DNA of 64,000 bases, taken from assembly GCF_000016345.1 (NCBI RefSeq), contig NC_009379.1, positions 1,612,001 through 1,676,000 of the forward strand. The letters are read 5' to 3'. Positions 1 to 64,000 of the stretch are shown piece by piece; within the stretch, counting starts at the first letter, position 1, and every line of letters starts with the position of its first letter. Position numbers and translations under genes: made by a program. The notes under the pieces are model-generated. The model saw only the letters and a list, made by a program, of their open reading frames with translations, was not told the DNA's origin and made no database searches. This stretch comes from Polynucleobacter asymbioticus QLW-P1DMWA-1. GTDB lineage: Bacteria; Pseudomonadota; Gammaproteobacteria; Burkholderiales; Burkholderiaceae.

Positions 1-302
1 GCAAGAAAATCACCCACCCTGAGCGCCTGATGAACTTCTTTTGATCCGCCACGGCCTTGCTCATCTCGCAATATACCGACTACATAACGATGGGTTTCAG
101 CAGGATCGTTGCTTAAAGAGTATTGGCGGATACTACCCGAAGGTAAATGTAAATCAATATGTGAACCTGCATCAAAAGATGGCAATGCTTTTCCATCCTC
201 AGAAACTAGTTCATAGGAATGAATTCCACTAGCTTCTTGGCGGATTTGTTTTATTTTTAAGTGAAGTAATTTATTGTCAGTCACTTTTTTGTCTCGCTCC
301 AT
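1..302 (-). CDS. Phthalate-dioxygenase-reductase-type ferredoxin reductase, 3' part cut by window edge
   Basis: This reading frame runs off the left edge, so only about 100 N-terminal residues are visible. They contain RQYSLSNDP (residues 59-67), the flavin-binding RxYSL motif of the PDR/VanB branch of ferredoxin-NADP reductases, and a following YVVGILRDEQGRGGSKEVH stretch typical of the same family. The missing part should carry the NAD and C-terminal 2Fe-2S domains. It starts 47 bp after the Rieske oxygenase on the same strand, so it is very likely that enzyme's electron donor. The start is uncertain: ATG at 302, or GTG at 284, which has GGAG 12 nt upstream. Confidence 0.8.
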   Translation of the reverse strand, partial: MERDKKVTDNKLLHLKIKQIRQEASGIHSYELVSEDGKALPSFDAGSHIDLHLPSGSIRQYSLSNDPAETHRYVVGILRDEQGRGGSKEVHQALRVGDFL

Positions 303-349
303 AAAAAGAGATAGGCTGCAAGCCCAATCTATCCCTTCCAATACTTTGA

Positions 350-1909
350 TTAATGCTTAAATTGTGCTTTTGCAGTCTGCTCAAGCTCTTCCATCTTGCT
401 CTTAACAAACTCAATGCGCTCTTTGCCTTTGTACTGCTCACTCTCCGTGAGGATAGCAATCACTCCTTTAGCAACAAAGCGTCTTTGCGCAATTTCTTCT
501 TCAGTTGTTGCGGCAATAGGTAATTCAAATACATTTCCAGAACAGTAGCTATTTGGCGCTCCACCGAAATCTTTTAGCCACTCAGAAAATGCCTCTGCAC
601 TAGCTGCTGGATTAGATCCACGCACGGCATCACGCAACATTTTTCTAAAGAGGTATGGGCCCGCATCAAATTTAGTAGGGTTCTCTAACGCATGAACAGC
701 AATGGGCCGTTGACTAATAATTGCCTCATAGTCACCAGGCGCATATTGGGCCATCTTGTAATTAGGCCTTGATCTGTGATCAGCAGGAATCTCCACGATA
801 TCGTTAATCGTGTGATTGCCAAAGCGCTCAGCCCTTCGTAATGCAACCTGACCATCTAAAAAGTCAATGGACTCATAGCCTACTAGCTCTTTTTGACCAA
901 TACCACGAGTATCAATACCAGGACCCATGACACGCCAACCAATCATCTTGCTATTAAAGTCATCGACTGGAACAGTCCAACGAATAATATGGAAGCGACT
1001 GAATAATTTTTTGTTTGAACCATCTTCAGACGTATATGCATGCAAACTTAAGTTTGGTAGCACTTGATGCTGAACACGAATAAATAATTTTTCGTTGTTT
1101 ACACGGCGCGCACCTGAGCAAGCAAGGCCACGACCGCCGTGGATCGGCACGAATTGCATATCAGGGTGCACCTCCATTGTTGGGGCGCCCACTTCATCAA
1201 ACGTAGTGCCCTGATAGTGTCCACCCACCACGTTTTTGGCGGCATGCAATTCAGCTGTGTGGAAATTATCTGCTGCATTATCTTGCACTTGCAACCAATT
1301 GCAGTGTTGGAAATTGCTATAAGGAACTAACTCGTCACCTTCTGCAACAGTAAAGTCTGACTCCCACTCCGGGAATGGCGGCTCTTTATCTGGAGCACCC
1401 ATGTAAGCAAAGACCAAACCATTTTTTTCAAAAGCTTTATATGCACCCTGCTGAATTGAGCAAGCGTATTTTTCAGCCTCAGCTTCTTCACCTTTTGGGA
1501 AGGGCGCATTAAGGCAAGTACCATCAACGTCAAACACCATGCCGTGGTAGCAACACTTAATTCCGTGCTCTTGAATCAAACCATACTCAAGTGAAGCACC
1601 GCGATGTACACAATGTGCATGCAATACACCAACGCTACCGCTGCCATCGCGAAATGCTACTAACTCTTCGCCTAAGATCGTCAAAAACCTTGGTGTATCA
1701 GTAAGCTCAATTGACATGCAAACGGGATGCCAGAAACCACGCATGTACTCACCCATTGGAGTACCGGGGCCAACTTCAGTCAATTCTGGATCATGGCCAG
1801 GAACTTTGTTGGTGTAGTAACCACCAAATGGCACTAATTTCTTGGGGCTTGCTGTTGTTCCAGCTGTTGCACCAACCTTCTTTTCCGCTTGCTCTTGCTT
1901 AATCGTCAT
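350..1909 (-). CDS. Rieske 2Fe-2S aromatic ring-hydroxylating oxygenase, alpha subunit
   Basis: At 519 aa this is a Rieske non-haem iron oxygenase of the phthalate-4,5-dioxygenase-like class. The Rieske cluster ligands are C100/H102 and C119/H122. The catalytic-iron histidines are probably H217 and H222 in DNFHTAELH. It would insert oxygen into an aromatic or related substrate using electrons from the adjacent PDR-type reductase; the substrate cannot be read from the sequence. A good CAGGAGA ribosome site precedes the ATG. The divergent GntR regulator across a 125-bp gap is the likely controller. There is no beta-subunit gene, as expected for the alpha-only class. Confidence 0.88.
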   Translation of the reverse strand: MTIKQEQAEKKVGATAGTTASPKKLVPFGGYYTNKVPGHDPELTEVGPGTPMGEYMRGFWHPVCMSIELTDTPRFLTILGEELVAFRDGSGSVGVLHAHCVHRGASLEYGLIQEHGIKCCYHGMVFDVDGTCLNAPFPKGEEAEAEKYACSIQQGAYKAFEKNGLVFAYMGAPDKEPPFPEWESDFTVAEGDELVPYSNFQHCNWLQVQDNAADNFHTAELHAAKNVVGGHYQGTTFDEVGAPTMEVHPDMQFVPIHGGRGLACSGARRVNNEKLFIRVQHQVLPNLSLHAYTSEDGSNKKLFSRFHIIRWTVPVDDFNSKMIGWRVMGPGIDTRGIGQKELVGYESIDFLDGQVALRRAERFGNHTINDIVEIPADHRSRPNYKMAQYAPGDYEAIISQRPIAVHALENPTKFDAGPYLFRKMLRDAVRGSNPAASAEAFSEWLKDFGGAPNSYCSGNVFELPIAATTEEEIAQRRFVAKGVIAILTESEQYKGKERIEFVKSKMEELEQTAKAQFKH

Positions 1910-1953
1910 TACTAGGGTCTCCTGTTTTTTGACTATTCTATGTATTCCGTATA

Positions 1954-1963
1954 CTGTATACAG
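1954..1963. promoter_or_regulatory. Candidate GntR/FCD operator palindrome
   Basis: CTGTATACAG is a perfect 10-bp palindrome in the 125-bp gap between the divergent Rieske and GntR genes, with a further GTATAC overlapping its left side. TGTATACA-type cores are common operators of FCD-subfamily GntR repressors. That this is the neighbour's own site is inference. Confidence 0.5.
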
Positions 1964-2034
1964 AGTATATAATGCTTTTTAAATGCATGCACTGTGTAAA
2001 ACTCGCCTATTAAGAACCTTTAAACCCCAAATTA

Positions 2035-2700
2035 ATGCTTTCTCAACTAAACAAACTTCCCGCTAGAACAGACTATGTCGAGGCGGTGTACAAGGCCTTA
2101 CTTGACGCGATTAGTGACGGCTCACTACCGCCAGGGACTCGCATTACTCAGGAAGAAATTGCTGAGCAAATGAATGTCTCGCGCTTGCCCGTTCTGCAAG
2201 CACTCAGAATGCTAAAAAATGATGGTTTTGTGGAAGATGCTCCCGGAAGGGGCTTGCAAGTTACAGCATTAAATATTGAATGGATTGATAAGTTATATGA
2301 AATACGTGGCGCACTCGATTCTCTAGCTGCAAAACTAGCAGCCCAAAAGAAATGCATTATTGACCCTGCCCTAATTAAGAACGGGCGCGCCATTTCAGAG
2401 AAAGGCAATGTTAAGGCCTTAATTGATGCTGACATGGCCTTTCATAGCGCTATTTATGAAGCTTCTGAAAATCCACTAATTGCAAAAAGCGCGCACTTAC
2501 ACTGGGTTCATCTACGCAGAGTCATGGGGGCTGTATTGCAATCATCACAACGATCAGCTATTTGGGATGAACACCAAGCAATTGCTGATGCCATTAAAAA
2601 TGGGGATGAAAAAAAAGCTGCAGAACTTTCAGAATTGCATGCAATGCGAGCTAGAAAAAATCTGATTCATCAACTGAGCGAAGTTCTAACGAACCATTAA
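2035..2700 (+). CDS. GntR family transcriptional regulator, FCD (FadR) subfamily
   Basis: The 221-aa protein has an N-terminal winged helix (about residues 15-80; GSLPPGTRITQEEIAEQMNV and SRLPVLQALRML are the typical GntR core). A helical FCD ligand-binding domain follows (about 90-215), with a DADMAFHSAIYEAS segment of the kind that supplies metal and ligand contacts. It is probably a metabolite-released repressor of the divergent Rieske oxygenase-reductase operon. No strong Shine-Dalgarno sequence is visible before the ATG. A strong bidirectional terminator follows the stop codon immediately. Confidence 0.85.
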   Translation: MLSQLNKLPARTDYVEAVYKALLDAISDGSLPPGTRITQEEIAEQMNVSRLPVLQALRMLKNDGFVEDAPGRGLQVTALNIEWIDKLYEIRGALDSLAAKLAAQKKCIIDPALIKNGRAISEKGNVKALIDADMAFHSAIYEASENPLIAKSAHLHWVHLRRVMGAVLQSSQRSAIWDEHQAIADAIKNGDEKKAAELSELHAMRARKNLIHQLSEVLTNH

Positions 2701-2725
2701 AAAATCCCAGCATAACTGGGATTTT
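2701..2725. terminator. Bidirectional rho-independent terminator
   Basis: A perfect 10-bp stem, AAAATCCCAG / CTGGGATTTT, with a CATAA loop begins right after the GntR stop codon. A- and T-runs on both flanks let it serve both the GntR gene and the convergent aldolase gene. Confidence 0.85.
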
Positions 2726-2746
2726 TTATCGACTCTTGCACAGTTT

Positions 2747-3586
2747 TTAAGCAAACATATCCGGCTGGTTTTCTTTTAAATAACCCCAGATTGGCTGGAA
2801 ATGAAGCCACCCAATATATTCACTACCAACGTGTTCACGACTGTAGCGGGCCACCTCAGGACTAAGCATATTAGGCTTAATGCCAGTAGCTTCAACAATC
2901 ATCTGTTGTTTGCAGCAACGCTCTAAAGCGATAAACCAAAACGCGGCAGCCTCGATACTGTGACGGCTTACTGTTAACAAGCCATGATTACGGTGAATAA
3001 TCGCCTTCACTTTTTTCAATGATCCTGCAACGTTGTAACCTGAATTATCTTCAACAGCAACTTGTCCTGCTTGTTCAGACAGGACCATATGGTCCTCATA
3101 AAATGCCGCTGCATCTTGAGAGATTGGATCCAATGGCTTACCAAGAGCAGCAAATGCGGTTCCATAAACAGTATGGGCATGGCACATCGCCACAATATCG
3201 GGATGCTTTTCATGTACTGCTGCGTGCAATACAAAGCCTGCGCGATTTAATGCATGCTTCCCTTCTAAAATATTACCTTCATGATCCGCCAAAATGAGAT
3301 TGGACACCTTAACTTGGTCAAAGTGCACGGCCATGGGGTTCGTCCAATAAAGATGAGGATGCTCTGGGTCGCGTACAGTTAAATGTCCCGCAAATCCATA
3401 ATCAAATTTTTCCAAAGCAAACGCACGACATGCAGCAACCAAGCGCTCTTTGAGGTGTTGACGCTCTTCAGCAAAGCTTTTGAATTTAGGCTGATAAGGA
3501 AAGATGAGATTTTCATCTTCTGGTTGATAAATGGACTCTCTTCCGCCCAAATCCAATTTGCGCGCTTTCTCCATTACTTCAGCCAT
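2747..3586 (-). CDS. Class II aldolase/adducin family protein
   Basis: A 279-aa class II aldolase/adducin fold protein. It carries two metal-binding histidine motifs, CHAHT in the middle and HRNHG later, as in fuculose-phosphate aldolase and in some aromatic-acid decarboxylases of this family. I chose the ATG at 3586 because GAGGA lies 6 nt upstream; an ATG two codons earlier sits too close to that site. Near a Rieske oxygenase it may cleave or decarboxylate a hydroxylated intermediate, but that role is inference. The substrate is unknown. Confidence 0.8.
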   Translation of the reverse strand: MAEVMEKARKLDLGGRESIYQPEDENLIFPYQPKFKSFAEERQHLKERLVAACRAFALEKFDYGFAGHLTVRDPEHPHLYWTNPMAVHFDQVKVSNLILADHEGNILEGKHALNRAGFVLHAAVHEKHPDIVAMCHAHTVYGTAFAALGKPLDPISQDAAAFYEDHMVLSEQAGQVAVEDNSGYNVAGSLKKVKAIIHRNHGLLTVSRHSIEAAAFWFIALERCCKQQMIVEATGIKPNMLSPEVARYSREHVGSEYIGWLHFQPIWGYLKENQPDMFA

Positions 3587-3693
3587 GATCATTCCTCTTC
3601 TTAGTAAATATGCATTTAGAGTGAGCGTCTATATCAACTCACAAATTAACAGCCATCATGGGCTTTTCTGAACGTTTTGACAAACGATAACTA

Positions 3694-3709
3694 TTCATAT
3701 ATACATGAA
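3694..3709. promoter_or_regulatory. Inverted repeat in aldolase/LysR divergent promoter
   Basis: TTCAT and ATGAA arms (5 bp) flank a 6-bp AT centre, giving a 16-bp near-palindrome just upstream of the LysR start, within the gap shared with the divergent aldolase gene. The size and position suit a LysR-type T-N11-A site. Assignment is inference. Confidence 0.4.
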
Positions 3710-3734
3710 TATAAATCATATATACTTTATTTAC

Positions 3735-4631
3735 ATGAGAAAAATTCCAAATTATGTCTTATTAAGGGCTTTTGAGGCCGCAGCGCGCCTAGAAAGCTTT
3801 ACGCTTGCGGCAAAAGAGTTGCACCTAACCCAGTCTGCTATCAGCCATCAGATTCGCGAGCTTGAAGAGTATTTTGGTAAACCATTGTTTTTGCGTCAGA
3901 ACCGCAGAGTAGAACCAACGGCAGAGGGACGACGACTACTAGATTCACTCTCAAGAGTATTTGATGTAATTGAAGCGGCTTGTAATGAAGTCACCCTGGC
4001 GCCTAGTTCACAAGTGCTTGCCTTGCATTGTTCGCCTAGTTTTGCGGCAAAGTGGTTAAGCCCAAGATTGCCCGAATTCATTAAAGATAATCCCGATATC
4101 ACTATTCGCCTAACCTCGGGTGCAGACTACGTTGATTTATTGCGTAATCAAGAGATTGATATTGCAATCTCTTATCAATTTTCCCATGAAGGCCCTGGGA
4201 TTACCTCTCTCTCCTTGGGAGAAGAAAAAATTGCGCCGCTTTGCTCACCCGAAATCATTGACCCCAGTATTCCGGTTGAAGAATTGATGAGCAAATTAAC
4301 GCTTATCGAGTCTTCGCTCAATCACCATAGTTGGGAGCAGTGGTTCGAGATGAATCACCTCAAGAATCTTTCTACTAGAAAAATCGCCTTTGATCGTGCG
4401 GCTCTCTCGGTATCTGCCGCTGTAGATGGCATTGGGGTCGTACTGGAAAGCACTCGCTTTGCAGAAAAAGAGATGTCGCGTGGTGAATTAGTAGAAATTG
4501 GCGCAGGCGTTTTTTTGCCAACGATGGATAGAACCCATTTTTTATCTTTTAGGTCAAACACCAAGAACAATCAAAAAATTAAGTTATTTAAAGAATGGAT
4601 TTGCGCTAAGGCAGGGGTAGTTACAGAGTGA
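3735..4631 (+). CDS. LysR family transcriptional regulator (GcvA-like)
   Basis: The 298-aa protein begins MRKIPNYVLLRAFEAAARLE, the standard N-terminus of GcvA-like LysR regulators. I therefore prefer the ATG at 3735 over one ten codons upstream. The helix-turn-helix covers about residues 5-65 (TLAAKELHLTQSAISHQIRE). A periplasmic-binding-protein-like effector domain follows from about residue 90. It faces the class II aldolase gene and overlaps the downstream EamA transporter gene by 4 bp, so it probably controls one or both. The effector cannot be predicted. Confidence 0.85.
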   Translation: MRKIPNYVLLRAFEAAARLESFTLAAKELHLTQSAISHQIRELEEYFGKPLFLRQNRRVEPTAEGRRLLDSLSRVFDVIEAACNEVTLAPSSQVLALHCSPSFAAKWLSPRLPEFIKDNPDITIRLTSGADYVDLLRNQEIDIAISYQFSHEGPGITSLSLGEEKIAPLCSPEIIDPSIPVEELMSKLTLIESSLNHHSWEQWFEMNHLKNLSTRKIAFDRAALSVSAAVDGIGVVLESTRFAEKEMSRGELVEIGAGVFLPTMDRTHFLSFRSNTKNNQKIKLFKEWICAKAGVVTE

Positions 4632-5497
4632 ATTCACCAATCTTCTTGTTTATCTTGAGTGGGATTTGTTTTTCTACTGTAGATGCCATCGCCAAGATTC
4701 TCGTTCAAGATACCAATCTCATTGCAGTAGTATGGTCTCGATTTTTTGGTCAGCTATTACTCGCAGCTCCAATTGCATGGTATTTCCTAGGCAAAGATTT
4801 TTGGCGCACCCATCATTTGGGTCTACAGCTATTTAGATCCTGTTTATTAGTTGCCTCTGCCACTTTATTTTTTGCGGGGCTTAATTGGTTGCCATTAGCA
4901 GAAGCATCCTCAATTACCTTTACTGCGCCAATTTGGGTAGCAATTCTATCGGGCCCAATGCTGGGTGAGCGTGTTGGTTTAAAGGAATGGTTGGTCGCTG
5001 GAATTGGATTCTTAGGAATCCTTTTTATTGCCAGACCAGGATCTGCAATTTTTCATTTGGCAGCTTTGTTGCTTGTGATGATGGCATTTCTCAATGCGAT
5101 CTTTCAGCTCTATACCCGAAAGCTCATCCGGGATTCGGCATACACCACGTTTTTTTACAGTGGCATCGTTGGCCTCATTGTCTCTACCGCCTTGCTTCCT
5201 TATTCCGATCCACTACCGACTTTGCCTGTATACGAATATGTTTTATTTGGATTGTTAGGCTTCTTAGGCGGTCTTGCCCACTTACTTGTCGTGCTGGCCT
5301 TCTATCAAATGCGCCCATACAAACTCACCCCCCTAGTCTTTTTGCAATTGATTTGGGCGGTAGGTTATGGCTACCTCATTTTTGGACAGCTGCCAGATAG
5401 ACTAAGCGTGGTTGGCATGATTCTCATTGCTGCATCAGGTATCTGGCTAATCTGGAATCATCGCTCTACAGGCATAGAGGATCCCAATAAGGTTTAG
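4628..5497 (+). CDS. EamA/DMT superfamily membrane transporter
   Basis: This 289-aa protein has about ten hydrophobic helices arranged as two EamA repeats, the drug/metabolite transporter layout. It starts with GTG inside the end of the LysR gene (GTGA overlap of 4 bp), so its translation is probably coupled to the regulator. It resembles the RhaT/YdcZ-like permeases that export metabolites or amino acids. Substrate and direction cannot be assigned. The stop codon is only 3 bp from that of the convergent hydrolase, with no terminator hairpin visible between them. Confidence 0.82.
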   Translation: MNSPIFLFILSGICFSTVDAIAKILVQDTNLIAVVWSRFFGQLLLAAPIAWYFLGKDFWRTHHLGLQLFRSCLLVASATLFFAGLNWLPLAEASSITFTAPIWVAILSGPMLGERVGLKEWLVAGIGFLGILFIARPGSAIFHLAALLLVMMAFLNAIFQLYTRKLIRDSAYTTFFYSGIVGLIVSTALLPYSDPLPTLPVYEYVLFGLLGFLGGLAHLLVVLAFYQMRPYKLTPLVFLQLIWAVGYGYLIFGQLPDRLSVVGMILIAASGIWLIWNHRSTGIEDPNKV

Positions 5498-5500
5498 GCA

Positions 5501-6364
5501 TTACCTCTTAAGCCAGTCAATAATCAGCCGAGTTACTGCCTCGGGTTGTTCGCGATGCAAAAAATGTCCTGCATTGTCTACGAGCTTGAATTCATATTCA
5601 TTAGTGAAATACTGTGACTGCTCGAGCATGAGTTCTGCTCGCAGATCCTCACGACCGCAAAGTGCCAATGTTGGTACCTGAATTAGACGAGTCATTTTTT
5701 CTCTTACAGCCGTCAAAGCAGGATCTGCTTTAGAGACATCAAACATTGCACGGTAATAAGCCAAAGTTGCTGACAGTACCCTAGGTTTTTCTAATGTTTC
5801 CTTCACTGCAACAATATGCTCCTCATCACGATGACTTGGAATTGTCCAATACGCCCATAGGTAATCAATGAATGCTTGATCATTCGCTAAGATGGCCTTC
5901 TCTGGCAAATCTGGTAGCTGAAAGAACCACCAATGAAATGATCGATGAATATGCTTTGGATTCACCAGGCTTTCGGTCACCTGGCCTGGATGCGGCACTG
6001 CCATGACAACTGCTCGAGAAATTAATTCAGGATATGCGGCCAATACCGCGTAAGCAATGATTGCACCCCAGTCTTGCCCAACGAGATGAACTGGCTTACC
6101 GCCAGAAAGCCCTTTGATCAGACCCGCAATATCTTCCACCAAAGTAGCTTTGTCATAAAACCCACCTTCAGGAATTTCAGTGGGGGTATAACCACGCAAA
6201 TAAGGTGTTACCACTCGATATCCCTGAGCAACAAGCGCAGGCACCTGATGACTCCAAGTGGTGGCGATATCTGGAAAACCATGCAGCAAAATAACTAACG
6301 GACCATCTCCGTATTCCTGATAGGCAAATTGGAGTTTGTTGGCTTGAATATATTGAATAGTCAT
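5501..6364 (-). CDS. Alpha/beta hydrolase, epoxide-hydrolase/haloalkane-dehalogenase-like
   Basis: The 287-aa protein has the alpha/beta-hydrolase signature: an HGFPD oxyanion loop, an aspartate nucleophile in VGQDWGA, and a C-terminal catalytic histidine in DNAGHFLHREQP. An Asp rather than Ser nucleophile points to the epoxide hydrolase / haloalkane or haloacetate dehalogenase branch. A cap region lies between. It sits downstream of the binding-protein gene on the same strand but is separated from it by a strong hairpin, so it may have its own promoter or be expressed by read-through. Confidence 0.82.
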   Translation of the reverse strand: MTIQYIQANKLQFAYQEYGDGPLVILLHGFPDIATTWSHQVPALVAQGYRVVTPYLRGYTPTEIPEGGFYDKATLVEDIAGLIKGLSGGKPVHLVGQDWGAIIAYAVLAAYPELISRAVVMAVPHPGQVTESLVNPKHIHRSFHWWFFQLPDLPEKAILANDQAFIDYLWAYWTIPSHRDEEHIVAVKETLEKPRVLSATLAYYRAMFDVSKADPALTAVREKMTRLIQVPTLALCGREDLRAELMLEQSQYFTNEYEFKLVDNAGHFLHREQPEAVTRLIIDWLKR

Positions 6365-6390
6365 AGTTTGTTCTGTTGATAATTAAAAGC

Positions 6391-6416
6391 AAGACGCCGC
6401 TGAGGAGCGGCGTCTT
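6391..6416 (-). terminator. Rho-independent terminator after binding-protein gene
   Basis: An 11-bp perfect GC-rich stem (AAGACGCCGCT / AGCGGCGTCTT) with a GAGG loop lies just after the stop of the substrate-binding-protein gene. The minus-strand tail GCTTTTAATT is only moderately T-rich. Confidence 0.75.
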
Positions 6417-6444
6417 TCTAGCAATACATGTATATTTCAGAGCA

Positions 6445-7623
6445 TTACATCTTTTTAGTTTTGGCATCCTCTGCATTGAGGTATTGAACGCGACCATTTT
6501 CAATAACACCCATCACAATATCTTTAGCTTCAATTGCCTCATGGTCAGTTGCGCTGTAAGGTTTCACGTAAGTAGTGATCACGCCAGGAACTGGCTCATT
6601 AAGGTTTTGTAAGGCAGCCAATACTTTTGGTCCATCGGTGCTATTTGCTTGTTTGATAGCTGCCGCCAAGATATATACGGAGTCGTAACCTTGTGCAGCA
6701 GAAACTGCGGAAGGCATTAACCCGTTTTTAGGCTTGTAATCTTTTAAGTAAGCATCAATAAAGGCTTTACGTTTAGGCGTGTTGCCAATCTGAATAAAAG
6801 TCTGCGGCATGATCGCACCGTCACCGTTTTTACCAGCTGTATCGATAAAGCTAGACATTGACAAAGTCCAGCTACCAATCATGGGTTTTTTCCAACCCAA
6901 TTTCGCCATACCATTAGCAATCTGAGCTAACTCAGGACCAATTCCATAAGTGAGAATGGCTTCTGCACCAGCACTCTTTGCAGAGAGCAATTGAGAGGTC
7001 ATATCCACATCACCAATATTGAACTTCTCAACTGCCACTGGAGTGACGCCATATGCCTTTAATGCTTTTTCCATATCTTCACGACCTAACTGGCCGTAAT
7101 TGGTAGAGTCAGCCAGAATGGCAACCTTTTTGAAGCCTCGCTTTTCAACGGCTTCCTTTGCGATCATTGGCGCTTGGAGGCTGTCTCTCGCAGCAATACG
7201 GAAAATATAATTCTCAGGAGCATTGGGAAATTGTTGGGTTACAACTGATCCTGATGGCATTCCTATTACAGGAATTTTTGCATCCTGATAAAAGCGAGAA
7301 GAGGCTAAAACCACGCCGGTATTAACAAACCCTAATACCCCTACAACTTTTGCATTATTCACAAATTCTTGTGCAATTTGAACGCCACGCTCATTCTTCG
7401 CCTCATCATCCCTTTCAACTAGGACAATTTTCTTGCCGATTATTCCACCTGCAGCATTGATTTCATTCACTGCAATATGAATGCCGGCACGATTACTGAC
7501 GCCCATTGAAGATGAGCCTCCTGTATAGGGTCCTTGCACTCCAAGAATAATGTCTTCAGCATAAGCCCCTGTTGTAAGCATTGCAGCAATTGCTGCTACA
7601 TAAATGTGATGACGAATCTTCAT
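6445..7623 (-). CDS. ABC transporter substrate-binding protein, branched-chain amino acid (LivK/PBP I) type
   Basis: At 392 aa, this is a periplasmic binding protein fold type I receptor with a Sec signal peptide (about residues 1-22, ending GAYA). The mature start DIILGVQGPYTGGSSSMG is characteristic of LivJ/LivK-type receptors. It would capture a small amide or acid in the periplasm. No LivHMGF permease or ATPase genes lie in the window, so it is an orphan receptor that must work with components encoded elsewhere. Homologues often bind aromatic acids or amides, which would fit the catabolic neighbourhood, but that is inference. Confidence 0.87.
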   Translation of the reverse strand: MKIRHHIYVAAIAAMLTTGAYAEDIILGVQGPYTGGSSSMGVSNRAGIHIAVNEINAAGGIIGKKIVLVERDDEAKNERGVQIAQEFVNNAKVVGVLGFVNTGVVLASSRFYQDAKIPVIGMPSGSVVTQQFPNAPENYIFRIAARDSLQAPMIAKEAVEKRGFKKVAILADSTNYGQLGREDMEKALKAYGVTPVAVEKFNIGDVDMTSQLLSAKSAGAEAILTYGIGPELAQIANGMAKLGWKKPMIGSWTLSMSSFIDTAGKNGDGAIMPQTFIQIGNTPKRKAFIDAYLKDYKPKNGLMPSAVSAAQGYDSVYILAAAIKQANSTDGPKVLAALQNLNEPVPGVITTYVKPYSATDHEAIEAKDIVMGVIENGRVQYLNAEDAKTKKM

Positions 7624-7763
7624 ACTGTCTCCTAATTTAATGTTGTTTTAATTACAACTTTCTTTGCTACTAGTTTTAGTGAAAATCATATTACAGGTAT
7701 TACAAGAACAAAAAACCTTCTTAAGCTAGGGATAACGCTAGCCCGAACTTAAAAATACGAATG

Positions 7764-9104
7764 CTATTTACCAAATACTGTTTCCATTTCCCTACGGAAC
7801 GCTATTGCTTGCTTAGTGGCATCGTAGTCAACATCACTCCAGCAAACTGGTTTTCCCGCAGGAATATCTCTTTTCAGAGCCATGTTGTGTGCCAGACCAA
7901 TTGGTAGAGCGCCGAGTTTTAAGGAATCAGCAGCTGTCATGAGTTTGCCGTAAACGGTAAAACCGCCCTCTCCATCTAATTTTTCGCCCGCTTTCAGTGC
8001 ACGCTTAGTGGTGGCAACCACATCACCCCTCCAATCACCTGTAGCGCCTGTAGCTTCGCCACGTACGGCAATACTCGCAACTGAGATACCAAGTTCTAAG
8101 CCTATAAGGTGATAAGGCTTATACATTGCTGCATATTTACCAGTGCTATCGGTCTTTAAGCCATATTGCGAGAAGCAATCAATAACATATTGGCTCGGTG
8201 CCTCAAACACTGCAAATACACCCCAACGTAAATCTCTAAATACTGGGCGACCGTCTCTTTCAACTGAAGAGACTACCTCTACAGTTCCTTTTTGCTTCAG
8301 AATTCCACCCTCAGATATGGGGCGAAAGATGTGCGGTAAATCATCAACCCCGCAAGGTGGAAATTCCAAGCCATTGCTTGGAGGCGTTAAATCGCAACCA
8401 TTCGATACTGCCGCCATTTCTAACGCTGATTTAGTGCCATCCAAGAATGAGTTGAACATTTGTGCATTAAAGTCGCCACCAGCCACCTGCTCTTCAGAAA
8501 ATCCGTAGTGCCCCCAGACAGTATCTGGAGTGGACTGGTGATAGATAGGCAAATACTTAGTGCCCTTACCAGCGCACACTACTTCAAGGCCAATCGTTCT
8601 AGCCCAATCAACTAGTTCAGCAATGAGAGCTGGTTGATCACCAGAAGCCATGGAGTAAATGACCCCAGCCTCTGCTGCCTTACGCGCTAACAATGGGCCA
8701 GCCAACACGTCAGCCTCTACGTTGACCATAATGATATGTTTGCGATGATCAAAACAAAGCAATGCATGACGAATACCAGCAGCTGGACTCCCGGTAGCAT
8801 CAATCACGATGTCGATGTACTCACTAGCAATCATCTTTTCTGCATCATCAGTCACAAAAGTAGCGCCTGATTTAGCAGCATCTTGCATTGATGTAGCGCT
8901 ATAACGAGGTGTATCCCAACCTACACGAGCCAATGATTCTTTTGCACGCGCTGGAGATAAGTCGGCAACGGCTACTAAATGTATGCCGGGAGTACGAGGT
9001 GCCTGGGAAAGATACATCGAACCAAACTTGCCTGCTCCAATCACACCTACACGCACAGGATTGTTATTGGCAGCACGCGCCTTCAACTTCTGAATAAGGG
9101 ACAT
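7764..9104 (-). CDS. NAD(P)-dependent oxidoreductase with C-terminal SAF domain (DRL-like)
   Basis: The 446-aa protein has an N-terminal Rossmann fold (VGVIGAGKFG, about residues 18-27) resembling homoserine-dehydrogenase and Gfo/Idh/MocA enzymes. A central catalytic domain follows, then a C-terminal SAF-like segment (GEKLDGEGGFTVYGKL to near the end). The SAF part is why such proteins are sometimes named FlgA-like; there is nothing flagellar here. The arrangement matches the DRL-like oxidoreductases that act on small sugar-like or branched carbonyl substrates. It may form a unit with the binding-protein gene downstream, 140 bp away. The substrate is unknown. Confidence 0.75.
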   Translation of the reverse strand: MSLIQKLKARAANNNPVRVGVIGAGKFGSMYLSQAPRTPGIHLVAVADLSPARAKESLARVGWDTPRYSATSMQDAAKSGATFVTDDAEKMIASEYIDIVIDATGSPAAGIRHALLCFDHRKHIIMVNVEADVLAGPLLARKAAEAGVIYSMASGDQPALIAELVDWARTIGLEVVCAGKGTKYLPIYHQSTPDTVWGHYGFSEEQVAGGDFNAQMFNSFLDGTKSALEMAAVSNGCDLTPPSNGLEFPPCGVDDLPHIFRPISEGGILKQKGTVEVVSSVERDGRPVFRDLRWGVFAVFEAPSQYVIDCFSQYGLKTDSTGKYAAMYKPYHLIGLELGISVASIAVRGEATGATGDWRGDVVATTKRALKAGEKLDGEGGFTVYGKLMTAADSLKLGALPIGLAHNMALKRDIPAGKPVCWSDVDYDATKQAIAFRREMETVFGK

Positions 9105-9170
9105 CTACAAAATCTCCAATAATTTGAATAATAAAAATTGTGAGCTCATCATAAGGGAAGCTTCTCTCAA

Positions 9171-11810
9171 TTATTGCTTTAAGGCTTGAGTAGATACCCT
9201 GCTAATGCTCTCTGCATCAACACCAAAATAATCGCGTAATGCAGCACGAGTATCGCTTCTTCCAAAGCCATCGGTACCTAAAGTGATATAAGACCTACCT
9301 TCAGGAATGTATGCACGAATACTTTCTGGAACAGCATGTACATAGTCAGTAGCTGCGATGATAGGGCCATGACTTTCCATCAAAAGCTGATGAACATAGG
9401 ATGGCTCTGCTTTGGCACCTTGACTGTGTGCTGCCTGCTCCTTAGATTTACCATCTCTAGACAGTTCACTCCAACTAGTTACGCTATAAATATCAACATT
9501 AATTCCCTGCTTTACCAAAGAATCGGCAGACTTTAAAACTTCAGTCATGATGGCGCCCGAACCTAATAAAGTCACCCAATTCTCTTTTGCACTCTTCTCA
9601 GCTATGAGAGTTTTAAATCGGTATGCTCCACGAATAACTCCTTCAGCAGCATCCGCAGGTAAATCTGGTTGAGCATAGTTTTCATTCATTAAGGTGATGT
9701 AGTAGAACAAGTCTTTTTGCTCTACCAACATATCTCGCATACCTTGTTCAACTATCACTGCTAGCTCGCCAGCAAATGCAGGGTCATATGCTTTGCAATT
9801 AGGAATGGTAGCGGCAACTAGCTGGCTACTACCATCCTGATGCTGCAATCCTTCCCCACCTAAAGTAGTCCTACCTGAAGTAGCTCCCAATAAGAACCCT
9901 CTTGCCCGCTGATCGGCTGCAGCCCAAATGGCATCGCCAATTCGCTGAAACCCAAACATCGAGTAATAAATATAAAAAGGTAGCATCGCAATGCCGTGAA
10001 CGCTATAACTCGTAGCAGCCGCAGTCCAACTGGCGATTGCACCAGCCTCACTAATGCCCTCTTCCAATATTTGACCATCTAATGCTTCGCGATAACTCAA
10101 GACTGAGCCGATATCCTCTGGCTCATAGCGCTGTCCAACACTGGAGTAGATGCCAACCTGTTTAAATAAATTGGCCATACCAAATGTACGTGCTTCATCA
10201 GCAACAATCGGCACTACTCTTGGTCCCAAAGTCTTATCTTTGAGTAAATTACCCAGCATGCGAACAAAAGCCATGGTGGTGGACATTTCTTTATCGTCAG
10301 CCTTGAGTGCAAATGCGGCGTAAGACTCAATATCAGGAACATTTAACTTCTCACAATCAGAGTAGCGTTTAGGAAGCTGTCCGCCCAACTGATTGCGTTG
10401 TTGTTTTAAATATTGAAGCTCCTCGCTGTCCTCATCCGGTCTAAAGAATGTCAGGCTTGTTGCTTGCTCGTCAGTCAGAGGCAAATTAAAGCGATTGCGA
10501 TATTCAATTAAGGCTTCGTCATCTAACTTTTTCTGACTATGAGTGGTCATCTTGCCTTGACCTGCATTCCCCATACCGTATCCTTTTTTGGTGTGCGCCA
10601 AAATAACTGTCGGTTGTCCTACGTGATTAGCCGCCGCATGATATGCAGCATAGATTTTGACTAAATCATGACCACCCCGTTTTAATCTATCAATCTGCTC
10701 ATCTGTCATACCTTGAGCTAGGCGTGCCAATTCCTCGTTTTGACCGAAAAAGTTTTTGCGATTAAAACTCCCATCTTTTGCAGCAAAAGTTTGCATCTGC
10801 CCATCAACTGTCTGAGCAAAAGCTTTCACCAATGCGCCAGTAGTATCTCTTGCAAAGAGTCCATCCCAGTCACTACCCCAGACCAATTTAATAACATTCC
10901 AACCCGAGCCACGGAATAACTTTTCAAGCTCATCAATAATTCGGCCGTTACCTCGAACTGGTCCGTCTAAGCGTTGTAAGTTGCAGTTCACCACCCAAAC
11001 CAAGTTATCCAACTTTTCGCGGGAAGCCAATGTAAGAGCGCTCATACTCTCAGGCTCGTCCATCTCACCGTCGCCGAATACTCCCCATACCTTACGAGTA
11101 GTGCAATCCAATAATTGACGATCAGTCAGATAGCGCATAAAACGCGCATGGTAAATCGAGCTAATTGGACCTATACCCATTGAACCCGTTGGAAACTGCC
11201 AAAAGTCAGGCATGAGCCATGGGTGTGGGTAACTAGATAAACCGCGCGCGCCTGAATCAGGCGCAGTAATCTCACGTCGATAGTGCGCAAGATCATTTTC
11301 AGTTAACCTGCCCTCGAGATAAGCGCGTGCATAAACTCCTGGCGCACTATGAGGCTGAAAAAACACTAGATCGCCACGATCTTTAACATCACCGCCCTCT
11401 GTTCTAGCACGGAAAAAGTGGTTAAAGCCAACTTCAAATAAGTCGGCAGCGCTTGCATAGCTAGCAATATGACCGCCAAGTTCTCCATAGGCTTCATTTG
11501 CTTTTGCCACCATCGCAAGCGCATTCCATCGCATGAGAGATGCTAGCTTTTCTTCAGTAGCTAAGTCTCCAGGAAATTCAGGTTGCTCATCAACCGGAAT
11601 GGAGTTGATATAAGGCGTTACTAAATCAGGAACCCAATTAATTTGATTTTTATTGGCAAGCTTAACTAGGTTATTTAATATAAATTTGGCGCGCTCACTA
11701 TCACTATTAGCCAGCAAATCCTGAAAAGCCTCAGTCCACTCCGCAGTTTCAGTAGGATCCGTATCAAGTTGTTCCGAATTAAAGTATTTTTTTATGTCAG
11801 GGGCGTTCAT
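9171..11810 (-). CDS. aceE: Pyruvate dehydrogenase E1 component, homodimeric AceE type
   Basis: At 879 aa it has the full length of homodimeric AceE. The thiamine diphosphate motif starts at GDGEMDEPE (residues 246-254) and ends at NCN (275-277). It would decarboxylate a 2-oxo acid and pass the acyl group to the E2 encoded 27 bp upstream. No lipoamide dehydrogenase gene accompanies the pair, and the divergent Lrp gene suggests amino-acid control. It may therefore be a secondary copy acting on pyruvate or 2-oxobutyrate, as the AceE paralogue MdeB does in pseudomonads. Whether another aceE exists in the genome is not visible here. Confidence 0.88.
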   Translation of the reverse strand: MNAPDIKKYFNSEQLDTDPTETAEWTEAFQDLLANSDSERAKFILNNLVKLANKNQINWVPDLVTPYINSIPVDEQPEFPGDLATEEKLASLMRWNALAMVAKANEAYGELGGHIASYASAADLFEVGFNHFFRARTEGGDVKDRGDLVFFQPHSAPGVYARAYLEGRLTENDLAHYRREITAPDSGARGLSSYPHPWLMPDFWQFPTGSMGIGPISSIYHARFMRYLTDRQLLDCTTRKVWGVFGDGEMDEPESMSALTLASREKLDNLVWVVNCNLQRLDGPVRGNGRIIDELEKLFRGSGWNVIKLVWGSDWDGLFARDTTGALVKAFAQTVDGQMQTFAAKDGSFNRKNFFGQNEELARLAQGMTDEQIDRLKRGGHDLVKIYAAYHAAANHVGQPTVILAHTKKGYGMGNAGQGKMTTHSQKKLDDEALIEYRNRFNLPLTDEQATSLTFFRPDEDSEELQYLKQQRNQLGGQLPKRYSDCEKLNVPDIESYAAFALKADDKEMSTTMAFVRMLGNLLKDKTLGPRVVPIVADEARTFGMANLFKQVGIYSSVGQRYEPEDIGSVLSYREALDGQILEEGISEAGAIASWTAAATSYSVHGIAMLPFYIYYSMFGFQRIGDAIWAAADQRARGFLLGATSGRTTLGGEGLQHQDGSSQLVAATIPNCKAYDPAFAGELAVIVEQGMRDMLVEQKDLFYYITLMNENYAQPDLPADAAEGVIRGAYRFKTLIAEKSAKENWVTLLGSGAIMTEVLKSADSLVKQGINVDIYSVTSWSELSRDGKSKEQAAHSQGAKAEPSYVHQLLMESHGPIIAATDYVHAVPESIRAYIPEGRSYITLGTDGFGRSDTRAALRDYFGVDAESISRVSTQALKQ

Positions 11811-11837
11811 TCGAATTTCCTATGCGAGTCATTGCAC

Positions 11838-13154
11838 TCACAAGAGCACTTTGCGAAAATCAGCTAAAAGCTGAGCTAAATAAGTAGTGAAGTGGGTAGC
11901 TAAAGCGCCATCAATTACACGATGATCAGCAGTCATGGATAACGGACAGATCAAGCGAGGAATAAACTCGGCACCATCCCAGACGGGCTTTATGGCGGAC
12001 TTATTGACGGCTAATATCGCCACTTCTGGGGCGTTAATGATGGGAGCACAGTAAGTTCCCCCTATACCCCCTAAGGAAGAGATCGTAAAACTAGCTCCCT
12101 GCATTTGCTCTGGCTTAAGCTTTCCGTCACGCGCTAATTGGGCAAGTTCTGCGGTTTCTTTAGCAATCTCTAAAATCCCTTTTTGATCCGCATTGCGAAT
12201 CACCGGTACCACCAATCCAATATTGGTATCGACTGCAAAGCCAATATGGCAATATTTTTTAAGGATCAATTCCTCACCATCAAGTGAAGCATTGAAAGTA
12301 GGGTATTTCTTTAAGGCAGCTACAGCTGCCTTAATTAGGAAAGCCAGCAGGGTAATCTTCACCGCATCTTTTTTACCCTCTTTATTGAGGTCGCTGCGGA
12401 ATTTCTCCAGATCAGTAATATCCGCATCATCGTGATAAGTTACCGCTGGAATCATGAGCCAATTGCGAGCAAGATTGGCTGCCGATACTTTCTGAATCCG
12501 CGAGCGTGCGACCCTCTCTATGGAGCCAAATTTGCTGAAGTCCACCTTTGGCCAAGGCAAGATATCCATTCCTGAAATTCCCGCGGAAGCCCTTTCAGTA
12601 TTGGCCCCAATAGTGGACATCGTACTTTTAATCAATAGCTGAATATCTTCTTTCGTCACCCGGCCTTTTATTCCACTGCCTTTTACTTTTTGTAGATCCA
12701 CACCAAATTCACGGGCGAACTTTCTCGCGGAAGGACTTGCCCATGCTTCTCGACTTTCATCATTAGGGTCATTGCTGACCAAACTTGAAATGATTTCTTT
12801 AGAGGACTCTGCTCGAGACCCATCGATAGTCAAGAGTTCATTGGTCTTTGCTTTATTGATGACTTCAATAGTGCTTTGCGAGATATGCTCAGATTCATTG
12901 CTTGTAGCATCAGATGGTAGGCCATCCTCCAGGACGATGACTGACTTCCCTTGAGAAAGTAGATCGCCAATCTTGACCTTAATTTCTTTCACGATTCCCG
13001 AATGAGAAGACGGCACATCCATAGTTGCCTTATCGGACTCCAAGGTCAAAATAGATTGCTCTTTCTCAATCTGATCACCCACTTGTACCAATACCTCAAT
13101 CACAGGGATGTTTTGATAGTCCCCTATATCGGGAACAAGAATCTCAATCGCCAA
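11838..13154 (-). CDS. aceF: Dihydrolipoyl acyltransferase (E2) of the 2-oxo acid dehydrogenase complex
   Basis: I start this 438-aa protein at TTG 13154, with GGAG 5 nt upstream. This gives M-AIEILVPDIGDY, the standard E2 N-terminus. A longer frame up to 13355 would overlap the divergent Lrp gene and add an odd hydrophobic leader. A single lipoyl domain (lipoyl Lys42 in ESDKATMD) is followed by a peripheral-subunit-binding domain (ASPSARKFAREFGVD) and the catalytic domain with DHRVIDG (H411, D415). One lipoyl domain is fewer than in many AceF proteins. It precedes aceE in the same transcript. Confidence 0.85.
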   Translation of the reverse strand: MAIEILVPDIGDYQNIPVIEVLVQVGDQIEKEQSILTLESDKATMDVPSSHSGIVKEIKVKIGDLLSQGKSVIVLEDGLPSDATSNESEHISQSTIEVINKAKTNELLTIDGSRAESSKEIISSLVSNDPNDESREAWASPSARKFAREFGVDLQKVKGSGIKGRVTKEDIQLLIKSTMSTIGANTERASAGISGMDILPWPKVDFSKFGSIERVARSRIQKVSAANLARNWLMIPAVTYHDDADITDLEKFRSDLNKEGKKDAVKITLLAFLIKAAVAALKKYPTFNASLDGEELILKKYCHIGFAVDTNIGLVVPVIRNADQKGILEIAKETAELAQLARDGKLKPEQMQGASFTISSLGGIGGTYCAPIINAPEVAILAVNKSAIKPVWDGAEFIPRLICPLSMTADHRVIDGALATHFTTYLAQLLADFRKVLL

Positions 13155-13245
13155 AGCCGCTCCAATGCCTAATAGTAATAAATATGAGGCTAATTTTGGA
13201 GTATTTTTTGCCAAATAGGATGCTAAATATTGGCTATAAAACGCT

Positions 13246-13270
13246 TTTATAAGCATAATATGCTTATAAA
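13246..13270. promoter_or_regulatory. Perfect 11-bp-arm palindrome, likely Lrp/AsnC operator
   Basis: TTTATAAGCAT and ATGCTTATAAA are exact inverted repeats around a 3-bp AAT centre. They lie midway in the 136-bp gap between the TTG start of E2 and the Lrp gene. AT-rich palindromes of this sort are typical Lrp/AsnC sites. One operator here could control both directions. Confidence 0.65.
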
Positions 13271-13290
13271 TAAGCTTTTTATGGAATTTT

Positions 13291-13755
13291 ATGAAGATAG
13301 ATACGATTGATCTCAAAATATTAAATGAACTACAAAATGACAGCTCACATAGCAATGTAGAGCTAGCAAAACGGGTTCATTTATCACCCTCCCCCTGCCT
13401 CATGCGCGTCAAGGCACTGAAAGATAAGGGAGTCATTCGCAATTACGTTGCACTCGCAGACCCCAAGTCTTTAGGTCTTGGCTTGAATGTCTTTATCTCA
13501 ATCAGTCTTAAGGAGCAATCTAAAGAAGCTTTGGCAGAATTTGAACAGCGGATTTCTGAGCATGATGAGGTCATGGAATGCTATCTCATGACCGGCGATA
13601 GTGATTACCTCATTCGAGTAGCTGTAGCTGATATGGCTGCATTGGAGAAATTTATCCTAGAACAACTCACGCCAATTTCTGGCATTGAAAAAATTCGGTC
13701 TAGCTTCGCACTAAAGCAGGTACGTTATAAGACTGCTTTACCATTACCAAAATAA
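13291..13755 (+). CDS. Lrp/AsnC family transcriptional regulator
   Basis: The 154-aa protein has an N-terminal helix-turn-helix (about residues 5-55, HSNVELAKRVHLSPSPCLMR) and a C-terminal RAM/AsnC ligand domain (EVMECYLMTGDSDYLIRV is diagnostic). Lrp-family proteins sense amino acids as octamers. It is divergent from the E2-E1 pair, with a strong palindrome between. It therefore probably regulates that complex and itself, perhaps in response to a branched-chain amino acid given the valine operon next door. Confidence 0.88.
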   Translation: MKIDTIDLKILNELQNDSSHSNVELAKRVHLSPSPCLMRVKALKDKGVIRNYVALADPKSLGLGLNVFISISLKEQSKEALAEFEQRISEHDEVMECYLMTGDSDYLIRVAVADMAALEKFILEQLTPISGIEKIRSSFALKQVRYKTALPLPK

Positions 13756-13858
13756 GTTCACGTAAAACATGATTTTATTTTTAGCGTAGACTTACCGTCT
13801 TATTTAGAAAAAATATAAAATCATTGAGACCGTTGAGACATAATTAAGAGAGAATGAA

Positions 13859-14620
13859 ATGAGTCAGAAAAATAACAAAGTAGCCTTGGTTACTGGAGCT
13901 GGTGTTGGCATTGGAAGGGCGGCTGCTAAGGCTCTACTTCAAGGTGGCTATCAAGTCGTATTAACTGGTCGCAATCTAGATAAGCTTCAAAAGGCGATGG
14001 AAACTATTGGCGGCAATCAAGATAATTGTTTTGCATTTGCCTGTGACGTAGGTAAGCCTGAGCAAGTGAAGAAATTATTTGCAGCTCTTAAGGAGCGTTT
14101 TGGTCGTATTGATGTGCTATTTAACAATGCCGGTATTGGTGCTCCTGCTATCCCCATGGAAGACCTCACATATGAACAATGGATGGATGCCGTCAATGCC
14201 AATTTGTCAGGTGCATTTCTGTGTTCACAAGAAGCAATTCGCATGATGAAAGCGCAATCACCGCAAGGCGGCAGAATTATTAACAATGGCTCTATCTCTG
14301 CACATGCTCCACGCCCAATGTCAGCACCTTATACCGCTACTAAACATGCCATTAGTGGACTAACAAAAACTATTTCACTTGATGGCCGTCCGTTCAATAT
14401 TGCTTGTGGCCAAATTGACATTGGTAACGCAGCAACCGAAATGACGGAACGCATGGCAGCAGGCATCATGCAAGCTGACCAGTCGATTAAGGTTGAGCCC
14501 CGAATGGATGTAGACCATGTGGGTCAGGCTGTTTTGCACATGGCCCAACTTCCTCTCGAGAGCAATATTCTTTCGATGACTATTATGGCTACCAATATGC
14601 CGTTTGTAGGAAGAGGCTAA
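13859..14620 (+). CDS. Short-chain dehydrogenase/reductase (SDR) family oxidoreductase
   Basis: A 253-aa classical SDR. The nucleotide-binding motif TGAGVGIG starts at T12, the NNAG motif is at about 89-92, and the catalytic triad is S145, Y158 and K162 in YTATK. It would oxidise or reduce an alcohol/carbonyl pair with NAD(P). It follows the Lrp gene by about 100 bp in the same direction and has its own terminator downstream. It may be co-regulated with Lrp or stand alone. The substrate is not recognisable. Confidence 0.85.
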
Positions 14621-14663
14621 ATTTATAGCCAGCCTCTTGTCTGCAACTTAAGATGAAGAAAAT

Positions 14664-14689
14664 AATGCCAACCGTCGGGTTGGTATTTT
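14664..14689. terminator. Terminator between SDR gene and valine operon
   Basis: AATGCCAACC pairs with GGTTGGTATT (one G:U) around a GTCG loop and is followed by TTC on the plus strand. It lies between the convergent SDR gene and the acyl-CoA dehydrogenase gene and could serve both. Confidence 0.75.
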
Positions 14690-14722
14690 CTATACTACTA
14701 GGTGACCGACACGATCACTACT

Positions 14723-15874
14723 TTAAAAATCCGCATCTTTCAAAGTGCGGGCAATTAATAGGCGCTGGATTTCGCTAGTACCTTCATAAATTTGAGTAAT
14801 ACGAGCATCTCGGTAATAACGCTCAACTGGGTAGTCTTCAAGATATCCATACCCCCCATAAATCTGAATGGCTTTAGAACAAACTACTTCAGACATCTCT
14901 GAAGCAAATAATTTCGCTTGAGAAGCTTCTGATAAACAAGGTAAGCCACGCTCTTTCATACTCGCCGCCTGCAGAATAAGCAACCGAGCTGCATTTATTT
15001 GAGTATGCATATCTGCCAAAAAGTGAGCGATTGGCGGATGATCAATTAAAGGAACACCAAATTGAATACGCTCTTTAGAGTATTTCAGGGCAGACTCAAA
15101 TGCAGCGCGTGCAATACCTAAAGCTTGCGCAGCGATACCAATGCGGCCACCCTCAAGATTAGACAAGGCAATCGCAAGGCCCTTACCGCGTGGCCCTAAG
15201 ATGTTTTCTTCCGGAATCACGCAATTATCTAAGGTAATCGCACAGGTATCTGAGCCGCGAATACCCAATTTCTTTTCCACTCGATTAACAATGAATCCTG
15301 GCGTATCAGTTGGAACTAAAAAAGCGGAGATTCCTTTTTTTCCCAACTCAGGATCTGTTACCGCAAAAACAATGGCTAGTTTTGCGCGCTTGCCATTACT
15401 GACAAACTGCTTTGAACCATTCAGAGTCCAAGAACCATCTTTAAGTACTGCTCTTGTTTTCAAATTATTAGCTTCTGACCCTGCTTGAGGCTCAGTCAAA
15501 CAAAAACATCCTATCGCTCTGCCTGAAGCCAACTCATGAAGCCATGCTTCTTTTTGTGCCTCGCTACCATATTTGAGAATCGGTCCGCAACCAACCGAGT
15601 TATGAATACTCATAATGGCCCCTACTGCACCATCGCCTGCAGAGATCTCTTCTACCGCTAAAGCATAAGAAATATAGTCTACATTAGCGCCACCCCATTC
15701 TTCCGGGACAACCATACCCAATAGGCCCAACTCACCCATCTGGGCAATCACGGCATCATCTATCCAGCCTTCATGGTCCCAGCGCTCACCATGAGGTGCA
15801 AGTTCATTTTTGGCAAAGTCTCTTGCCATATCCTGAACCATAACCTGCTCCTCTGAAAGTTCAAGAAATGCCAT
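14723..15874 (-). CDS. Acyl-CoA dehydrogenase, probably isobutyryl-CoA dehydrogenase of valine breakdown
   Basis: A 383-aa flavin acyl-CoA dehydrogenase of normal length. The FAD/substrate motifs [13 protein letters not shown] and the C-terminal [10 protein letters not shown] (catalytic Glu364) are intact. It is the last gene of a five-gene minus-strand operon whose other members act on valine intermediates. The expected reaction is therefore isobutyryl-CoA to methacrylyl-CoA, passing electrons to ETF. It follows the hydrolase gene by 21 bp. The sequence alone cannot exclude another short- or branched-chain acyl-CoA. Confidence 0.87.
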
Positions 15875-15895
15875 AGAAATATCCTTTTTTGATAA

Positions 15896-16948
15896 TCAAT
15901 ACTTGCTTAGTAATGGAAACAGGCTTTGTACTTTTTGTTCATTCAGTTCTGGAAGGGTGTAAGCCCATTGAGGAGAATTATCTTTATCAATAATCAAAGC
16001 TCGAATACCCTCTACAAAATCACCCACTTCAATCCAGCGAGCAGATAAAGCCAGCTCCATCCCAAAGCACTCTGAAATAGAAAGATGTTTACCACGATGA
16101 ATCGTTTCTAGAGCGCCAACCATGGCAATGGGTGAACGCTTCTTCATCAACTCGGTAGTTTCTGCTAACCAGGCTGGGCCATTGGGCGCAACTTGCTCTA
16201 ATTTTGCAATCACTTGCTCAACCCTTGGTAGAGAAAAAATACTGTCTATCAGTGGGTGTTTTTCAGCAAGTGCAGCATTGATTGGCGTATTGCGTCCACC
16301 TAAGCTGTGCAAAATATCGACTACCTGTGATGATGCTGAAATATCCCCCTGCAGATTTTGGAGTTGCTCAATGAAGTTACCAATTTTCTCGGCAGGCAAA
16401 ATCCAATCTACTAGATTGGCATAGAAGGCATCTTCAGCATCTAGCGTAACGCCTGTGAGTGCTAGATACTCGCCGATACTGCCAGGACATTTGGAGAGAA
16501 AGTGACTCGCACCGACATCCGGAAAGTAGCCGATCACCACTTCAGGCATCGAGATCTTAGAGCGTTCAGTGGCGACTCTAAAGCCAGCGCCTTGAGAAAT
16601 ACCCATTCCTCCGCCCATTACATAGCCATTCATTAAGGCGATATAGGGTTTTGGGTAGGTATAGATGTATTCGTTTAACGCATATTCATCACGAAAGAAG
16701 TGGGCATGCTCATCACCTCCAGAAGTAATGCTTTCGTAAATACTACGAATATCGCCCCCAGCACAAAAAGCCTTCTCGCCTTCACCTTGTATCAATACCG
16801 CTAAAACCTCAGAGTCATCTGCCCATATTTTGAGGGTTTGATGCAAAAGTTTAATCATTGAATAATTTAAGGCATTTAATGCCTTAGGTCGATTCAGTGT
16901 AATCAGGCCAAGACCACTCTTTTTCTCAAATAGTATTTCATCACTCAT
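15896..16948 (-). CDS. 3-hydroxyisobutyryl-CoA hydrolase (crotonase superfamily)
   Basis: At 350 aa it is longer than ordinary enoyl-CoA hydratases and matches HIBCH-type hydrolases. The oxyanion-hole regions are KAFCAGGDIRSIYE and MGGGMGISQGAGFR, followed by the extended C-terminal part with FGMELALSARWIEVGDF. It releases 3-hydroxyisobutyrate from its CoA ester in valine catabolism, supplying the substrate for mmsB immediately upstream in the transcript (21-bp gap). Confidence 0.87.
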   Translation of the reverse strand: MSDEILFEKKSGLGLITLNRPKALNALNYSMIKLLHQTLKIWADDSEVLAVLIQGEGEKAFCAGGDIRSIYESITSGGDEHAHFFRDEYALNEYIYTYPKPYIALMNGYVMGGGMGISQGAGFRVATERSKISMPEVVIGYFPDVGASHFLSKCPGSIGEYLALTGVTLDAEDAFYANLVDWILPAEKIGNFIEQLQNLQGDISASSQVVDILHSLGGRNTPINAALAEKHPLIDSIFSLPRVEQVIAKLEQVAPNGPAWLAETTELMKKRSPIAMVGALETIHRGKHLSISECFGMELALSARWIEVGDFVEGIRALIIDKDNSPQWAYTLPELNEQKVQSLFPLLSKY

Positions 16949-16969
16949 TGGGTAGATCCTGCGTATAGC

Positions 16970-17866
16970 TTATTTCTTAGTAAAGAGTTTAATAATTGCA
17001 GAAAAATCCAGACCACCATTGCCTTGCAAGCTAAAGGTTTGATATACCTGTTGAGCTAAGCTACCAAGCGGTACTGGCTGTTTTGCTAATTTAGCCGCTT
17101 CCGTAGCCAAACCTAAATCTTTCAACATCAAATCTGAACCAAATCCACCGGTATACCCACGTGATGCAGGTACATTTTCTAAAACACCTGGATAGGGATT
17201 GTAAGTATCAGAACTCCAGCAACGTCCGCTAGAGGTATTGATGATGCCAGCCAACACTTTGGCATCCATTCCCAATGACACACCTAAAGCCATTGCTTCG
17301 GCAGTGCCAATCATGGAAATACCCAACAACATATTGTTAGCTACTTTAGCGACCTGACCATTACCAGCTGCCCCGCAATACACAATGTTTTTTCCCATTG
17401 CCTGCAGCAAAGACTGCATCTGGGCATACAAGCCTTCTTCTCCACCCACCATGAAAGTCAGGGTTCCTGCTTCAGCACCACCAGTACCGCCAGATACTGG
17501 AGCATCTAACATCAGCGCTTTTTTAGCGGCAGCCGCTTTAGCCACTTCGCGAGCAGACATTGGATCAATGGTTGAGGAATCAATCAGAATTACGCCATCT
17601 ACATTTCCAGACAGAATGCCATCATTACCCAGATAAACAGATTTCACGTGCTGCGCAGCAGGCAACATCGTAACAATGACTTCAACACCCTCTTTTAAGA
17701 TTGCAGCCGGTGTAGTTGCCGCTTTTGCTTTGCCAGCACCGTGAGCAACCAATGCATCCACATTTGATTGCACCACGTCAAAGACGGTTAACTCATGACC
17801 TGCTTTTAAAAGATTGCGTGCCATTGGGGCACCCATATTACCTAGACCAATAAATCCAATTTTCAT
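16970..17866 (-). CDS. mmsB: 3-hydroxyisobutyrate dehydrogenase
   Basis: This 298-aa beta-hydroxyacid dehydrogenase has the NAD motif GFIGLGNMGAPMARNLL at residues 4-20. It also has the substrate motif DAPVSGGTGGAEAGTL and the catalytic-lysine region GNGQVAKVANNMLL. It oxidises 3-hydroxyisobutyrate to methylmalonate semialdehyde. Between a hydratase and the hydrolase gene, with mmsA first in the same operon, its role is well supported by context. Confidence 0.92.
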   Translation of the reverse strand: MKIGFIGLGNMGAPMARNLLKAGHELTVFDVVQSNVDALVAHGAGKAKAATTPAAILKEGVEVIVTMLPAAQHVKSVYLGNDGILSGNVDGVILIDSSTIDPMSAREVAKAAAAKKALMLDAPVSGGTGGAEAGTLTFMVGGEEGLYAQMQSLLQAMGKNIVYCGAAGNGQVAKVANNMLLGISMIGTAEAMALGVSLGMDAKVLAGIINTSSGRCWSSDTYNPYPGVLENVPASRGYTGGFGSDLMLKDLGLATEAAKLAKQPVPLGSLAQQVYQTFSLQGNGGLDFSAIIKLFTKK

Positions 17867-17883
17867 TTTGATTCCTTGAGTGC

Positions 17884-18660
17884 TTATTTATCTTTAAATA
17901 CTGGTGGACGTTTTTCTGAGAAAGCGTTCATACCTTCTTTTTGATCTTCGGTGGCGAAAGTCGAGTGGAAGAGACGTCGTTCGAAATGAATGCCTTCGCT
18001 TAATGAAACTTCATACGCCCTATTCACAGCATCCTTCGCCATCATCGCAATGGGCATAGACATCGAGGCAATCTTCTCTGCAGTTTTCAAGGCATCGGAT
18101 ATGAGTTGATCAGCAGGAACAATGCGCGTTACTAAGCCAGCCCTCTCAGCCTCGACAGCATCCATCATGCGGCCAGTCAACACCATTTCCATCGCCTTGG
18201 ATTTACCAATGAGACGGGTTAAACGCTGTGTACCACCAGCCCCTGGAATCGTACCAATAGTAATTTCAGGTTGACCAAATTTAGCATTATCCGCTGCAAT
18301 AATAAAATCACACATCATCGCTAACTCGCAACCACCACCCAGTGCATAACCCGCTACTGCAGCAATGGTTGGCTTGCGAAACTTAGCAATGCGCTCCCAG
18401 GTAGCAGTAATAAAGTTAGCACTATAGACATCCATGTAAGACCAGTCTTTCATGACCTTAATATCGGCACCAGCCGCAAATGCTTTTTCACTACCAGTTA
18501 ATACGACAGCCGCAACTGTTGGATCTATCTCGAGAACATCAAGGGCCTCCCCCAATTCACGAGTGAGATCGGGGCTCAATGCATTCAATGCCTTTGGGCG
18601 ATTGAGTGTGATGAGAGCAACTTTGCCATGTTTAGCAACGATAATATTTTCGTAAGTCAT
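17884..18660 (-). CDS. Enoyl-CoA hydratase
   Basis: A 258-aa crotonase. Both catalytic glutamates are present, in [11 protein letters not shown] and in [16 protein letters not shown], and the oxyanion loop is [10 protein letters not shown]. In this operon it probably hydrates methacrylyl-CoA to 3-hydroxyisobutyryl-CoA, although the family is broad and it could also serve fatty acids. It is separated from mmsA by 9 bp and from mmsB by 17 bp. Confidence 0.9.
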
Positions 18661-18669
18661 AAAGCCTCT

Positions 18670-20172
18670 TTATTTCAAGCTGATAGTGGTATTTACTCCA
18701 GCGGAAGCAGAACTATCATCAAACCAACGGGCGGTAACCGTTTTAGTTTGAGTATAGAAAGCAATAACCTGCTTACCGTATGGACCTAAGTCACCTAGTT
18801 TAGATGCTCTAGAGCCGGTAAAGGAAAACATGGGGACTGGCACTGGAATGGGCACATTAATACCCACTTGGCCAATATCGATTTCTTCCTGAAACTTACG
18901 CGCTGCAGCCCCAGATTGGGTAAAGATTGCAGTACCGTTGCCGTTCGGGTTTTTATTAATCATGGCAATTGCCTCATCAATATCTTTGGCAAAGCTCACG
19001 CATAGTACAGGTCCAAAAATTTCCTGTTCATAAATGGTCATACCAGGCTTGACATCAGAGAAGATAGTTGGGCCAACAAAGTTGCCTTTTTCGTATCCGA
19101 CAACTTTTACCGTCCTTCCGTCTAACTCTAACTTTGCTTCAGCAGCACCCTTTTCAATCAAACTACTTACACGGCTATAGGCACTTTGAGAAACCAATGG
19201 GCCAACATCAGTGCCAGTCTCTACACCAGCGTTCACTTTAAGTGTCTTAGATTTAGCCACCAAATCTGCCATCCAGTTCTTAGCATCACCCACCATGATG
19301 GCTACTGAAATAGCCATGCAACGCTGACCAGCGGCACCAAATGCAGCGCCTAATAAATTATTTAAAGTTTGCTCCTTGTTAGCATCAGGCATGATGATGG
19401 CGTGATTTTTTGCACCCATCATGCATTGAACGCGTTTGCCACTCAGCGTAGCGCGGTTATAAACGTGTGTTCCTACACGAGTTGATCCCACAAAGGAGAC
19501 GGCTTTGATAACTGGATGATCGCAGATACCATTAACTACTGCTTCTCCACCATGTATCACGTTCAGTACACCTGGAGGTACGCCAGCTTCAGCAGCCAAC
19601 TCAACTAATCGCATAGTAACCATTGGGTCTTGCTCGGATGGCTTCAAAACAAAAGTATTTCCAGTCACAATTGCCATTGGGAACATCCACAATGGAATCA
19701 TTGCCGGGAAATTAAATGGGGTAATACCTGCACACACGCCAATAGGCTGTAAGAGACTATAGGTATCCACACCGCCAGCCACGTTATTTGCAAATTCACC
19801 CAATTGGAGATTTCCAATTGCAGCAGCATGCTCAACAACCTCAAGTCCGCGGAAGACATCACCTTCAGCATCAGCCAGAGTTTTGCCTTGCTCAGCAGTC
19901 AAAATCGCTGCAAGCTCTTTCATATTTTCACGAATGAGTTGCTGGTACTTTAAAAAGATACGCGCTCTTGCACCAATCGACGTTTTTTTCCAAGTCGTAA
20001 ATGCCTTAGCAGCACTTGCAACAGCTGCATTTAATTCATCAGCAGTTGCAAACGGGACTCGCGCCAATACTTCTTGCGTCGCTGGATTAACGATATCGCG
20101 CCATTCTTGTGTGTTGGATTGAACTAGTTGACCGTTAATAAAAAGAGGAATTTGTGGAGGATTTGTGGACAT
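18670..20172 (-). CDS. mmsA: CoA-acylating methylmalonate-semialdehyde dehydrogenase
   Basis: At 500 aa it is a full-length member of the CoA-dependent aldehyde dehydrogenases. The nucleophile cysteine lies in [11 protein letters not shown] (about residue 287) and the N-terminus [12 protein letters not shown] is typical. It converts methylmalonate semialdehyde to propionyl-CoA, closing the valine pathway. It is the promoter-proximal gene of a five-gene operon and faces a LysR regulator across a 141-bp gap. Confidence 0.92.
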
Positions 20173-20313
20173 GGCTATTTCCTTTGAATGAATCAGTAAA
20201 AAGACTATTCACAAAGAATAACTTCATAAAAATGTATTGACAACAATGTTAATTGCAAGTTCAATCTGCATTTATGCACATAATAAAACCCCAAATAGGA
20301 TAAATAACCTCTA
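20173..20313. promoter_or_regulatory. Divergent promoter of mmsA operon and LysR gene, with candidate LysR site
   Basis: This 141-bp gap contains AACAATGTT and, at 20252-20265, a 14-bp ATTG-N6-CAAT inverted repeat of the size and T-N11-A-like form used by LysR proteins. No experimentally defined site is implied. The placement between a LysR gene and its likely target is the main argument. Confidence 0.4.
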
Positions 20314-21189
20314 ATGAATTCAATGAATTGGGATCATTTGCAGTATTTCTTGGCGCTTGCAAAAGATGGGCGATTAATTGTGGCGGCCCGTTCTTTAGGG
20401 GTAAACCACACCACTGTTTCTAGACGCATTCAGGCTCTGGAACGGGAAATGGGTGTGCAATTATTTAGCCGCAACAACCTTGGTTTTGAGCTCACTGAAG
20501 CAGGAATGCAATTACAAAACATTGCTCATAAGGTGGAGCAGCAAATTAATGGCATTAGCAAAAACATTGGCTCTGAAAACACCGAAATAAGCGGAACGGT
20601 TCGAGTGGGTGCCACTGAAGGATTTGGTACTTTTATTGTTGGCCCTATTTTGTACGAGTTAAGTAAAAAATTTCCTCGTCTATCAATCGACCTCTTATCC
20701 CTTCCGCGTATCGTTAACTTATCACGCAGAGAAGCTGACATCGCCATTACGCTACAAAGACCAACTCGTGGTCCCTATCTCGTTACCAAACTAAGAGACT
20801 ATGAACTTAAGCTCTACGCATCCAACGAATATCTGGCGTCTAATCCAGCCATACTCTCGCGTGGTGATTTAGATAAGCAAACCTTTATTAGCTATGTCGA
20901 TGATTTGCTATTTAGCAAAGAGCTCAGCTATTTAGATGAAATTTGCAAACCAAAACAAATTTCTTTTCGGAGTACGAGTATCCAATCTCAGCTCCAGGCA
21001 GCCCGCGTTGGGCTTGGTGTAGCGGTACTTCCTAGCTTTATGGTGCAAGCCCAGGATGGTCTGCAAGAAATTCTTCCAAAAGATATTCGTATTATTCGCA
21101 GCTTTTGGATGATGATGCCCAATGAGTACAAGAAAGTGGATCGGATGAATTTGGTATGGGATTGCCTTAAAAAAGAGGCTTCAGGGTAA
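20314..21189 (+). CDS. LysR family regulator, likely controlling the valine-degradation operon
   Basis: A 291-aa LysR protein. The helix-turn-helix is at about residues 10-65 (IVAARSLGVNHTTVSRRIQA), and the HTTVSRRI recognition helix is of the type found in this regulator subgroup. The effector domain follows from about residue 90. Divergent placement next to mmsA makes it the likely regulator of the five-gene operon. Starts at codon 1 or at the second ATG (codon 4) are equally plausible because no clear ribosome site is visible. Confidence 0.85.
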   Translation: MNSMNWDHLQYFLALAKDGRLIVAARSLGVNHTTVSRRIQALEREMGVQLFSRNNLGFELTEAGMQLQNIAHKVEQQINGISKNIGSENTEISGTVRVGATEGFGTFIVGPILYELSKKFPRLSIDLLSLPRIVNLSRREADIAITLQRPTRGPYLVTKLRDYELKLYASNEYLASNPAILSRGDLDKQTFISYVDDLLFSKELSYLDEICKPKQISFRSTSIQSQLQAARVGLGVAVLPSFMVQAQDGLQEILPKDIRIIRSFWMMMPNEYKKVDRMNLVWDCLKKEASG

Positions 21190-21210
21190 AACTTCAATCA
21201 GGGGATCAGA

Positions 21211-21243
21211 AAAAAAGCCTGGCCAAATAGACCAGGCTTTTTT
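21211..21243. terminator. Strong bidirectional terminator
   Basis: A 12-bp stem (AAAAAAGCCTGG / CCAGGCTTTTTT) with a 9-nt loop lies between the convergent LysR and MHS transporter genes. A- and T-runs on both sides make it work in both directions. Confidence 0.9.
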
Positions 21244-21259
21244 CGCATTAAAAATAAAT

Positions 21260-22930
21260 TTAATCCATGTTGAGAATATCTACATCTTTAGTTTCACGTA
21301 CAAACAGAACACCGATTACCAATGTCATTGCAGCGATGATGATTGGGTACCAGAGACCGTAGTAAATGTTACCGTTTTGCGCAACCAAGGCAAAGGAGAT
21401 CGTTGGCAAGAGGCCGCCGAACCAACCGTTACCAATATGGTATGGCAAGGACATAGAGGTGTAACGAATACGAGTTGGGAACATCTCAACCAACATTGCA
21501 GCGATGGGTCCATAACTCATAGTTGCCAAAATTACCAAAATGCTAAGCAAAATAACCAACATCACATAATTCATTTGTGCTGGATCTGCTTTAACTGGGT
21601 AACCTTCTTTAGTTAAAGCATCACGAATTGCCTTCTTAAACTCAGCATCTTTCGCTTTTGCTTCAGCAGGATCCAGTCCCTTAGCTGAGTAGCCAGGAAT
21701 CTCTACATCACCAATCTTGACCACAGCAACGCTGCCCGCTGGAGCTGGAATAGTAGTGTAACTAGCAGAGTTAGAGGCCATCACTTGTTTGGCAATATCG
21801 CATGAGCTAGTGAATTTAGAGGTACCTGTAGGATTGAACTGGAAGGAGCACTCGTTGACATCAGCAGTAATGGTTGCTGGCGCTGTTGCCATTGCTTTTT
21901 CTAACGCTGGGTTAGCGAAGTGAGTAATGCCGTTAAAGATGGACACCGGTGTATTGGGGATGTATAAAATAATTGCCAATAACAAGCCACTCATAATCAC
22001 CACTTTACGGCCAATCTTGTCAGACAAGCTACCAAACACTACGAAGAATGGTGTGCCAATAACTAAAGCAGCTGTCATTAATAAGTTAGCCGTCTTAGGA
22101 TCTACCTTCAATACTTGAGTAAGGTAGAACAGTGCATAGAACTGACCGGTATACCAAACCACTGCTTGACCAGCTACTAAGCCAAATAACGCCAAAAGCA
22201 CGACTTTTAAGTTTTTCCATTGACCAAAAGATTCTGTCAAAGGTGCTTTAGATAACTTACCCTCTTCTTTCATCTTCTTAAAGGCTGGTGACTCATTCAT
22301 GGACAAACGAATCCATACAGAAACAGCCAATAAGGCAATTGATACTAGGAATGGAACACGCCAGCCCCACACGTCAAAGTCTGGGCCAGTGAATTCACGG
22401 GTAAACAAAATCACGAGTAAAGATAAGAACAGACCAATAGTGGCCGTCATTTGAATCCATGAGGTGTAAGCACCGCGTTTGCCAGCGGGGGAATGTTCTG
22501 CAACATAAGTAGCGGCACCACCGTACTCACCACCCAAAGCCAAACCTTGAAGCATACGCAAGGAAATCAAAATTACAGGGGCAGTAACGCCAATAGTGGC
22601 GTAGTTTGGTAAGCAACCAACAACAAACGTAGCGCCGCCCATAATCAAAATCGTGACCAAGAAGGTGTATTTACGACCAATCAAATCACCTAAGCGACCA
22701 AACACCAATGCGCCAAATGGACGCACGATGAAACCAGCGGCAAACGCAAGCAAAGCGAAAATGAACGCAGAACCAGAATCTAGCCCTGAGAAGAATTGCT
22801 TAGCAATAATTGCCGCAAGTGAACCGTAGAGGAAAAAATCGTACCACTCGAAGACCGTACCCAATGAGGAAGCAAAAATAACTTTGCGCTCTTCGGCAGT
22901 CATCGGAGTAGCTTTATGCGCTGTAGACAT
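21260..22930 (-). CDS. MFS transporter, metabolite:H+ symporter (MHS) family, with large periplasmic insert
   Basis: I start at ATG 22930 (MSTAHKATPM...), with GGGG 6 nt upstream, giving 556 aa. FEWYDFFLYG in helix 1 and GRLGDLIGRKY in the first cytoplasmic loop are MHS hallmarks shared with ProP- and ShiA-like symporters. About 115 extra residues (DNA about 21580-21925) lie between helices 9 and 10, a loop expected to face the periplasm. They include two cysteines (NECSF, SSCDI) that could form a disulfide. Divergence from prpE suggests a short-chain organic acid substrate, but that is inference. Confidence 0.87.
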   Translation of the reverse strand: MSTAHKATPMTAEERKVIFASSLGTVFEWYDFFLYGSLAAIIAKQFFSGLDSGSAFIFALLAFAAGFIVRPFGALVFGRLGDLIGRKYTFLVTILIMGGATFVVGCLPNYATIGVTAPVILISLRMLQGLALGGEYGGAATYVAEHSPAGKRGAYTSWIQMTATIGLFLSLLVILFTREFTGPDFDVWGWRVPFLVSIALLAVSVWIRLSMNESPAFKKMKEEGKLSKAPLTESFGQWKNLKVVLLALFGLVAGQAVVWYTGQFYALFYLTQVLKVDPKTANLLMTAALVIGTPFFVVFGSLSDKIGRKVVIMSGLLLAIILYIPNTPVSIFNGITHFANPALEKAMATAPATITADVNECSFQFNPTGTSKFTSSCDIAKQVMASNSASYTTIPAPAGSVAVVKIGDVEIPGYSAKGLDPAEAKAKDAEFKKAIRDALTKEGYPVKADPAQMNYVMLVILLSILVILATMSYGPIAAMLVEMFPTRIRYTSMSLPYHIGNGWFGGLLPTISFALVAQNGNIYYGLWYPIIIAAMTLVIGVLFVRETKDVDILNMD

Positions 22931-23131
22931 TAGTAGCCCCTGTTTAATGATGATCAAGATATAACAAATGCATTATCTATATAAATAATCCCAATTGAAG
23001 AGGAACTAGGGAAATCCTTAATAAAAGTATCTAGGGTTATCCCGAAGCTTTATCTTTCATCTAAACCCCTTACACTCATTCTAGAAAATACAACCATTAC
23101 CCGTATAGGGTTTGTAAGTCAGAAAGAACGT

Positions 23132-25009
23132 ATGTCATATAAAGAATTTCATCAGTCCTCTATTGAAAATCCAGAAAAATTTTGGGATGAGCAGGCCAAA
23201 CTAATCCACTGGGAAAAGCCCTATACAGAAGTGCTGGATTATTCCAACCCCCCATTTGCAAAATGGTTTAAGGGTGGCCTAACCAATCTTTGCTACAACG
23301 CGATTGATCGGCATCTCGCGACTCGTGGCGACCAAATCGCCCTCATTGTGGTTTCTACAGAAACAGACCAAGAAAAAACGTATACCTATAAAGAGTTGTA
23401 CACGGAAGTGAATCGGATGGCAGCCATTCTGAAAGCGAATGGGGTTAACAAAGGCGATCGAGTACTGGTTTATATGCCAATGATTGCTGAGGCGGCATTT
23501 GCAATGCTGGCCTGTGCTCGATTAGGAGCAATTCATTCAGTTGTTTTTGGGGGTTTTGCCTCACACAGCCTGGCAACCCGTATTGATGATGCTGAACCAG
23601 TGGTAATTATTACTGCTGAGGCAGGTATGCGCGCAGGAAAAACGGTTCCCTACAAACCATTGCTAGATGAGGCCATTGAGCTTGCTAAATACAAGCCTAA
23701 AAAAGTATTAATTGTGAATCGTGGCTTACTAGCTTTTACAACAGTCACAGGAAGAGATCTGGATTACGCTACTGAACATCAAAAACATCTTGATGACAAA
23801 GTGCCTGTTGAGTGGGTAGATGCAACTCACCCCTCTTACATTCTGTATACCTCAGGAACTACCGGAAAACCCAAAGGCATTCAACGGGACACTGGTGGAC
23901 ATGCAGTAGCCCTTGCTGCCTCAATGAAATACATCTTTTGCGGGCAACCAGGAGAGACGATGTTCACTGCCTCAGATGTGGGCTGGGCAGTAGGCCATAG
24001 CTACACTATCTACGGACCCCTCATTAATGGCATGTCTTCAATCATGTATGAAGGCACCCCATTACGTCCTGACCCAGGTATTTGGTGGCAGCTTGTTGAA
24101 AAATACAAAGTTACTGTGATGTTTACTGCACCAACAGCAATTCGGGTTCTTAAAAAACAAGATCCCGCTTACCTCAGTAAATATGATTTGTCTTCATTGC
24201 GCTTATTGTTCCTGGCTGGGGAACCATTAGATGAACCCACTGCAACATGGATTCATGAGGGCATCAAAAAACCTGTTGTTGACAACTATTGGCAAACTGA
24301 AACCGGATGGCCAATGATGGCAATTCAAAGAGGCGTAGAAGTCATGCCTCATAAATTTGGCTCTCCTGGTGTACCCGTGTTTGGATATAACCTCAAACTA
24401 TTAGATGAAAGTACTGGCGAAGAGTTGGGTCCAGATAAGAAAGGTGTTGTTGTAATCGAAGGGCCGCTTCCTCCGGGATGCATGCAAACTGTTTGGGGTG
24501 ATGACCAGCGTTTCGTAAGTACTTATTGGGAAACCGTTCCAGGCAAGATGACCTATTCCACTTTTGACTGGGGCATCAAAGACAAGGACGGCTATTTCTT
24601 TATTCTTGGTAGAACAGATGATGTAATTAACGTTGCAGGTCATCGACTCGGTACACGTGAAATCGAAGAGTGCCTATCTAGTCACACCAATGTTGCTGAG
24701 GTAGCGGTAGTTGGTATTGAGGATCAACTCAAAGGTCAGGTACCTATTGGCTTTGTGGTCACAAAAGATGGTTCAAACGCACCAGAAATTGAATCTGAAT
24801 TGATGAAAATTGTGGACGCCAAATTGGGAGCCTTAGCGCGCCCAGCAAAAATTTATCTCGTGAATCTTTTGCCTAAAACACGCTCGGGAAAGATTGTCCG
24901 ACGTGCACTTCAAGCTATCTCTGAAGGCAGAGAATTAGGCGACATTAGTACCATCGAAGATAAAACTGTATTAGATCAAATCCAAGAAGCAATTAATCAA
25001 AGAAGGTAA
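23132..25009 (+). CDS. prpE: Propionate-CoA ligase
   Basis: This 625-aa acyl-CoA synthetase is close to the usual PrpE length. The AMP-binding motif YTSGTTGKPKG is at about 231-241, GIQRDTGGHAVAL is characteristic of PrpE, and the C-terminal catalytic lysine is K587 in TRSGKIVRR. It activates propionate to propionyl-CoA, the same product as the neighbouring valine pathway. It is divergent from the MHS transporter with a 200-bp gap. Acetyl-CoA synthetase is the main alternative but is less likely. Confidence 0.9.
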   Translation: MSYKEFHQSSIENPEKFWDEQAKLIHWEKPYTEVLDYSNPPFAKWFKGGLTNLCYNAIDRHLATRGDQIALIVVSTETDQEKTYTYKELYTEVNRMAAILKANGVNKGDRVLVYMPMIAEAAFAMLACARLGAIHSVVFGGFASHSLATRIDDAEPVVIITAEAGMRAGKTVPYKPLLDEAIELAKYKPKKVLIVNRGLLAFTTVTGRDLDYATEHQKHLDDKVPVEWVDATHPSYILYTSGTTGKPKGIQRDTGGHAVALAASMKYIFCGQPGETMFTASDVGWAVGHSYTIYGPLINGMSSIMYEGTPLRPDPGIWWQLVEKYKVTVMFTAPTAIRVLKKQDPAYLSKYDLSSLRLLFLAGEPLDEPTATWIHEGIKKPVVDNYWQTETGWPMMAIQRGVEVMPHKFGSPGVPVFGYNLKLLDESTGEELGPDKKGVVVIEGPLPPGCMQTVWGDDQRFVSTYWETVPGKMTYSTFDWGIKDKDGYFFILGRTDDVINVAGHRLGTREIEECLSSHTNVAEVAVVGIEDQLKGQVPIGFVVTKDGSNAPEIESELMKIVDAKLGALARPAKIYLVNLLPKTRSGKIVRRALQAISEGRELGDISTIEDKTVLDQIQEAINQRR

Positions 25010-25032
25010 TAACTTCAATATCGCTCTCCAAT

Positions 25033-25062
25033 AAATAAGGCCCCAAGATTGGGGTCTTATTT
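25033..25062. terminator. Terminator between prpE and DUF1622 gene
   Basis: AAATAAGGCCCCAA pairs with TTGGGGTCTTATTT (one G:U). The inner AA/TT pairs probably open to form the loop. It is followed by TATATTGTG and sits between convergent genes. Confidence 0.8.
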
Positions 25063-25094
25063 ATATTGTGTTTATTTCAACCAACTCGGCAGTA

Positions 25095-25439
25095 TTAATC
25101 AGTTTTACCCTGCCACGGCCAGCGACCATCAATCTCCAAAGTCAGAGACCAACTCAAGAAGCATCGAATCATAACGATTGCACCCAAAACAGCCACGCTC
25201 GTTAAGGTAGGGCTGAGAGCAACTGTCCGAATGACGTCCCCAGCAACTAAGACTTCTAAACCCAAGATTAGTGAACGCACAATTTGAACGCGAAAAACTT
25301 TGTAGGCAACGTCTGCAGTCTGAGTAGCAAGATTCTTAATAAAGAAAATGAGTCCCCACAACACACCTACAGAGACAACACCTACTCCTAGGGCATCCAT
25401 CACATCACTAACTTCTTTGATGATTTCAATTTGATTCAT
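25095..25439 (-). CDS. DUF1622 family membrane protein
   Basis: A 114-aa protein with three hydrophobic segments and the DUF1622 pattern (FRVQIVRSLILGLEVLVAGD in the middle, RCFLSWSLTLEIDGRWPW near the end). Function is unknown for this family. It is divergent from the Fur-box-led flavoprotein operon and could share its iron-responsive promoter region. Confidence 0.8.
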   Translation of the reverse strand: MNQIEIIKEVSDVMDALGVGVVSVGVLWGLIFFIKNLATQTADVAYKVFRVQIVRSLILGLEVLVAGDVIRTVALSPTLTSVAVLGAIVMIRCFLSWSLTLEIDGRWPWQGKTD

Positions 25440-25556
25440 GGTTACAGCCTTTATTTAACAAAACTGGAATCCCCTAATACTACCTAAGCTTGTTGAAGGA
25501 CCCTCTTAAAAGCAATCTAACAGGAAAATTGATTACATCCTTCACCCTACAAATAG

Positions 25557-25600
25557 GAATGGTTCTCATTAGTGGTATATTAATGAGAACCATTCTTATT
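25557..25600. promoter_or_regulatory. Double Fur-box-like operator: 15-bp inverted repeat
   Basis: GAATGGTTCTCATTA (25557-25571) and TAATGAGAACCATTC (25581-25595) are exact inverted repeats around a 9-bp spacer. The right arm continues to AATGAGAACCATTCTTATT (25582-25600), which resembles the AATGATAATCATTATC Fur consensus; the left arm is its mirror copy. TATATT at 25576-25581, between the arms, could be a -10 element, so Fur binding would block it. Iron control of the downstream operon is inferred. Confidence 0.72.
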
Positions 25601-25638
25601 AATATTTACCAGGATTTTTATAAAAGGAGTGTACGCAA

Positions 25639-25812
25639 ATGCAAAACTTGTTAGTTGCCGCATTAACGCATATGGTGAGATTTCAAACTACGGATTGCCC
25701 TATTGCACGACAAAGGGCAATGATGATGTTTGATGCCCTGTCCGAACTCAAAGAAAGTGATCCCGAAATTCAAGAGCTTTGCAGTGAAGCAAATGCCTTA
25801 TTGATTATTTGA
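25639..25812 (+). CDS. Small 57-aa protein, first gene of the Fur-box operon
   Basis: ATG 25639 follows GGAG with a 10-nt gap and opens a 57-codon frame beginning MQNLLVAALTHMVRFQTTDC and ending in ANALLII. It fills the space between the Fur-like operator and the FMN-binding protein gene, ending 17 bp before the latter. It has two cysteines (C20, C48), an RQRAMMMFDAL helix-like segment and no signal peptide. I do not recognise a family. Position, ribosome site and codon use make it a likely real gene, perhaps a leader or helper protein of the iron-responsive operon. Confidence 0.6.
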   Translation: MQNLLVAALTHMVRFQTTDCPIARQRAMMMFDALSELKESDPEIQELCSEANALLII

Positions 25813-25829
25813 AGAATTGAGATCTTCAT

Positions 25830-26372
25830 ATGAAGTGGAACCCCAACCCTCTATGGATCACCACGGGTATTGCAATTGCAAGTGCGCCAATCTATGCTCA
25901 TGCCAAGATTTATGTTTCAGCAGAACAAGCTCAAAAACTCATTTTTCCTAATAAACAATTAACCAAGTACTCAGTGGTTCTGACTGAAGATACTCAGGAT
26001 AAGATGCAGTCCGCTTCCAGTGTAAGACACCCCTTTAACGGGGATAGAACCTGGAAGGCTGCTGATGGCAGCTGGTTCATAGTAGACGAAGTAGTGGGTA
26101 AGCACGAAATGATTACCTATGCAGTTGGTATCTCGCCCAATGGCACAGTACAAAACATCGAGATCATGGAATATGTCGAGTCCTATGGCTACGAAGTTGC
26201 AGATGAAAGCTGGCGCAAACAATTTATTGGCAAAAATGCAAATGACGCCATCAAACTGAAGAAAGATATTCAAAATATTTCTGGTGCCACCCTCTCATGC
26301 AAACACCTGACTGACGGCGTCAAAAGAATTATGGTGATGTACGACTTGGCATTAAAACCCAAGTCAAAATGA
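25830..26372 (+). CDS. Exported FMN-binding domain protein (covalent flavoprotein)
   Basis: A 180-aa protein with a Sec signal peptide (residues 1-25, ending IYAHA) and an FMN-binding domain. The motif SGATLS (residues 151-156) is the flavinylation site recognised by ApbE; T154 would receive FMN through a phosphoester bond. It would be a periplasmic one-electron carrier. The ApbE gene overlaps its end by 4 bp. Behind a Fur-like operator, it is likely part of a reductase delivering electrons to ferric iron or another extracytoplasmic acceptor. Confidence 0.85.
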   Translation: MKWNPNPLWITTGIAIASAPIYAHAKIYVSAEQAQKLIFPNKQLTKYSVVLTEDTQDKMQSASSVRHPFNGDRTWKAADGSWFIVDEVVGKHEMITYAVGISPNGTVQNIEIMEYVESYGYEVADESWRKQFIGKNANDAIKLKKDIQNISGATLSCKHLTDGVKRIMVMYDLALKPKSK

Positions 26373-27202
26373 TTCGCTGTAAACCCCTATTGGGCACTTA
26401 TGTTGAGATAAGAGCTGAAATTACCTCGGGGAAATTCGATTCATTTGAATTGAATGAATGCATTGACACAGCATTTTCTGCCATTGAGTTAGTACAAGAC
26501 TTAATGGGATTTCATGATTCCGATAGTGAGCTATCCAAAATTAATGCTCGCGCTCACTTAGAAGTACTTGCAATACATCCGTGGACTTTCGAGGTCCTTA
26601 GTATTGCTAAAGAAATTCATGAAGCCTCTTTGGGAATATTTGATTGTGGCATTGGCAGCAAGTTAGTTGAAGCTGGACTTCTTCCAATGCACCGGAACGT
26701 GCCACATCAGATCTGGGGAGGACTTACGGATGTCATCCTCGAAACTCCTAATCTAGTGAGTTCTACTAAGCCTATGCAAATTGATCTTGGAGGAATAGCA
26801 AAGGGTTTTGCGGTGGATAAAGCTATTGAGGCTTTAAAAGCTACACAAGCTGACTCAGGACTAGTCAATGCCGGTGGCGATATGAGAGTCTTCGGAGCCT
26901 TTCCCTATGAGATACAGATTCGCTCACCTTCCAAGCCCAAAGAACTCATTTTTATTGGCTCTCTACAAGATGGAGCTATAGCTAGCACTGGTCTCTATTA
27001 CAGCGATACCACAAGCAGTTCATCGAGGAGCCCAATAGTTGACCCCATGAACATGAAACAGATTCACTTTACAGAATCCTATTCGGTGATTGCGCCTGAA
27101 TGTATATATGCAGATGCGCTAACCAAAATCTTAGCGATTTCAAAAAATAGTGCTCATCCCTGCTTTTCTCAATTTTTTGCTCATGCCATTCGTATTGCAT
27201 AA
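26369..27202 (+). CDS. apbE: FAD:protein FMN transferase
   Basis: A 277-aa ApbE-family protein. The N-terminal LLGTYVEIRAE, the central IDLGGIAKGFAVDKA and LVNAGGDMRVFG, and a C-terminal metal-site region (APECIYADALTK) are all present. It transfers FMN from FAD to the Thr of the FMN-binding protein encoded just upstream (ATGA overlap). It is shorter than most ApbE proteins and has no visible signal peptide or lipobox, although its partner is exported, which is unusual. It also ends directly against the next gene. Confidence 0.85.
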   Translation: MIRCKPLLGTYVEIRAEITSGKFDSFELNECIDTAFSAIELVQDLMGFHDSDSELSKINARAHLEVLAIHPWTFEVLSIAKEIHEASLGIFDCGIGSKLVEAGLLPMHRNVPHQIWGGLTDVILETPNLVSSTKPMQIDLGGIAKGFAVDKAIEALKATQADSGLVNAGGDMRVFGAFPYEIQIRSPSKPKELIFIGSLQDGAIASTGLYYSDTTSSSSRSPIVDPMNMKQIHFTESYSVIAPECIYADALTKILAISKNSAHPCFSQFFAHAIRIA

Positions 27203-27621
27203 TGAAAAACCACAGTCTTGGAAAAATGCCTACATGGCAGCGATTGTTCACAATTAGCGTGTTTTGCATCTGTTCCATCTCTGGCATCTCGTTCTTGCTT
27301 GGCCATGAATTTCAGATTTCACGCGCCACCTTAGGAAATCGCAATATTTTGATCATTCATGGGGTATCAGCAGCAATAACCTTAATCGCTTTTGGCGCAA
27401 TCCTCCCATTTCACATCAAAGCAGGACTAAAGGCCAAGAAGAACTTAATCAGCGGGGTTTTTCAGCTCATCCTCTTGCTTGTCTTAGTCATTACTGCGAT
27501 GCTGCTCTACTATGGACCAGAAGAATTGCATGAAGGCAGTGAATTGATACACTGGATTCTTGGGCTAACCTTCTTTGGCATTTTTATATACCACGCCATT
27601 AATAGAGCATTGCGAAAATAA
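27202..27621 (+). CDS. Four-helix membrane protein, putative b-type cytochrome partner of the flavoprotein
   Basis: A 139-aa protein with four hydrophobic helices. Histidines lie at H53 and H71 near the ends of helix 2, and at H117 and H131 in helix 4, the latter pair spaced H-x13-H as in ferric-reductase-type haem-binding helices. It starts on the last base of the ApbE stop codon. I infer a small diheme b-type cytochrome that moves electrons across the inner membrane to the flavinylated protein. No family name is certain, and haem binding is a prediction from spacing only. Confidence 0.6.
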   Translation: MKNHSLGKMPTWQRLFTISVFCICSISGISFLLGHEFQISRATLGNRNILIIHGVSAAITLIAFGAILPFHIKAGLKAKKNLISGVFQLILLLVLVITAMLLYYGPEELHEGSELIHWILGLTFFGIFIYHAINRALRK

Positions 27622-27665
27622 GGACTGAGGTGTTATTAACACTTCTAAATTATGGGTAAATCGAC

Positions 27666-28442
27666 TCAAAGATAAGGTTTTAACCAACCCAAACCATCCT
27701 CTGTTTTACCTTTAGGGCGATATTCACAACCAATCCAGCCTTGATATCCCATCTCATCTAATAGCTTATAAATGTATTCGTAATTAATCTCGCCGTCATC
27801 TGGCTCATTTCTTTTGGGGACGCTAGCAATTTGAGTGTGCGCGATATCTTTAAAGTGCTTCTTAAATGTTTCCACAAGATCACCTTCCATAATTTGAGCG
27901 TGATAGAAATCCATCTGCACTTTAACGTTTGGCTCTCCGCACTCTTCTCGCAGCTCATGAGCCTGAGCTTGCGTACTCAGGAAATATCCGGGCATATCTC
28001 GAGTATTGATCGGCTCTAGCAATAAATTAAGCTGATGTTTAGCTAAGGCTTGAGCAGCATATTTCATACTGGCAAGATAGGTTTTGCGGTGAGCTGCCTT
28101 ATCTCCATCAGCCGGAACTATTCCTGCCATCATGTGAAGCTGCGGGGTGCCCAGTGCCAAAGCATATTCAATTGCCTTATCGACACCCTTACGAAACTCT
28201 TTTTCACGACCAGGTAGCGCTGCTATACCTCTTTCACCAGCAGCCCAATCTCCCGGAGGTAGATTGAAAAGGATATTCTGAAGATGGCTTTCTTCAAGCC
28301 ATTGCGCCACTTCTGCTGGCGAGTAGTCATAAGGAAATAAAAATTCGACAGCCTTAAAGCCTGCTTTAGCAGCGGCAGGAAATCGAGCTGGAAACTCGTG
28401 TTCATTGAACATCATTGATAAATTAGCGGCAAACTGAGGCAT
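27666..28442 (-). CDS. hyi: Hydroxypyruvate isomerase family protein
   Basis: A 258-aa TIM-barrel sugar-isomerase fold protein. It starts at ATG 28442, which has AAGGA 7 nt upstream and gives the standard N-terminus MPQFAANLSMMFNEHEF. Metal ligands are suggested by LLLEPINTRDMPGY, QMDFYHAQIMEGD and GCEYRPKGKTEDGLGW. It interconverts hydroxypyruvate and tartronate semialdehyde in glyoxylate metabolism, or acts on a related keto-sugar as OtnI does. No glyoxylate carboligase lies nearby. Confidence 0.85.
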   Translation of the reverse strand: MPQFAANLSMMFNEHEFPARFPAAAKAGFKAVEFLFPYDYSPAEVAQWLEESHLQNILFNLPPGDWAAGERGIAALPGREKEFRKGVDKAIEYALALGTPQLHMMAGIVPADGDKAAHRKTYLASMKYAAQALAKHQLNLLLEPINTRDMPGYFLSTQAQAHELREECGEPNVKVQMDFYHAQIMEGDLVETFKKHFKDIAHTQIASVPKRNEPDDGEINYEYIYKLLDEMGYQGWIGCEYRPKGKTEDGLGWLKPYL

Positions 28443-28635
28443 CTGGGTTTCCTTATTGCAATATGGAGAAGGGGCTATAAGCAAGTTCTAGTAGCATTGT
28501 ATGTAAATTCAAAGAGTAGCGTTTTCTAGGTCTTTTTTGCTCTCAAAATGTAGCCTAGCCTATACGTATAGCGTCTTAATCCTCATCCTATAATTAATGT
28601 TACTAAATTTCTCAAAAAAGCCCCGGATATAACTT

Positions 28636-29424
28636 ATGGAAAATTTCATCATTCAGGATTTTCAATTTATAGCAATCATGGTCGCCCTTGCAGCGTGTTC
28701 AGTATTTGCTATTACCTGGTTTCTAGAGAAATCTCCGCTGTCAAATTGGTTTAAAAATTCCGAAGGTATCGCAGTTTCATTTATTACCGTACCTGCATTT
28801 TTATTTGGGCTATCAATATCAACACTATCCTCATCAATCTGGGATAGCCATGTTTCTGCTAATTCAAGCCTCGTAAATGAATCTACTGCAGTAAGAACGC
28901 TAACAAGCATCGCCTCTACGCTACCGCCGCTTGATGGTAAAAGTCTCAATCTAGCTACAAAGAACTATGTAAGTACAGTGTTAAACAAAGAATGGCCAGC
29001 GATGAAAAGTGAAAATCCTATTGGGAAAACGGTAGCGCTTGCTGAGTTTGAGAATCTGAATAATGTAGCTAATACGATTGCTATGCAAATCAATCAGCGT
29101 AGCTCAATTGAAGGGCATCTTTTATCGACCATTGATATCCTGCGTCATGAGAGACTTCAAAGACTTTCTTTGGCATATGACTCTACCAATTTCTCGAGAT
29201 GGCCTTCTGTATTTGTTCTTTCATTCCTGTTGATGATGACGGTTGGATTGCTCCAGCTTAAAAGTCCAAGGGCAATGCGAATTACATTAATCATGGGGGC
29301 TCTTTGCATCAGCTCAACCATGCTTTTTCTCTATCTCAATATCTCCCCTTATCGCGGGATGAATCCTATTAATCCTCAATCGCTGGAAGAGTCACTCAAG
29401 CTCATTCCCATTTCAAACGATTAA
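28636..29424 (+). CDS. DUF4239-like membrane protein
   Basis: The 262-aa protein has two N-terminal membrane helices (about 10-30 and 45-65), a central soluble part, and two C-terminal helices (about 195-215 and 218-236). This is the bestrophin-like DUF4239 layout, with the family-typical NEWPAM-like segment LNKEWPAM. Function is unknown. It stands alone between the isomerase gene and the convergent pqi operon. Confidence 0.65.
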   Translation: MENFIIQDFQFIAIMVALAACSVFAITWFLEKSPLSNWFKNSEGIAVSFITVPAFLFGLSISTLSSSIWDSHVSANSSLVNESTAVRTLTSIASTLPPLDGKSLNLATKNYVSTVLNKEWPAMKSENPIGKTVALAEFENLNNVANTIAMQINQRSSIEGHLLSTIDILRHERLQRLSLAYDSTNFSRWPSVFVLSFLLMMTVGLLQLKSPRAMRITLIMGALCISSTMLFLYLNISPYRGMNPINPQSLEESLKLIPISND

Positions 29425-29437
29425 AGTCATAGCAAAA

Positions 29438-29456
29438 GAGGCCCGCTTGGGGCCTC
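29438..29456. terminator. GC-rich hairpin between convergent genes
   Basis: GAGGCCC and GGGCCTC form a 7-bp stem with a 5-nt loop just after the DUF4239-like gene. The following sequence, ATAAAAG, is weak as a T-tail on the plus strand; the minus-strand tail TTTTGC is slightly better. Confidence 0.5.
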
Positions 29457-29479
29457 ATAAAAGAATTAGGTCGACTCCC

Positions 29480-30109
29480 TTATGTAGGTGATCGACATTC
29501 GCTTTCACTGAATCGCCTAGCAATATCATCGCCCACCTTAGAAAAGGCGCGGCTTTGTGCGCTTAATAAGGCATCAAAACCGCTTCCAGAAACTGGTTCA
29601 CGCACCAAAGAACGACCCATAATTTCTTGTGGTACACACTTAGTTCGGGCGCTTTGAGCTTGATTTTTTATAACCGGTGCTGAAGGCTTAATAGTCCACA
29701 ATACATCCACTACAACATCGCCGTCTTGTACGCTCTCTAGATTTTGAACGTCAATCAATACTTGGTAGTCATATTGAGCTTGGGTACTTTGTGCAAAATT
29801 CCAAACATTAGGGGCGCCTAAATTACGGGCTATGTTTGATGAGATTACCCTACCTACATCTCCCTTAAGAGATCCTGCCCAGCGGTGATACTCATACACC
29901 TCTACTTCACTACCAGCAGCTTGAGTCACTAGCTGCGGACGATCCATGCGTGCAGGCACACTTACCGGACCAACCATGATGCGCATCTTATTGCTAACTG
30001 ATGTCATTACAGGAATGGGCTCAGCATTTAACTTGTAATAAGAGGTTTTAGGAGAGGTACAACCCCACAGCAATAAGGAAATCAATAGGGGACTGAAGAT
30101 CAATCTCAT
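29480..30109 (-). CDS. pqiC: PqiC-type outer-membrane lipoprotein (DUF330)
   Basis: A 209-aa lipoprotein with lipobox LLWGC (Cys17) and the ABC-type auxiliary lipoprotein pattern YYKLNAEP...VGPVSVPARMDRPQLV. It would form the outer-membrane part of the Pqi lipid-transport bridge. It overlaps the last base of pqiB, completing the split-pqiA, pqiB, pqiC operon. Confidence 0.87.
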   Translation of the reverse strand: MRLIFSPLLISLLLWGCTSPKTSYYKLNAEPIPVMTSVSNKMRIMVGPVSVPARMDRPQLVTQAAGSEVEVYEYHRWAGSLKGDVGRVISSNIARNLGAPNVWNFAQSTQAQYDYQVLIDVQNLESVQDGDVVVDVLWTIKPSAPVIKNQAQSARTKCVPQEIMGRSLVREPVSGSGFDALLSAQSRAFSKVGDDIARRFSESECRSPT

Positions 30110-31725
30110 TACTTAGACTCCTGTGTTGGCTTGCCATATATTATTGACTGAGGCTGTTGATCAAGCATATCCGTCAAAGTTTTTACAGAATTTGCAGCCT
30201 TAGTGATTTCACGCAAGGAATCACGCATATCGATTAGTAGCGGAGAATCTCCATCTGTCATCGTATTAACATTCTTCAACGTCTTATCGAACTGTGGAAT
30301 GATTTGATTGTCTAGTTTTTTGACTAGCTTATCTGTATTTTTAATCACGCTAGTCAGCGACTTTTCTACATCATCAAGCTCATTTGGTATAGCTGGTAAT
30401 TCCAGTGGGTTGCGAGATAAATCTAAAGTGTACTTAGGCGCATTAGGGAAAATATCGATACCAATATATTTCTGACCCGTTAAAAAACTACCCGTAAGCA
30501 ATTGTGCGCGCATTCCTTTTTTGATTAAGGCTTGTAAGCGCTCTATTTCATTAGTTGGGGGTGGTAATATCTTGCCAGTTTTAATAGAGCGAACTTGCAA
30601 GCGATCAGGGTAAAGGAAGATTTCTACCGGCTGAATGATTTCAAGAGTTTTTGGATCCATTGCAGTTTCGATATTTACTACCTCACCGAAGTTCATACCC
30701 CGGAACTCAACTGGGGCTCCTACAGACAGGCCACGAACTGAACTCTTAAAGTTAATGACAAAACGTTGAGAGCGCAGATCAGGCTGCTTCATAGCGATAA
30801 GGCGAGTATCGAATAAGGTAAATACAGTATCTGCCTTAGCGCGATCAGATAAAAGATTGCCCTCCTTGGGCAGCCCAGAGGAATCAGACTGCTTGTCATC
30901 TCCAGCAATAAGATTCTGAGGATCTGTGTGGCGTTGCGGGGCCTCAAATGCTATGCCACCAGCAATAACTGCAATCAAAGACTCGGTTTGTAATTGCACA
31001 CCGGATGCATTAACTGTGACATCAATGCCACTAGCATTCCAAAAGCGAGTGTTGTTGATAACGTATTGATCATAGGGCGCATTAATAAAGATTTTGATAG
31101 AGACACTCTTGCCATCTTTATCCAAATCATTAGCAATCACCTGACCAACGGAGATGCGTCGGAAATATACTGGCGTGCCAACATTATGGGATCCTAAGGT
31201 AGGCGCTCGCAAGATAAACTCTCTACCTGGGCTATCTCCTGTGAGAATCGGGGGCACCTCAAGAGCGACGAAATGCTCACGAGTAGCCTCTGACTTCCCT
31301 AAATCAGCCGCAATAAATGGTCCATCTAATAAAGTACTTAATCCCGAAACACCATTAGCGCTAATACGTGGACGAACAATCCAGAACCGCGTATCTTCTT
31401 TGGCAAAATCAGCCGCACCTTGATCCAGTTGAATCTTTGCAATGACTTGTTGATGGTCTTCTGACAATTCCACAGTCTTCACTAATCCAATATTGACATC
31501 TTTGAATTTCACGAAGGTTTTACCGGCGGTAATGCCGTCACCCGTCTTAAATGCAACAGTAATGGTGGGGCCATGATCAACCACAGCCTTGTACATGAGA
31601 CTAAGACCCACTACTACAGCAATAATTGGAATAATCCAAATAATTTGAGGCGCCCAACGTCTGCTACCGTGCGCAATAGCAGAAGGCAAATTAGGAAGCT
31701 CAGGCCCTTGATTTGTGTCAGACAT
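30109..31725 (-). CDS. pqiB: PqiB-type MCE (MlaD) protein
   Basis: The 538-aa protein has an N-terminal membrane helix (IIWIIPIIAVVVGLSLMYKA) and three MCE domains, each with a G-x-x-V-x-F/Y-R-like segment (TFVKFKDVNIGLV, VYFRRISVGQV, VEFRGMNFGEV). PqiB hexamers form a periplasm-spanning lipid conduit. I start at ATG 31725, with GAGGA 5 nt upstream; it overlaps the end of the preceding pqiA-like gene by 8 bp. Confidence 0.88.
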   Translation of the reverse strand: MSDTNQGPELPNLPSAIAHGSRRWAPQIIWIIPIIAVVVGLSLMYKAVVDHGPTITVAFKTGDGITAGKTFVKFKDVNIGLVKTVELSEDHQQVIAKIQLDQGAADFAKEDTRFWIVRPRISANGVSGLSTLLDGPFIAADLGKSEATREHFVALEVPPILTGDSPGREFILRAPTLGSHNVGTPVYFRRISVGQVIANDLDKDGKSVSIKIFINAPYDQYVINNTRFWNASGIDVTVNASGVQLQTESLIAVIAGGIAFEAPQRHTDPQNLIAGDDKQSDSSGLPKEGNLLSDRAKADTVFTLFDTRLIAMKQPDLRSQRFVINFKSSVRGLSVGAPVEFRGMNFGEVVNIETAMDPKTLEIIQPVEIFLYPDRLQVRSIKTGKILPPPTNEIERLQALIKKGMRAQLLTGSFLTGQKYIGIDIFPNAPKYTLDLSRNPLELPAIPNELDDVEKSLTSVIKNTDKLVKKLDNQIIPQFDKTLKNVNTMTDGDSPLLIDMRDSLREITKAANSVKTLTDMLDQQPQSIIYGKPTQESK

Positions 31726-32368
31726 GCAATTCCTCAGCAATCATCTCGTTATTATTTGAAAGGCCCGCGGCATCCCATATTATCCGGGGGTCAAAACTCT
31801 TTGCAGCAAAAATTGTCAGGACTACTACTGTTGCAAAAGCAATTGCACCACCACCCGCCCGAATCGACATTAAGTTACCAAATTGTACGAGCGCAGTAAG
31901 CATAGTAGCAACATAGACATCAATCATCGACCAGCGCCCGATTGCCTCCACCATACGATAGAGTTTCGCACGCATTCTAGGTTTCCAGGTCGAGCGTAAT
32001 TGCACTGAAATCAAGAGGAAAGTTAAAGAAAATAACTTGGCGAATGGGATGATGATACTGGCGCAAAATAGGATGATAGCTAGCACCTGTGAGTCTGAAG
32101 TCCACAAATACACCACCCCGCCAAAAATCGTATCTTTTTCGGTGCCAAAGAGAGAGCCAGTAGCCATTACTGGCATCAAATTGGCTGGAATAATCAATAC
32201 ATAGGCTGCGATGACTAATGCCCAGGTGCGGGTAATGCTATCGGGCTTACGTATATGCATATCAGCGCCACAGCGTGCACACTCCATATGTGGACCCTCG
32301 GGAGCTTCCCGTTGAGCAAGGCCACAAGTATCACACCCTATTATTCCGCGAGAGGCGCCGGTTATCAT
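31718..32368 (-). CDS. pqiA: PqiA family protein, second half
   Basis: A 216-aa PqiA domain: an N-terminal zinc-ribbon-like CDTCGLAQ...CARCGADM followed by four hydrophobic helices. E. coli PqiA has two such units in one chain; here each unit is a separate gene. The start at 32368 overlaps the previous stop by 4 bp (ATGA). The pair should form the inner-membrane part of the Pqi lipid transporter. Confidence 0.85.
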   Translation of the reverse strand: MITGASRGIIGCDTCGLAQREAPEGPHMECARCGADMHIRKPDSITRTWALVIAAYVLIIPANLMPVMATGSLFGTEKDTIFGGVVYLWTSDSQVLAIILFCASIIIPFAKLFSLTFLLISVQLRSTWKPRMRAKLYRMVEAIGRWSMIDVYVATMLTALVQFGNLMSIRAGGGAIAFATVVVLTIFAAKSFDPRIIWDAAGLSNNNEMIAEELHV

Positions 32369-32991
32369 ATTTTTCCTTGCGAAGCTTTGACAATTTCGAT
32401 CTGCTTCCAAAAACTATGCGGATCAAAATTAGCTGCAGCAGCAGTCACCGTAAACATGAGGAACACAAAAGATCCTAAAGCTATATCTGGGACCACTGAT
32501 GCAAATGCATTGAGCTTAGTAATCGTCACTAGCAAGCCCAACATAAATACTTCAATCATTGACCAAGGCTTTACAAAATGCACTAATCGAAACGCATATG
32601 AAAATCCCGGGGGTAAGCGTCCTAAACTTAAGGGAAATAACAAATAAATTAAAGCGAGAATTTCAAGTGCTGGCATTAGAAATGTAGTAGCAAATACTAA
32701 GGCGGCAATGCTTGGAATTCCATCGTGAACCAACCGATATGGTGCATCCAACAATGTAGTGGAATTGCTCAGCCCATTCGAATCAATAGTAACGATGGGG
32801 AAATAATTCGATACTAGAAACAATGCGGCGCCTGTGAGCGAGAACATTAAACTCAGTCGTAAGCCATTAGGTTTATTGCGGTACAAAATATTGCCGCAGC
32901 GAGAACATGCGGCCTTGCCTCCTGGCTCTAGCGGAATTTCATCCAACAATAGATCACATTGATCACATACTAAGATTTCATTGAATCCCAT
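32365..32991 (-). CDS. pqiA: PqiA family protein, first half
   Basis: A 208-aa PqiA unit with zinc-ribbon CDQCDLLL...CSRCGNIL and four hydrophobic helices. ATG 32991 is preferred over an upstream TTG (33006); GGA lies about 10 nt before it. First gene of the four-gene pqi operon. Having both units as separate, translationally coupled genes is a known variant of the fused PqiA. Confidence 0.85.
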   Translation of the reverse strand: MGFNEILVCDQCDLLLDEIPLEPGGKAACSRCGNILYRNKPNGLRLSLMFSLTGAALFLVSNYFPIVTIDSNGLSNSTTLLDAPYRLVHDGIPSIAALVFATTFLMPALEILALIYLLFPLSLGRLPPGFSYAFRLVHFVKPWSMIEVFMLGLLVTITKLNAFASVVPDIALGSFVFLMFTVTAAAANFDPHSFWKQIEIVKASQGKI

Positions 32992-33176
32992 GCTATGTAT
33001 ATCCAAACAATAAATTGGTAGGCCAATATTTATTCATGATTTATTTTAGTTCAGAAGACCATAAAATGGGCATCTCCAGATCCATAAGGGAAAGCCATAA
33101 GTCACCCTGCTATGTAGCGAAATTGTAATAAATCGTGAAATCCAGAAATTATGCCGATTTGTATCATCCAAAATTA

Positions 33177-33200
33177 AAAAACCACCCGTAGGTGGTTTTT
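33177..33200 (-). terminator. Terminator of the small lipoprotein gene
   Basis: A 10-bp stem (AAAAACCACC / GGTGGTTTTT) with loop CGTA lies 23 bp after the stop of the minus-strand lipoprotein gene. Base runs on both sides make it potentially bidirectional. The rest of 33007-33222 shows nothing recognisable beyond the pqi promoter region. Confidence 0.85.
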
Positions 33201-33222
33201 CTTTTAGCGCTAATAAAACTTC

Positions 33223-33636
33223 TTACTTCTTGCCAATCAAATCCAAGAACTGGACGTGTTCGTTGATATTCAGGAAGAATGTAGTTGGATCATAAGTCTT
33301 GACACCATTTGTGGTGAACAAAATCATATAAGATTTAATGCCTGTCAAATTACCAGAGTTGTCTTTAGCATTGATATCGCAAACAACCATCCAACCAAAG
33401 TCAGCTGGTTTATCTGCATTTTGTCTTGCCCATGCTTTACGTGGAGGGGCACATTCTTTTTGCGCAGAATCAGGATTCATAATTTTGGCCTTCATGAATG
33501 CGGCCACTTCTTTATCAATCTCAGCTTGTTTTGGCTGAGCTGGGAATTGTGCTTGTTGTACTTCTTGTTGTGTCACTGGCGCTGTACAAGCAACCAAAGA
33601 AAATACAGCAAAAAGACTTAATAATTTAGTTTTCAT
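33223..33636 (-). CDS. Putative lipoprotein, unknown function
   Basis: A 137-aa protein with a lipoprotein signal peptide (lipobox LVAC, Cys17), a short Gln/Pro-rich linker, then a globular part. The globular part contains AFMKAKIMNPDSAQKECAPPRKAW and GWMVVCDINAKDNSGNLTGIKSY, so a Cys pair may form a disulfide. It has its own terminator and no operon partners. I do not recognise a named family. Confidence 0.75.
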   Translation of the reverse strand: MKTKLLSLFAVFSLVACTAPVTQQEVQQAQFPAQPKQAEIDKEVAAFMKAKIMNPDSAQKECAPPRKAWARQNADKPADFGWMVVCDINAKDNSGNLTGIKSYMILFTTNGVKTYDPTTFFLNINEHVQFLDLIGKK

Positions 33637-33852
33637 AATTTCTCTTTCCTTAGAACAGCAAATATTATATTGGATTTAGTCGCTCGCTTAATAGAGCCCA
33701 AAACGAGGAAACCAGAAACCTTAAAGCAGAAATAAGACTCAAATAGCACCCTCCGATTTTTATCTTTAATTTATTTTAGGGCGGTGCCGCTATCTATTTA
33801 TAAAAGAACATTAAGCCACATAGCTAAAACACTCTTTCTAACTTTTTTAGCT

Positions 33853-35349
33853 TCAGGATTTATTTTTAGCGCTATTGCGTAGAATGCTTTTTGGAACCAT
33901 ACAGGAAACCTCATAAATCCCCTGCTGAGGACGCCCGATGCGGCAATCCATAACAAATGTTGCTAATCGATATGCTCGATCCTCAGTAATAGAAAGATTC
34001 TGGGACATTTTTACTATCGATTGCATGGAGGCAGACTTCATTGCAGCCATTAAATCAGATGGATCGCTTGCATATGAAACCCAAAATTGAGCGCTGTCTT
34101 CTTTTGGAATATCAGCAGATTTTTGTGTATTGATATTTTTAGGAATAATGCAGTAAGTGCCAAGCACTTCATTCACTACTTCTGAAATCGGGCAATTCCA
34201 ATTATTTAGCATGATGGCTTCTGCTTCAGGCTTTGTTACCTTGCGAGAGCTTTGAATAAATCGAACAGTTTCTTCTTTTAGATTACTCAGCGCTTGATTC
34301 AGATTCAAATCATAGCCAATAGTTATCCATGCATTAGGAGTTTCGACGATAGGCCAAACCCCAAACTCTGGACGATCCTCTTTTTTAATTAAAGTTACCG
34401 TTACGTTCAATTCAGAAAAGGCTGTTTCAAGAGCATCTAAGTCAACCTCACCATTTCCTTGAGCGGCATGCGAATCGCCTGTCCAGATATAAGCACCATC
34501 AACAAAAACTGGCAGGTAGGTAGTTGAGCCTACCGTCATCTCGCGCAAATCCAAATTGCCACCGTATGCCCCCGGTTGTTTGGAGTCACAACCAATAGTT
34601 CCCCCTAATGAACCAGACATCTTCACGCACCAACCGGAATGTTGCGGGGATGGTGGATTTTTTTCATTAAATGAAGTGATAGTGGTGTATGGAAGCAATT
34701 GCTCTTCCTTCGATCTTGCTACTGCCAATATTCCAGGAAATGGAGATAGTGGCACAACGATATTGGATTCGAATTGCATTTCCATCTTCTCGTTATCGAG
34801 ATAGTAGGTATCTACCTTTGGTGGAAACTGATCATAAAAAAGGCCAGCCTTAGCAGCACTATTATTTGTTGCATAACTTCGCATGCGAATTTTATTAATA
34901 TGCACAGCGACAACATCACCCTTTTTTGCCCCCTCAACAAAAATGGGGCCTGTTAAGGTATGCGGACCGCGACCAGGAAACATTGGGTCATTATTGATTG
35001 AGTCAATTTGTGCCTCAGTAATTCCAGGGGCAACTTGTCCACCACCCGCTGGGAGAGTTTCAATCATGACTGTGTCGCCAGATTTAATTGATAAAGCTGG
35101 AGGTGCACCAGCGTCGAAATATCCCCAGTTGGTTGTTGAGGGTATCGCCGGCAAAATATAGGTATTGTTTTTGCTATTAGATAGCTGCCTGACAAGCATA
35201 TTTGCCTGATCAGGAGGCCCTTGAATAAAAACAGGGGCTGGAGTAATGGGCTGATAAGGTCTGGAATACCCATCATCTGGAAAGGCGTGGGTAATAGGAC
35301 TAGCCAAAATAATGAGGCCCCCTAATAAAGCCAGCTTTGGATATTTCAT
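33853..35349 (-). CDS. Exported acetamidase/formamidase family protein
   Basis: Starting at ATG 35349 (MKYPKLALLG), the 498-aa protein has a clear Sec signal peptide ending SPITHA. The core carries acetamidase/formamidase motifs: PGAYGGNLDLREM, GDSHAAQGNGEVD and a metal-binding GPHTLTGPIFVEGA. These enzymes hydrolyse short amides, releasing ammonia, and are usually cytoplasmic and about 310-410 aa long. Here the protein is exported and has about 100 extra C-terminal residues with several cysteines. It ends a minus-strand group with the cupin gene 38 bp upstream. Confidence 0.82.
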   Translation of the reverse strand: MKYPKLALLGGLIILASPITHAFPDDGYSRPYQPITPAPVFIQGPPDQANMLVRQLSNSKNNTYILPAIPSTTNWGYFDAGAPPALSIKSGDTVMIETLPAGGGQVAPGITEAQIDSINNDPMFPGRGPHTLTGPIFVEGAKKGDVVAVHINKIRMRSYATNNSAAKAGLFYDQFPPKVDTYYLDNEKMEMQFESNIVVPLSPFPGILAVARSKEEQLLPYTTITSFNEKNPPSPQHSGWCVKMSGSLGGTIGCDSKQPGAYGGNLDLREMTVGSTTYLPVFVDGAYIWTGDSHAAQGNGEVDLDALETAFSELNVTVTLIKKEDRPEFGVWPIVETPNAWITIGYDLNLNQALSNLKEETVRFIQSSRKVTKPEAEAIMLNNWNCPISEVVNEVLGTYCIIPKNINTQKSADIPKEDSAQFWVSYASDPSDLMAAMKSASMQSIVKMSQNLSITEDRAYRLATFVMDCRIGRPQQGIYEVSCMVPKSILRNSAKNKS

Positions 35350-35387
35350 TAGTGACCGCCCAAACGATTGGTTAATGTAAAACAATA

Positions 35388-36050
35388 CTAGTCTAGTAAA
35401 TGCCCAGTCTTCACAAAAATTGTGCAGCCCTCTTTACTAAAAGGCTGATGTAGGCTCATATGAGGACTTCTAATCCATGAGCCAGCCGGGTAGCGACCGT
35501 GTTCATCCTCAAAAACACCATCCACCACAAAAATTTCTTCGCCACCGTAATGCTTGTGAGGATTGAAATAGGTTTGAGGCGCCCATCGAACTAAAGTCGA
35601 CCCGCTTCCTTGCTGCATGAGTGGCATGACATTTAAACCTGGCACCATTCCTTGATACCAGGGGGCTGTTTTTGTATTGAGCACCTCTCGCTCGACCTGA
35701 TCTAGACCAAGATGTCGGAGCTTTACAAAAAGAGTGCATCCATCTTTACTAAAAGGCGCATGTGCCGATCCTGGTGGATTCATGATGTATGTGCCAGCCG
35801 GGTAGTCACCAGTTTCATCACTAAATACCCCATCCAAAACTAATATCTCTTCACCAAATTCATGGGCATGCATTGGAAATTGAGAGCCCGGTTTATAGCA
35901 GACGATAGAAGTAGCCTTTGCTACCTCATCACCGGTACGCTCCAGCATGCGTCTTTCAATACCCAATTCAGGACTCGGAATCCAAGGTAAGTCATGATGA
36001 TTAACCACGACCTTTTTGCTGTAATCTGAATTGATATTCATGTGTTGCAT
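35388..36050 (-). CDS. Double-cupin protein, ChrR-like
   Basis: A 220-aa protein with two cupin repeats. The first has HAHEFGEEILVLDGVFSDE and the second HKHYGGEEIFVVDGVFEDE, each followed by a PAGT/PAGS-type turn and a histidine (SAHAPF, SLHQPF). This is the ChrR-type cupin without the N-terminal anti-sigma zinc domain. It probably binds a metal and either modifies or senses a small molecule. It precedes the exported amidase gene on the same strand with a 38-bp gap. Confidence 0.8.
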   Translation of the reverse strand: MQHMNINSDYSKKVVVNHHDLPWIPSPELGIERRMLERTGDEVAKATSIVCYKPGSQFPMHAHEFGEEILVLDGVFSDETGDYPAGTYIMNPPGSAHAPFSKDGCTLFVKLRHLGLDQVEREVLNTKTAPWYQGMVPGLNVMPLMQQGSGSTLVRWAPQTYFNPHKHYGGEEIFVVDGVFEDEHGRYPAGSWIRSPHMSLHQPFSKEGCTIFVKTGHLLD

Positions 36051-36110
36051 TTTAAATTAGTAAATATAGACCTAAGAATAGCAAGTAAATTGAATTTACG
36101 CTCAAAAGAA

Positions 36111-36130
36111 AAACCCGCCTGAGCGGGTTT
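36111..36130. terminator. Terminator hairpin after the Ntn-hydrolase gene
   Basis: AAACCCGC / GCGGGTTT (8 bp) with loop CTGA, followed on the plus strand by CTTT and preceded by an A-rich stretch. It lies between the Ntn-hydrolase stop and the cupin start. Confidence 0.8.
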
Positions 36131-36160
36131 CTTTAATACCGTCTAAGTCAATTCAGAAGA

Positions 36161-37270
36161 CTAGTTCACTGGAATCATTATTTTTGGTTGATTCAGTTTT
36201 GTATACCTAATCTCTTTAGCATTCATGTCCATTTTCTTTAGATCAAATGTATAGATGTTGTTGTTCTCATACATCTTGACGTTATAGGTCATGTCTTTGT
36301 TATTTGCTACGACGCTCCACTCGGTTACTTCATAGCCGCCTAAACCACCACCATAAGGATTGCTGGCTGGCAAAGTTACTGAGCCTGGAGGAATATCAAA
36401 GCTACCTAAGATATGCCATGCCGCATCGCCCATTTGAGCAGTTGTAAAGGTCTTAGGCACTGAATCAGATAAGAAGAGCGCACGAATAAAGCGGCTTGGA
36501 CTTAGGAAATCGCCAGGAAGGCCATGTAAGCCACTACCAGAACTAGGCGCCGCAAATGTAGCACCATTAATGACTAGTGGTGGCTTTTCTACCTTAGAAA
36601 GATTTGAGTAATTACCAATATTTTTCAACTGATCACCAATTGGAGGATCATTAGTCATCACAGTGACAGGATTATCCGTAATCACTAATTGTCCATTGAG
36701 ATATTCCACCACGATACTTTTCCCATTGGAATCATGGAAAGTGTAATGTGCCGCAGGTACCTGATTGTTATAGACCGCAAGTCTCGCGCCATTTACTTTA
36801 ATACTGCGTAAACCAACTTTAATTTCTTCGACAGTAGAAAAATTACTCAGCACATAAGTAAGAACCTGACTGGCATTAATGCTACTAGACGATTCTGCTT
36901 GAGTAACTACAGGGAAAGAGGCGCTAATAGGAAAATTCAGAATTCCGCCAGTCAATCCCTTTTCATTAATGCCATCAAAGAACTCGGGAAGACCAAGTCC
37001 ATTCATTCCAGCAACTGCATACTTAGTGATCCAACTTTGCCCAGTACCGTAGTTGCCATCAATACCGACCCCCTTGAGCTCGTAAGCTCTTGGAATGGTC
37101 ATTAATTGTGATTGCAAGGGAATACCAAATTCCATGGTGCGTCCATAAACAGAACCGCCATCACTACCTTTTAATAAGAAACTAGTACAGGCATTACTCA
37201 CCATTGGAGCAAAAGCCAAGGTAGCTGAAACTGAAGCAGCTACCATCTTTTTAATTATTTTTTGTTTCAC
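36161..37270 (-). CDS. Linear amide C-N hydrolase, choloylglycine hydrolase/penicillin V acylase family
   Basis: I choose GTG 37270, with GGAG 6 nt upstream, giving 369 aa. This also yields a normal signal peptide that ends directly before the nucleophile cysteine (SNA|CTSF, Cys28), which becomes the N-terminal nucleophile after cleavage. Later motifs VYGRTMEF, GMNGLGLPEFFDGINEKGL and VMTNDPP are typical of the family. Gram-negative members may cleave bile-acid amides, penicillin V or acyl-homoserine lactones; the substrate here is unknown. Longer starts (TTG 37294, ATG 37282) are less likely. Confidence 0.85.
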   Translation of the reverse strand: MKQKIIKKMVAASVSATLAFAPMVSNACTSFLLKGSDGGSVYGRTMEFGIPLQSQLMTIPRAYELKGVGIDGNYGTGQSWITKYAVAGMNGLGLPEFFDGINEKGLTGGILNFPISASFPVVTQAESSSSINASQVLTYVLSNFSTVEEIKVGLRSIKVNGARLAVYNNQVPAAHYTFHDSNGKSIVVEYLNGQLVITDNPVTVMTNDPPIGDQLKNIGNYSNLSKVEKPPLVINGATFAAPSSGSGLHGLPGDFLSPSRFIRALFLSDSVPKTFTTAQMGDAAWHILGSFDIPPGSVTLPASNPYGGGLGGYEVTEWSVVANNKDMTYNVKMYENNNIYTFDLKKMDMNAKEIRYTKLNQPKIMIPVN

Positions 37271-37397
37271 TGCAATCTCCATTGAATAGGTCAATTACAT
37301 AGAAAATCATAACATTGAAGACGATTAGCGATGATGGCGCTCTCAAGCGCTCTAGACTGCCTTATCCGATGAATTAAATAATTGATTTCATCAATAC

Positions 37398-37418
37398 AAA
37401 GGGCATAAATCGCCCTTT
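37398..37418. terminator. Terminator of the porin gene
   Basis: AAAGGGC / GCCCTTT, a 7-bp stem with a 7-nt loop, lies 11 bp after the stop of the minus-strand TorF-like gene. Confidence 0.65.
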
Positions 37419-37429
37419 ATTCAGGTTAT

Positions 37430-38320
37430 TTAGAAATTGGCAACTTTAATACTCAACATCACTGTAGCATCGCCGGCATTTTTAGTGGGGCCAGAACCCA
37501 CTCCGCTGGCATTCTGAAACTTGTTATAGCAATAAGGCTGGGCTGTAGTTGCGGCAATGCTGCAATTTCCCTTGGCATTAGTCTGTATATAGAGCAAGTC
37601 AACCGTCCAAGCTTTATCAAGCTTTGTTTGAATACCAAACTTCCAATCAAAATAACTTGCTGCAGAATAGTTATTGATAAATTGATAACCAGTATGTGCA
37701 ACAACACTCCATTGTCCATCCAACCAATTCCAAGAGCTCACAGGAAAGACTCCAAGTAGATTGGTGTAGGCAGATCCGGCGGTAGATTGTCCAGTAGGAC
37801 TCAACATATTTCCAGCATTAGTAAAGGTGACATTTTGTTGAATCGTTACCGGGCCTTTTCTAACAGCAAGAAATACATCGCCGTTATGCACCAAGCCACT
37901 AGACATGCCAGGCTCCACCGGAGAGGTAACGTAGTTTGCTACATTACTGCCAGGAAAAACTACGCCGTAAAGTCCAGTGTTAATGTGATATTCATCAATG
38001 ACATGAGTCCAGCCCGCAAAAAAGTCAGTCTCCAAAAAGGTTCCGGGATAACCTGCACCAGTACTGACATTAGAGTTCCACGTACCAACATAAAAATTAT
38101 TTGGCAATAGTGTACCTAGCTCAAATTGGAATGCAGGCAAACCAAAGGTTTGATCAATCCCTTTAGATCGGTAATCAGATACAACGCTGGCATTCCACAA
38201 AAGCGTATACGGCTCCTGAGTAGGGTTGTATTTTTTAGTATGGTCGCTATCGCTTTGAGCTTGAGCATTACAAGTCAATAGTAAGCATGAGCCTAATAAG
38301 CAGGCTCTTAGAAATTGCAT
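37430..38320 (-). CDS. TorF family putative outer-membrane porin
   Basis: A 296-aa protein with a signal peptide ending NAQAQ. The mature start LLWNASVVSDYRSKGIDQ and FGLPAFQFELGT are diagnostic of the TorF/TIGR02001 porin-like family. Many alternating beta segments follow, ending in an aromatic residue (VANF) as outer-membrane barrels do. ATG 38320 is preferred over an upstream TTG (38335). Substrate unknown; it sits next to exported amidohydrolase genes, so it might admit their products. Confidence 0.82.
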   Translation of the reverse strand: MQFLRACLLGSCLLLTCNAQAQSDSDHTKKYNPTQEPYTLLWNASVVSDYRSKGIDQTFGLPAFQFELGTLLPNNFYVGTWNSNVSTGAGYPGTFLETDFFAGWTHVIDEYHINTGLYGVVFPGSNVANYVTSPVEPGMSSGLVHNGDVFLAVRKGPVTIQQNVTFTNAGNMLSPTGQSTAGSAYTNLLGVFPVSSWNWLDGQWSVVAHTGYQFINNYSAASYFDWKFGIQTKLDKAWTVDLLYIQTNAKGNCSIAATTAQPYCYNKFQNASGVGSGPTKNAGDATVMLSIKVANF

Positions 38321-38336
38321 TGAAAAAATATTCAAA

Positions 38337-38366
38337 ATGAAGGCTTACCAAGAAACGGACCTTCAT
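38337..38366. terminator. Weak inverted repeat after acr3
   Basis: ATGAAGG and CCTTCAT (7 bp) flank a 16-nt loop between the acr3 stop and the porin start. It may terminate the ars operon, but the loop is long and no T-run follows. Confidence 0.3.
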
Positions 38367-38382
38367 CATTGTATCTATAAGT

Positions 38383-39429
38383 TCATTGCGCCTGAAAAAC
38401 CCTCTCTTTAAGCCATAGCGCCACTGAAACTAGCCCCACCATAATCGGCACCTCAACCAGGGGGCCAATTACAGCCGCAAATGCAGCGCCTGAATTAATC
38501 CCGAAAACTGCGATAGCGACAGCAATTGCTAACTCAAAATTATTGCTAGAGGCTGTAAAAGATAAAGTACAGCAACGCTTGTACTCAATGCCCATTTTGA
38601 TAGTGAGCCAGAAAGTTAATACAAACATCACCACAAAAAACACTAGCAAGGGAATCGCAATAGTGACCACATCCATTGGTAGTTGAAGAATTAACTTACC
38701 TTTCAAACTAAACATGACTACGATCGTGAAGAGCAAAGCAATCAAGGTAATCTTGCCAATTTTTGGCACAAAGATATTTTGATACCACTCTTTGCTAACA
38801 AACTTGAGCATGACAAACCGAGTCATAAATCCTGCTACACAAGGAACGCCTAAGTAAATTGCAACTGTTTTAGCAATTTCACCGATAGTGATATTGACTG
38901 CCGAACCAGCGAAACCAAAGTATGGTGGCAACACAGTCAGGAAGAAATATGCATACAGACTGAAGAATAGAACTTGGAATACCGCATTAAATGCGACTAA
39001 GCCTGCAGCATACTCTGTAGAGCCTTTGGCAATATCATTCCAAACAATGACCATTGCGATACAAGGCGCTATACCAATCAAAATCAGTCCGGCCATATAT
39101 TCAGGTTGATTGGGTACAAAGGTAATAGCCAAGAAAAACATCAAGGTTGGGGCTACGATCCAATTAAGCAAGAATGCCAATCCAAAGATTCGCTTGTCCT
39201 TAAAGACATCAGGCAATTCTTCATATTTCACCTTAGCAAACGGTGGGTACATCATCAAAATCAAGCCAATAGCAATAGGAATATTGGTAGTACCAGATTG
39301 AAAATGATTAATAAAGCCCTCAATACTCGGCACAAAAAATCCCAAGCCAATACCTACTGCCATCGCAGCGAAAATCCAAACTGTGAGGTATCGATCTAGA
39401 AATGACAGTTTTTGGGTAACTTGACTCAT
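38383..39429 (-). CDS. acr3: ACR3 family arsenite efflux transporter
   Basis: The 348-aa protein has ten hydrophobic helices and the ACR3 signatures [18 protein letters not shown] and [20 protein letters not shown]. It expels arsenite made by the arsenate reductase encoded directly upstream (4-bp ATGA overlap). Last gene of arsR-arsC-acr3. Confidence 0.93.
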
Positions 39430-39905
39430 GATTTTGTGTGAATTTCTTTTAAGCTAAGTGAATCTAATGTGTCTAGTGGCAAATCAGCCAAAAGATCAAT
39501 GCGTTTTTTTAAACCAAACATCACATCACGGAATGCGCGTCTCTTATCTTCATCAGTGCCTTGCACTTGTGATGGATCGGGAAAGCCCCAATGCGCAGTA
39601 GCAGGTTTACCTGGCCAAAACGGACACACTTCTCCGGCTGCATTGTCACAAACGGTCACTATGAAGTCCATCTTAGGAGCATCAGGTAAACCATACTCAT
39701 CCCATGACTTAGAAAGTAACTTACTTTCGTCGTAACCCATTTCCAGCGCTAGTTCCCTAGCAAAGGGATTTACCATAGTGCCCGGTGTAGAGCCAGCTGA
39801 GTAACCTACAAACTTACCACTCTGATGAGTCGATGCTAGCGCCTCACCTAAAACAGAGCGGGCTGAATTGTGGGTACACAAAAAGAGTATGTTGAATTTT
39901 TTCAT
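39426..39905 (-). CDS. arsC: Arsenate reductase, low-molecular-weight phosphatase type
   Basis: A 159-aa protein with the CX5R loop CTHNSAR (Cys10) and two further cysteines in [17 protein letters not shown], matching thiol-coupled ArsC of the LMW-PTP fold. It reduces arsenate to arsenite for export by ACR3. It overlaps arsR by 4 bp and acr3 by 4 bp, so the three are translationally coupled. A paralogue with the same residues lies at 52607-53110. Confidence 0.92.
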
Positions 39906-40231
39906 TTAGCTTTAGCCTTCTTAACAATAGAAATGGGCGCGCATGATTGACCGCCGCAGCAGTTTTCAAGCAAGAACCCGCTTAATTCCTCAACTAGCTG
40001 CGCATTTGGACTGTAGATCAGGTTCCGACTTTGGCGCTCGACGTTCAATAATCCCGCTTCTACCAATTCCTTTAAATGAAAGCTCAATGTGGCATTGGGG
40101 ATACCCAACTTTTCAATGATCTCGCTAGGTGTTAGTCCAACGTCACCGCGCTGCACAACCAGACGAAATACATTTAAACGTGTCTCCTGACCGAGAGCCA
40201 GAAAAGCCTTGATAGCATCTGTATTTTTCAT
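39902..40231 (-). CDS. arsR: ArsR family metalloregulator
   Basis: A 109-aa winged-helix repressor starting MKNTDAIKAFLALGQETRLN at ATG 40231 (GGA 5 nt upstream); the frame upstream of it has no family support. The recognition helix is NATLSFHLKELVEAGL. The C-terminal ENCCGGQSC cysteines may bind As(III), as in type-2 ArsR proteins. A perfect inverted repeat overlaps its own start codon. Confidence 0.9.
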   Translation of the reverse strand: MKNTDAIKAFLALGQETRLNVFRLVVQRGDVGLTPSEIIEKLGIPNATLSFHLKELVEAGLLNVERQSRNLIYSPNAQLVEELSGFLLENCCGGQSCAPISIVKKAKAK

Positions 40232-40253
40232 ATTTCCAATTATATAGAAATAT
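40230..40253. promoter_or_regulatory. ArsR operator
   Basis: ATATTTC and GAAATAT are exact 7-bp inverted repeats separated by 10 bp, overlapping the arsR start codon. The form and position match ArsR operators, implying autoregulation of arsR-arsC-acr3. Confidence 0.6.
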
Positions 40254-40331
40254 AAATTACTAAATGATGACAATACTTATCGGCAGCGACACTAACTAAT
40301 CAGAATTTAAAAAGCATTCATCAGGAAATTA

Positions 40332-40360
40332 ATGTCATAAAAATGACATATAAGTGTCAT
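40332..40360 (+). promoter_or_regulatory. Triple Pho box upstream of the lysine-rich protein/ppk2 operon
   Basis: Three direct repeats with exact 11-bp pitch, ATGTCAT (40332), ATGACAT (40343) and GTGTCAT (40354), match the PhoB half-site CTGTCAT with its 4-bp spacer. Ten bases after the second repeat is TATACG, a possible -10. The start codon is at 40448, leaving a leader of roughly 75 nt. Confidence 0.75.
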
Positions 40361-40447
40361 ATACGCTTGAAAATAGAGCGATTAAAACGTAGGATTCGTG
40401 TATAGACGTATCAATACAACCATCTACAAGCTAACCTAGGAATAGTC

Positions 40448-40729
40448 ATGAGCCAAAAGAAAATAGTAAAACAGTTGTTTAAAAAGCTCGACAAATTAGA
40501 GTCTGACAGAGAAAAGCTGATCGACAAACTTGCTAAAGCATTGGATAAGCTAGAAAAAAAGGTTGCCACTAAAAAACCTCCTGCTAAAAAGTCTCCAGCA
40601 GCAAAAAAAGTTCCCGTGAAAAAAGCTGCAGCGAAAAAAGTTGTTGCAAAGAAGGCGCCCGCTAAGAAAGTGGCTGCTAAAAAGGTTGCGACTGAGAGTA
40701 AGCCAATTGGCAGTAGCGACGCTAGCTAA
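40448..40729 (+). CDS. Small lysine-rich, histone H1-like protein
   Basis: The 93-aa protein has an amphipathic N-terminal half (FKKLDKLESDREKLIDKLAK, coiled-coil-like) and a C-terminal tail (about residues 40-82) of repeated AAKK, PAKK and VAKK units. Such tails resemble histone H1 and AlgP/HctB-type DNA-compacting proteins, and the charge also suits binding of polyphosphate. It is co-transcribed with ppk2: its stop TAA shares a base with the ppk2 start (TAATG). AGGA lies 7 nt before its ATG. The link to polyphosphate is inference from the operon. Confidence 0.8.
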   Translation: MSQKKIVKQLFKKLDKLESDREKLIDKLAKALDKLEKKVATKKPPAKKSPAAKKVPVKKAAAKKVVAKKAPAKKVAAKKVATESKPIGSSDAS

Positions 40730-41502
40730 TGGGGAAAAAAGATCTCGTAAAGCTGGAATCCTCTAGCTATGACTCACAGCTCCGCTTATTACAAATAGAG
40801 CTAGTAAAACTTCAAAATAGCCTCATTAGTAAGGGTGATCAGATACTGGTCATCCTCGAGGGTCGTGATACTGCCGGTAAAGATGGCACCATTAAGACCA
40901 TTACTGAGCATTTGAGCCCACGAGAAACTCGGGTAGTTGCCCTAGGCAAGCCATCAGATGTCGAGTCTGCAGAATGGTACTTTCAGCGCTATGTCGCTGA
41001 ATTGCCTAAGAAAGGAGAGTTTGTTCTCTTCAATCGCAGCTGGTACAACCGAGCTGGCGTTGAGAAAGTAATGGGCTTTTGCACCAAACCTCAATACACA
41101 AACTTTATGGATACGGTTAATCCCTTTGAATCCATCCTAGTGAGCTCTGGTATCACCCTTCTGAAATACTATTTAGATATTTCTAAAAAAGAGCAGGCTG
41201 TTCGTCTTAAAGCTAGAGAAGATGACCCTCTGAAGCAATGGAAGATTAGCCCTATTGATCAACAGGCGCAGAAAAAATGGGATGCTTATAGCAAGTGTCG
41301 AAATGACATGCTACAAAATACCAGCCCAAAAGATGCGCCTTGGATAATCGTTAGAGCAAACGATAAAAAGCTGGCCCACCTCAATATGATCAGAGATCTT
41401 CTCTCTAGGGTTGACTACCCCGGTAAAGACAAAAGTCTACTTAAAGTTGATCAAGAGATCACCTTTAAGTGGGACGGGAAAATTTCAAGTCTAGAAAAAT
41501 AA
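40729..41502 (+). CDS. ppk2: Polyphosphate kinase 2 family protein (with Asn in Walker B)
   Basis: A 257-aa single-domain PPK2. The Walker A motif is GRDTAGKDG and the lid region is DDPLKQWKISPID. The Walker B region reads LFNRSWYNRAGVE, with Asn where the paralogue encoded immediately downstream has Asp (LFDRSWYNRAGVE). PPK2 enzymes move phosphate between polyphosphate and nucleotides. The Asn may alter metal binding, direction or substrate. It is translationally coupled to the lysine-rich protein and lies behind a triple Pho box. Confidence 0.88.
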   Translation: MGKKDLVKLESSSYDSQLRLLQIELVKLQNSLISKGDQILVILEGRDTAGKDGTIKTITEHLSPRETRVVALGKPSDVESAEWYFQRYVAELPKKGEFVLFNRSWYNRAGVEKVMGFCTKPQYTNFMDTVNPFESILVSSGITLLKYYLDISKKEQAVRLKAREDDPLKQWKISPIDQQAQKKWDAYSKCRNDMLQNTSPKDAPWIIVRANDKKLAHLNMIRDLLSRVDYPGKDKSLLKVDQEITFKWDGKISSLEK

Positions 41503-41506
41503 GGCT

Positions 41507-42412
41507 TTAGAAAACCTCAGGGACATACATCTCTGGAGGAACCGGTCCGCGTAGATAGTCTGGGTTATGCACGCGTTTAGGCAAAGTAATTACCGGATGA
41601 TCAATTTCTTGATACGGTATTTGATTCAGTAAATGGGTAATGCAGTTCAAACGCGCTTTTTTCTTATCATTTGCAGCAACAACCCACCATGGAGCCTCTG
41701 GAATAGACGTACGCTCAAGCATAGTTTCCTTGGCCTTGGTGTAAGCCTCCCAAAGCCTTCTAGCCTCTAAATCCATTGGGCTTAATTTCCATTGCTTCAA
41801 CGGATCATGAATACGCATCATGAAGCGGTTGTATTGCTCGTCATCTGAAATAGAGAACCAATACTTAATTAAGATAACTCCGGAACTAATCATCATTCGC
41901 TCAAGATCAGGAACCGTTCTTAAAAACTCTTCATATTCATAGTCAGTACAAAATCCCATGACCTTCTCAACCCCAGCACGGTTATACCAACTGCGATCAA
42001 ATAGAACGATTTCGCCACCGGCGGGCAAATGAGAAATATATCTTTGGAAATACCACTGAGTTTTCTCGCGCTCATTTGGAGCGGGCAAAGCCACGACCTT
42101 ACACACGCGGGGATTGAGTCGCTGAGTAATTCGCTTAATTGCCCCACCCTTACCAGCAGAATCTCGACCTTCAAATAGGACAGCAACCTTAAGTTTATTC
42201 TCGACCACCCAGTCTTGAAGCTTTACTAATTCGCCTTGAAGCCTAAACAGCTCTCGGAAGTAAACATTGCGTGGAATTTCTGACTGGCTGTCACCATCAG
42301 GCGTTAGGCGATCATCATCGAGCTCCATTTCAAGCTCTTCATCCATGCTATCCAGAATCTCTTCTTGAGCACGGCGATACCACTCGGCCATTTCCTTATG
42401 CTTTGATGTCAT
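41507..42412 (-). CDS. ppk2: Polyphosphate kinase 2
   Basis: The 301-aa protein has an acidic N-terminal extension (EELEMELDDDRLTPDGD), Walker A GRDSAGKGG and Walker B LFDRSWYNRAGVE, and lid DPLKQWKLSPMD. The canonical aspartate suggests an ordinary class I PPK2, probably making GTP or ATP from polyphosphate or the reverse. GGAAAG precedes the ATG closely. It is convergent with the other ppk2, with only 4 bp between stops. A candidate Pho box and -10 lie directly upstream. Confidence 0.92.
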   Translation of the reverse strand: MTSKHKEMAEWYRRAQEEILDSMDEELEMELDDDRLTPDGDSQSEIPRNVYFRELFRLQGELVKLQDWVVENKLKVAVLFEGRDSAGKGGAIKRITQRLNPRVCKVVALPAPNEREKTQWYFQRYISHLPAGGEIVLFDRSWYNRAGVEKVMGFCTDYEYEEFLRTVPDLERMMISSGVILIKYWFSISDDEQYNRFMMRIHDPLKQWKLSPMDLEARRLWEAYTKAKETMLERTSIPEAPWWVVAANDKKKARLNCITHLLNQIPYQEIDHPVITLPKRVHNPDYLRGPVPPEMYVPEVF

Positions 42413-42450
42413 AACTTTCCATTCCTAGGCAATATTTATAGCTAGGATAA

Positions 42451-42468
42451 ATGACAATTTTGTTACAT
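42451..42468 (-). promoter_or_regulatory. Candidate Pho box upstream of the second ppk2
   Basis: On the minus strand ATGTAAC (42468-42462) and TTGTCAT (42457-42451) sit at the 11-bp PhoB pitch. A gap of exactly 10 nt leads to TATAAA (42440-42435), a good -10, and the ppk2 ATG is at 42412. The first half-site is imperfect. Confidence 0.55.
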
Positions 42469-43230
42469 AAGGGGTTGATTACCTTTTAATTGCCCCAAAA
42501 TGGCCTCTTGACTGTATAGAGCCAACCATTTTCGATCCCTGGAAGCACTAGGGCTCGATCCAGAAGGAAGAATAAAGGTCAATTCGACCGTGAGCTTTCG
42601 ATGACTAAGGATGCTCGATATTGACTCCAGGAGCCCCATATCGCCTATAAATGCTGGGATGTCACTTCTTTCACCAGATTCTGCAGATTTATATGAGATT
42701 GCCAGGGAATACACTGGGACCTGAGCAATTACGGCCGCTTCAAATAAATTTGGCTTAAATGGAAGAACAGTCTCACCTACTGTAGATGTTCCTTCCGGAA
42801 AAATGCAGACTGATTGGGTTTTAAGCGCCTTAGCTACTTCGTTTGCAATGTACTTGCCATGGCGAGAGTTATTGCGATTGATAAAGATGGTTCCCAATTG
42901 TTTTGCCATCCAACCAAATACGGGCCATCCCTCCACCTCTGACTTAGCTACAAATCGAATGGGCTGAAATGCATTAATCGCATGTATGTCTACCCAAGAA
43001 ATATGGTTCGATGCCAGCAAAAATGGAGCGGCAGGCAATATGTCTGCCTTCTTTAGCCTTAATTCAATTCCCAGAATGGAAAGTAAATGGATGGACCAAT
43101 TTTGAATCAGCTTATTTTTTGTGGGTTGCCCTATGAAAGGAAATCGAAAGCAGAGCGTCGCTAAGCCGCCAAATACATGACTCCATACCCGCAACCAGTT
43201 AAATGCTTTAACTAAAGAATTCGCTTTCAT
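42463..43230 (-). CDS. PlsC-like 1-acylglycerol-3-phosphate acyltransferase
   Basis: A 255-aa acyltransferase with the catalytic NHISWVDIH (H-x4-D), the GTIFINRNN block and the FPEGTSTVGE substrate motif. An N-terminal hydrophobic stretch anchors it to the inner membrane. It makes phosphatidic acid or, as OlsA does, O-acylates a lyso-ornithine lipid. The neighbouring OlsB-like gene (45628) keeps the second option open. ATG 43230 is preferred over an upstream TTG (43242). It is divergent from the PlcP-like gene. Confidence 0.85.
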   Translation of the reverse strand: MKANSLVKAFNWLRVWSHVFGGLATLCFRFPFIGQPTKNKLIQNWSIHLLSILGIELRLKKADILPAAPFLLASNHISWVDIHAINAFQPIRFVAKSEVEGWPVFGWMAKQLGTIFINRNNSRHGKYIANEVAKALKTQSVCIFPEGTSTVGETVLPFKPNLFEAAVIAQVPVYSLAISYKSAESGERSDIPAFIGDMGLLESISSILSHRKLTVELTFILPSGSSPSASRDRKWLALYSQEAILGQLKGNQPLM

Positions 43231-43292
43231 ATTAAATGGCAATATAAATCAAGTTTCAAAAAAAATGATTGCGTCATCAAACTGACTTAGAA

Positions 43293-43310
43293 CTGTCATG
43301 CTACTTTCAT
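43293..43310 (+). promoter_or_regulatory. Pho box upstream of the PlcP-like operon
   Basis: CTGTCAT (43293-43299) and CTTTCAT (43304-43310) form a near-consensus PhoB box with 11-bp pitch. Ten bases later is CTTAAT (43321-43326), a 4/6 match to a -10. That would start the transcript about 2 nt before the ATG at 43335. Confidence 0.75.
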
Positions 43311-43334
43311 ACTCCCTAGGCTTAATACTGTTTC

Positions 43335-44144
43335 ATGATGCATTACAAAGCCATCTGGATTTCAGATATACACCTAGGAACATCAGGGTGTCAGGCAAAC
43401 TACCTTCTCGATTTCCTGAAACACAATGAAGCCGACAAGTTTTATCTAGTAGGCGACATTATTGATGGCTGGAGATTGAAAAAATCTTTCTACTGGCCTC
43501 AATCACATAACGACGTTGTACAAAAACTATTACGTAAAGCGCGTAAGGGTAGCGAAGTGATCTACATCCCTGGAAATCATGATGAAAGTGCTCGGCAGTT
43601 TTTTGGTCTTTCATTTGGTGACGTCAAAGTAGAAGAAGATGTCATTCATACGACTGTAGACGGTAGGCGCCTTTGGGTAACACATGGTGATCAGTTTGAT
43701 GGTGTGATGCAATATGCCAAATGGTTGGCATACGTTGGTGATACTTTGTATTCCTTCATTTTGTATGTCAATCGCTATTTCAATATGCTGCGCGTCAAGA
43801 TGGGGTTGCAGTACTGGTCCTTATCGCAATACCTTAAGCATCAAGTAAAAAATGCCGTGAGCTATATCGCAGACTTTGAGCACATCATGGCGAGAGAAGC
43901 CCGCCTACGAGGTTGTGATGGTGTAGTTTGCGGACATATTCACAAAGCAGAAATTCGTGAAATAGATGGTCTTTTGTATTGCAACGATGGTGATTGGGTG
44001 GAAAGCCTAACAGCCCTTGTTGAAACACATACCGGCGAACTCAAAATTATTCACTGGACACACATCAAGGGTGAGCCAGAAGATATCCCCCAAATCACCC
44101 TTCAACCTGGTATTGAATCACTTATCAAAGAGGCTGTGCTATGA
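43335..44144 (+). CDS. plcP: PlcP-type phospholipase C, metallophosphoesterase (LpxH-like fold)
   Basis: A 269-aa calcineurin-type metallophosphoesterase with SDIHLG, GDIIDGW, GNHDES, HGDQFD and GHIH. It is longer than LpxH, and features such as FYWPQSHNDVVQKLLRKARK and GLQYWSLSQYLK match my memory of PlcP, the enzyme that removes phospholipid head groups under phosphate starvation to give diacylglycerol. A Pho box lies upstream, and the gene overlaps a glycosyltransferase gene by 4 bp, the known plcP-agt pairing. No Shine-Dalgarno sequence is visible. LpxH itself is the main alternative. Confidence 0.78.
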   Translation: MMHYKAIWISDIHLGTSGCQANYLLDFLKHNEADKFYLVGDIIDGWRLKKSFYWPQSHNDVVQKLLRKARKGSEVIYIPGNHDESARQFFGLSFGDVKVEEDVIHTTVDGRRLWVTHGDQFDGVMQYAKWLAYVGDTLYSFILYVNRYFNMLRVKMGLQYWSLSQYLKHQVKNAVSYIADFEHIMAREARLRGCDGVVCGHIHKAEIREIDGLLYCNDGDWVESLTALVETHTGELKIIHWTHIKGEPEDIPQITLQPGIESLIKEAVL

Positions 44145-45169
44145 AAATTATGATCATCACTGATGCATGGGACCCACAGGTTAATGGTGTCGTACGAACA
44201 CTTAAACAAACCCGTGCTGAATTAACCGCAATGGGTCATGAAGTGGAAATGATTACCCCTACTGGTTTTAAATCAATTCCTTGCCCAACCTATCCAGATA
44301 TCGCCCTTTCACTTTTTCCTGGCAAAGAGGTGGCAAGACGCATTAAAGAATTTGCTCCTGATGCTATGCATATAGCTACTGAGGGGCCGCTTGGTTTATC
44401 AGCTCGTGCCTATGCAGTAAAAAACAACTTACCTTTTTCTACTGCTTATCACACTCGCTTTCCCGAATATGTCAAAGCCCGCACTGGAATCCCACTTGCA
44501 ATTACCTATGCGTTTATTCGCTGGTTTCATGGTCCATCAATGGCGGTCATGGCACCAACTATTGTTGTCAAGAATGATCTTGAAGAGTATGGCCTCAAGA
44601 ATGTAGTGCTTTGGTCAAGAGGTGTTGATCTTGATATTTTTAAAATTCAAGACTCCAAAGCACTAAACACTGCGCATCCCATTTTCTTATACGTGGGGCG
44701 TGTTGCCGTTGAAAAGAATATCAATGCATTTTTAGAAATTGAATTGCCAGGTTCTAAATGGGTAGTAGGCGATGGTCCGGCAATGGCTGCTATCAAAGAA
44801 AAATACCCTGAAGTAAATTATTTGGGCGTACTTCAACAACATGAACTAGCAAAAGTGTATGCAGCCGCAGATGTATTTGTATTTCCAAGCAAAACAGATA
44901 CATTTGGCCTGGTTTTACTTGAAGCAATGGCATGCGGCACACCAGTGGCGGCATATCCGGTCACCGGCCCTATCGATGTTTTGGGCCACTCTAATGCCGG
45001 AGCGATGAATGAAGATTTGCGTGAAGCTTGTATGCAGGCTTTAAAAATTCCTCGCGAAGTAGCGCGCGCCCATGCAGAGAAATTCTCCTGGAGAGCTGCT
45101 TCAGTACAGTTTGCAGATCACCTCAAGCCAGTATCGACACCAGAAGTGCATGTTACTGCGCTAGCCTAA
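44141..45169 (+). CDS. GT4 family glycosyltransferase, probable diacylglycerol glycosyltransferase (Agt-like)
   Basis: A 342-aa GT-B glycosyltransferase. The N-terminal TDAWDPQVNGVVRTLKQT is the acceptor-side motif of diacylglycerol and phosphatidylinositol-type transferases. The donor-binding site is in FVFPSKTDTFGLVLLEAMACGTPV (second Glu of E-x7-E nearby). It is translationally coupled to the PlcP-like gene (ATGA). By analogy with the plcP-agt system it would glycosylate diacylglycerol to build a phosphorus-free membrane lipid. The sugar donor is unknown. Confidence 0.8.
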   Translation: MKIMIITDAWDPQVNGVVRTLKQTRAELTAMGHEVEMITPTGFKSIPCPTYPDIALSLFPGKEVARRIKEFAPDAMHIATEGPLGLSARAYAVKNNLPFSTAYHTRFPEYVKARTGIPLAITYAFIRWFHGPSMAVMAPTIVVKNDLEEYGLKNVVLWSRGVDLDIFKIQDSKALNTAHPIFLYVGRVAVEKNINAFLEIELPGSKWVVGDGPAMAAIKEKYPEVNYLGVLQQHELAKVYAAADVFVFPSKTDTFGLVLLEAMACGTPVAAYPVTGPIDVLGHSNAGAMNEDLREACMQALKIPREVARAHAEKFSWRAASVQFADHLKPVSTPEVHVTALA

Positions 45170-45181
45170 GGAAGCTTGTAC

Positions 45182-45586
45182 ATGAACTCCCCGTATCACA
45201 TAGACCAAAATCCCCACAAGGGAAACCGAGGTCTAGCAAGGGCCTGGCATGCTGCCAAAAATTCTTGGTGCGGTTTAGTTTATGCATTCTTGGAAGAGAG
45301 CGCCTTCAGGCAAGAGCTCACCTTATTTGTATTGCTTACTCCAATTGCTATCCTCCTACCCATTAGCTTATTAGAGAAAGCCCTTCTCATTTCTTCACTC
45401 ATGATGGTTCTGGTTATTGAACTACTTAATTCGAGCGTTGAAGCAGCTATCGATCGTATTTCTTTTGAGCATCACGACCTTTCTAAACGAGCCAAAGATT
45501 TTGGTAGTGCCGCTGTGATGCTTGCCCTATTTGTGGCAGCCCTCATCTGGGCTGCTGTCTGCATCCCCATGGTTTTCAAGGTCTAA
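45182..45586 (+). CDS. dgkA: Diacylglycerol kinase
   Basis: A 134-aa integral membrane DgkA with the catalytic segment ELLNSSVEAAIDR followed by HHDLSKRAKDFGSAAVML and three membrane helices. It phosphorylates diacylglycerol to phosphatidic acid. I start at ATG 45182, with AAGGAAG about 8 nt upstream; a TTG two codons earlier is too close to that site. It is 12 bp after the glycosyltransferase gene, so it would compete for or recycle the diacylglycerol released by the PlcP-like enzyme. Confidence 0.92.
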   Translation: MNSPYHIDQNPHKGNRGLARAWHAAKNSWCGLVYAFLEESAFRQELTLFVLLTPIAILLPISLLEKALLISSLMMVLVIELLNSSVEAAIDRISFEHHDLSKRAKDFGSAAVMLALFVAALIWAAVCIPMVFKV

Positions 45587-45627
45587 ATGCATTCCGCTGA
45601 GAAAACATTCACTACACGAGGCTAGCT

Positions 45628-46551
45628 ATGTCTGATATCCCTAATCCAATTGGTTCATTTGAGATTTTCACACCCAAGAAAGTCAAACCATTCAAAAAAA
45701 GTAAATCAAACACACTTAAAAAACTCTCCAAAAAAGTTGCCAAGAAGCTCTTTGGGAAAAAGTTTGTTACCAAAACAAGGGCTGAATTAAGAGAAGTTGA
45801 TCCAAGCCCTGCTATTCAAATTGCCAAGCCTAAGAAAGCTGCATTTCAGATTATTTGGGCAAGCACGCCAGGCGAAATCAAAGAAGCTCAAAGACTGCGT
45901 TATAAAGTATTTGCCGAAGAGATGGGCGCTAATTTACCTAGCAATGCTGACGGCTTAGATGTAGATGAATTCGATTCCTATTGTGACCATTTATTAATTC
46001 GTGATCAAGATAGTCTTAAGGTAGTTGGAACCTATCGCGTGCTCCCTCCCCATAAAGCAAAAGAGATCGGACGCCTCTATTCTGATTCTGAGTTTGATCT
46101 ATCTCGCATTGATCATTTGCGCCCTAAATTGGTTGAATTAGGCAGATCTTGCGTACATCAAGACTATCGCTCGGGAGCGGTCATTATGGCGCTATGGAGC
46201 GGTCTGGCTCAATACATGCAAAAAAATGATTATGAAATCATGCTAGGTTGCGCTAGCATCCCCATGGCCGATGGCGGTCACTTTGCAGCGAGTTTATATA
46301 ACTCACTAGGCAATGATCAGATGGCACCAACAGAATTCCATGCTTTTCCACGACTGCCTTTGCCGTTGGATAGATTAAATGGAGGACTTGAGGTGCAGCC
46401 TCCTCCGCTGATCAAAGGTTATTTAAAGCTTGGTGCAAAAATCTGCAGCGCTCCAGCATGGGATCCAGACTTTAATACTGCTGATTTATTAACGATGCTG
46501 CGTCTATCAGAAATTAATCCGCGTTACGCAAAGCATTTTTTAGGAATGTAA
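45628..46551 (+). CDS. OlsB-like GNAT N-acyltransferase
   Basis: The 307-aa protein has a lysine-rich N-terminal extension of about 70 residues (FKKSKSNTLKKLSKKVAKKL). An Acetyltransf_5/OlsB-type domain follows with RLRYKVFAEEMGA, VGTYRVLPP, LVELGRSCVHQDYRSG and GCASIPM. OlsB joins a 3-hydroxyacyl group to ornithine, the first step of ornithine lipid synthesis. GAGG lies 6 nt before the ATG. In a phosphate-stress lipid operon it would supply a second phosphorus-free lipid. The true amine acceptor is unproven. Confidence 0.78.
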   Translation: MSDIPNPIGSFEIFTPKKVKPFKKSKSNTLKKLSKKVAKKLFGKKFVTKTRAELREVDPSPAIQIAKPKKAAFQIIWASTPGEIKEAQRLRYKVFAEEMGANLPSNADGLDVDEFDSYCDHLLIRDQDSLKVVGTYRVLPPHKAKEIGRLYSDSEFDLSRIDHLRPKLVELGRSCVHQDYRSGAVIMALWSGLAQYMQKNDYEIMLGCASIPMADGGHFAASLYNSLGNDQMAPTEFHAFPRLPLPLDRLNGGLEVQPPPLIKGYLKLGAKICSAPAWDPDFNTADLLTMLRLSEINPRYAKHFLGM

Positions 46552-46573
46552 TTTTGATTGTGAGCGGGCTTTT

Positions 46574-46603
46574 AAAAACCACCTCAATATGGGGTGGTTT
46601 TTT
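46574..46603. terminator. Bidirectional terminator between OlsB-like gene and ppx
   Basis: AAAAACCACC pairs with GGTGGTTTTT around a 9-nt loop. T-runs in both directions terminate the plus-strand lipid operon and the minus-strand ppx gene. Confidence 0.88.
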
Positions 46604-46607
46604 ATTA

Positions 46608-48182
46608 CTACTTAAAGCTCACTTGGTAAGAGCGGCCGATTCTGTCCCACTCTGCTGCTTCTTTTAAGAGGCTAAACTCTGTCAATGGATGTTTGGCAGC
46701 CCATTCCTTAGAGAGACTTACGAGATAAGAGCCATCGTGCTCGGATACTTTTACCTTAGGAAAGTTGGTGTCATTTCTACCACGGCAAAGCACTTGAGCC
46801 AGACGCAAACAAAACAACATGCGCCAGTCTTCAAAGCTGTGATTGTTTGCTAGCTTTCCTAGCTTACCTGTATGCCCAATTAAGAGTGCAGCCAATCTAG
46901 CTTGGTCATTCTTAGAGAAGCCGGGCATATCTGCATTACCTGCGATATAGGCTGAATGCTTGTGATAGCCATTATGAGAAATCGATAAACCGATTTCATG
47001 TAAATTAGCTGCCCACTGCAATAGAGCAACATTATCCGCCCTGCTCTCTGATTCGGGCTTGGGAAGTTGTTGTAAAAACTCTGTAGCCAATTTACTCACT
47101 CTATCAGCTTGCTCTCGATCTACCGTGTAGCGCTGCATGAATTGTTCTACAGTGACATAACGCATGTCATGATGCTGCGATCTTCCAAGCAAATCGTAAA
47201 GTACACCACTTCGTAAAGCAGCATCGGTTACTTCCATTTCTTCAATACCTAATTCATCGAATGCCGCCAGCATAATAGCCAAGCCACCAGGCCATACCGA
47301 TCTTCGATCGTCTTTCAAGCCAATCAACTCAACTTGATTAACATGCTCATACTTGAGTAAATGTTTCTTGAGATTCTTAAGGCCTTCACGGGTAATCAAG
47401 CCGCTCGCGCCATTGACGCGACCCATAGTCAAGCCATCACCAAGCCCATTGAAGTTGTTATTGGCAATCAGATCTGCCAAAGCCCTAGCCGTTCCAGATG
47501 AGCCGATGACTTGATTCCAACCACTCTTTAAGTATGCCCCTGAAATCACTTGTATTTCACGACGAGCGGCTAACTCAGCCTCTTTGAAGGCATGCGTATC
47601 AATATTTCCCTTAGGGAAAAAACTTAGGCTATGTGATACACATCCAATATAAAGGCTCTCCATAAGCTTTGGCTCGTAACCTTTGCCGATAATAAATTCG
47701 GTGGAGCCGCCGCCAATGTCAATCACCAATCTATTGCCTTGAACAGCTGGTACCTCATGTGCTGCTCCAATGTAAATGAGGCGCGCCTCTTCAACGCCAG
47801 CAATCACTTCAATAGGAAATCCCAGAGCCTCTTCTGCATCAGCAACAAATTGCTGGGCATTCTTAGCAACGCGCAAGGTATTGGTAGCTACCGCCCGAAC
47901 ATTAGCAGGATCAAATCCACGTATTCGTTCACCAAAGCGCCTAATAGCAATAAGTCCTCGTTGGTATGCATCGTTACCAAGGAGTTTATTTTCAGTCAGG
48001 CCGGCCGCAAGGCGAACTGACTCACGCAAGGTATCTATCGGGCGAAGTTGAGTGCCCGATGGTGTATTTATTGCCTGCGCTACAAGCATCCGAAAGCTAT
48101 TGGATCCCAAATCAACCGCAGCCACTAGGTTTGCGGAATTAGTTATAGGATCTGCGGGATTGCTGGCCAAAATATTCCCCAA
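46608..48182 (-). CDS. ppx: Exopolyphosphatase, Ppx/GppA family
   Basis: At 524 aa it has the length of full Ppx. The actin-fold phosphate motifs VAAVDLGSNSFRMLVAQ and NRLVIDIGGGSTEFIIG are intact, and the C-terminal half has an HD-like helical region (LHEIGLSISHNGYHKH). It removes terminal phosphates from polyphosphate, or from pppGpp if it is GppA. A weak Pho box lies upstream. It sits in the same neighbourhood as two ppk2 genes and the pst-pho operon. Confidence 0.92.
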   Translation of the reverse strand: MGNILASNPADPITNSANLVAAVDLGSNSFRMLVAQAINTPSGTQLRPIDTLRESVRLAAGLTENKLLGNDAYQRGLIAIRRFGERIRGFDPANVRAVATNTLRVAKNAQQFVADAEEALGFPIEVIAGVEEARLIYIGAAHEVPAVQGNRLVIDIGGGSTEFIIGKGYEPKLMESLYIGCVSHSLSFFPKGNIDTHAFKEAELAARREIQVISGAYLKSGWNQVIGSSGTARALADLIANNNFNGLGDGLTMGRVNGASGLITREGLKNLKKHLLKYEHVNQVELIGLKDDRRSVWPGGLAIMLAAFDELGIEEMEVTDAALRSGVLYDLLGRSQHHDMRYVTVEQFMQRYTVDREQADRVSKLATEFLQQLPKPESESRADNVALLQWAANLHEIGLSISHNGYHKHSAYIAGNADMPGFSKNDQARLAALLIGHTGKLGKLANNHSFEDWRMLFCLRLAQVLCRGRNDTNFPKVKVSEHDGSYLVSLSKEWAAKHPLTEFSLLKEAAEWDRIGRSYQVSFK

Positions 48183-48214
48183 AAATAGAAAGCTGAATCA
48201 ATTATGTCTATTTT

Positions 48215-48232
48215 ATGTAAAAACCATGACAC
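48215..48232 (-). promoter_or_regulatory. Weak candidate Pho box upstream of ppx
   Basis: On the minus strand GTGTCAT (48232-48226) and TTTACAT (48221-48215) keep the 11-bp pitch. The second half matches CTGTCAT at only four positions. A gap of 10 nt is followed by TAATTG, a poor -10. Confidence 0.35.
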
Positions 48233-48280
48233 ATTGATGAAATCAGCAACTAGCCTATGTGGCTGGGGTGACGCTCTCTA

Positions 48281-48493
48281 CTAGGCGGCTAAGTTCTGCT
48301 CAGAACTTGAGCAATCCCGATCACCAAAGCTGCAAAGAATGCAACAGTCGCCAGATTTAGGCTTGAGGATGGCGCTACAGGAGCGGCAACGATATAAGTG
48401 CTGAGAGGTACCCGCTTCAACTTTAATCACTTCGGAAGCTTGGCAATGGGGACAGGTAACGACAGACTCTAGTTCGAGGATAGTTTTATTCAC
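48281..48493 (-). CDS. Small zinc-ribbon protein (GDCCxxCSxG family)
   Basis: A 70-aa cysteine-rich protein with CPHCQA, CRSCSAILKPKSGDCCILCSFGDRDC. The KPKxGDCC-x2-CS-x-G pattern recurs in small bacterial proteins often found near metal-transport genes. It probably binds zinc. Function is unknown. It lies between the mgtC-like and ppx genes on the same strand. Confidence 0.75.
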   Translation of the reverse strand: MNKTILELESVVTCPHCQASEVIKVEAGTSQHLYRCRSCSAILKPKSGDCCILCSFGDRDCSSSEQNLAA

Positions 48494-48547
48494 CCTAACA
48501 TGATGGGGTAAAAATATTTCACTATTGTGTCAATGCCAATGACAGGC

Positions 48548-49264
48548 TTAATCTGTTGTACTAGGACTCCAGAATGCCTGAGACACGAAATCTTGATCGG
48601 CAATTTTTGCAATTAACCGATCCATATCATCTCCATTTACAGCTGATGCAGTTAATACAGCCTGTATCTCCACATCATCAGTTCCAAATTGATGCACTTC
48701 AACATCTTGCGTTTGATAGCCCGCTTCTTCCAATGTTTTAATGAATTGCTTTAAAGCAATCTTTTGAGCGTGTTTTGGCGTGATGATATAAACCGAGTTC
48801 GTAACCTCTACTGAAATGGTATCTAGAGGTTGCTTATTAATAAAACTCACTACAGGTCGAAGAAGAGTATTTGCCGCAAGAATGAATATCGTAGCGAGAG
48901 AAGCCTCGAGAAGTAAATCGGCACCAGCACATGCGCCAACGGCACCAGATGCCCACAAAGTAGCCGCCGTATTAATGCCTCTGACGTTGCCCTCTTCCCG
49001 CATGATGACGCCTGCACCTAAAAATCCAATACCAGAGACGACATAAGCCATGATATGAACAGCACCGTCATGGCCGGTTAAACGATTACCAGCATCCACA
49101 AATATGGCCGCGCCCACGGCAACTAGAATATTGGTTCTGAGACCTGCAGTTCGCTGACGATATTGACGCTCTAAGCCAATTAGTCCGCCCAAGATAAAGG
49201 CGGCACAAAGACTGATAGTGGTGTCAGTCAGCGAGGCATAGTTAATGTTATTTACGAATTCCAT
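48548..49264 (-). CDS. mgtC: MgtC/SapB family membrane protein, full-length with C-terminal domain
   Basis: The 238-aa protein has an N-terminal membrane domain with [20 protein letters not shown] and [15 protein letters not shown], the MgtC signatures. A C-terminal ACT-like soluble part follows (about 150-230). Bacterial MgtC proteins affect phosphate uptake, ATP homeostasis and magnesium stress. The gene begins 17 bp after the alkaline phosphatase stop, so it is probably in the same Pho-driven transcript. Confidence 0.87.
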
Positions 49265-49281
49265 GAAAGCAGGTCTTTAGT

Positions 49282-51027
49282 CTATTTGGATCCCAAGCCT
49301 AATGACTCTACCATCACTTTAAAGACCTCAGTGTTATCCATAAACCCTTTAAATTTTTCTGATCCTGGACCTGATGCATTTAATACCGCGTCGTCTGCAG
49401 CATGCACGCCAGATTCTTGATGTGAAGGTAAATTTCCGCCAACATGGATGGCATCCTCTTGTTGCTGAATATATTTTGGATTGGCAACATATTTACCATC
49501 CTCACCCTTTATCGCCGGCATAAAAGTGCCATCCAGCTTAGGATGCATCGTTTCATAGTGGTCAGGATAGCTTCCATAAAAGAATGCAATGCGTTTTGAG
49601 ACATCAATTCGATTTGGATAACCCTGAGTATCAGCCTTAGGATAGTTTGGGAAGCCTGCATCTGCATAAATACCCACTTTTTCACGCAACGGTCCCGGCT
49701 TATCGTCATGCACCACGCCACTGATCGATCCACTGTGAGTATGATCGGGAGTCACAATAATTAAAGTATCAGGATGCGTTTTTGCAAATTCTTTAGCAAT
49801 TTGTACTGCATTACTCAACATAATGGTGTCGAACGCTGCGCGCTCCCAATCCAGAGGATGATTGAATTTATCAATCAATGCTGCCTCCACCATCAAGAAG
49901 AATCCATTTGGATTTCTGGATAGCACGTTGAGTGCGGATTGCGTCATCTCTGTAAGGTCAGGTTGATTTGGGTATTCTTCAACCGTATTTTTCTTTAGAT
50001 ATAAGCGGTCTAGAGAGCCATCCATATTATCTGGATGAAAAACTCCAAATAACTTTTTAGTATTTTTGTTATCAGATTCTGCGATCAATTCTTGTTTTGT
50101 AAAAGCGATTTGGTAACCCTGAGACTTAAAACTTTCAAGCAAATTTTTATCGTCTTTACGCTTAGAGCTTTTAGTCGATTGCGGGTAAAAGTAGGCTGAT
50201 CCCCCGCCCAGAATAACTTCTGCACCACTAGCTAGAAGCTGATCGGCAATATATTGCTTATCAGCCCTTCGTCTTGTATGAGAAACCATTGCGCCTGGTG
50301 TTGCATCCTCTAACTCAGCATCAGAGACTATTCCCACAGACATCTTAGTATTGCGCTTGATAAGCTCAGTGATTGTTTCTACTTTTGGATGAGAGAAATT
50401 ATCGCTAGCGCGAGAAACATAAACACCCATAGCATTCACAGCTGTTTTGTGTCCGGTTGTATAAGCGCTCATGGAGTTAGCAGAGTCTGTAATTAGGGAG
50501 TCAGATCCAGATGTACCAATCATTGCAGTACTAGGCATGTCATCAAAAGCTAAACGACCCTGATACTTTCCCTCTTGCATACCCTTAGAGAGCACTCTTG
50601 CGGTGGTTCTATTGGCTATCGTCATGCCATCACCAATAAAGAGAATCACATTCTTTACGCGACGAGGTCCACTTGAATAGACGTCCCAATTTACCTGCAG
50701 GCGCTCTTGTGGTGATCGAGCCACAATTTGATAGTTACCTGCTTTTGCTAGCTGCACATCTCGAATGAGTATTGAGCTTCCCTTGCCATTTTCGTTGGCA
50801 ATGAAATCAGACTTATTTGGGATGATTTTATTTAGTGGTGCACCGTTTAATTCCAGTACAACTTCATCTTGATTCACAACTGAATTAAATTCAATTTTGA
50901 TATCGAATTTAGATCCAGCCAAAATGGCTGCCTTATCAATCGGGTATATCGCCGCTGCTTGAGCCAGCCCAGCTAAAACGCTAAAAAGAATGTATGAGGC
51001 TGACTTAAGGAGTTGTGAAATTTTCAT
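49282..51027 (-). CDS. phoA: Alkaline phosphatase, PhoA-type
   Basis: A 581-aa exported alkaline phosphatase. The signal peptide ends about residue 25 (GLAQAA); ATG 51027 (MKISQLLKS) fits it better than an earlier start at 51057. About 100 residues of an extra beta domain precede the catalytic part, which contains LFIGDGMT, the phosphoserine region DSANSMSAYTTGHK, and VTPDHTHSG. It releases phosphate from organic esters in the periplasm. A clear Pho box with a well-spaced -10 lies directly upstream. Confidence 0.92.
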   Translation of the reverse strand: MKISQLLKSASYILFSVLAGLAQAAAIYPIDKAAILAGSKFDIKIEFNSVVNQDEVVLELNGAPLNKIIPNKSDFIANENGKGSSILIRDVQLAKAGNYQIVARSPQERLQVNWDVYSSGPRRVKNVILFIGDGMTIANRTTARVLSKGMQEGKYQGRLAFDDMPSTAMIGTSGSDSLITDSANSMSAYTTGHKTAVNAMGVYVSRASDNFSHPKVETITELIKRNTKMSVGIVSDAELEDATPGAMVSHTRRRADKQYIADQLLASGAEVILGGGSAYFYPQSTKSSKRKDDKNLLESFKSQGYQIAFTKQELIAESDNKNTKKLFGVFHPDNMDGSLDRLYLKKNTVEEYPNQPDLTEMTQSALNVLSRNPNGFFLMVEAALIDKFNHPLDWERAAFDTIMLSNAVQIAKEFAKTHPDTLIIVTPDHTHSGSISGVVHDDKPGPLREKVGIYADAGFPNYPKADTQGYPNRIDVSKRIAFFYGSYPDHYETMHPKLDGTFMPAIKGEDGKYVANPKYIQQQEDAIHVGGNLPSHQESGVHAADDAVLNASGPGSEKFKGFMDNTEVFKVMVESLGLGSK

Positions 51028-51078
51028 AGTAGAGAAATAGCAGATGAAGTGAGTCAACTTAGACTATCTATCAATCAA

Positions 51079-51096
51079 ATGACAATTTGATGACGA
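51079..51096 (-). promoter_or_regulatory. Pho box upstream of phoA
   Basis: On the minus strand TCGTCAT (51096-51090) and TTGTCAT (51085-51079) are at the 11-bp PhoB pitch. GATAGT (51068-51063) follows after exactly 10 nt as a candidate -10. Confidence 0.75.
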
Positions 51097-51122
51097 ACGT
51101 ACAAATCATTGCCTAAGAAAAT

Positions 51123-52553
51123 TTATACCTTTGCAACCTTTAATCGCTTACTTTTAACCGCCTTACAAAATAACTCATAGTCTTTCTCATTTTGTTTAGC
51201 GTACGACCTAGCAAATGAATGCATGGCCTCATTCAATTCTTCAGATTCGCCACAATACCCAGCAATTTCAGCTGCATCACCAGAGCGCGCATGGCCTAGT
51301 GCAAGAGCCCAACCAAATAATTTGGCATACTCAGCAAAATTTTTCAACGAGACACCATTAGGCCCAATCTCTATACCGCCCTTCATATCGCGCAATTGGC
51401 GGAGATAAAATCCCTCGCTTTTGTCGATATCAAATTGCATAGAGCCGTAGTTCAAAAAGATATCTGGAGCACCTTGAAGTAATCTCTGTCCAGCCACGAC
51501 ACGCTGACCCATGTCTCTATAGATCGATTCGCCTATGTATGGACTCAAAACAGATTTTTGAGCCTCTTTGTATTGTAAAAATAAAGGGTCGTTAGCGCTA
51601 TCGCCTTCAAAATACATCACCATACAGTTTGTTCCAACACTGCCGATACCAACCACCTTGCGCGCAAAATCTTTCAACATATAACGCTCAAAAAGAATTT
51701 TTCTATCGGCCAGCAAGGTGCTTGAGTAATTACACAAAGCCTTATCAAGCAGCGCGTGAAGAGGTCGCCCATAGGCATTCGTTTTGAAATGCTCAATTAA
51801 TGGTGGCTTGTTGATAATTTTTCTATCTTTCCCGACCAGGGTAGTCAGTTTTTGCAATACCTGAATATTTCCCTGCCCTTTAGTCTCTTTTAGATAGATA
51901 TCAATTTTCTTTTGGTGCTCTTTTGAAAAATATTTACGAATTTCTGTTTCGCTAATAAATTCCTGCGCTAACTCCAAATAAGGCATTTTGGCATACTGAG
52001 CCATTCGCTTTTGGTACTCGGAGCAAATACGTAACACAATTTTTTTACTTAACGATTTACTTCCTCCATTACTTTCGCAAGCGATGACTGCGCTAGCTAC
52101 AAGACGCTTAAGATCCCACTCCCAGCTGCCGGGCAGAGTTTCATCAAAGTCATTGATCCCAAATACCAGACGATGTTCGGCTGTACCAAATAATCCAAAA
52201 TTAGATACATGCATATCACCACAAAGCTGAACAGTGATATTGGTGCGCGGCTGATTAGCCAAATCCTGAGCCATGATTGCTGCGCCCCCACGATAAAACG
52301 CAAAAGGGGATTGCAACATGCGCTCATAACGAATCGGTATTAGGGACTCAACACGTGTCTTAGCCTGATTCTCCAGAATGGTGATTGGATCAATACGATT
52401 TTTTGGTGGCTCATAAACACCCTGCTGAGTAAAGCTGACCTTTCTTCGTAAAACTTTGCCATCAGCCATGCGCTTTTTAATGCTGGGCCTAGGATTGCTA
52501 AACGACTCTACTGATCTTAAGACGGCGAATTTAGGGTGTTTCTGAATGGACAT
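51123..52553 (-). CDS. DUF2252 family protein
   Basis: A 476-aa member of DUF2252, recognisable by FYRGGAAIMAQDL, QLCGDMHVSNFGLFGT, FDINDFDETLPGSWEWDLKRL-like sequence (here GINDFDETLPGSWEWDL) and LGHARSGDAAEIAGY. The pattern resembles aminoglycoside-kinase-like folds (GD-x-H-x-x-N). The biochemical role is unknown to me. The ATG at 52553 has GAGG 6 nt upstream and is preferred over GTG 52565. It lies between the second arsC and phoA, so a phosphate-related kinase or regulator is possible but unproven. Confidence 0.82.
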   Translation of the reverse strand: MSIQKHPKFAVLRSVESFSNPRPSIKKRMADGKVLRRKVSFTQQGVYEPPKNRIDPITILENQAKTRVESLIPIRYERMLQSPFAFYRGGAAIMAQDLANQPRTNITVQLCGDMHVSNFGLFGTAEHRLVFGINDFDETLPGSWEWDLKRLVASAVIACESNGGSKSLSKKIVLRICSEYQKRMAQYAKMPYLELAQEFISETEIRKYFSKEHQKKIDIYLKETKGQGNIQVLQKLTTLVGKDRKIINKPPLIEHFKTNAYGRPLHALLDKALCNYSSTLLADRKILFERYMLKDFARKVVGIGSVGTNCMVMYFEGDSANDPLFLQYKEAQKSVLSPYIGESIYRDMGQRVVAGQRLLQGAPDIFLNYGSMQFDIDKSEGFYLRQLRDMKGGIEIGPNGVSLKNFAEYAKLFGWALALGHARSGDAAEIAGYCGESEELNEAMHSFARSYAKQNEKDYELFCKAVKSKRLKVAKV

Positions 52554-52606
52554 CGACTTCCTCACAAGGTTTTAGCTAATCTTAACTCCTTCCTAGGGGT
52601 TTTGAT

Positions 52607-53110
52607 CTACCTAAACTTGAGGCGATGATGAATGGACTGTAATTTCTCTTTTATCTGGAAATGATCTAATTTATCTAGAGGGAGATCCAGCAGTAGCTCA
52701 ATACGGTTACGTAAGCCCATTTCCACCTGCCCAAAAGCATGAAGCATCGCCTCATCGCCAGAATCGACAGCGGCAGGATCTGCAAACCCCCAATGCGCAC
52801 TAGTGGAATGGCCGGGCCAATAGGGGCACGACTCCCCCGCCACAGAATCGCACAGAGTAATAATAAAATCCATGCGTGGTGCACCTTCTACGCAATACTC
52901 ATCCCAGCTTTTGTTGCGCAATTTCTCAAGTGGATAGCCAACACCTCTTGCGAACTTCAAGGCTAATGGATGAACAAAACGCTTAGGCTGAGAACCTGCT
53001 GAATAACCCACAAATCGACCGTGACTCAAAGTCGTAGCTAAAACCTCACCTAAAATCGATCTAGCTGAATTTCCTGTACATAAAAATAGGATGTTGTAGC
53101 TTTTACTCAT
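52607..53110 (-). CDS. Second ArsC-like low-molecular-weight phosphatase/arsenate reductase
   Basis: A 167-aa paralogue of the arsC at 39426, with CX5R loop CTGNSAR and the paired cysteines in LCDSVAGESCPYWPG. All catalytic positions needed for arsenate reduction are kept. It sits apart from arsR/acr3, inside the phosphate island, where raised phosphate uptake would also bring in arsenate. Its ribosome site is weak. Confidence 0.82.
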   Translation of the reverse strand: MSKSYNILFLCTGNSARSILGEVLATTLSHGRFVGYSAGSQPKRFVHPLALKFARGVGYPLEKLRNKSWDEYCVEGAPRMDFIITLCDSVAGESCPYWPGHSTSAHWGFADPAAVDSGDEAMLHAFGQVEMGLRNRIELLLDLPLDKLDHFQIKEKLQSIHHRLKFR

Positions 53111-53128
53111 TCAATTAATCAATCGCCT

Positions 53129-53305
53129 CTATGCAACTTCTTCAAGGCGTAGAGAGAATCTAGTGTCCACAATAAATTGAGGTTTATGCAAATCATTCGA
53201 TGGGTGACGCACTGTTAATTTTGATTCGATGGATTCGTATATTGCTTGATCGATAGTAGTATTTCTCAACGCTGAAGAGATATATTTAGCGAGATTTTCA
53301 TTCAT
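53129..53305 (-). CDS. Small 58-aa protein of unknown function
   Basis: ATG 53305 opens a 58-codon frame beginning MNENLAKYISSALRNTTIDQ and ending FSLRLEEVA. AGGAAG lies 11 nt upstream. It precedes the second arsC-like gene by 18 bp on the same strand and could be co-transcribed. No signal peptide, membrane helix or known motif is visible. It is a plausible small gene in an otherwise empty 430-bp gap. Confidence 0.45.
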   Translation of the reverse strand: MNENLAKYISSALRNTTIDQAIYESIESKLTVRHPSNDLHKPQFIVDTRFSLRLEEVA

Positions 53306-53386
53306 AGTTATTTCAACTTCCTTTATAGGTATATGAAACTAATCTTATTCTTGCTATATGTAAGATTTATTAATAAATGAAGAAAA

Positions 53387-53409
53387 AAAGCCCAGCAGAA
53401 CCGGGCTTT
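53387..53409 (-). terminator. Orphan terminator-like hairpin
   Basis: AAAGCCC / GGGCTTT (7 bp) with a 9-nt loop is followed by a run of T on the minus strand. No annotated minus-strand gene ends immediately upstream. The rest of 53306-53542 holds only the upstream region of the short mgtC-like gene. Confidence 0.6.
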
Positions 53410-53542
53410 AAAAGAAGATTTGAAACATTTTACTTGGCCGGCATTTAATCCAGCGCACTTAGATTACTGAAAGGATGTGTCAAATTAATGACTCTGATAT
53501 ACACTGAAACAACAAAATATTGGATTTTATAAAGGAATTGGT

Positions 53543-54019
53543 ATGGCTCAGTGGGATCTATACGGGACCATCGCACTCAGACTCGGTTTAGCATTACTGG
53601 TAGGAGCCATATTAGGCTTAAACCGTTGGCTCCACCATAAATCCGCCGGTATACGAACCCACTCCCTAGTAGCAATTGGATCAGCAACGGCCGTACTATT
53701 AATTAGTGATTTCGTTCAGGATGATGCCCAATCCGTTAGCCGTGTTTTGCAAGGGTTAATTACTGGTCTCGGATTTTTGGGTGCCGGCGTCATTATTCGC
53801 GAACAACGCTCACAAAAAATCTTTGGCCTCACTACAGCAGCAAGTATTTGGTCTTGTGCCCTCATTGGCGCAGCCTTTGGGGCGGGACAATTTGCCTTGG
53901 GCGGACTTAGTCTTGGGGCCATATTGTTAACGCTAGTGATCGGGGGGCCGTTAGAGAGGCTTATAGCAAGGGTCACTGGGGTTCGCCGAGCCTCCGAAGT
54001 ATCTAGCGATCCTGACTAA
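53543..54019 (+). CDS. Short MgtC/SapB family protein
   Basis: A 158-aa MgtC membrane domain with GAILGLNRWLHHKSAGIRTH and [16 protein letters not shown]; it lacks the C-terminal soluble domain present in the paralogue at 48548. AAAGGA lies 6 nt before the ATG. It is convergent, with the polylysine-tailed protein gene following, towards phoR. MgtC of Salmonella is known to act on PhoR, which makes this location notable. Confidence 0.85.
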   Translation: MAQWDLYGTIALRLGLALLVGAILGLNRWLHHKSAGIRTHSLVAIGSATAVLLISDFVQDDAQSVSRVLQGLITGLGFLGAGVIIREQRSQKIFGLTTAASIWSCALIGAAFGAGQFALGGLSLGAILLTLVIGGPLERLIARVTGVRRASEVSSDPD

Positions 54020-54096
54020 GCCCCTTTAAGGTCCAAAAAAACTATATTTGTCATATTAGTTTGCTAAGATTGGCCCTAACTTAATCCGTGGATTGA

Positions 54097-54303
54097 ATGA
54101 ATATGAGTAAATATCTATATGAAGATGCTGTAAAGCAATTACAAGAGACGGGCAGTATTGGTTTAGCGGACTTAAAAAACTTACCTCATGAAGAGCTAGT
54201 GGAGCTGTTCGAGGAAATCAAGGTTTGGTGTCTTTACGCTAACGGTAAAGCCGATAAGTTACCCAAAGAATCCAAGAAGAAAAAGAAAAAGAAAAAGGAT
54301 TAA
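54097..54303 (+). CDS. Small protein with polylysine tail
   Basis: A 68-aa protein: a predicted helical body (LYEDAVKQLQETGSIGLADL, then LPHEELVELFEEIKVWCLYA) and a terminal KESKKKKKKKKD tail. The acid-serine-lysine tail resembles polyphosphate-binding PASK clusters. The first ATG (54097) or the second (54103) could be the start; neither has a strong ribosome site. Its stop codon overlaps that of convergent phoR by 3 bases. Function unknown. Confidence 0.65.
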   Translation: MNMSKYLYEDAVKQLQETGSIGLADLKNLPHEELVELFEEIKVWCLYANGKADKLPKESKKKKKKKKD

Positions 54304-55598
54304 GCGGCAATCCGCTCTTTAGGGAATCGCAACATAAACTGACTGCCCTTCCCAGGAGTGCTTTCTATTAGGAGTTGAGCCTGGTGCCTATTGGCAATAT
54401 GCTTAACAATAGCCAAGCCCAATCCCGTTCCACCCGTATCTCTTGAGCGACTTCTGTCTACGCGATAGAAACGCTCCGTAAGCCGAGATAAATGCTCTGA
54501 TGCAATACCGGGGCCAGAGTCTGTTACTAAAAACTCACCTTGCCCCTGATCATTCACCCTCCATTCCACGCGAATTGCGCCAACGTCAGGGGTATAGCGA
54601 ATCGCATTGGATACGAGATTGCTAAATGCCGAAAGAATCTCTCTCTCATCTCCCATTAAATTCTGAGGCGATTCCAGATCAAAATTGAGCGCGTGCTTTC
54701 CTTGAGAGAGTGCCTCAGCATCATTCTTCAGAAGCGCCATCAAGGTTTCCACTTTCACTACCGTATTGGCGGCAGGTAAAGCATTTGACTCTAGATTAGC
54801 CAAAGTTAACAAATCCTCAACCAAGCTTTTCATTCTTTGCGCTTGAGCCATCATCATGTCGAAGTATTGATCTTGCTGTTCCTTCTTCAGATCAAGTGAA
54901 TGAACTGTCTCCAGAAAGCCCATCAATACGGTAATTGGTGTGCGCATTTCATGAGAAACATTGGCTACGAAATCGCGACGCATAGCATCGGCTTTTTGCA
55001 AATCGGTAATATCTTGCACCAAAAGAAGGTGACGCTTTTGACCAAATGGGAAAGCTTGCAACATCAAACTCAAGTTTCCATGGGGTCCCATGCGCTCCAT
55101 TAATAGGGGCTCATCAAAATTGCGCTTATTCAGATACTGAATAAATTCAGGTCGTCTAATTAAAAAATTAATTCGCTGCATCACATCACGTTTGAATATG
55201 AGCCCAAAGTATTGTTCCGCAATATCGTTGCACCATTCAATTTGATCGCTATCATCGAGCATTAATATGCCATTAGGTGAGACTTGGAATGCCTCTATAA
55301 AGTGATCATGTTGCCGCTCAATACTGCGAATTCTCTGTTTCAGATTTCTGACTAAACGCTGAAGCCTAAAAAATACTTCCTCCCAAAAGCCACTCGGTAA
55401 GGGCATATTTTCAACAGAATCAGCAAGAATATATTTTCTAAGGCGCGCTAAGTTAATGTAGGAATAAACAAGCGGTATAGAGAGTACTGAAATTCCCGCT
55501 GCAATACCCCACTCTGGTCCCCAAAAGGACATTACCGTAAACGCAGCAATAAAGCCGATGCAGATAATGAGAGAAAATCGGGTTAGCGCTGATAACAT
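54300..55598 (-). CDS. phoR: Phosphate regulon sensor histidine kinase
   Basis: The 432-aa kinase has two N-terminal membrane helices (about 5-25, 30-48), a PAS domain (about 97-195), a HisKA motif with phospho-acceptor H216 in VSHEMRTPI, and an HATPase domain with N-box NLVSNAIRY and G-boxes DSGPGI and GGTGLGL. It phosphorylates PhoB when phosphate is scarce. It is the last gene of pstSCAB-phoU-phoB-phoR. Confidence 0.95.
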   Translation of the reverse strand: MLSALTRFSLIICIGFIAAFTVMSFWGPEWGIAAGISVLSIPLVYSYINLARLRKYILADSVENMPLPSGFWEEVFFRLQRLVRNLKQRIRSIERQHDHFIEAFQVSPNGILMLDDSDQIEWCNDIAEQYFGLIFKRDVMQRINFLIRRPEFIQYLNKRNFDEPLLMERMGPHGNLSLMLQAFPFGQKRHLLLVQDITDLQKADAMRRDFVANVSHEMRTPITVLMGFLETVHSLDLKKEQQDQYFDMMMAQAQRMKSLVEDLLTLANLESNALPAANTVVKVETLMALLKNDAEALSQGKHALNFDLESPQNLMGDEREILSAFSNLVSNAIRYTPDVGAIRVEWRVNDQGQGEFLVTDSGPGIASEHLSRLTERFYRVDRSRSRDTGGTGLGLAIVKHIANRHQAQLLIESTPGKGSQFMLRFPKERIAA

Positions 55599-55663
55599 GC
55601 TGCCATATTAGAGCATCTCCAAAGAATCATAAAAATTCCCAGAAAATGTAGCCTAATGAAGAC

Positions 55664-56377
55664 TTAAGTTTGGGTTGGAGTCTTAGTAATACGATAACCG
55701 CTGCCACGAACGGTTTCTATATAGCGGTCACAATCAAACGGGACTAGAGCAGCTCGTAAACGCTTGATATGAACGTCTACTGTTCTTTCTTCAATATAGA
55801 CCTCACTACCCCAAACCTTATCCAATAAACTGGCGCGCGAGTGAACGCGCTCAGGGTTGGCCATGAAAAACTGAAGCAAACGAAACTCGGTTGGCCCTAA
55901 AGCAATAGCTTTAGACTCGGCATTGGGCCATGTAGCCAAAACACGATGAGAACTCGGATCTAATTTAAGTGGGCCAACAGTAAGTGGGCCAGTATCTTCG
56001 ATAGGCATCTGTCTACGCAACATTGCCCTCACTCGCGCTACTAATTCTTTAGGTGAAAATGGTTTGGTGACATAGTCATCTGCGCCAGAGTCAAGACCCA
56101 GAACCTTATCTGACTCTTCGCTTTTGGCTGTCAACATCAAAATAGGTAAGGCCTTGGTTCTTTCGTTAGAGCGAAGCTCCTTTGCAAACTGAACTCCAGA
56201 CTTTCCAGGCAACATCCAATCCAGAATAATCATATTAGGCAATTGATCTTTCATCATTGCCGATGCGATATCCGTTTGCATTGCTTTTTCGACTTTATAC
56301 CCTGCATGTGTCAAATTAATCGCAATCAATTCTGCAATTGATGGCTCATCCTCAACTATGAGTATGCGGTGAGTCAT
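55664..56377 (-). CDS. phoB: Phosphate regulon response regulator
   Basis: A 237-aa OmpR-class regulator. The receiver domain has phosphorylation site D53 (ILDWMLPGKSG) and the conserved TAKSEESDKVLGLDSGADDY; the C-terminal winged helix has VDVHIKRLRAAL and RGSGYRI. It binds Pho boxes such as those listed at 40332, 43293, 51079 and 60964. It follows phoU by 15 bp. Confidence 0.95.
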   Translation of the reverse strand: MTHRILIVEDEPSIAELIAINLTHAGYKVEKAMQTDIASAMMKDQLPNMIILDWMLPGKSGVQFAKELRSNERTKALPILMLTAKSEESDKVLGLDSGADDYVTKPFSPKELVARVRAMLRRQMPIEDTGPLTVGPLKLDPSSHRVLATWPNAESKAIALGPTEFRLLQFFMANPERVHSRASLLDKVWGSEVYIEERTVDVHIKRLRAALVPFDCDRYIETVRGSGYRITKTPTQT

Positions 56378-56392
56378 TATTAGACGCTCCGA

Positions 56393-57100
56393 TTATGGTC
56401 TATTGGCTTCACGAACTAAATCTTCATGCGGTAGGTGACGTACATCAGCACCCTTAGCAATGTAGATCACAAACTCTGCAATATTCTTAGCATGATCACC
56501 GATACGTTCAATTGCTTTGGCGATCGTCAGCATATCAAGACCAGTAGTAATTAAATGGGGGTCTTCAGACATATAGGTAATGAGCTTACGTACAAAACCC
56601 CTAAATTCTTCATCAATCTGACGGTCTTCTTCAACTACTTCAGCAGCTGCAATCGTATCTAAGCGGGCGAATGCATCAAGACTGCGGCGCAAGAGTGAAA
56701 TAGCCATCTGACCCGACAAACGAATTTCTGCAACGTTGATGTTATTTGGTAAGCCAGACTCTATTAGGCGTTTTGTACGTTTAGCCACCCTTTCAGCCTC
56801 ATCACCAGCACGCTCTAAATTAGTAATCGCTTTGGATACCGCCATCACAAGTCGTAAATCTCGCGCTGTTGGCTGTCTGCGCGCAATTAATTCCGTGCAA
56901 GCCAAATCAATCTGTATCTCAAGATCGTTTACTAATTTTTCATTTTCGATCACGACATTGCAAGTATCAATATCCATTTGCGTAAATGCACGCATCGCTG
57001 TAGCAATTTGTGACTCCACAAGACCGCCCATTTCAAGCAAGCGGCTTGAAAGTGAATTTAAATCGGCATCGAATTGTGATGATAAGTGTTTATCTGGCAT
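56393..57100 (-). CDS. phoU: Phosphate transport regulator PhoU
   Basis: A 235-aa two-repeat helical PhoU protein with the metal-binding E/D-x3-D patterns (NLERAGDEAERVAK and AIERIGDHAKNIAE). ATG 57100, with GGAG 6 nt upstream, is preferred over TTG 57112. PhoU links the Pst transporter to PhoR and limits phosphate uptake. It follows pstB within the operon. Confidence 0.95.
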   Translation of the reverse strand: MPDKHLSSQFDADLNSLSSRLLEMGGLVESQIATAMRAFTQMDIDTCNVVIENEKLVNDLEIQIDLACTELIARRQPTARDLRLVMAVSKAITNLERAGDEAERVAKRTKRLIESGLPNNINVAEIRLSGQMAISLLRRSLDAFARLDTIAAAEVVEEDRQIDEEFRGFVRKLITYMSEDPHLITTGLDMLTIAKAIERIGDHAKNIAEFVIYIAKGADVRHLPHEDLVREANRP

Positions 57101-57112
57101 TAATGTCTCCAA

Positions 57113-57901
57113 TTAACCGAAGCGGCCGGTAATATAGTCTTCTGTTTCTTTACGCTTAGGCTTAATAAATATTTCGTCCGTTTTGCCATACTCAATTAGG
57201 CTACCCAAATACATATAGGCCGTATAGTCCGAAACGCGAGCAGCTTGCTGCATATTATGAGTCACAATAGCAATGGTGTATTCATTCTTGAGTTCATGGA
57301 TCAACTCTTCAACTTTTCCAGTTGAAATAGGATCTAGAGCTGAGGTTGGCTCATCTAACAAGATCACGGAAGGTTTCACAGCTACACCCCGTGCAATACA
57401 CAGGCGCTGTTGTTGACCACCAGAGAGTGATAAACCGCTCTGATTCAACTTATCCTTCACTTCATTCCAAAGAGCGGCCTTATTTAATGCCCACTCTACG
57501 CGCTCATCCATTTCAGAGCGGGAGAGCTTTTCATAAAGACGAACTCCAAAAGCAATGTTTTCGTAAATAGACATTGGGAATGGAGTTGGTTTTTGAAAAA
57601 CCATCCCTATTCTTGATCGCAACAAGTTCAAGTCTTGGCCTGGCTCTAGAATGTTCTGACCATAAAAATTGATCTCGCCTTCTGCGCGTTGCCCTGGATA
57701 GAGGTCATACATTCGATTGAGTGTTCTGAGCAGTGTTGATTTTCCGCAACCAGATGGGCCAATGAATGCAGTCACCTTGCCTTGCTCAATATCTAAGTTG
57801 ATCTTTTTTAGACCCTGAAAGGCGCCATAATAAAAATTAAGGTCACGCACTTCAATGGCGTTCACTACCGAATTCTTCGGCTCTTGGCTTACTGTATCCA
57901 T
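57113..57901 (-). CDS. pstB: Phosphate ABC transporter ATP-binding protein
   Basis: A 262-aa ABC ATPase. Walker A is GPSGCGKST, the signature is LSGGQQQR and Walker B is [13 protein letters not shown] start at ATG 57901 because AAGGAG lies 5 nt upstream; a frame 20 codons longer overlaps pstA but lacks such a site. It powers the Pst phosphate importer. Confidence 0.94.
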
Positions 57902-57957
57902 TCTTACTCCTTGACTATCAATCTTATTTAAGTCAAACATTGTTTTCATATTGCTCA

Positions 57958-58824
57958 TCATCCCTGTACCTTCTCTCTAAACACCACGCGAGCTAAGATA
58001 TTTAAGCCAAGCACAGCAAATGTAATCAGAAGGGATCCGCCCCAGGCCAGACTGACCCAGTTATCGTATGGACTCATGGCGAACTGAAAAATAACCACCG
58101 GCAAGTTAGCCATGGGCTTATTCATATCCGTTGAGAAGAACTGATTGCTCAAGGCTGTGAAAAGCAAAGGCGCAGTTTCACCACTCACTCGAGCTAATGC
58201 CAATAGGATTCCCGTCATGATGCCGCTTTGCGCTGCGCGCAAGGTAACCATAAAGGCCACCTTCCATTTTGGAGTGCCTAATGCATAAGCAGCCTCCCTC
58301 AAACTTCCAGGAACCAAGCGCAACATATTTTCAGTAGTACGGACAACCACAGGAATAGCGATTAAAGCCAATGCCACAGTGCCCGCCCAGCCAGAGAAAT
58401 GCTGAACCTTCGCAACATATAAGGCGTAAACAAACAGGCCTATCACAATAGAGGGAGCGGAAAGCATGATGTCAGTTACAAAGCGGGTAAGAGAGGCAAC
58501 TTTACTGCGATCGCCATACTCAGAAAGATATAAACCAGCTAACACACCTACAGGCGTGCTAATAAAAGTGCATGAGCCAACCAATAAGAGACTTCCCACG
58601 ATAGCATTGGCTAAACCACCGCCTTCAGTACCTGGAGCAGGAGTGCTCGCAGTAAACATATTCAAATTAATTGCAGAAAATCCTTTAATAAAAAGGATGC
58701 TTAAAATCCAAATAAGGCTAGCCATACCGATAGCCATAGCCAACATGGAAAGAGCAAGGCCAATTTTATTTACTCTTTTACGACGAGCAAATACAGCCAT
58801 GTCAAAATTATTAGACACACTCAT
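57958..58824 (-). CDS. pstA: Phosphate ABC transporter permease PstA
   Basis: A 288-aa inner-membrane permease with about six helices and the [22 protein letters not shown] coupling-loop region (EAA motif). It overlaps pstC by 4 bp (ATGA). Together with PstC it forms the phosphate channel. Confidence 0.94.
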
Positions 58825-59807
58825 GATTTCAGCCCTTGTTTTTTCTCCATGCTAATTAACAACCATTTAGCAAGGGCCAACACCACAAATGTAATAAAAA
58901 ATAAGGCAAGGCCTAGAGCAAAAAGAGATGAGTAATGTAAACCTACCTCTGCTTCGCCAAATTGATTTGCCAGGGTGGATGCTATAGAGCTACCTGGAGC
59001 AAAAAGGGAAGGGGAAATTCGTTGTGCGTTACCAATGACAAAAGTAACTGCCATGGTTTCTCCAAGCGCCCTACCTAAACCTAACATCACCCCACCAATG
59101 ACCCCTGCCTTTGTATAAGGCAGAACAATATTTCGGACTACTTCCCATGTTGTGCAGCCAATTCCATAGGCCGATTCTTTAAGAACTGGTGGAACAATCT
59201 CGAATACATCGCGCATGACCGAAGAAATAAAAGGCAAAATCATGAGAGCAAGAATCAATCCCGCACACAACATACCAATGCCATTAGGTGCCCCTGAAAA
59301 TAAAATTCCAATTAGGGGAATTTGACCCAGGGTAGCCTGAAGAGCAGGCTCAATATAGTCGCCAAATATAGGCGCAAAGACAAATAAACCAAACATGCCA
59401 TAAATGATGGATGGCACAGCGGCCAATAACTCAACAGCTGTTCCAAGAGGGCGTCTGAGAGGTGGGGGACAAATTTCTGTTAAGAAAAAAGCAATGCCAA
59501 AACTTAGTGGGACAGCAATTAAGAGTGCAATTACTGAAGAAACTAATGTTCCATAAATTGCGATCAAACCACCGAACTCTCCATTCACAATATCCCAGGT
59601 AGGAGTAATAAAAAATTGGGGGCCGAACTCTTTTAATGCAGGCCATGCATTAATAAATAAAGAGCCAATAATTCCTAGTAACGCAAACAATACCGATAGA
59701 GAAAAAAATTGCGTAATGCGATGAAATAGAAAATCTTGAATTCTCTGGAGTCGCGCAATTTTTGAAGCCATTAGCGTTGGAGCACTGGTAGTCTCTAAAG
59801 CATTCAT
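58821..59807 (-). CDS. pstC: Phosphate ABC transporter permease PstC
   Basis: A 328-aa permease with an N-terminal helix plus the six-helix core and the EAA-like loop [20 protein letters not shown]. It lies downstream of pstS across a 72-bp gap that contains a strong hairpin, which probably lowers its expression relative to the binding protein. Confidence 0.94.
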
Positions 59808-59829
59808 TCTATGGATATCTTAAGTAGAA

Positions 59830-59854
59830 AACGACCCTGATTAACAGGGTCGTT
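59830..59854 (-). terminator. Hairpin between pstS and pstC (attenuator or mRNA stabiliser)
   Basis: AACGACCCTG / CAGGGTCGTT is a perfect 10-bp stem with loop ATTAA, 25 bp after the pstS stop. It is followed on the minus strand by TTTTC. Such hairpins after binding-protein genes protect or partly terminate the transcript, so PstS exceeds the permease subunits. Confidence 0.75.
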
Positions 59855-59879
59855 CAAATCTGAAAAATTAGAACAGAAA

Positions 59880-60902
59880 TTATTTAGTCTCAACTTGTGA
59901 CCAAACTTGCTTCCGAATGTAATCTACGGTTGCGTCAGGCATTGGGACGTAATCTAAGTCTGAGGCGGCTTTCTTACCATCTTTGAATGAATAATCAAAG
60001 AATTTCAATACTGCTGCAGCTTGAGATTTATTTTCTGGCTTTTTATAAACTACAACGAAAGTTGCGCCTGTAATTGGCCATGCTTTAGCACCTTTAGCAT
60101 ATGTAATAAAAGTATTCATTCCAGGAAATTTAGACCAGTCTGTACCGGCAGAGGCGGCAGCGAAAGCTTCTGCAGTTGGAGATACTATTACGCCATCAGC
60201 ATTGCGAACCTGTGTATAGCTCAGGTTATTCTTTTTAGCATAAGCATACTCAACATAACCAATTGAGTTCTTGATGCGTGCAACGTTAGCCGCAACGCCT
60301 TCGTTTCCTTTGCCACTTACAGTAGAAGCTGCAGGCCATTTAACTTGCGCACCAAAGCCAACCGCATCTTTAAAGTTGCTACTTGCTTTAGAAAGGAAGC
60401 TAGTAAAAATTGCAGTAGTACCAGATCCGTCTGCACGAGTTACAACTGTGATCGGACCAGATGGGATCTTCATGCCTGGATTTAGGAGAGCTACGCGTTT
60501 GTCGCTCCAGTCTGTTACAGAACCTTGGAAAATATCTGACAAAAGGTCACCAGAGAGCTTCAACTGGTTTGGGCCAATACCTTCGATGTTAACAACTGGA
60601 ACTACGCCGCCAATAATTGCTGGAAACTGAACCATGCCATTACTTTGTAAGTCTTCAAAACTTAATGGTGCATCAGTAGCACCAAAATCAACTGTTTTAG
60701 CTTTAATCTGTTTAATACCGCCTCCAGAACCTATGGACTGGTAATTCAGGCTGTCACCGCTTTTAGCTTTATATGATTCAGCCCACTTACTTAATACTGG
60801 ATAAATAAAAGAGGATCCAGCACCAGTCATTTCTACAGCAAATGCGGTAGGAGCAAGTGAAATAGCGCCAATAATCAGGGCTTTTTTCAAAAAAGATTTC
60901 AT
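59880..60902 (-). CDS. pstS: Phosphate-binding protein PstS
   Basis: A 340-aa periplasmic phosphate receptor with a signal peptide ending PTAFA. The mature start is VEMTGAGSSFIYPVLSKW, and phosphate contacts lie in GSGGGIKQ, FGATDAPLS and RADGSGTTAIFTSFL. First gene of pst-pho, behind a consensus-like Pho box. Confidence 0.95.
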   Translation of the reverse strand: MKSFLKKALIIGAISLAPTAFAVEMTGAGSSFIYPVLSKWAESYKAKSGDSLNYQSIGSGGGIKQIKAKTVDFGATDAPLSFEDLQSNGMVQFPAIIGGVVPVVNIEGIGPNQLKLSGDLLSDIFQGSVTDWSDKRVALLNPGMKIPSGPITVVTRADGSGTTAIFTSFLSKASSNFKDAVGFGAQVKWPAASTVSGKGNEGVAANVARIKNSIGYVEYAYAKKNNLSYTQVRNADGVIVSPTAEAFAAASAGTDWSKFPGMNTFITYAKGAKAWPITGATFVVVYKKPENKSQAAAVLKFFDYSFKDGKKAASDLDYVPMPDATVDYIRKQVWSQVETK

Positions 60903-60963
60903 TTAATCGGTCCTTGAATGGAATATGCGCAATAGCGCGATACAAGGACGATACGGGTCGAAT

Positions 60964-60981
60964 ATGACAGCTCTATGACAC
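60964..60981 (-). promoter_or_regulatory. Pho box of the pst-pho operon
   Basis: On the minus strand GTGTCAT (60981-60975) and CTGTCAT (60970-60964) form a nearly perfect PhoB box with 11-bp pitch. TATCGT (60953-60948) follows after exactly 10 nt as the -10. Confidence 0.85.
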
Positions 60982-61039
60982 CCCCAAAACAGCCTTGATT
61001 AAGGTCTTAAATGGGGTTTTATGGTGTTTTTTGCCACCC

Positions 61040-61588
61040 CTAGCGCTTATAGAAGCTCAGGGTAACTTCACCCAAATTAATCCCAAACTTACTCATTTGG
61101 GCTTTATTAATCATGACTTTAGGTGTGACCAAATACATCCAGTCATCAAACTGCACGTTGTAAACCGTTCCGTCAACTGGCAGAGCCAAGGTATATGCCC
61201 AATTGAGCGCATTACCTGCTGAGGATCCATTAGCCTCTCCCACCACATCATCTGCCTTGCCGATATATTTTCCTGGGGCAGTCTCTGTCAATGTCCAGAT
61301 GCGTTTTTGCTTTGTTCCGTCAGAGTAGTCAAAGCTTTCATCTAAGGTACCCACTTTTTTACCACCAACTACTTTCCAGTTCGCCTGAATGAGTACGGTA
61401 AAGCGTTTTACTACCGCTCCACTGCGGTCAGTAAAGATTCCATAAGCATCAATCGTGCCCGAGAAATACTCACTGAGATCTAAAGTGGGTTTTTCATTGG
61501 CATATTGAGAAACTTGAGGCCCAGAGCAACCCAATAAAAAACCTGCGCAGAATAATACTGCGATAAATCTACTGAGGATATTTTTCAT
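61040..61588 (-). CDS. DUF3833 family lipoprotein
   Basis: A 182-aa lipoprotein with lipobox FLLGC (Cys21) and the DUF3833 pattern (LDLSEYFSGTIDAYGIFTDR, YIGKADDVVGEA, NVQFDDWMY). Function unknown. Its start overlaps the stop of the chalcone-isomerase-like gene by one base, so the two are likely one operon. Confidence 0.85.
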   Translation of the reverse strand: MKNILSRFIAVLFCAGFLLGCSGPQVSQYANEKPTLDLSEYFSGTIDAYGIFTDRSGAVVKRFTVLIQANWKVVGGKKVGTLDESFDYSDGTKQKRIWTLTETAPGKYIGKADDVVGEANGSSAGNALNWAYTLALPVDGTVYNVQFDDWMYLVTPKVMINKAQMSKFGINLGEVTLSFYKR

Positions 61589-62142
61589 TAATTACAAGCC
61601 TCTTGAAATAAGGGTGGTGGGCAATTTTGACCCAATAATTGTTCGCGTAATTTAGGTGCGCTGGTTTTAGGATCTAACCAGATGCCGAAAAATGCTTTAG
61701 AAAAATCTGATCCAGGGATTTGAGCAAGTGGTTTGCCTTCAAAGTAAAACGTGGTTCCCTGCTTCGGAGTATAGATGGCCGTGATGTTCTGACCAGGCTC
61801 GACATTAGGCAAAAAGGTTGCCAACTGCTTTCCCCAATTCTGCGCTTGAGCCTCTGGCACACCAAGCTTCTTCATCTCGTCACTAGTTCTATTGGCAATT
61901 GCATTGCCGTTGAGTGATCTTTGATAACGCAAATCGAGCGCAAACTCGGGAGAATTCAAATTAGCGCCTCGATAAAAAGTGGCGTCATACACATGAAAGC
62001 CCCACCAAGTTAATTTCCCACTGCCTTGCAGCCTTGCCGGATTCAGAGCTTCATCTATATAAGTTAACTCGCGCGCAGATGCTGAGCCTGACAACAAGCA
62101 AGCTATTACGCACAAGCGAATGAGTAGGGATTGAGCTGTCAT
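61588..62142 (-). CDS. Exported chalcone-isomerase-like protein
   Basis: A 184-aa protein with a signal peptide ending SASA and a chalcone-isomerase-like fold (LQGSGKLTWWGFHVYDATFY, FLPNVEPGQNITAIYTP, FSKAFFGIWLDPKTS). Bacterial members are periplasmic and probably bind fatty acids or lipids rather than catalyse flavonoid chemistry. It is coupled to the DUF3833 lipoprotein gene. Confidence 0.85.
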   Translation of the reverse strand: MTAQSLLIRLCVIACLLSGSASARELTYIDEALNPARLQGSGKLTWWGFHVYDATFYRGANLNSPEFALDLRYQRSLNGNAIANRTSDEMKKLGVPEAQAQNWGKQLATFLPNVEPGQNITAIYTPKQGTTFYFEGKPLAQIPGSDFSKAFFGIWLDPKTSAPKLREQLLGQNCPPPLFQEACN

Positions 62143-62150
62143 ATGACGCT

Positions 62151-62552
62151 CTACTTAGCTCTCGCTTTAACCAAACGCAAGACCCCTGGCCCAAGCACTC
62201 GAGAAATTGCATGACGATTTTTGGCAAAGACTTGATATCCGAATTGAAGAAAGGGTTGCAAATCTTTTCTAGAAAATAGCCAGGCTAAAGCAGGAAGGTT
62301 GGCGCGTCGATAGGCCTCAGGAAATACTGCCGCCCCTTGAATTAAGACTCCATCAGAATATTGACCATACATAGCAGCTAAAGCCTGTTCACATGAAACT
62401 CCCACAACTGTAGGATCGAAACGATCTGAGTTGATATCAACAAAGTTGAGTAGGCCAGCTTGGTTGCGTCCTGTGAGAAACAAAATTTCTGCCTGGCACA
62501 AAGGGCATGCGCCATCGTAATACAGGGTCAGTTTTTGTAAATCATGGGTCAT
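62151..62552 (-). CDS. DCC family thiol-disulfide oxidoreductase (DUF393)
   Basis: A 133-aa protein with the signature YYDGACPLCQ (C16-x2-C19). I start at ATG 62552, which gives the family's usual short N-terminus; a GTG at 62609 is possible. It probably has a thioredoxin-like redox function of unknown target. It lies 8 bp upstream of the chalcone-isomerase-like gene on the same strand, forming a three-gene group with it and the DUF3833 gene. Confidence 0.82.
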   Translation of the reverse strand: MTHDLQKLTLYYDGACPLCQAEILFLTGRNQAGLLNFVDINSDRFDPTVVGVSCEQALAAMYGQYSDGVLIQGAAVFPEAYRRANLPALAWLFSRKDLQPFLQFGYQVFAKNRHAISRVLGPGVLRLVKARAK

Positions 62553-62613
62553 CAAGCAAGTGTAAGACTTATTCACTAAACTGGCTGACAGGTCATTAAA
62601 TGAATTCACTCAC

Positions 62614-63309
62614 TTGAAAATACTTCCCAAACCCTTTCGCGCTTTAGTGATCGGCTCTTCTGGCACGATTGGATTGGCCTTTATGGAGTTACTTAAAAAT
62701 AACCCCTCCTGCTCAGGGGTTGTAGGGGTTCATCGTCATTCCGAGCATCCGCTGGATTATCAGAATCCTGAATCTATTAAAAGTTGTGCTGAGGCTCTAG
62801 CTAGCCAAGGACCATTTCAACTCATCATTAATACGATTGGTGTGCTACACAGCGGTGAGTGGATGCCAGAAAAGAAATTGGATGATCTGGGTTTTGAGCC
62901 CTTGATGGAGCTCCTCAAAATTAATGCCATTGGGCCAGCTCTCACGATTCGTTATTTCTCCAAACTATTAGATCCTCAACACAGCATTATGGTCACGCTA
63001 TCCGCCAAGGTTGGCAGCATTGAAGACAATCGATTGGGTGGCTGGTATAGCTACCGAACCTCTAAAGCCGCACTCAATATGCTGATTAAAACCGCTTCAA
63101 TAGAGCTCGCTCGCACTAAGTCAAAGGTCGCCCTCATTGCCATGCATCCAGGCACTGTCAATTCCAGGCTATCTAAACCATTTCGTGGAGAGCAGATTGG
63201 GCGACCAGCGCAAGATGCAGTAGCCGATATGTTTAACGTGATTGAAAATCTTCAACAGGGTGATTCAGGAAGCTTTCTTTCTTATGCTGGTGAAAAATTA
63301 CCCTGGTAA
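62614..63309 (+). CDS. SDR family oxidoreductase, C-factor-like
   Basis: A 231-aa short-chain dehydrogenase with VIGSSGTIGLAF at the N-terminus and the active-site Y-x3-K in YSYRTSKAALN. It starts at TTG 62616's codon (62614-62616); no ATG fits the family N-terminus. Its overall pattern is closest to CsgA/C-factor-like SDRs. It is divergent from the DCC-family gene and stands alone. Substrate unknown. Confidence 0.8.
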   Translation: MKILPKPFRALVIGSSGTIGLAFMELLKNNPSCSGVVGVHRHSEHPLDYQNPESIKSCAEALASQGPFQLIINTIGVLHSGEWMPEKKLDDLGFEPLMELLKINAIGPALTIRYFSKLLDPQHSIMVTLSAKVGSIEDNRLGGWYSYRTSKAALNMLIKTASIELARTKSKVALIAMHPGTVNSRLSKPFRGEQIGRPAQDAVADMFNVIENLQQGDSGSFLSYAGEKLPW

Positions 63310-63331
63310 ATAGCAAGGCAATTAGTTATTG

Positions 63332-63493
63332 CTAAGCCTGGGTCTTAGGTGCCTTTTTACGGCAGGCATCGGAACAGTATTTAACGGATTCCCAGTTTTT
63401 GGCCCACGACTTTCTCCAAGGCATTTCCTTTTTGCAGACCACACAAGTCTTGCTAGGAAGAAAACTCTTGTTTCCCTTAAAGGTCACACCCAT
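63332..63493 (-). CDS. DUF2256 zinc-finger protein
   Basis: A 53-aa protein not longer than most size cut-offs, starting ATG 63493 with AGGGG 5 nt upstream. FKGNKSFLPSKTCVVCKKEM and WAKNWESVKYCSDACRKK match DUF2256, with a C-x2-C...C-x3-C zinc site. It begins 8 bp after the stop of the photolyase-like gene, a pairing common in bacteria, so the two are almost certainly one operon. Function unknown. Confidence 0.85.
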   Translation of the reverse strand: MGVTFKGNKSFLPSKTCVVCKKEMPWRKSWAKNWESVKYCSDACRKKAPKTQA

Positions 63494-63501
63494 CAGCACC
63501 C

Positions 63502-64000
63502 CTATAGATCGTCTAAGTGAGTAAGGATCTGATCAGCATGCGCCACAATGTGCCCCTGATCTTCATCACTGATTCTTTTGAGGTTGGCCGTCATTAAGCG
63601 TGTACGTGGGCTAGATTCAAACTGAGTTCGATGCTTAATGAGAAAGTTCCAATACAAAGTCGTAATAGGACAAGCATTTTCACCATAGCGGACATCTGGC
63701 TTGTACTGACAAGAACCGCAGTAATTACTCATCCGCTTGATGTAGGCACCGCTAGCGATGTAAGGCTTACTAGTGAAGCGACCGCCATTTGCAAACAAAG
63801 CCATACCCGCCGTATTGGGTAACTCCACCCATTCAATTGCATCTACATAAATTGCTAAATACCAATCGCAGACTGCGGACGGCAGGATTTCAGCTAAGAG
63901 AGCAAAATTGCCTGTCACCATCAGGCGTTGAATGTGATGCGCATAACCGTATTCCAGAGTTTGGCCTATCGCATCTTTCATACAAGCCATCTTGGTTTTG
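63502..64000 (-). CDS. Cryptochrome/photolyase-related FeS protein, 5' part cut by window edge
   Basis: The C-terminal 166 residues of a protein that continues beyond the right edge. YCGSCQYKPDVRYGENACP carries iron-sulfur ligand cysteines, and TTLYWNFLIKHR and the preceding DWYLAIYVDAIEWVELPNT match bacterial FeS-containing (6-4)-type photolyases (PhrB/CryB). These use FAD and light to repair or sense UV damage. The frame stays open to base 64000. The DUF2256 gene follows directly. Confidence 0.85.
   Translation of the reverse strand, partial: KTKMACMKDAIGQTLEYGYAHHIQRLMVTGNFALLAEILPSAVCDWYLAIYVDAIEWVELPNTAGMALFANGGRFTSKPYIASGAYIKRMSNYCGSCQYKPDVRYGENACPITTLYWNFLIKHRTQFESSPRTRLMTANLKRISDEDQGHIVAHADQILTHLDDL

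Follow-up and report, generated by a model that had tools for sequence, protein, structure and literature searches.

A 20-kb island of predicted PhoB-dependent promoters conserved across the genus Polynucleobacter

Introduction

Is the 20-kb run of phosphate-stress genes in the Polynucleobacter asymbioticus genome a PhoB-controlled unit, or a set of chance neighbors? In the E. coli-type Pho regulon, PhoR–PhoB acts through 11-bp direct repeats of TGTCAT, with the box lying 10 bp before the −10 element and with pst and phoA as targets. A sequence-only reading of the window, the whole 64,000-nucleotide stretch analyzed here, had proposed six boxes of identical geometry serving a single regulated programme. 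Among the matches listed for the genus together with phosphate starvation, polyphosphate kinase, or Pho terms, titles and abstract openings give no description of the island, and the main text of a transcriptome/proteome paper on P. asymbioticus does not mention PhoB or pst.

Results

The phosphate-stress cluster is real, its genes, boxes, and 10-nt spacing all having been found again (Table 1). Pfam and NCBIfam back the genes listed in the sequence-only reading, namely two PPK2 proteins, a metallophosphoesterase, a GT4 glycosyltransferase, DgkA, an OlsB-like GNAT protein, Ppx, two MgtC proteins, alkaline phosphatase, PhoR, PhoB, PhoU, and PstS. An ABC ATPase and two permeases occupy the pstB, pstA, and pstC positions, in keeping with the pst-pho operon that it called complete, and the domain search places both phoB and phoR inside the island. 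Unnamed in that list were olsA, arsC2, DUF2252, and the adjoining ars operon. Several names are approximate: OlsA and OlsB are the best NCBIfam matches but fall below the cut-offs (124.6 of 300 and 173.2 of 350, respectively), as does the match for Agt, and PlcP, which has weak LpxH-like matches among curated families, is a putative phospholipase C named from its fold, neighborhood, and box.

Table 1. Features of the island and its left edge, in window coordinates. Fractions are loci in which the box is found at the stated number of mismatches.
Feature	Position	Strand	Evidence or remark
arsR-arsC-acr3 operon	38383..40273	-	Pfam/NCBIfam; left edge of island
H1-ppk2a Pho half-sites	40333..40360	+	three half-sites; <=2 mismatches in 10/11
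Lysine-rich H1-like gene and ppk2a	40448..41502	+	one-base overlap; HC2 match below cut-off, PPK2
ppk2b	41507..42412	-	TIGR03707 over cut-off
ppk2b Pho box (TGTAACAAAATTGTCAT, N10, TATAAA)	42451..42467	-	2 mismatches; overlaps last bases of olsA
olsA-like acyltransferase	42463..43242	-	PF01553; best NCBIfam match lyso-ornithine lipid O-acyltransferase, below cut-off
plcP tandem Pho half-sites (N10, CTTAAT)	43272..43310	+	<=2 mismatches in 73/79
plcP-agt-dgkA-olsB putative lipid-remodelling string	43335..46551	+	domain/family matches
ppx	46608..48182	-	PF02541
ppx Pho box (TTTCATCAATGTGTCAT, N10, TAAAAT)	48226..48242	-	<=2 mismatches in 58/69
mgtC1	48548..49264	-	PF02308; starts 17 nt downstream of phoA
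phoA, alkaline phosphatase	49282..51057	-	PF00245
phoA(-mgtC1) Pho box	51079..51095	-	<=2 mismatches in 28/32 relatives
arsC2 and DUF2252	51123..53110	-	Pfam/NCBIfam
Small ORF (58 aa), conserved, unannotated, before arsC2	53129..53305	-	no Pfam match
Conserved variant box TTAATNAAANTGAAAT-N10-TANNAT	53342..53374	-	31/32 loci at <=3 mismatches
Candidate sRNA, about 75-78 nt	53383..53460	-	covarying 5' hairpin, CU-rich stretch, terminator
Pho-like box, degenerate (3 mismatches), N10, TAATCT at 53461-53466	53477..53493	-	upstream of candidate sRNA
pstS-pstC-pstA-pstB-phoU-phoB-phoR	54300..60902	-	single gene string, single box
pstS Pho box (TGTCATAGAGCTGTCAT, N10, TATCGT)	60964..60980	-	perfect; <=2 mismatches in 27/30 pstS loci, a count that takes in the window and a second copy of pstS

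All six boxes proposed earlier are present, each with the 11-bp pitch, and a −10-like hexamer follows after exactly 10 nt in five of them, as had been claimed for most. With the six boxes taken together, an offset of 10 gives 24 matches to TATAAT, and no other offset between 4 and 21 gives more than 16; only the H1 box departs from this spacing, having two of six TATAAT bases at offset 10. At plcP there are three to four half-sites, the best pair being 43294-43310, and at ppx the tabulated box is the best half-site pair inside the site first placed at 48215.

The boxes are also enriched over the genome background. Searching the 2.16-Mb genome for TGTCATN5TGTCAT with at most one mismatch yielded 13 places, or 11 distinct sites, against two for a reversed-pattern control. 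Five of the 11 fall in the island, all intergenic, whereas the six elsewhere all lie within ORFs; with the rate taken from outside the island, the Poisson probability of at least five sites in 20,650 bp is 5e-9. Allowing two mismatches made the search uninformative genome-wide (175 places versus 96 in the control), so the 42451 box upstream of ppk2b needed conservation and a matrix. Leave-one-gene-out matrices covering box plus −10, scanned over a 400-kb genome sample, found no equally good site for ppx and one each for ppk2b, phoA, and pstS. The H1 matrix found three (none as a bare 17-mer), and the plcP box is weak by this measure, with four (33 as a bare 17-mer).

Throughout the genus, the same promoters carry boxes: ppk2b, plcP, ppx, phoA, pstS, and H1-ppk2a. 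The counts in Table 1 come from related, and hence not independent, species and include only genes whose start and at least 150 bp upstream lie inside the locus; the ppk2a row was left out because paralogue cross-hits mix ppk2a with ppk2b. For ppk2b, the box occurs at two or fewer mismatches in 65 of 71 loci, often with TGTAAT as the first half-site. Eight altered control motifs at ppk2b, plcP, ppx, phoA, and H1 gave frequencies of 0.00 (at most one mismatch) and 0.01-0.03 (at most two). Offset 10 is the maximum for the −10 across relatives at ppk2b, phoA, and pstS but not at ppx, plcP, or H1. No box at two or fewer mismatches lies upstream of agt, phoR, phoB, phoU, or DUF2252 in relatives, nor upstream of mgtC2 (0 of 22). 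We did not count olsA, divergent from plcP, where 15 of 75 loci have a box at two mismatches and none better; an olsB box, present at two or fewer mismatches in 33 of 77 relatives, is absent from the window (best, four mismatches).

Gene order is conserved too. In 29 of 31 single-contig relatives the stretch from plcP to pstS measures 11-20 kb, the exceptions being one genome without plcP and one with remnants only, and the order, including the pstS-to-phoR string, is kept in all 29 island-bearing relatives. At the family level, olsB-ppx-ppk1-phoRBU-pst is already clustered in 12 of 15 loci, and each of the 19 family genomes examined keeps plcP apart from ppx and the ols genes; the plcP join is therefore derived. 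As judged from these gene orders, the genus joined the family cluster with plcP-agt(-dgkA) from elsewhere, and plcP, agt, and dgkA occur together in 20 of the 20 best out-of-genus loci.

A candidate sRNA under predicted Pho control, not described before, also seems to be encoded in the block. An Hfq-type trans-acting sRNA would be a discrete transcript with its own promoter and a Rho-independent terminator; the element has a promoter-like sequence ahead of it and ends in a terminator. All 23 strong homologues found in 186 genus genomes sit behind a Pho-like box with 10-nt spacing, and the window's own box is weaker than that of most relatives. Rfam returned nothing at threshold over 38-62.7 kb, and, in a check by eye for a protein-coding alternative, the short reading frames in the element are not conserved. 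The CU-rich stretch resembles an anti-Shine-Dalgarno sequence. An exact-phrase literature search for PhoB-regulated sRNAs gave no match; the idea itself is not new, because an E. coli sRNA induced by PhoB already appears in one report (PMC8829014). We would give even odds to a broader proposal, namely that a new PhoB-activated RNA family of ~75 nt represses the translation of selected mRNAs in phosphate starvation and that a new Pho-associated small protein is encoded beside arsC2.

Discussion

Strong predicted Pho boxes of the P. asymbioticus genome are thus nearly all within one 20-kb block that is conserved genus-wide, and by sequence criteria this block is a PhoB-type regulon, its parts mostly known already. 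We place the probability that it is a PhoB-controlled phosphate-starvation island at roughly 0.87. Low phosphate would activate PhoR–PhoB, and PhoB would bind the tandem TGTCAT repeats, which have an 11-bp pitch and would substitute for a −35 region, with 10 nt separating them from the −10. Bound PhoB would turn on Pst uptake and alkaline phosphatase; PlcP-mediated phospholipid breakdown, with Agt glycolipid and OlsA/OlsB ornithine lipid as replacements; and DgkA diacylglycerol recycling together with the polyphosphate enzymes Ppx and PPK2. Some species, among them that of the window, have this geometry ahead of the small terminator-ended RNA as well, and the RNA would probably act by pairing.

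The single programme envisaged in the sequence-only reading survives in part. Box conservation supports well the predicted control of uptake, ester hydrolysis, lipid replacement, and polyphosphate enzymes, and mgtC1 could be readable only from the phoA promoter. The limits of this support are mgtC2, which has no box, and arsC2-DUF2252, which has the conserved variant box only. PPK1 is absent, as is ppk1 from 28 of 32 genus genomes, and polyphosphate synthesis is therefore a putative island function. Nor does the entire regulon sit in the island, since at least one good Pho-type promoter, that of a NUDIX gene (G000:1041140, minus strand), is found elsewhere with a score like those of the island boxes; a weaker candidate (score 9.0, with 31 sample sites as good) precedes a gene located 17 kb beyond pstS. 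A good part of the clustering, namely olsB-ppx-ppk1-phoRBU-pst, is older and shared with the family.

That inherited order could mean that the island reflects ancestral synteny plus chance neighbors, with only pst, plcP, and phoA regulated by PhoB and the other boxes acting as decoys, and part of one study (PMC10294691) describes many intragenic PhoB sites in E. coli as transcriptionally inert. The island boxes, however, lie in promoters and keep their position at ppk2b and ppx too, the 10-nt spacing is best in relatives at ppk2b (though not ppx), and the plcP join is derived, so we consider this account improbable. Still harder to credit is that the repeats serve another regulator such as the ArsR of the left edge. 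Where ars lies outside the island, TGTCAT-N5-TGTMAT occurs just before arsR at two or fewer mismatches in 15 of 18 loci drawn from the best 30 (at most one in nine, two in six, three in two, four in one); control motifs do so in 0-1 of 18. By hand count, though, this repeat lies 9 rather than 10 nt from a TATAAT that abuts the start codon, and we did not count it as a Pho box; arsR has its own palindrome, ATATATTTCTATAT, adjoining its ATG. The island boxes mark the classic Pho targets pstS, phoA, ppx, and plcP, and the box is kept in H1-ppk2a loci where no arsR was found (L042, L044, L054).

For the candidate sRNA, the competing view is that 53383-53460 is an attenuated leader of the small ORF-arsC2-DUF2252 operon, which lies directly downstream on the same strand, with the terminator at the element's end. 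Against this, a second promoter-like element is conserved between terminator and small ORF in 31 of 32 loci (shuffled patterns average 0.1 of 32, the pattern being derived from the same loci), inspection by eye revealed no conserved antiterminator fold that would compete, and loci L348, L365, and L366 carry the sRNA with no arsC2 within 1.5 kb. We regard a leader as rather unlikely and favor an independent sRNA. If so, the Pho programme would gain a post-transcriptional layer through a Pho-type promoter placed before a conserved RNA, and the candidate is directly testable. Like the Betaproteobacteria toxic sRNA RF02278 (bdhR1; related S17S), described in part of PMC11722255, it is short, ends in a terminator, and has a CU-rich stretch that could pair with ribosome-binding sites. 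Unlike RF02278, it has a Pho-like promoter and scores 21.2 bits in the window against a threshold of 50 with that covariance model, which found none over threshold in seven relatives.

The island shares with the E. coli Pho regulon PhoR–PhoB, the 11-bp TGTCAT repeats, the 10-bp spacing to the −10, and pst and phoA, but it packs the genome's near-perfect intergenic boxes (5/5 at one or fewer mismatches) into 20 kb and adds PPK2 and membrane-lipid genes as predicted targets. In this freshwater genus, whose genomes are small, a global stress regulon that is usually scattered is inherited as a single consolidated block, so it should be directly readable which phosphate-saving functions (ppk1, phoA, ppk2a, ars) were gained or lost. 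The right half follows the Burkholderiaceae order olsB-ppx-ppk1-phoR-phoB-phoU-pstBACS, with a variable slot for ppk1 and with plcP-agt-dgkA, olsA, and ppk2b gained. As in the lipid-remodelling clusters of marine heterotrophs outlined in part of PMC4796936, plcP adjoins a glycosyltransferase gene and has a Pho box; the island, in a freshwater betaproteobacterium, differs from what is outlined there in adding dgkA, olsB, olsA, and the pst-pho operon, and the main text of PMC4796936 holds no match for Burkholderia, betaproteobacteria, freshwater, or diacylglycerol kinase. Finally, the H1-like protein resembles AlgP, a histone H1-like polyphosphate-granule protein (PMC9239181, in part), in being basic, lysine/alanine/proline-rich, and linked to PPK; it differs in having 93 aa and in being encoded right before ppk2a under a predicted Pho box.

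Pho boxes are enriched and regularly spaced in the phosphate island

We scanned the genome, a single contig of 2,159,490 bases, for the Pho box TGTCAT-N5-TGTCAT. The window occupies positions 1612001-1676000 of this contig, and the closest relatives with a name belong to Polynucleobacter. With at most one mismatch, it occurs in 13 places (2 for the reversed pattern) that reduce to 11 distinct sites, five of them in the island and every one intergenic, the other six all within open reading frames. Given the density outside it, the island should hold 0.058 sites (probability of at least five, 5e-9); the boxes that a sequence-only reading had proposed here are real and enriched. The box of ppk2b differs from the consensus at two positions and lies partly over the end of olsA. 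A -10 hexamer exactly 10 nt downstream, also proposed, is present for five of the six boxes but not for one; summed over the window boxes, the TATAAT match reaches 24 at this spacing and does not exceed 16 at any of the other offsets from 4 to 21. Using a matrix that included the -10 and was built from relatives' boxes without the gene under test, we found in 20 background stretches of 20 kb no equally good site for ppx, one each for ppk2b, phoA, and pstS, three for H1, and four for plcP, whose box is weak as a bare 17-mer (33 sample hits).

Boxes with at most two mismatches recur across the genus. Among the best 80 of 97 confirmed loci, they lie upstream of ppk2b in 65/71, plcP in 73/79, ppx in 58/69, phoA in 28/32, and H1 in 10/11, counts that come from related species and so are not independent events; with eight altered control motifs, the corresponding fractions were 0.00 at one mismatch or fewer and 0.01-0.03 at two or fewer. 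Upstream of agt, phoR, phoB, phoU, and DUF2252, no box was found at this threshold in these 80 loci. The pstS box is present in 27 of 30 loci, including the window's own and one second-copy pstS, nearly always 73-79 bp ahead of the start, or 89 bp in two loci, and with a TATCGT-like hexamer kept at 10 nt. Across relatives, offset 10 is the top -10 match for ppk2b, phoA, and pstS; it is not for ppx, plcP, and H1, perhaps because other half-sites obscure the register there. An olsB box at two mismatches or fewer was seen in 33 of 77 relatives (L042-L121), often with the 10-nt spacing and a TACGAT-like hexamer; the window's olsB has none at that threshold.

Searches of Pfam and NCBIfam backed the gene list of the sequence-only reading (pstB/A/C as ABC ATPase and permeases), and the table adds genes it left unnamed. 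The names PlcP, Agt, OlsA, and OlsB are putative, based on fold, sub-cut-off family hits, and neighborhood.

Features of the island and associated loci (window positions unless a contig is given)
Feature	Position	Strand	Remarks
arsR-arsC-acr3 operon	38383-40273		adjoins island; previously unnamed
arsR-proximal repeat	40256-40272	-	TGTCAT-N5-TGTMAT-like
lysine-rich H1-like gene	40448-40729		1-base overlap with ppk2a; previously unnamed
ppk2b box	42451		
olsA-like acyltransferase	42463-43242		previously unnamed
second arsenate-reductase-like gene (arsC2)	52607-53110		previously unnamed
conserved unannotated ~58-aa ORF	53129-53305	-	end ...FLVDRKYxLRLDEII-like; promoter-like TTAATNAAANTGAAAT element ahead
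degenerate box of candidate RNA	53477-53493	-	3 mismatches; hexamer 10 nt later; between mgtC2 and arsC2
DUF2252 gene			previously unnamed
Pho-type promoter of NUDIX gene	G000:C1:1041140-1041172	-	locus L323; outside island

Most likely, PhoB~P bound to the repeats would replace the -35 element and activate the island transcripts in low phosphate. PlcP releases diacylglycerol, Agt forms glycolipid, DgkA recycles diacylglycerol, and OlsB/OlsA make ornithine lipid. These lipid roles are established for the protein families and are drawn in part from PMC4796936, which describes plcP-agt with a predicted Pho box in marine bacteria. The polyphosphate genes left without PPK1 are PPK2, which may either make or consume polyphosphate here, and Ppx, and the pairing of an H1-like protein with PPK2 is reminiscent of Pseudomonas AlgP (PMC9239181). 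The system is of a known kind; its consolidation is unusual, and it includes one new RNA candidate.

Pho-type sites outside the island

Five places match the composite box-N10-TANNNT with at most one mismatch. Three are island promoters, one falls within a long reading frame, and the fifth is a NUDIX gene's promoter; at two mismatches or fewer, there are 26 places versus 11 in the control. The NUDIX site, scoring 19.8, is the sole hit above 17 in the 400-kb sample, and its 10-nt spacing is kept in 5/5 aligned genomes, which were chosen for their box match there. Because this promoter lies outside the island, the regulon would extend beyond it, and the single Pho programme proposed from the sequence appears right in the main but incomplete in scope.

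Exact boxes number 21 across 32 genomes. In our reading, ten are at island or second-pst positions; one of these ten falls in a 127-aa frame that lies ≈0.5 kb ahead of the second pstS. Four belong to the NUDIX promoter and are read on the opposite strand, five are intragenic, a single one precedes arsR, and the last is at the junction of two other genes. In genomes G014 and G076, a second copy of pstS lies no more than 9 kb from arsR genes, and exact boxes are nearby.

The arsR-proximal repeat is also seen at relatives' arsR loci. At two mismatches or fewer, it is present in 15 of 18 arsR loci outside the island (L252-L254, L256-L260, L262-L269, L271, and L272; control motifs 0-1/18), 33-35 bp before the start (one at 44) and abutting the palindrome ATATATTTCTATAT. 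The distance is not that of a standard Pho promoter; PhoB and ArsR may jointly control arsenic efflux.

The island is a trait of the genus and extends an older core

Of 101 genus genomes, the window's own included, 95 gave a PlcP match (E ≤ 0.001), those in G026 and G041 being weak (22-24%). In 29 of the 31 single-contig relatives among the genus genomes drawn, plcP and pstS lie within a single 11.3-19.6 kb span, and in all 29 the order of plcP-agt, olsB, ppx, and phoR-phoB-phoU-pstBACS is unchanged. In G023 (L320), plcP, olsA, and phoA are each broken into two frames; dgkA is uncalled in L297, L305, and L319, and olsA of L300 lies beyond the fetched stretch. Among the 31, G026 is without plcP, and G017 (L321) retains only broken remnants; since those of plcP and pstS are within 1.6 kb, its island appears to have decayed in place. 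The ppx-phoR slot varies: phoA, mgtC1, DUF2252, arsC2, mgtC2, or CorA may occupy it, and ppk1 does so in four lineages; PPK1 is missing in 28 of 32 genus genomes.

Of 19 family genomes outside the genus, 16 yielded phoB, and 12 of the 15 loci fetched have olsB-ppx-ppk1-phoRBU-pst together. In 19 family genomes, plcP lies elsewhere, adjoined by agt in 17 and dgkA in 13; flanks of ≈10 kb each side (the L240 contig is shorter) contain no ppx, ols, or ppk2 genes and only weak generic pst/pho matches. A box with at most two mismatches precedes family plcP in 7/19 (eight control motifs, 0-1/19). Two older Pho-type units were thus joined in the genus.

A candidate Pho-controlled small RNA

The degenerate box between mgtC2 and arsC2 has a matrix score of 14.9, reached by three sample sites. 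Box and hexamer are followed by a 78-nt element whose 3' end is a GC-rich hairpin and T run. We aligned 17 sequences, including the window's, which pairs one base out of register. Each of the six 5' stem pairs has two-sided changes in at least one sequence; both helices together have eight such pairs versus a shuffle mean of 2.3, for a structure chosen from these same 17 sequences, and 95.4% of cells pair versus 24.7-51.6% when slid. Five members folded one at a time gave uneven results (z -0.6 to -4.3), and the lowest-energy fold of L079 is without the 5' hairpin.

A covariance model recovers L058 and L068, neither used in building it and both with box, 10-nt spacing, and hexamer. It gives 40 matches at E ≤ 0.01 in 186 genus genomes, members of the model matching by construction. 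All 22 matches of at least 49 bits (the window's being lowest) and one at 39.6 bits are beside island genes, with a 1-3-mismatch box exactly 10 nt ahead of a TANNNT hexamer; the in-register boxes of L356 and L357 and the L370 RNA were taken from separate analyses. Seven of 17 weaker matches were inspected and have neither box nor island neighbors, and 34 family loci gave no match at E ≤ 1. The closest Rfam family, RF02278, scores 21.2 bits in the window, far short of its 50-bit threshold, with none over threshold in seven relatives. Because the CU-rich stretch ahead of the terminator (CUUCCUUU, ACCUCCUUUU) is similar to the 16S rRNA end, it may, as a plausible guess, pair with ribosome-binding sites.

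Farther downstream, another element, TTAATNAAANTGAAAT-N10-TANNAT, occurs at three mismatches or fewer in 31 of the 32 loci from which the pattern was derived (shuffled, 0.1/32). The ≈58-aa ORF has no Pfam match. A ≈30-aa frame (MKK...WQAWxEARxxYxxRYxxHxLGS-like) recurs upstream of arsC2, including in L050, L065, L074, and L075, where no sRNA was found; in L042, L043, and L104, it stops just before the sRNA box.
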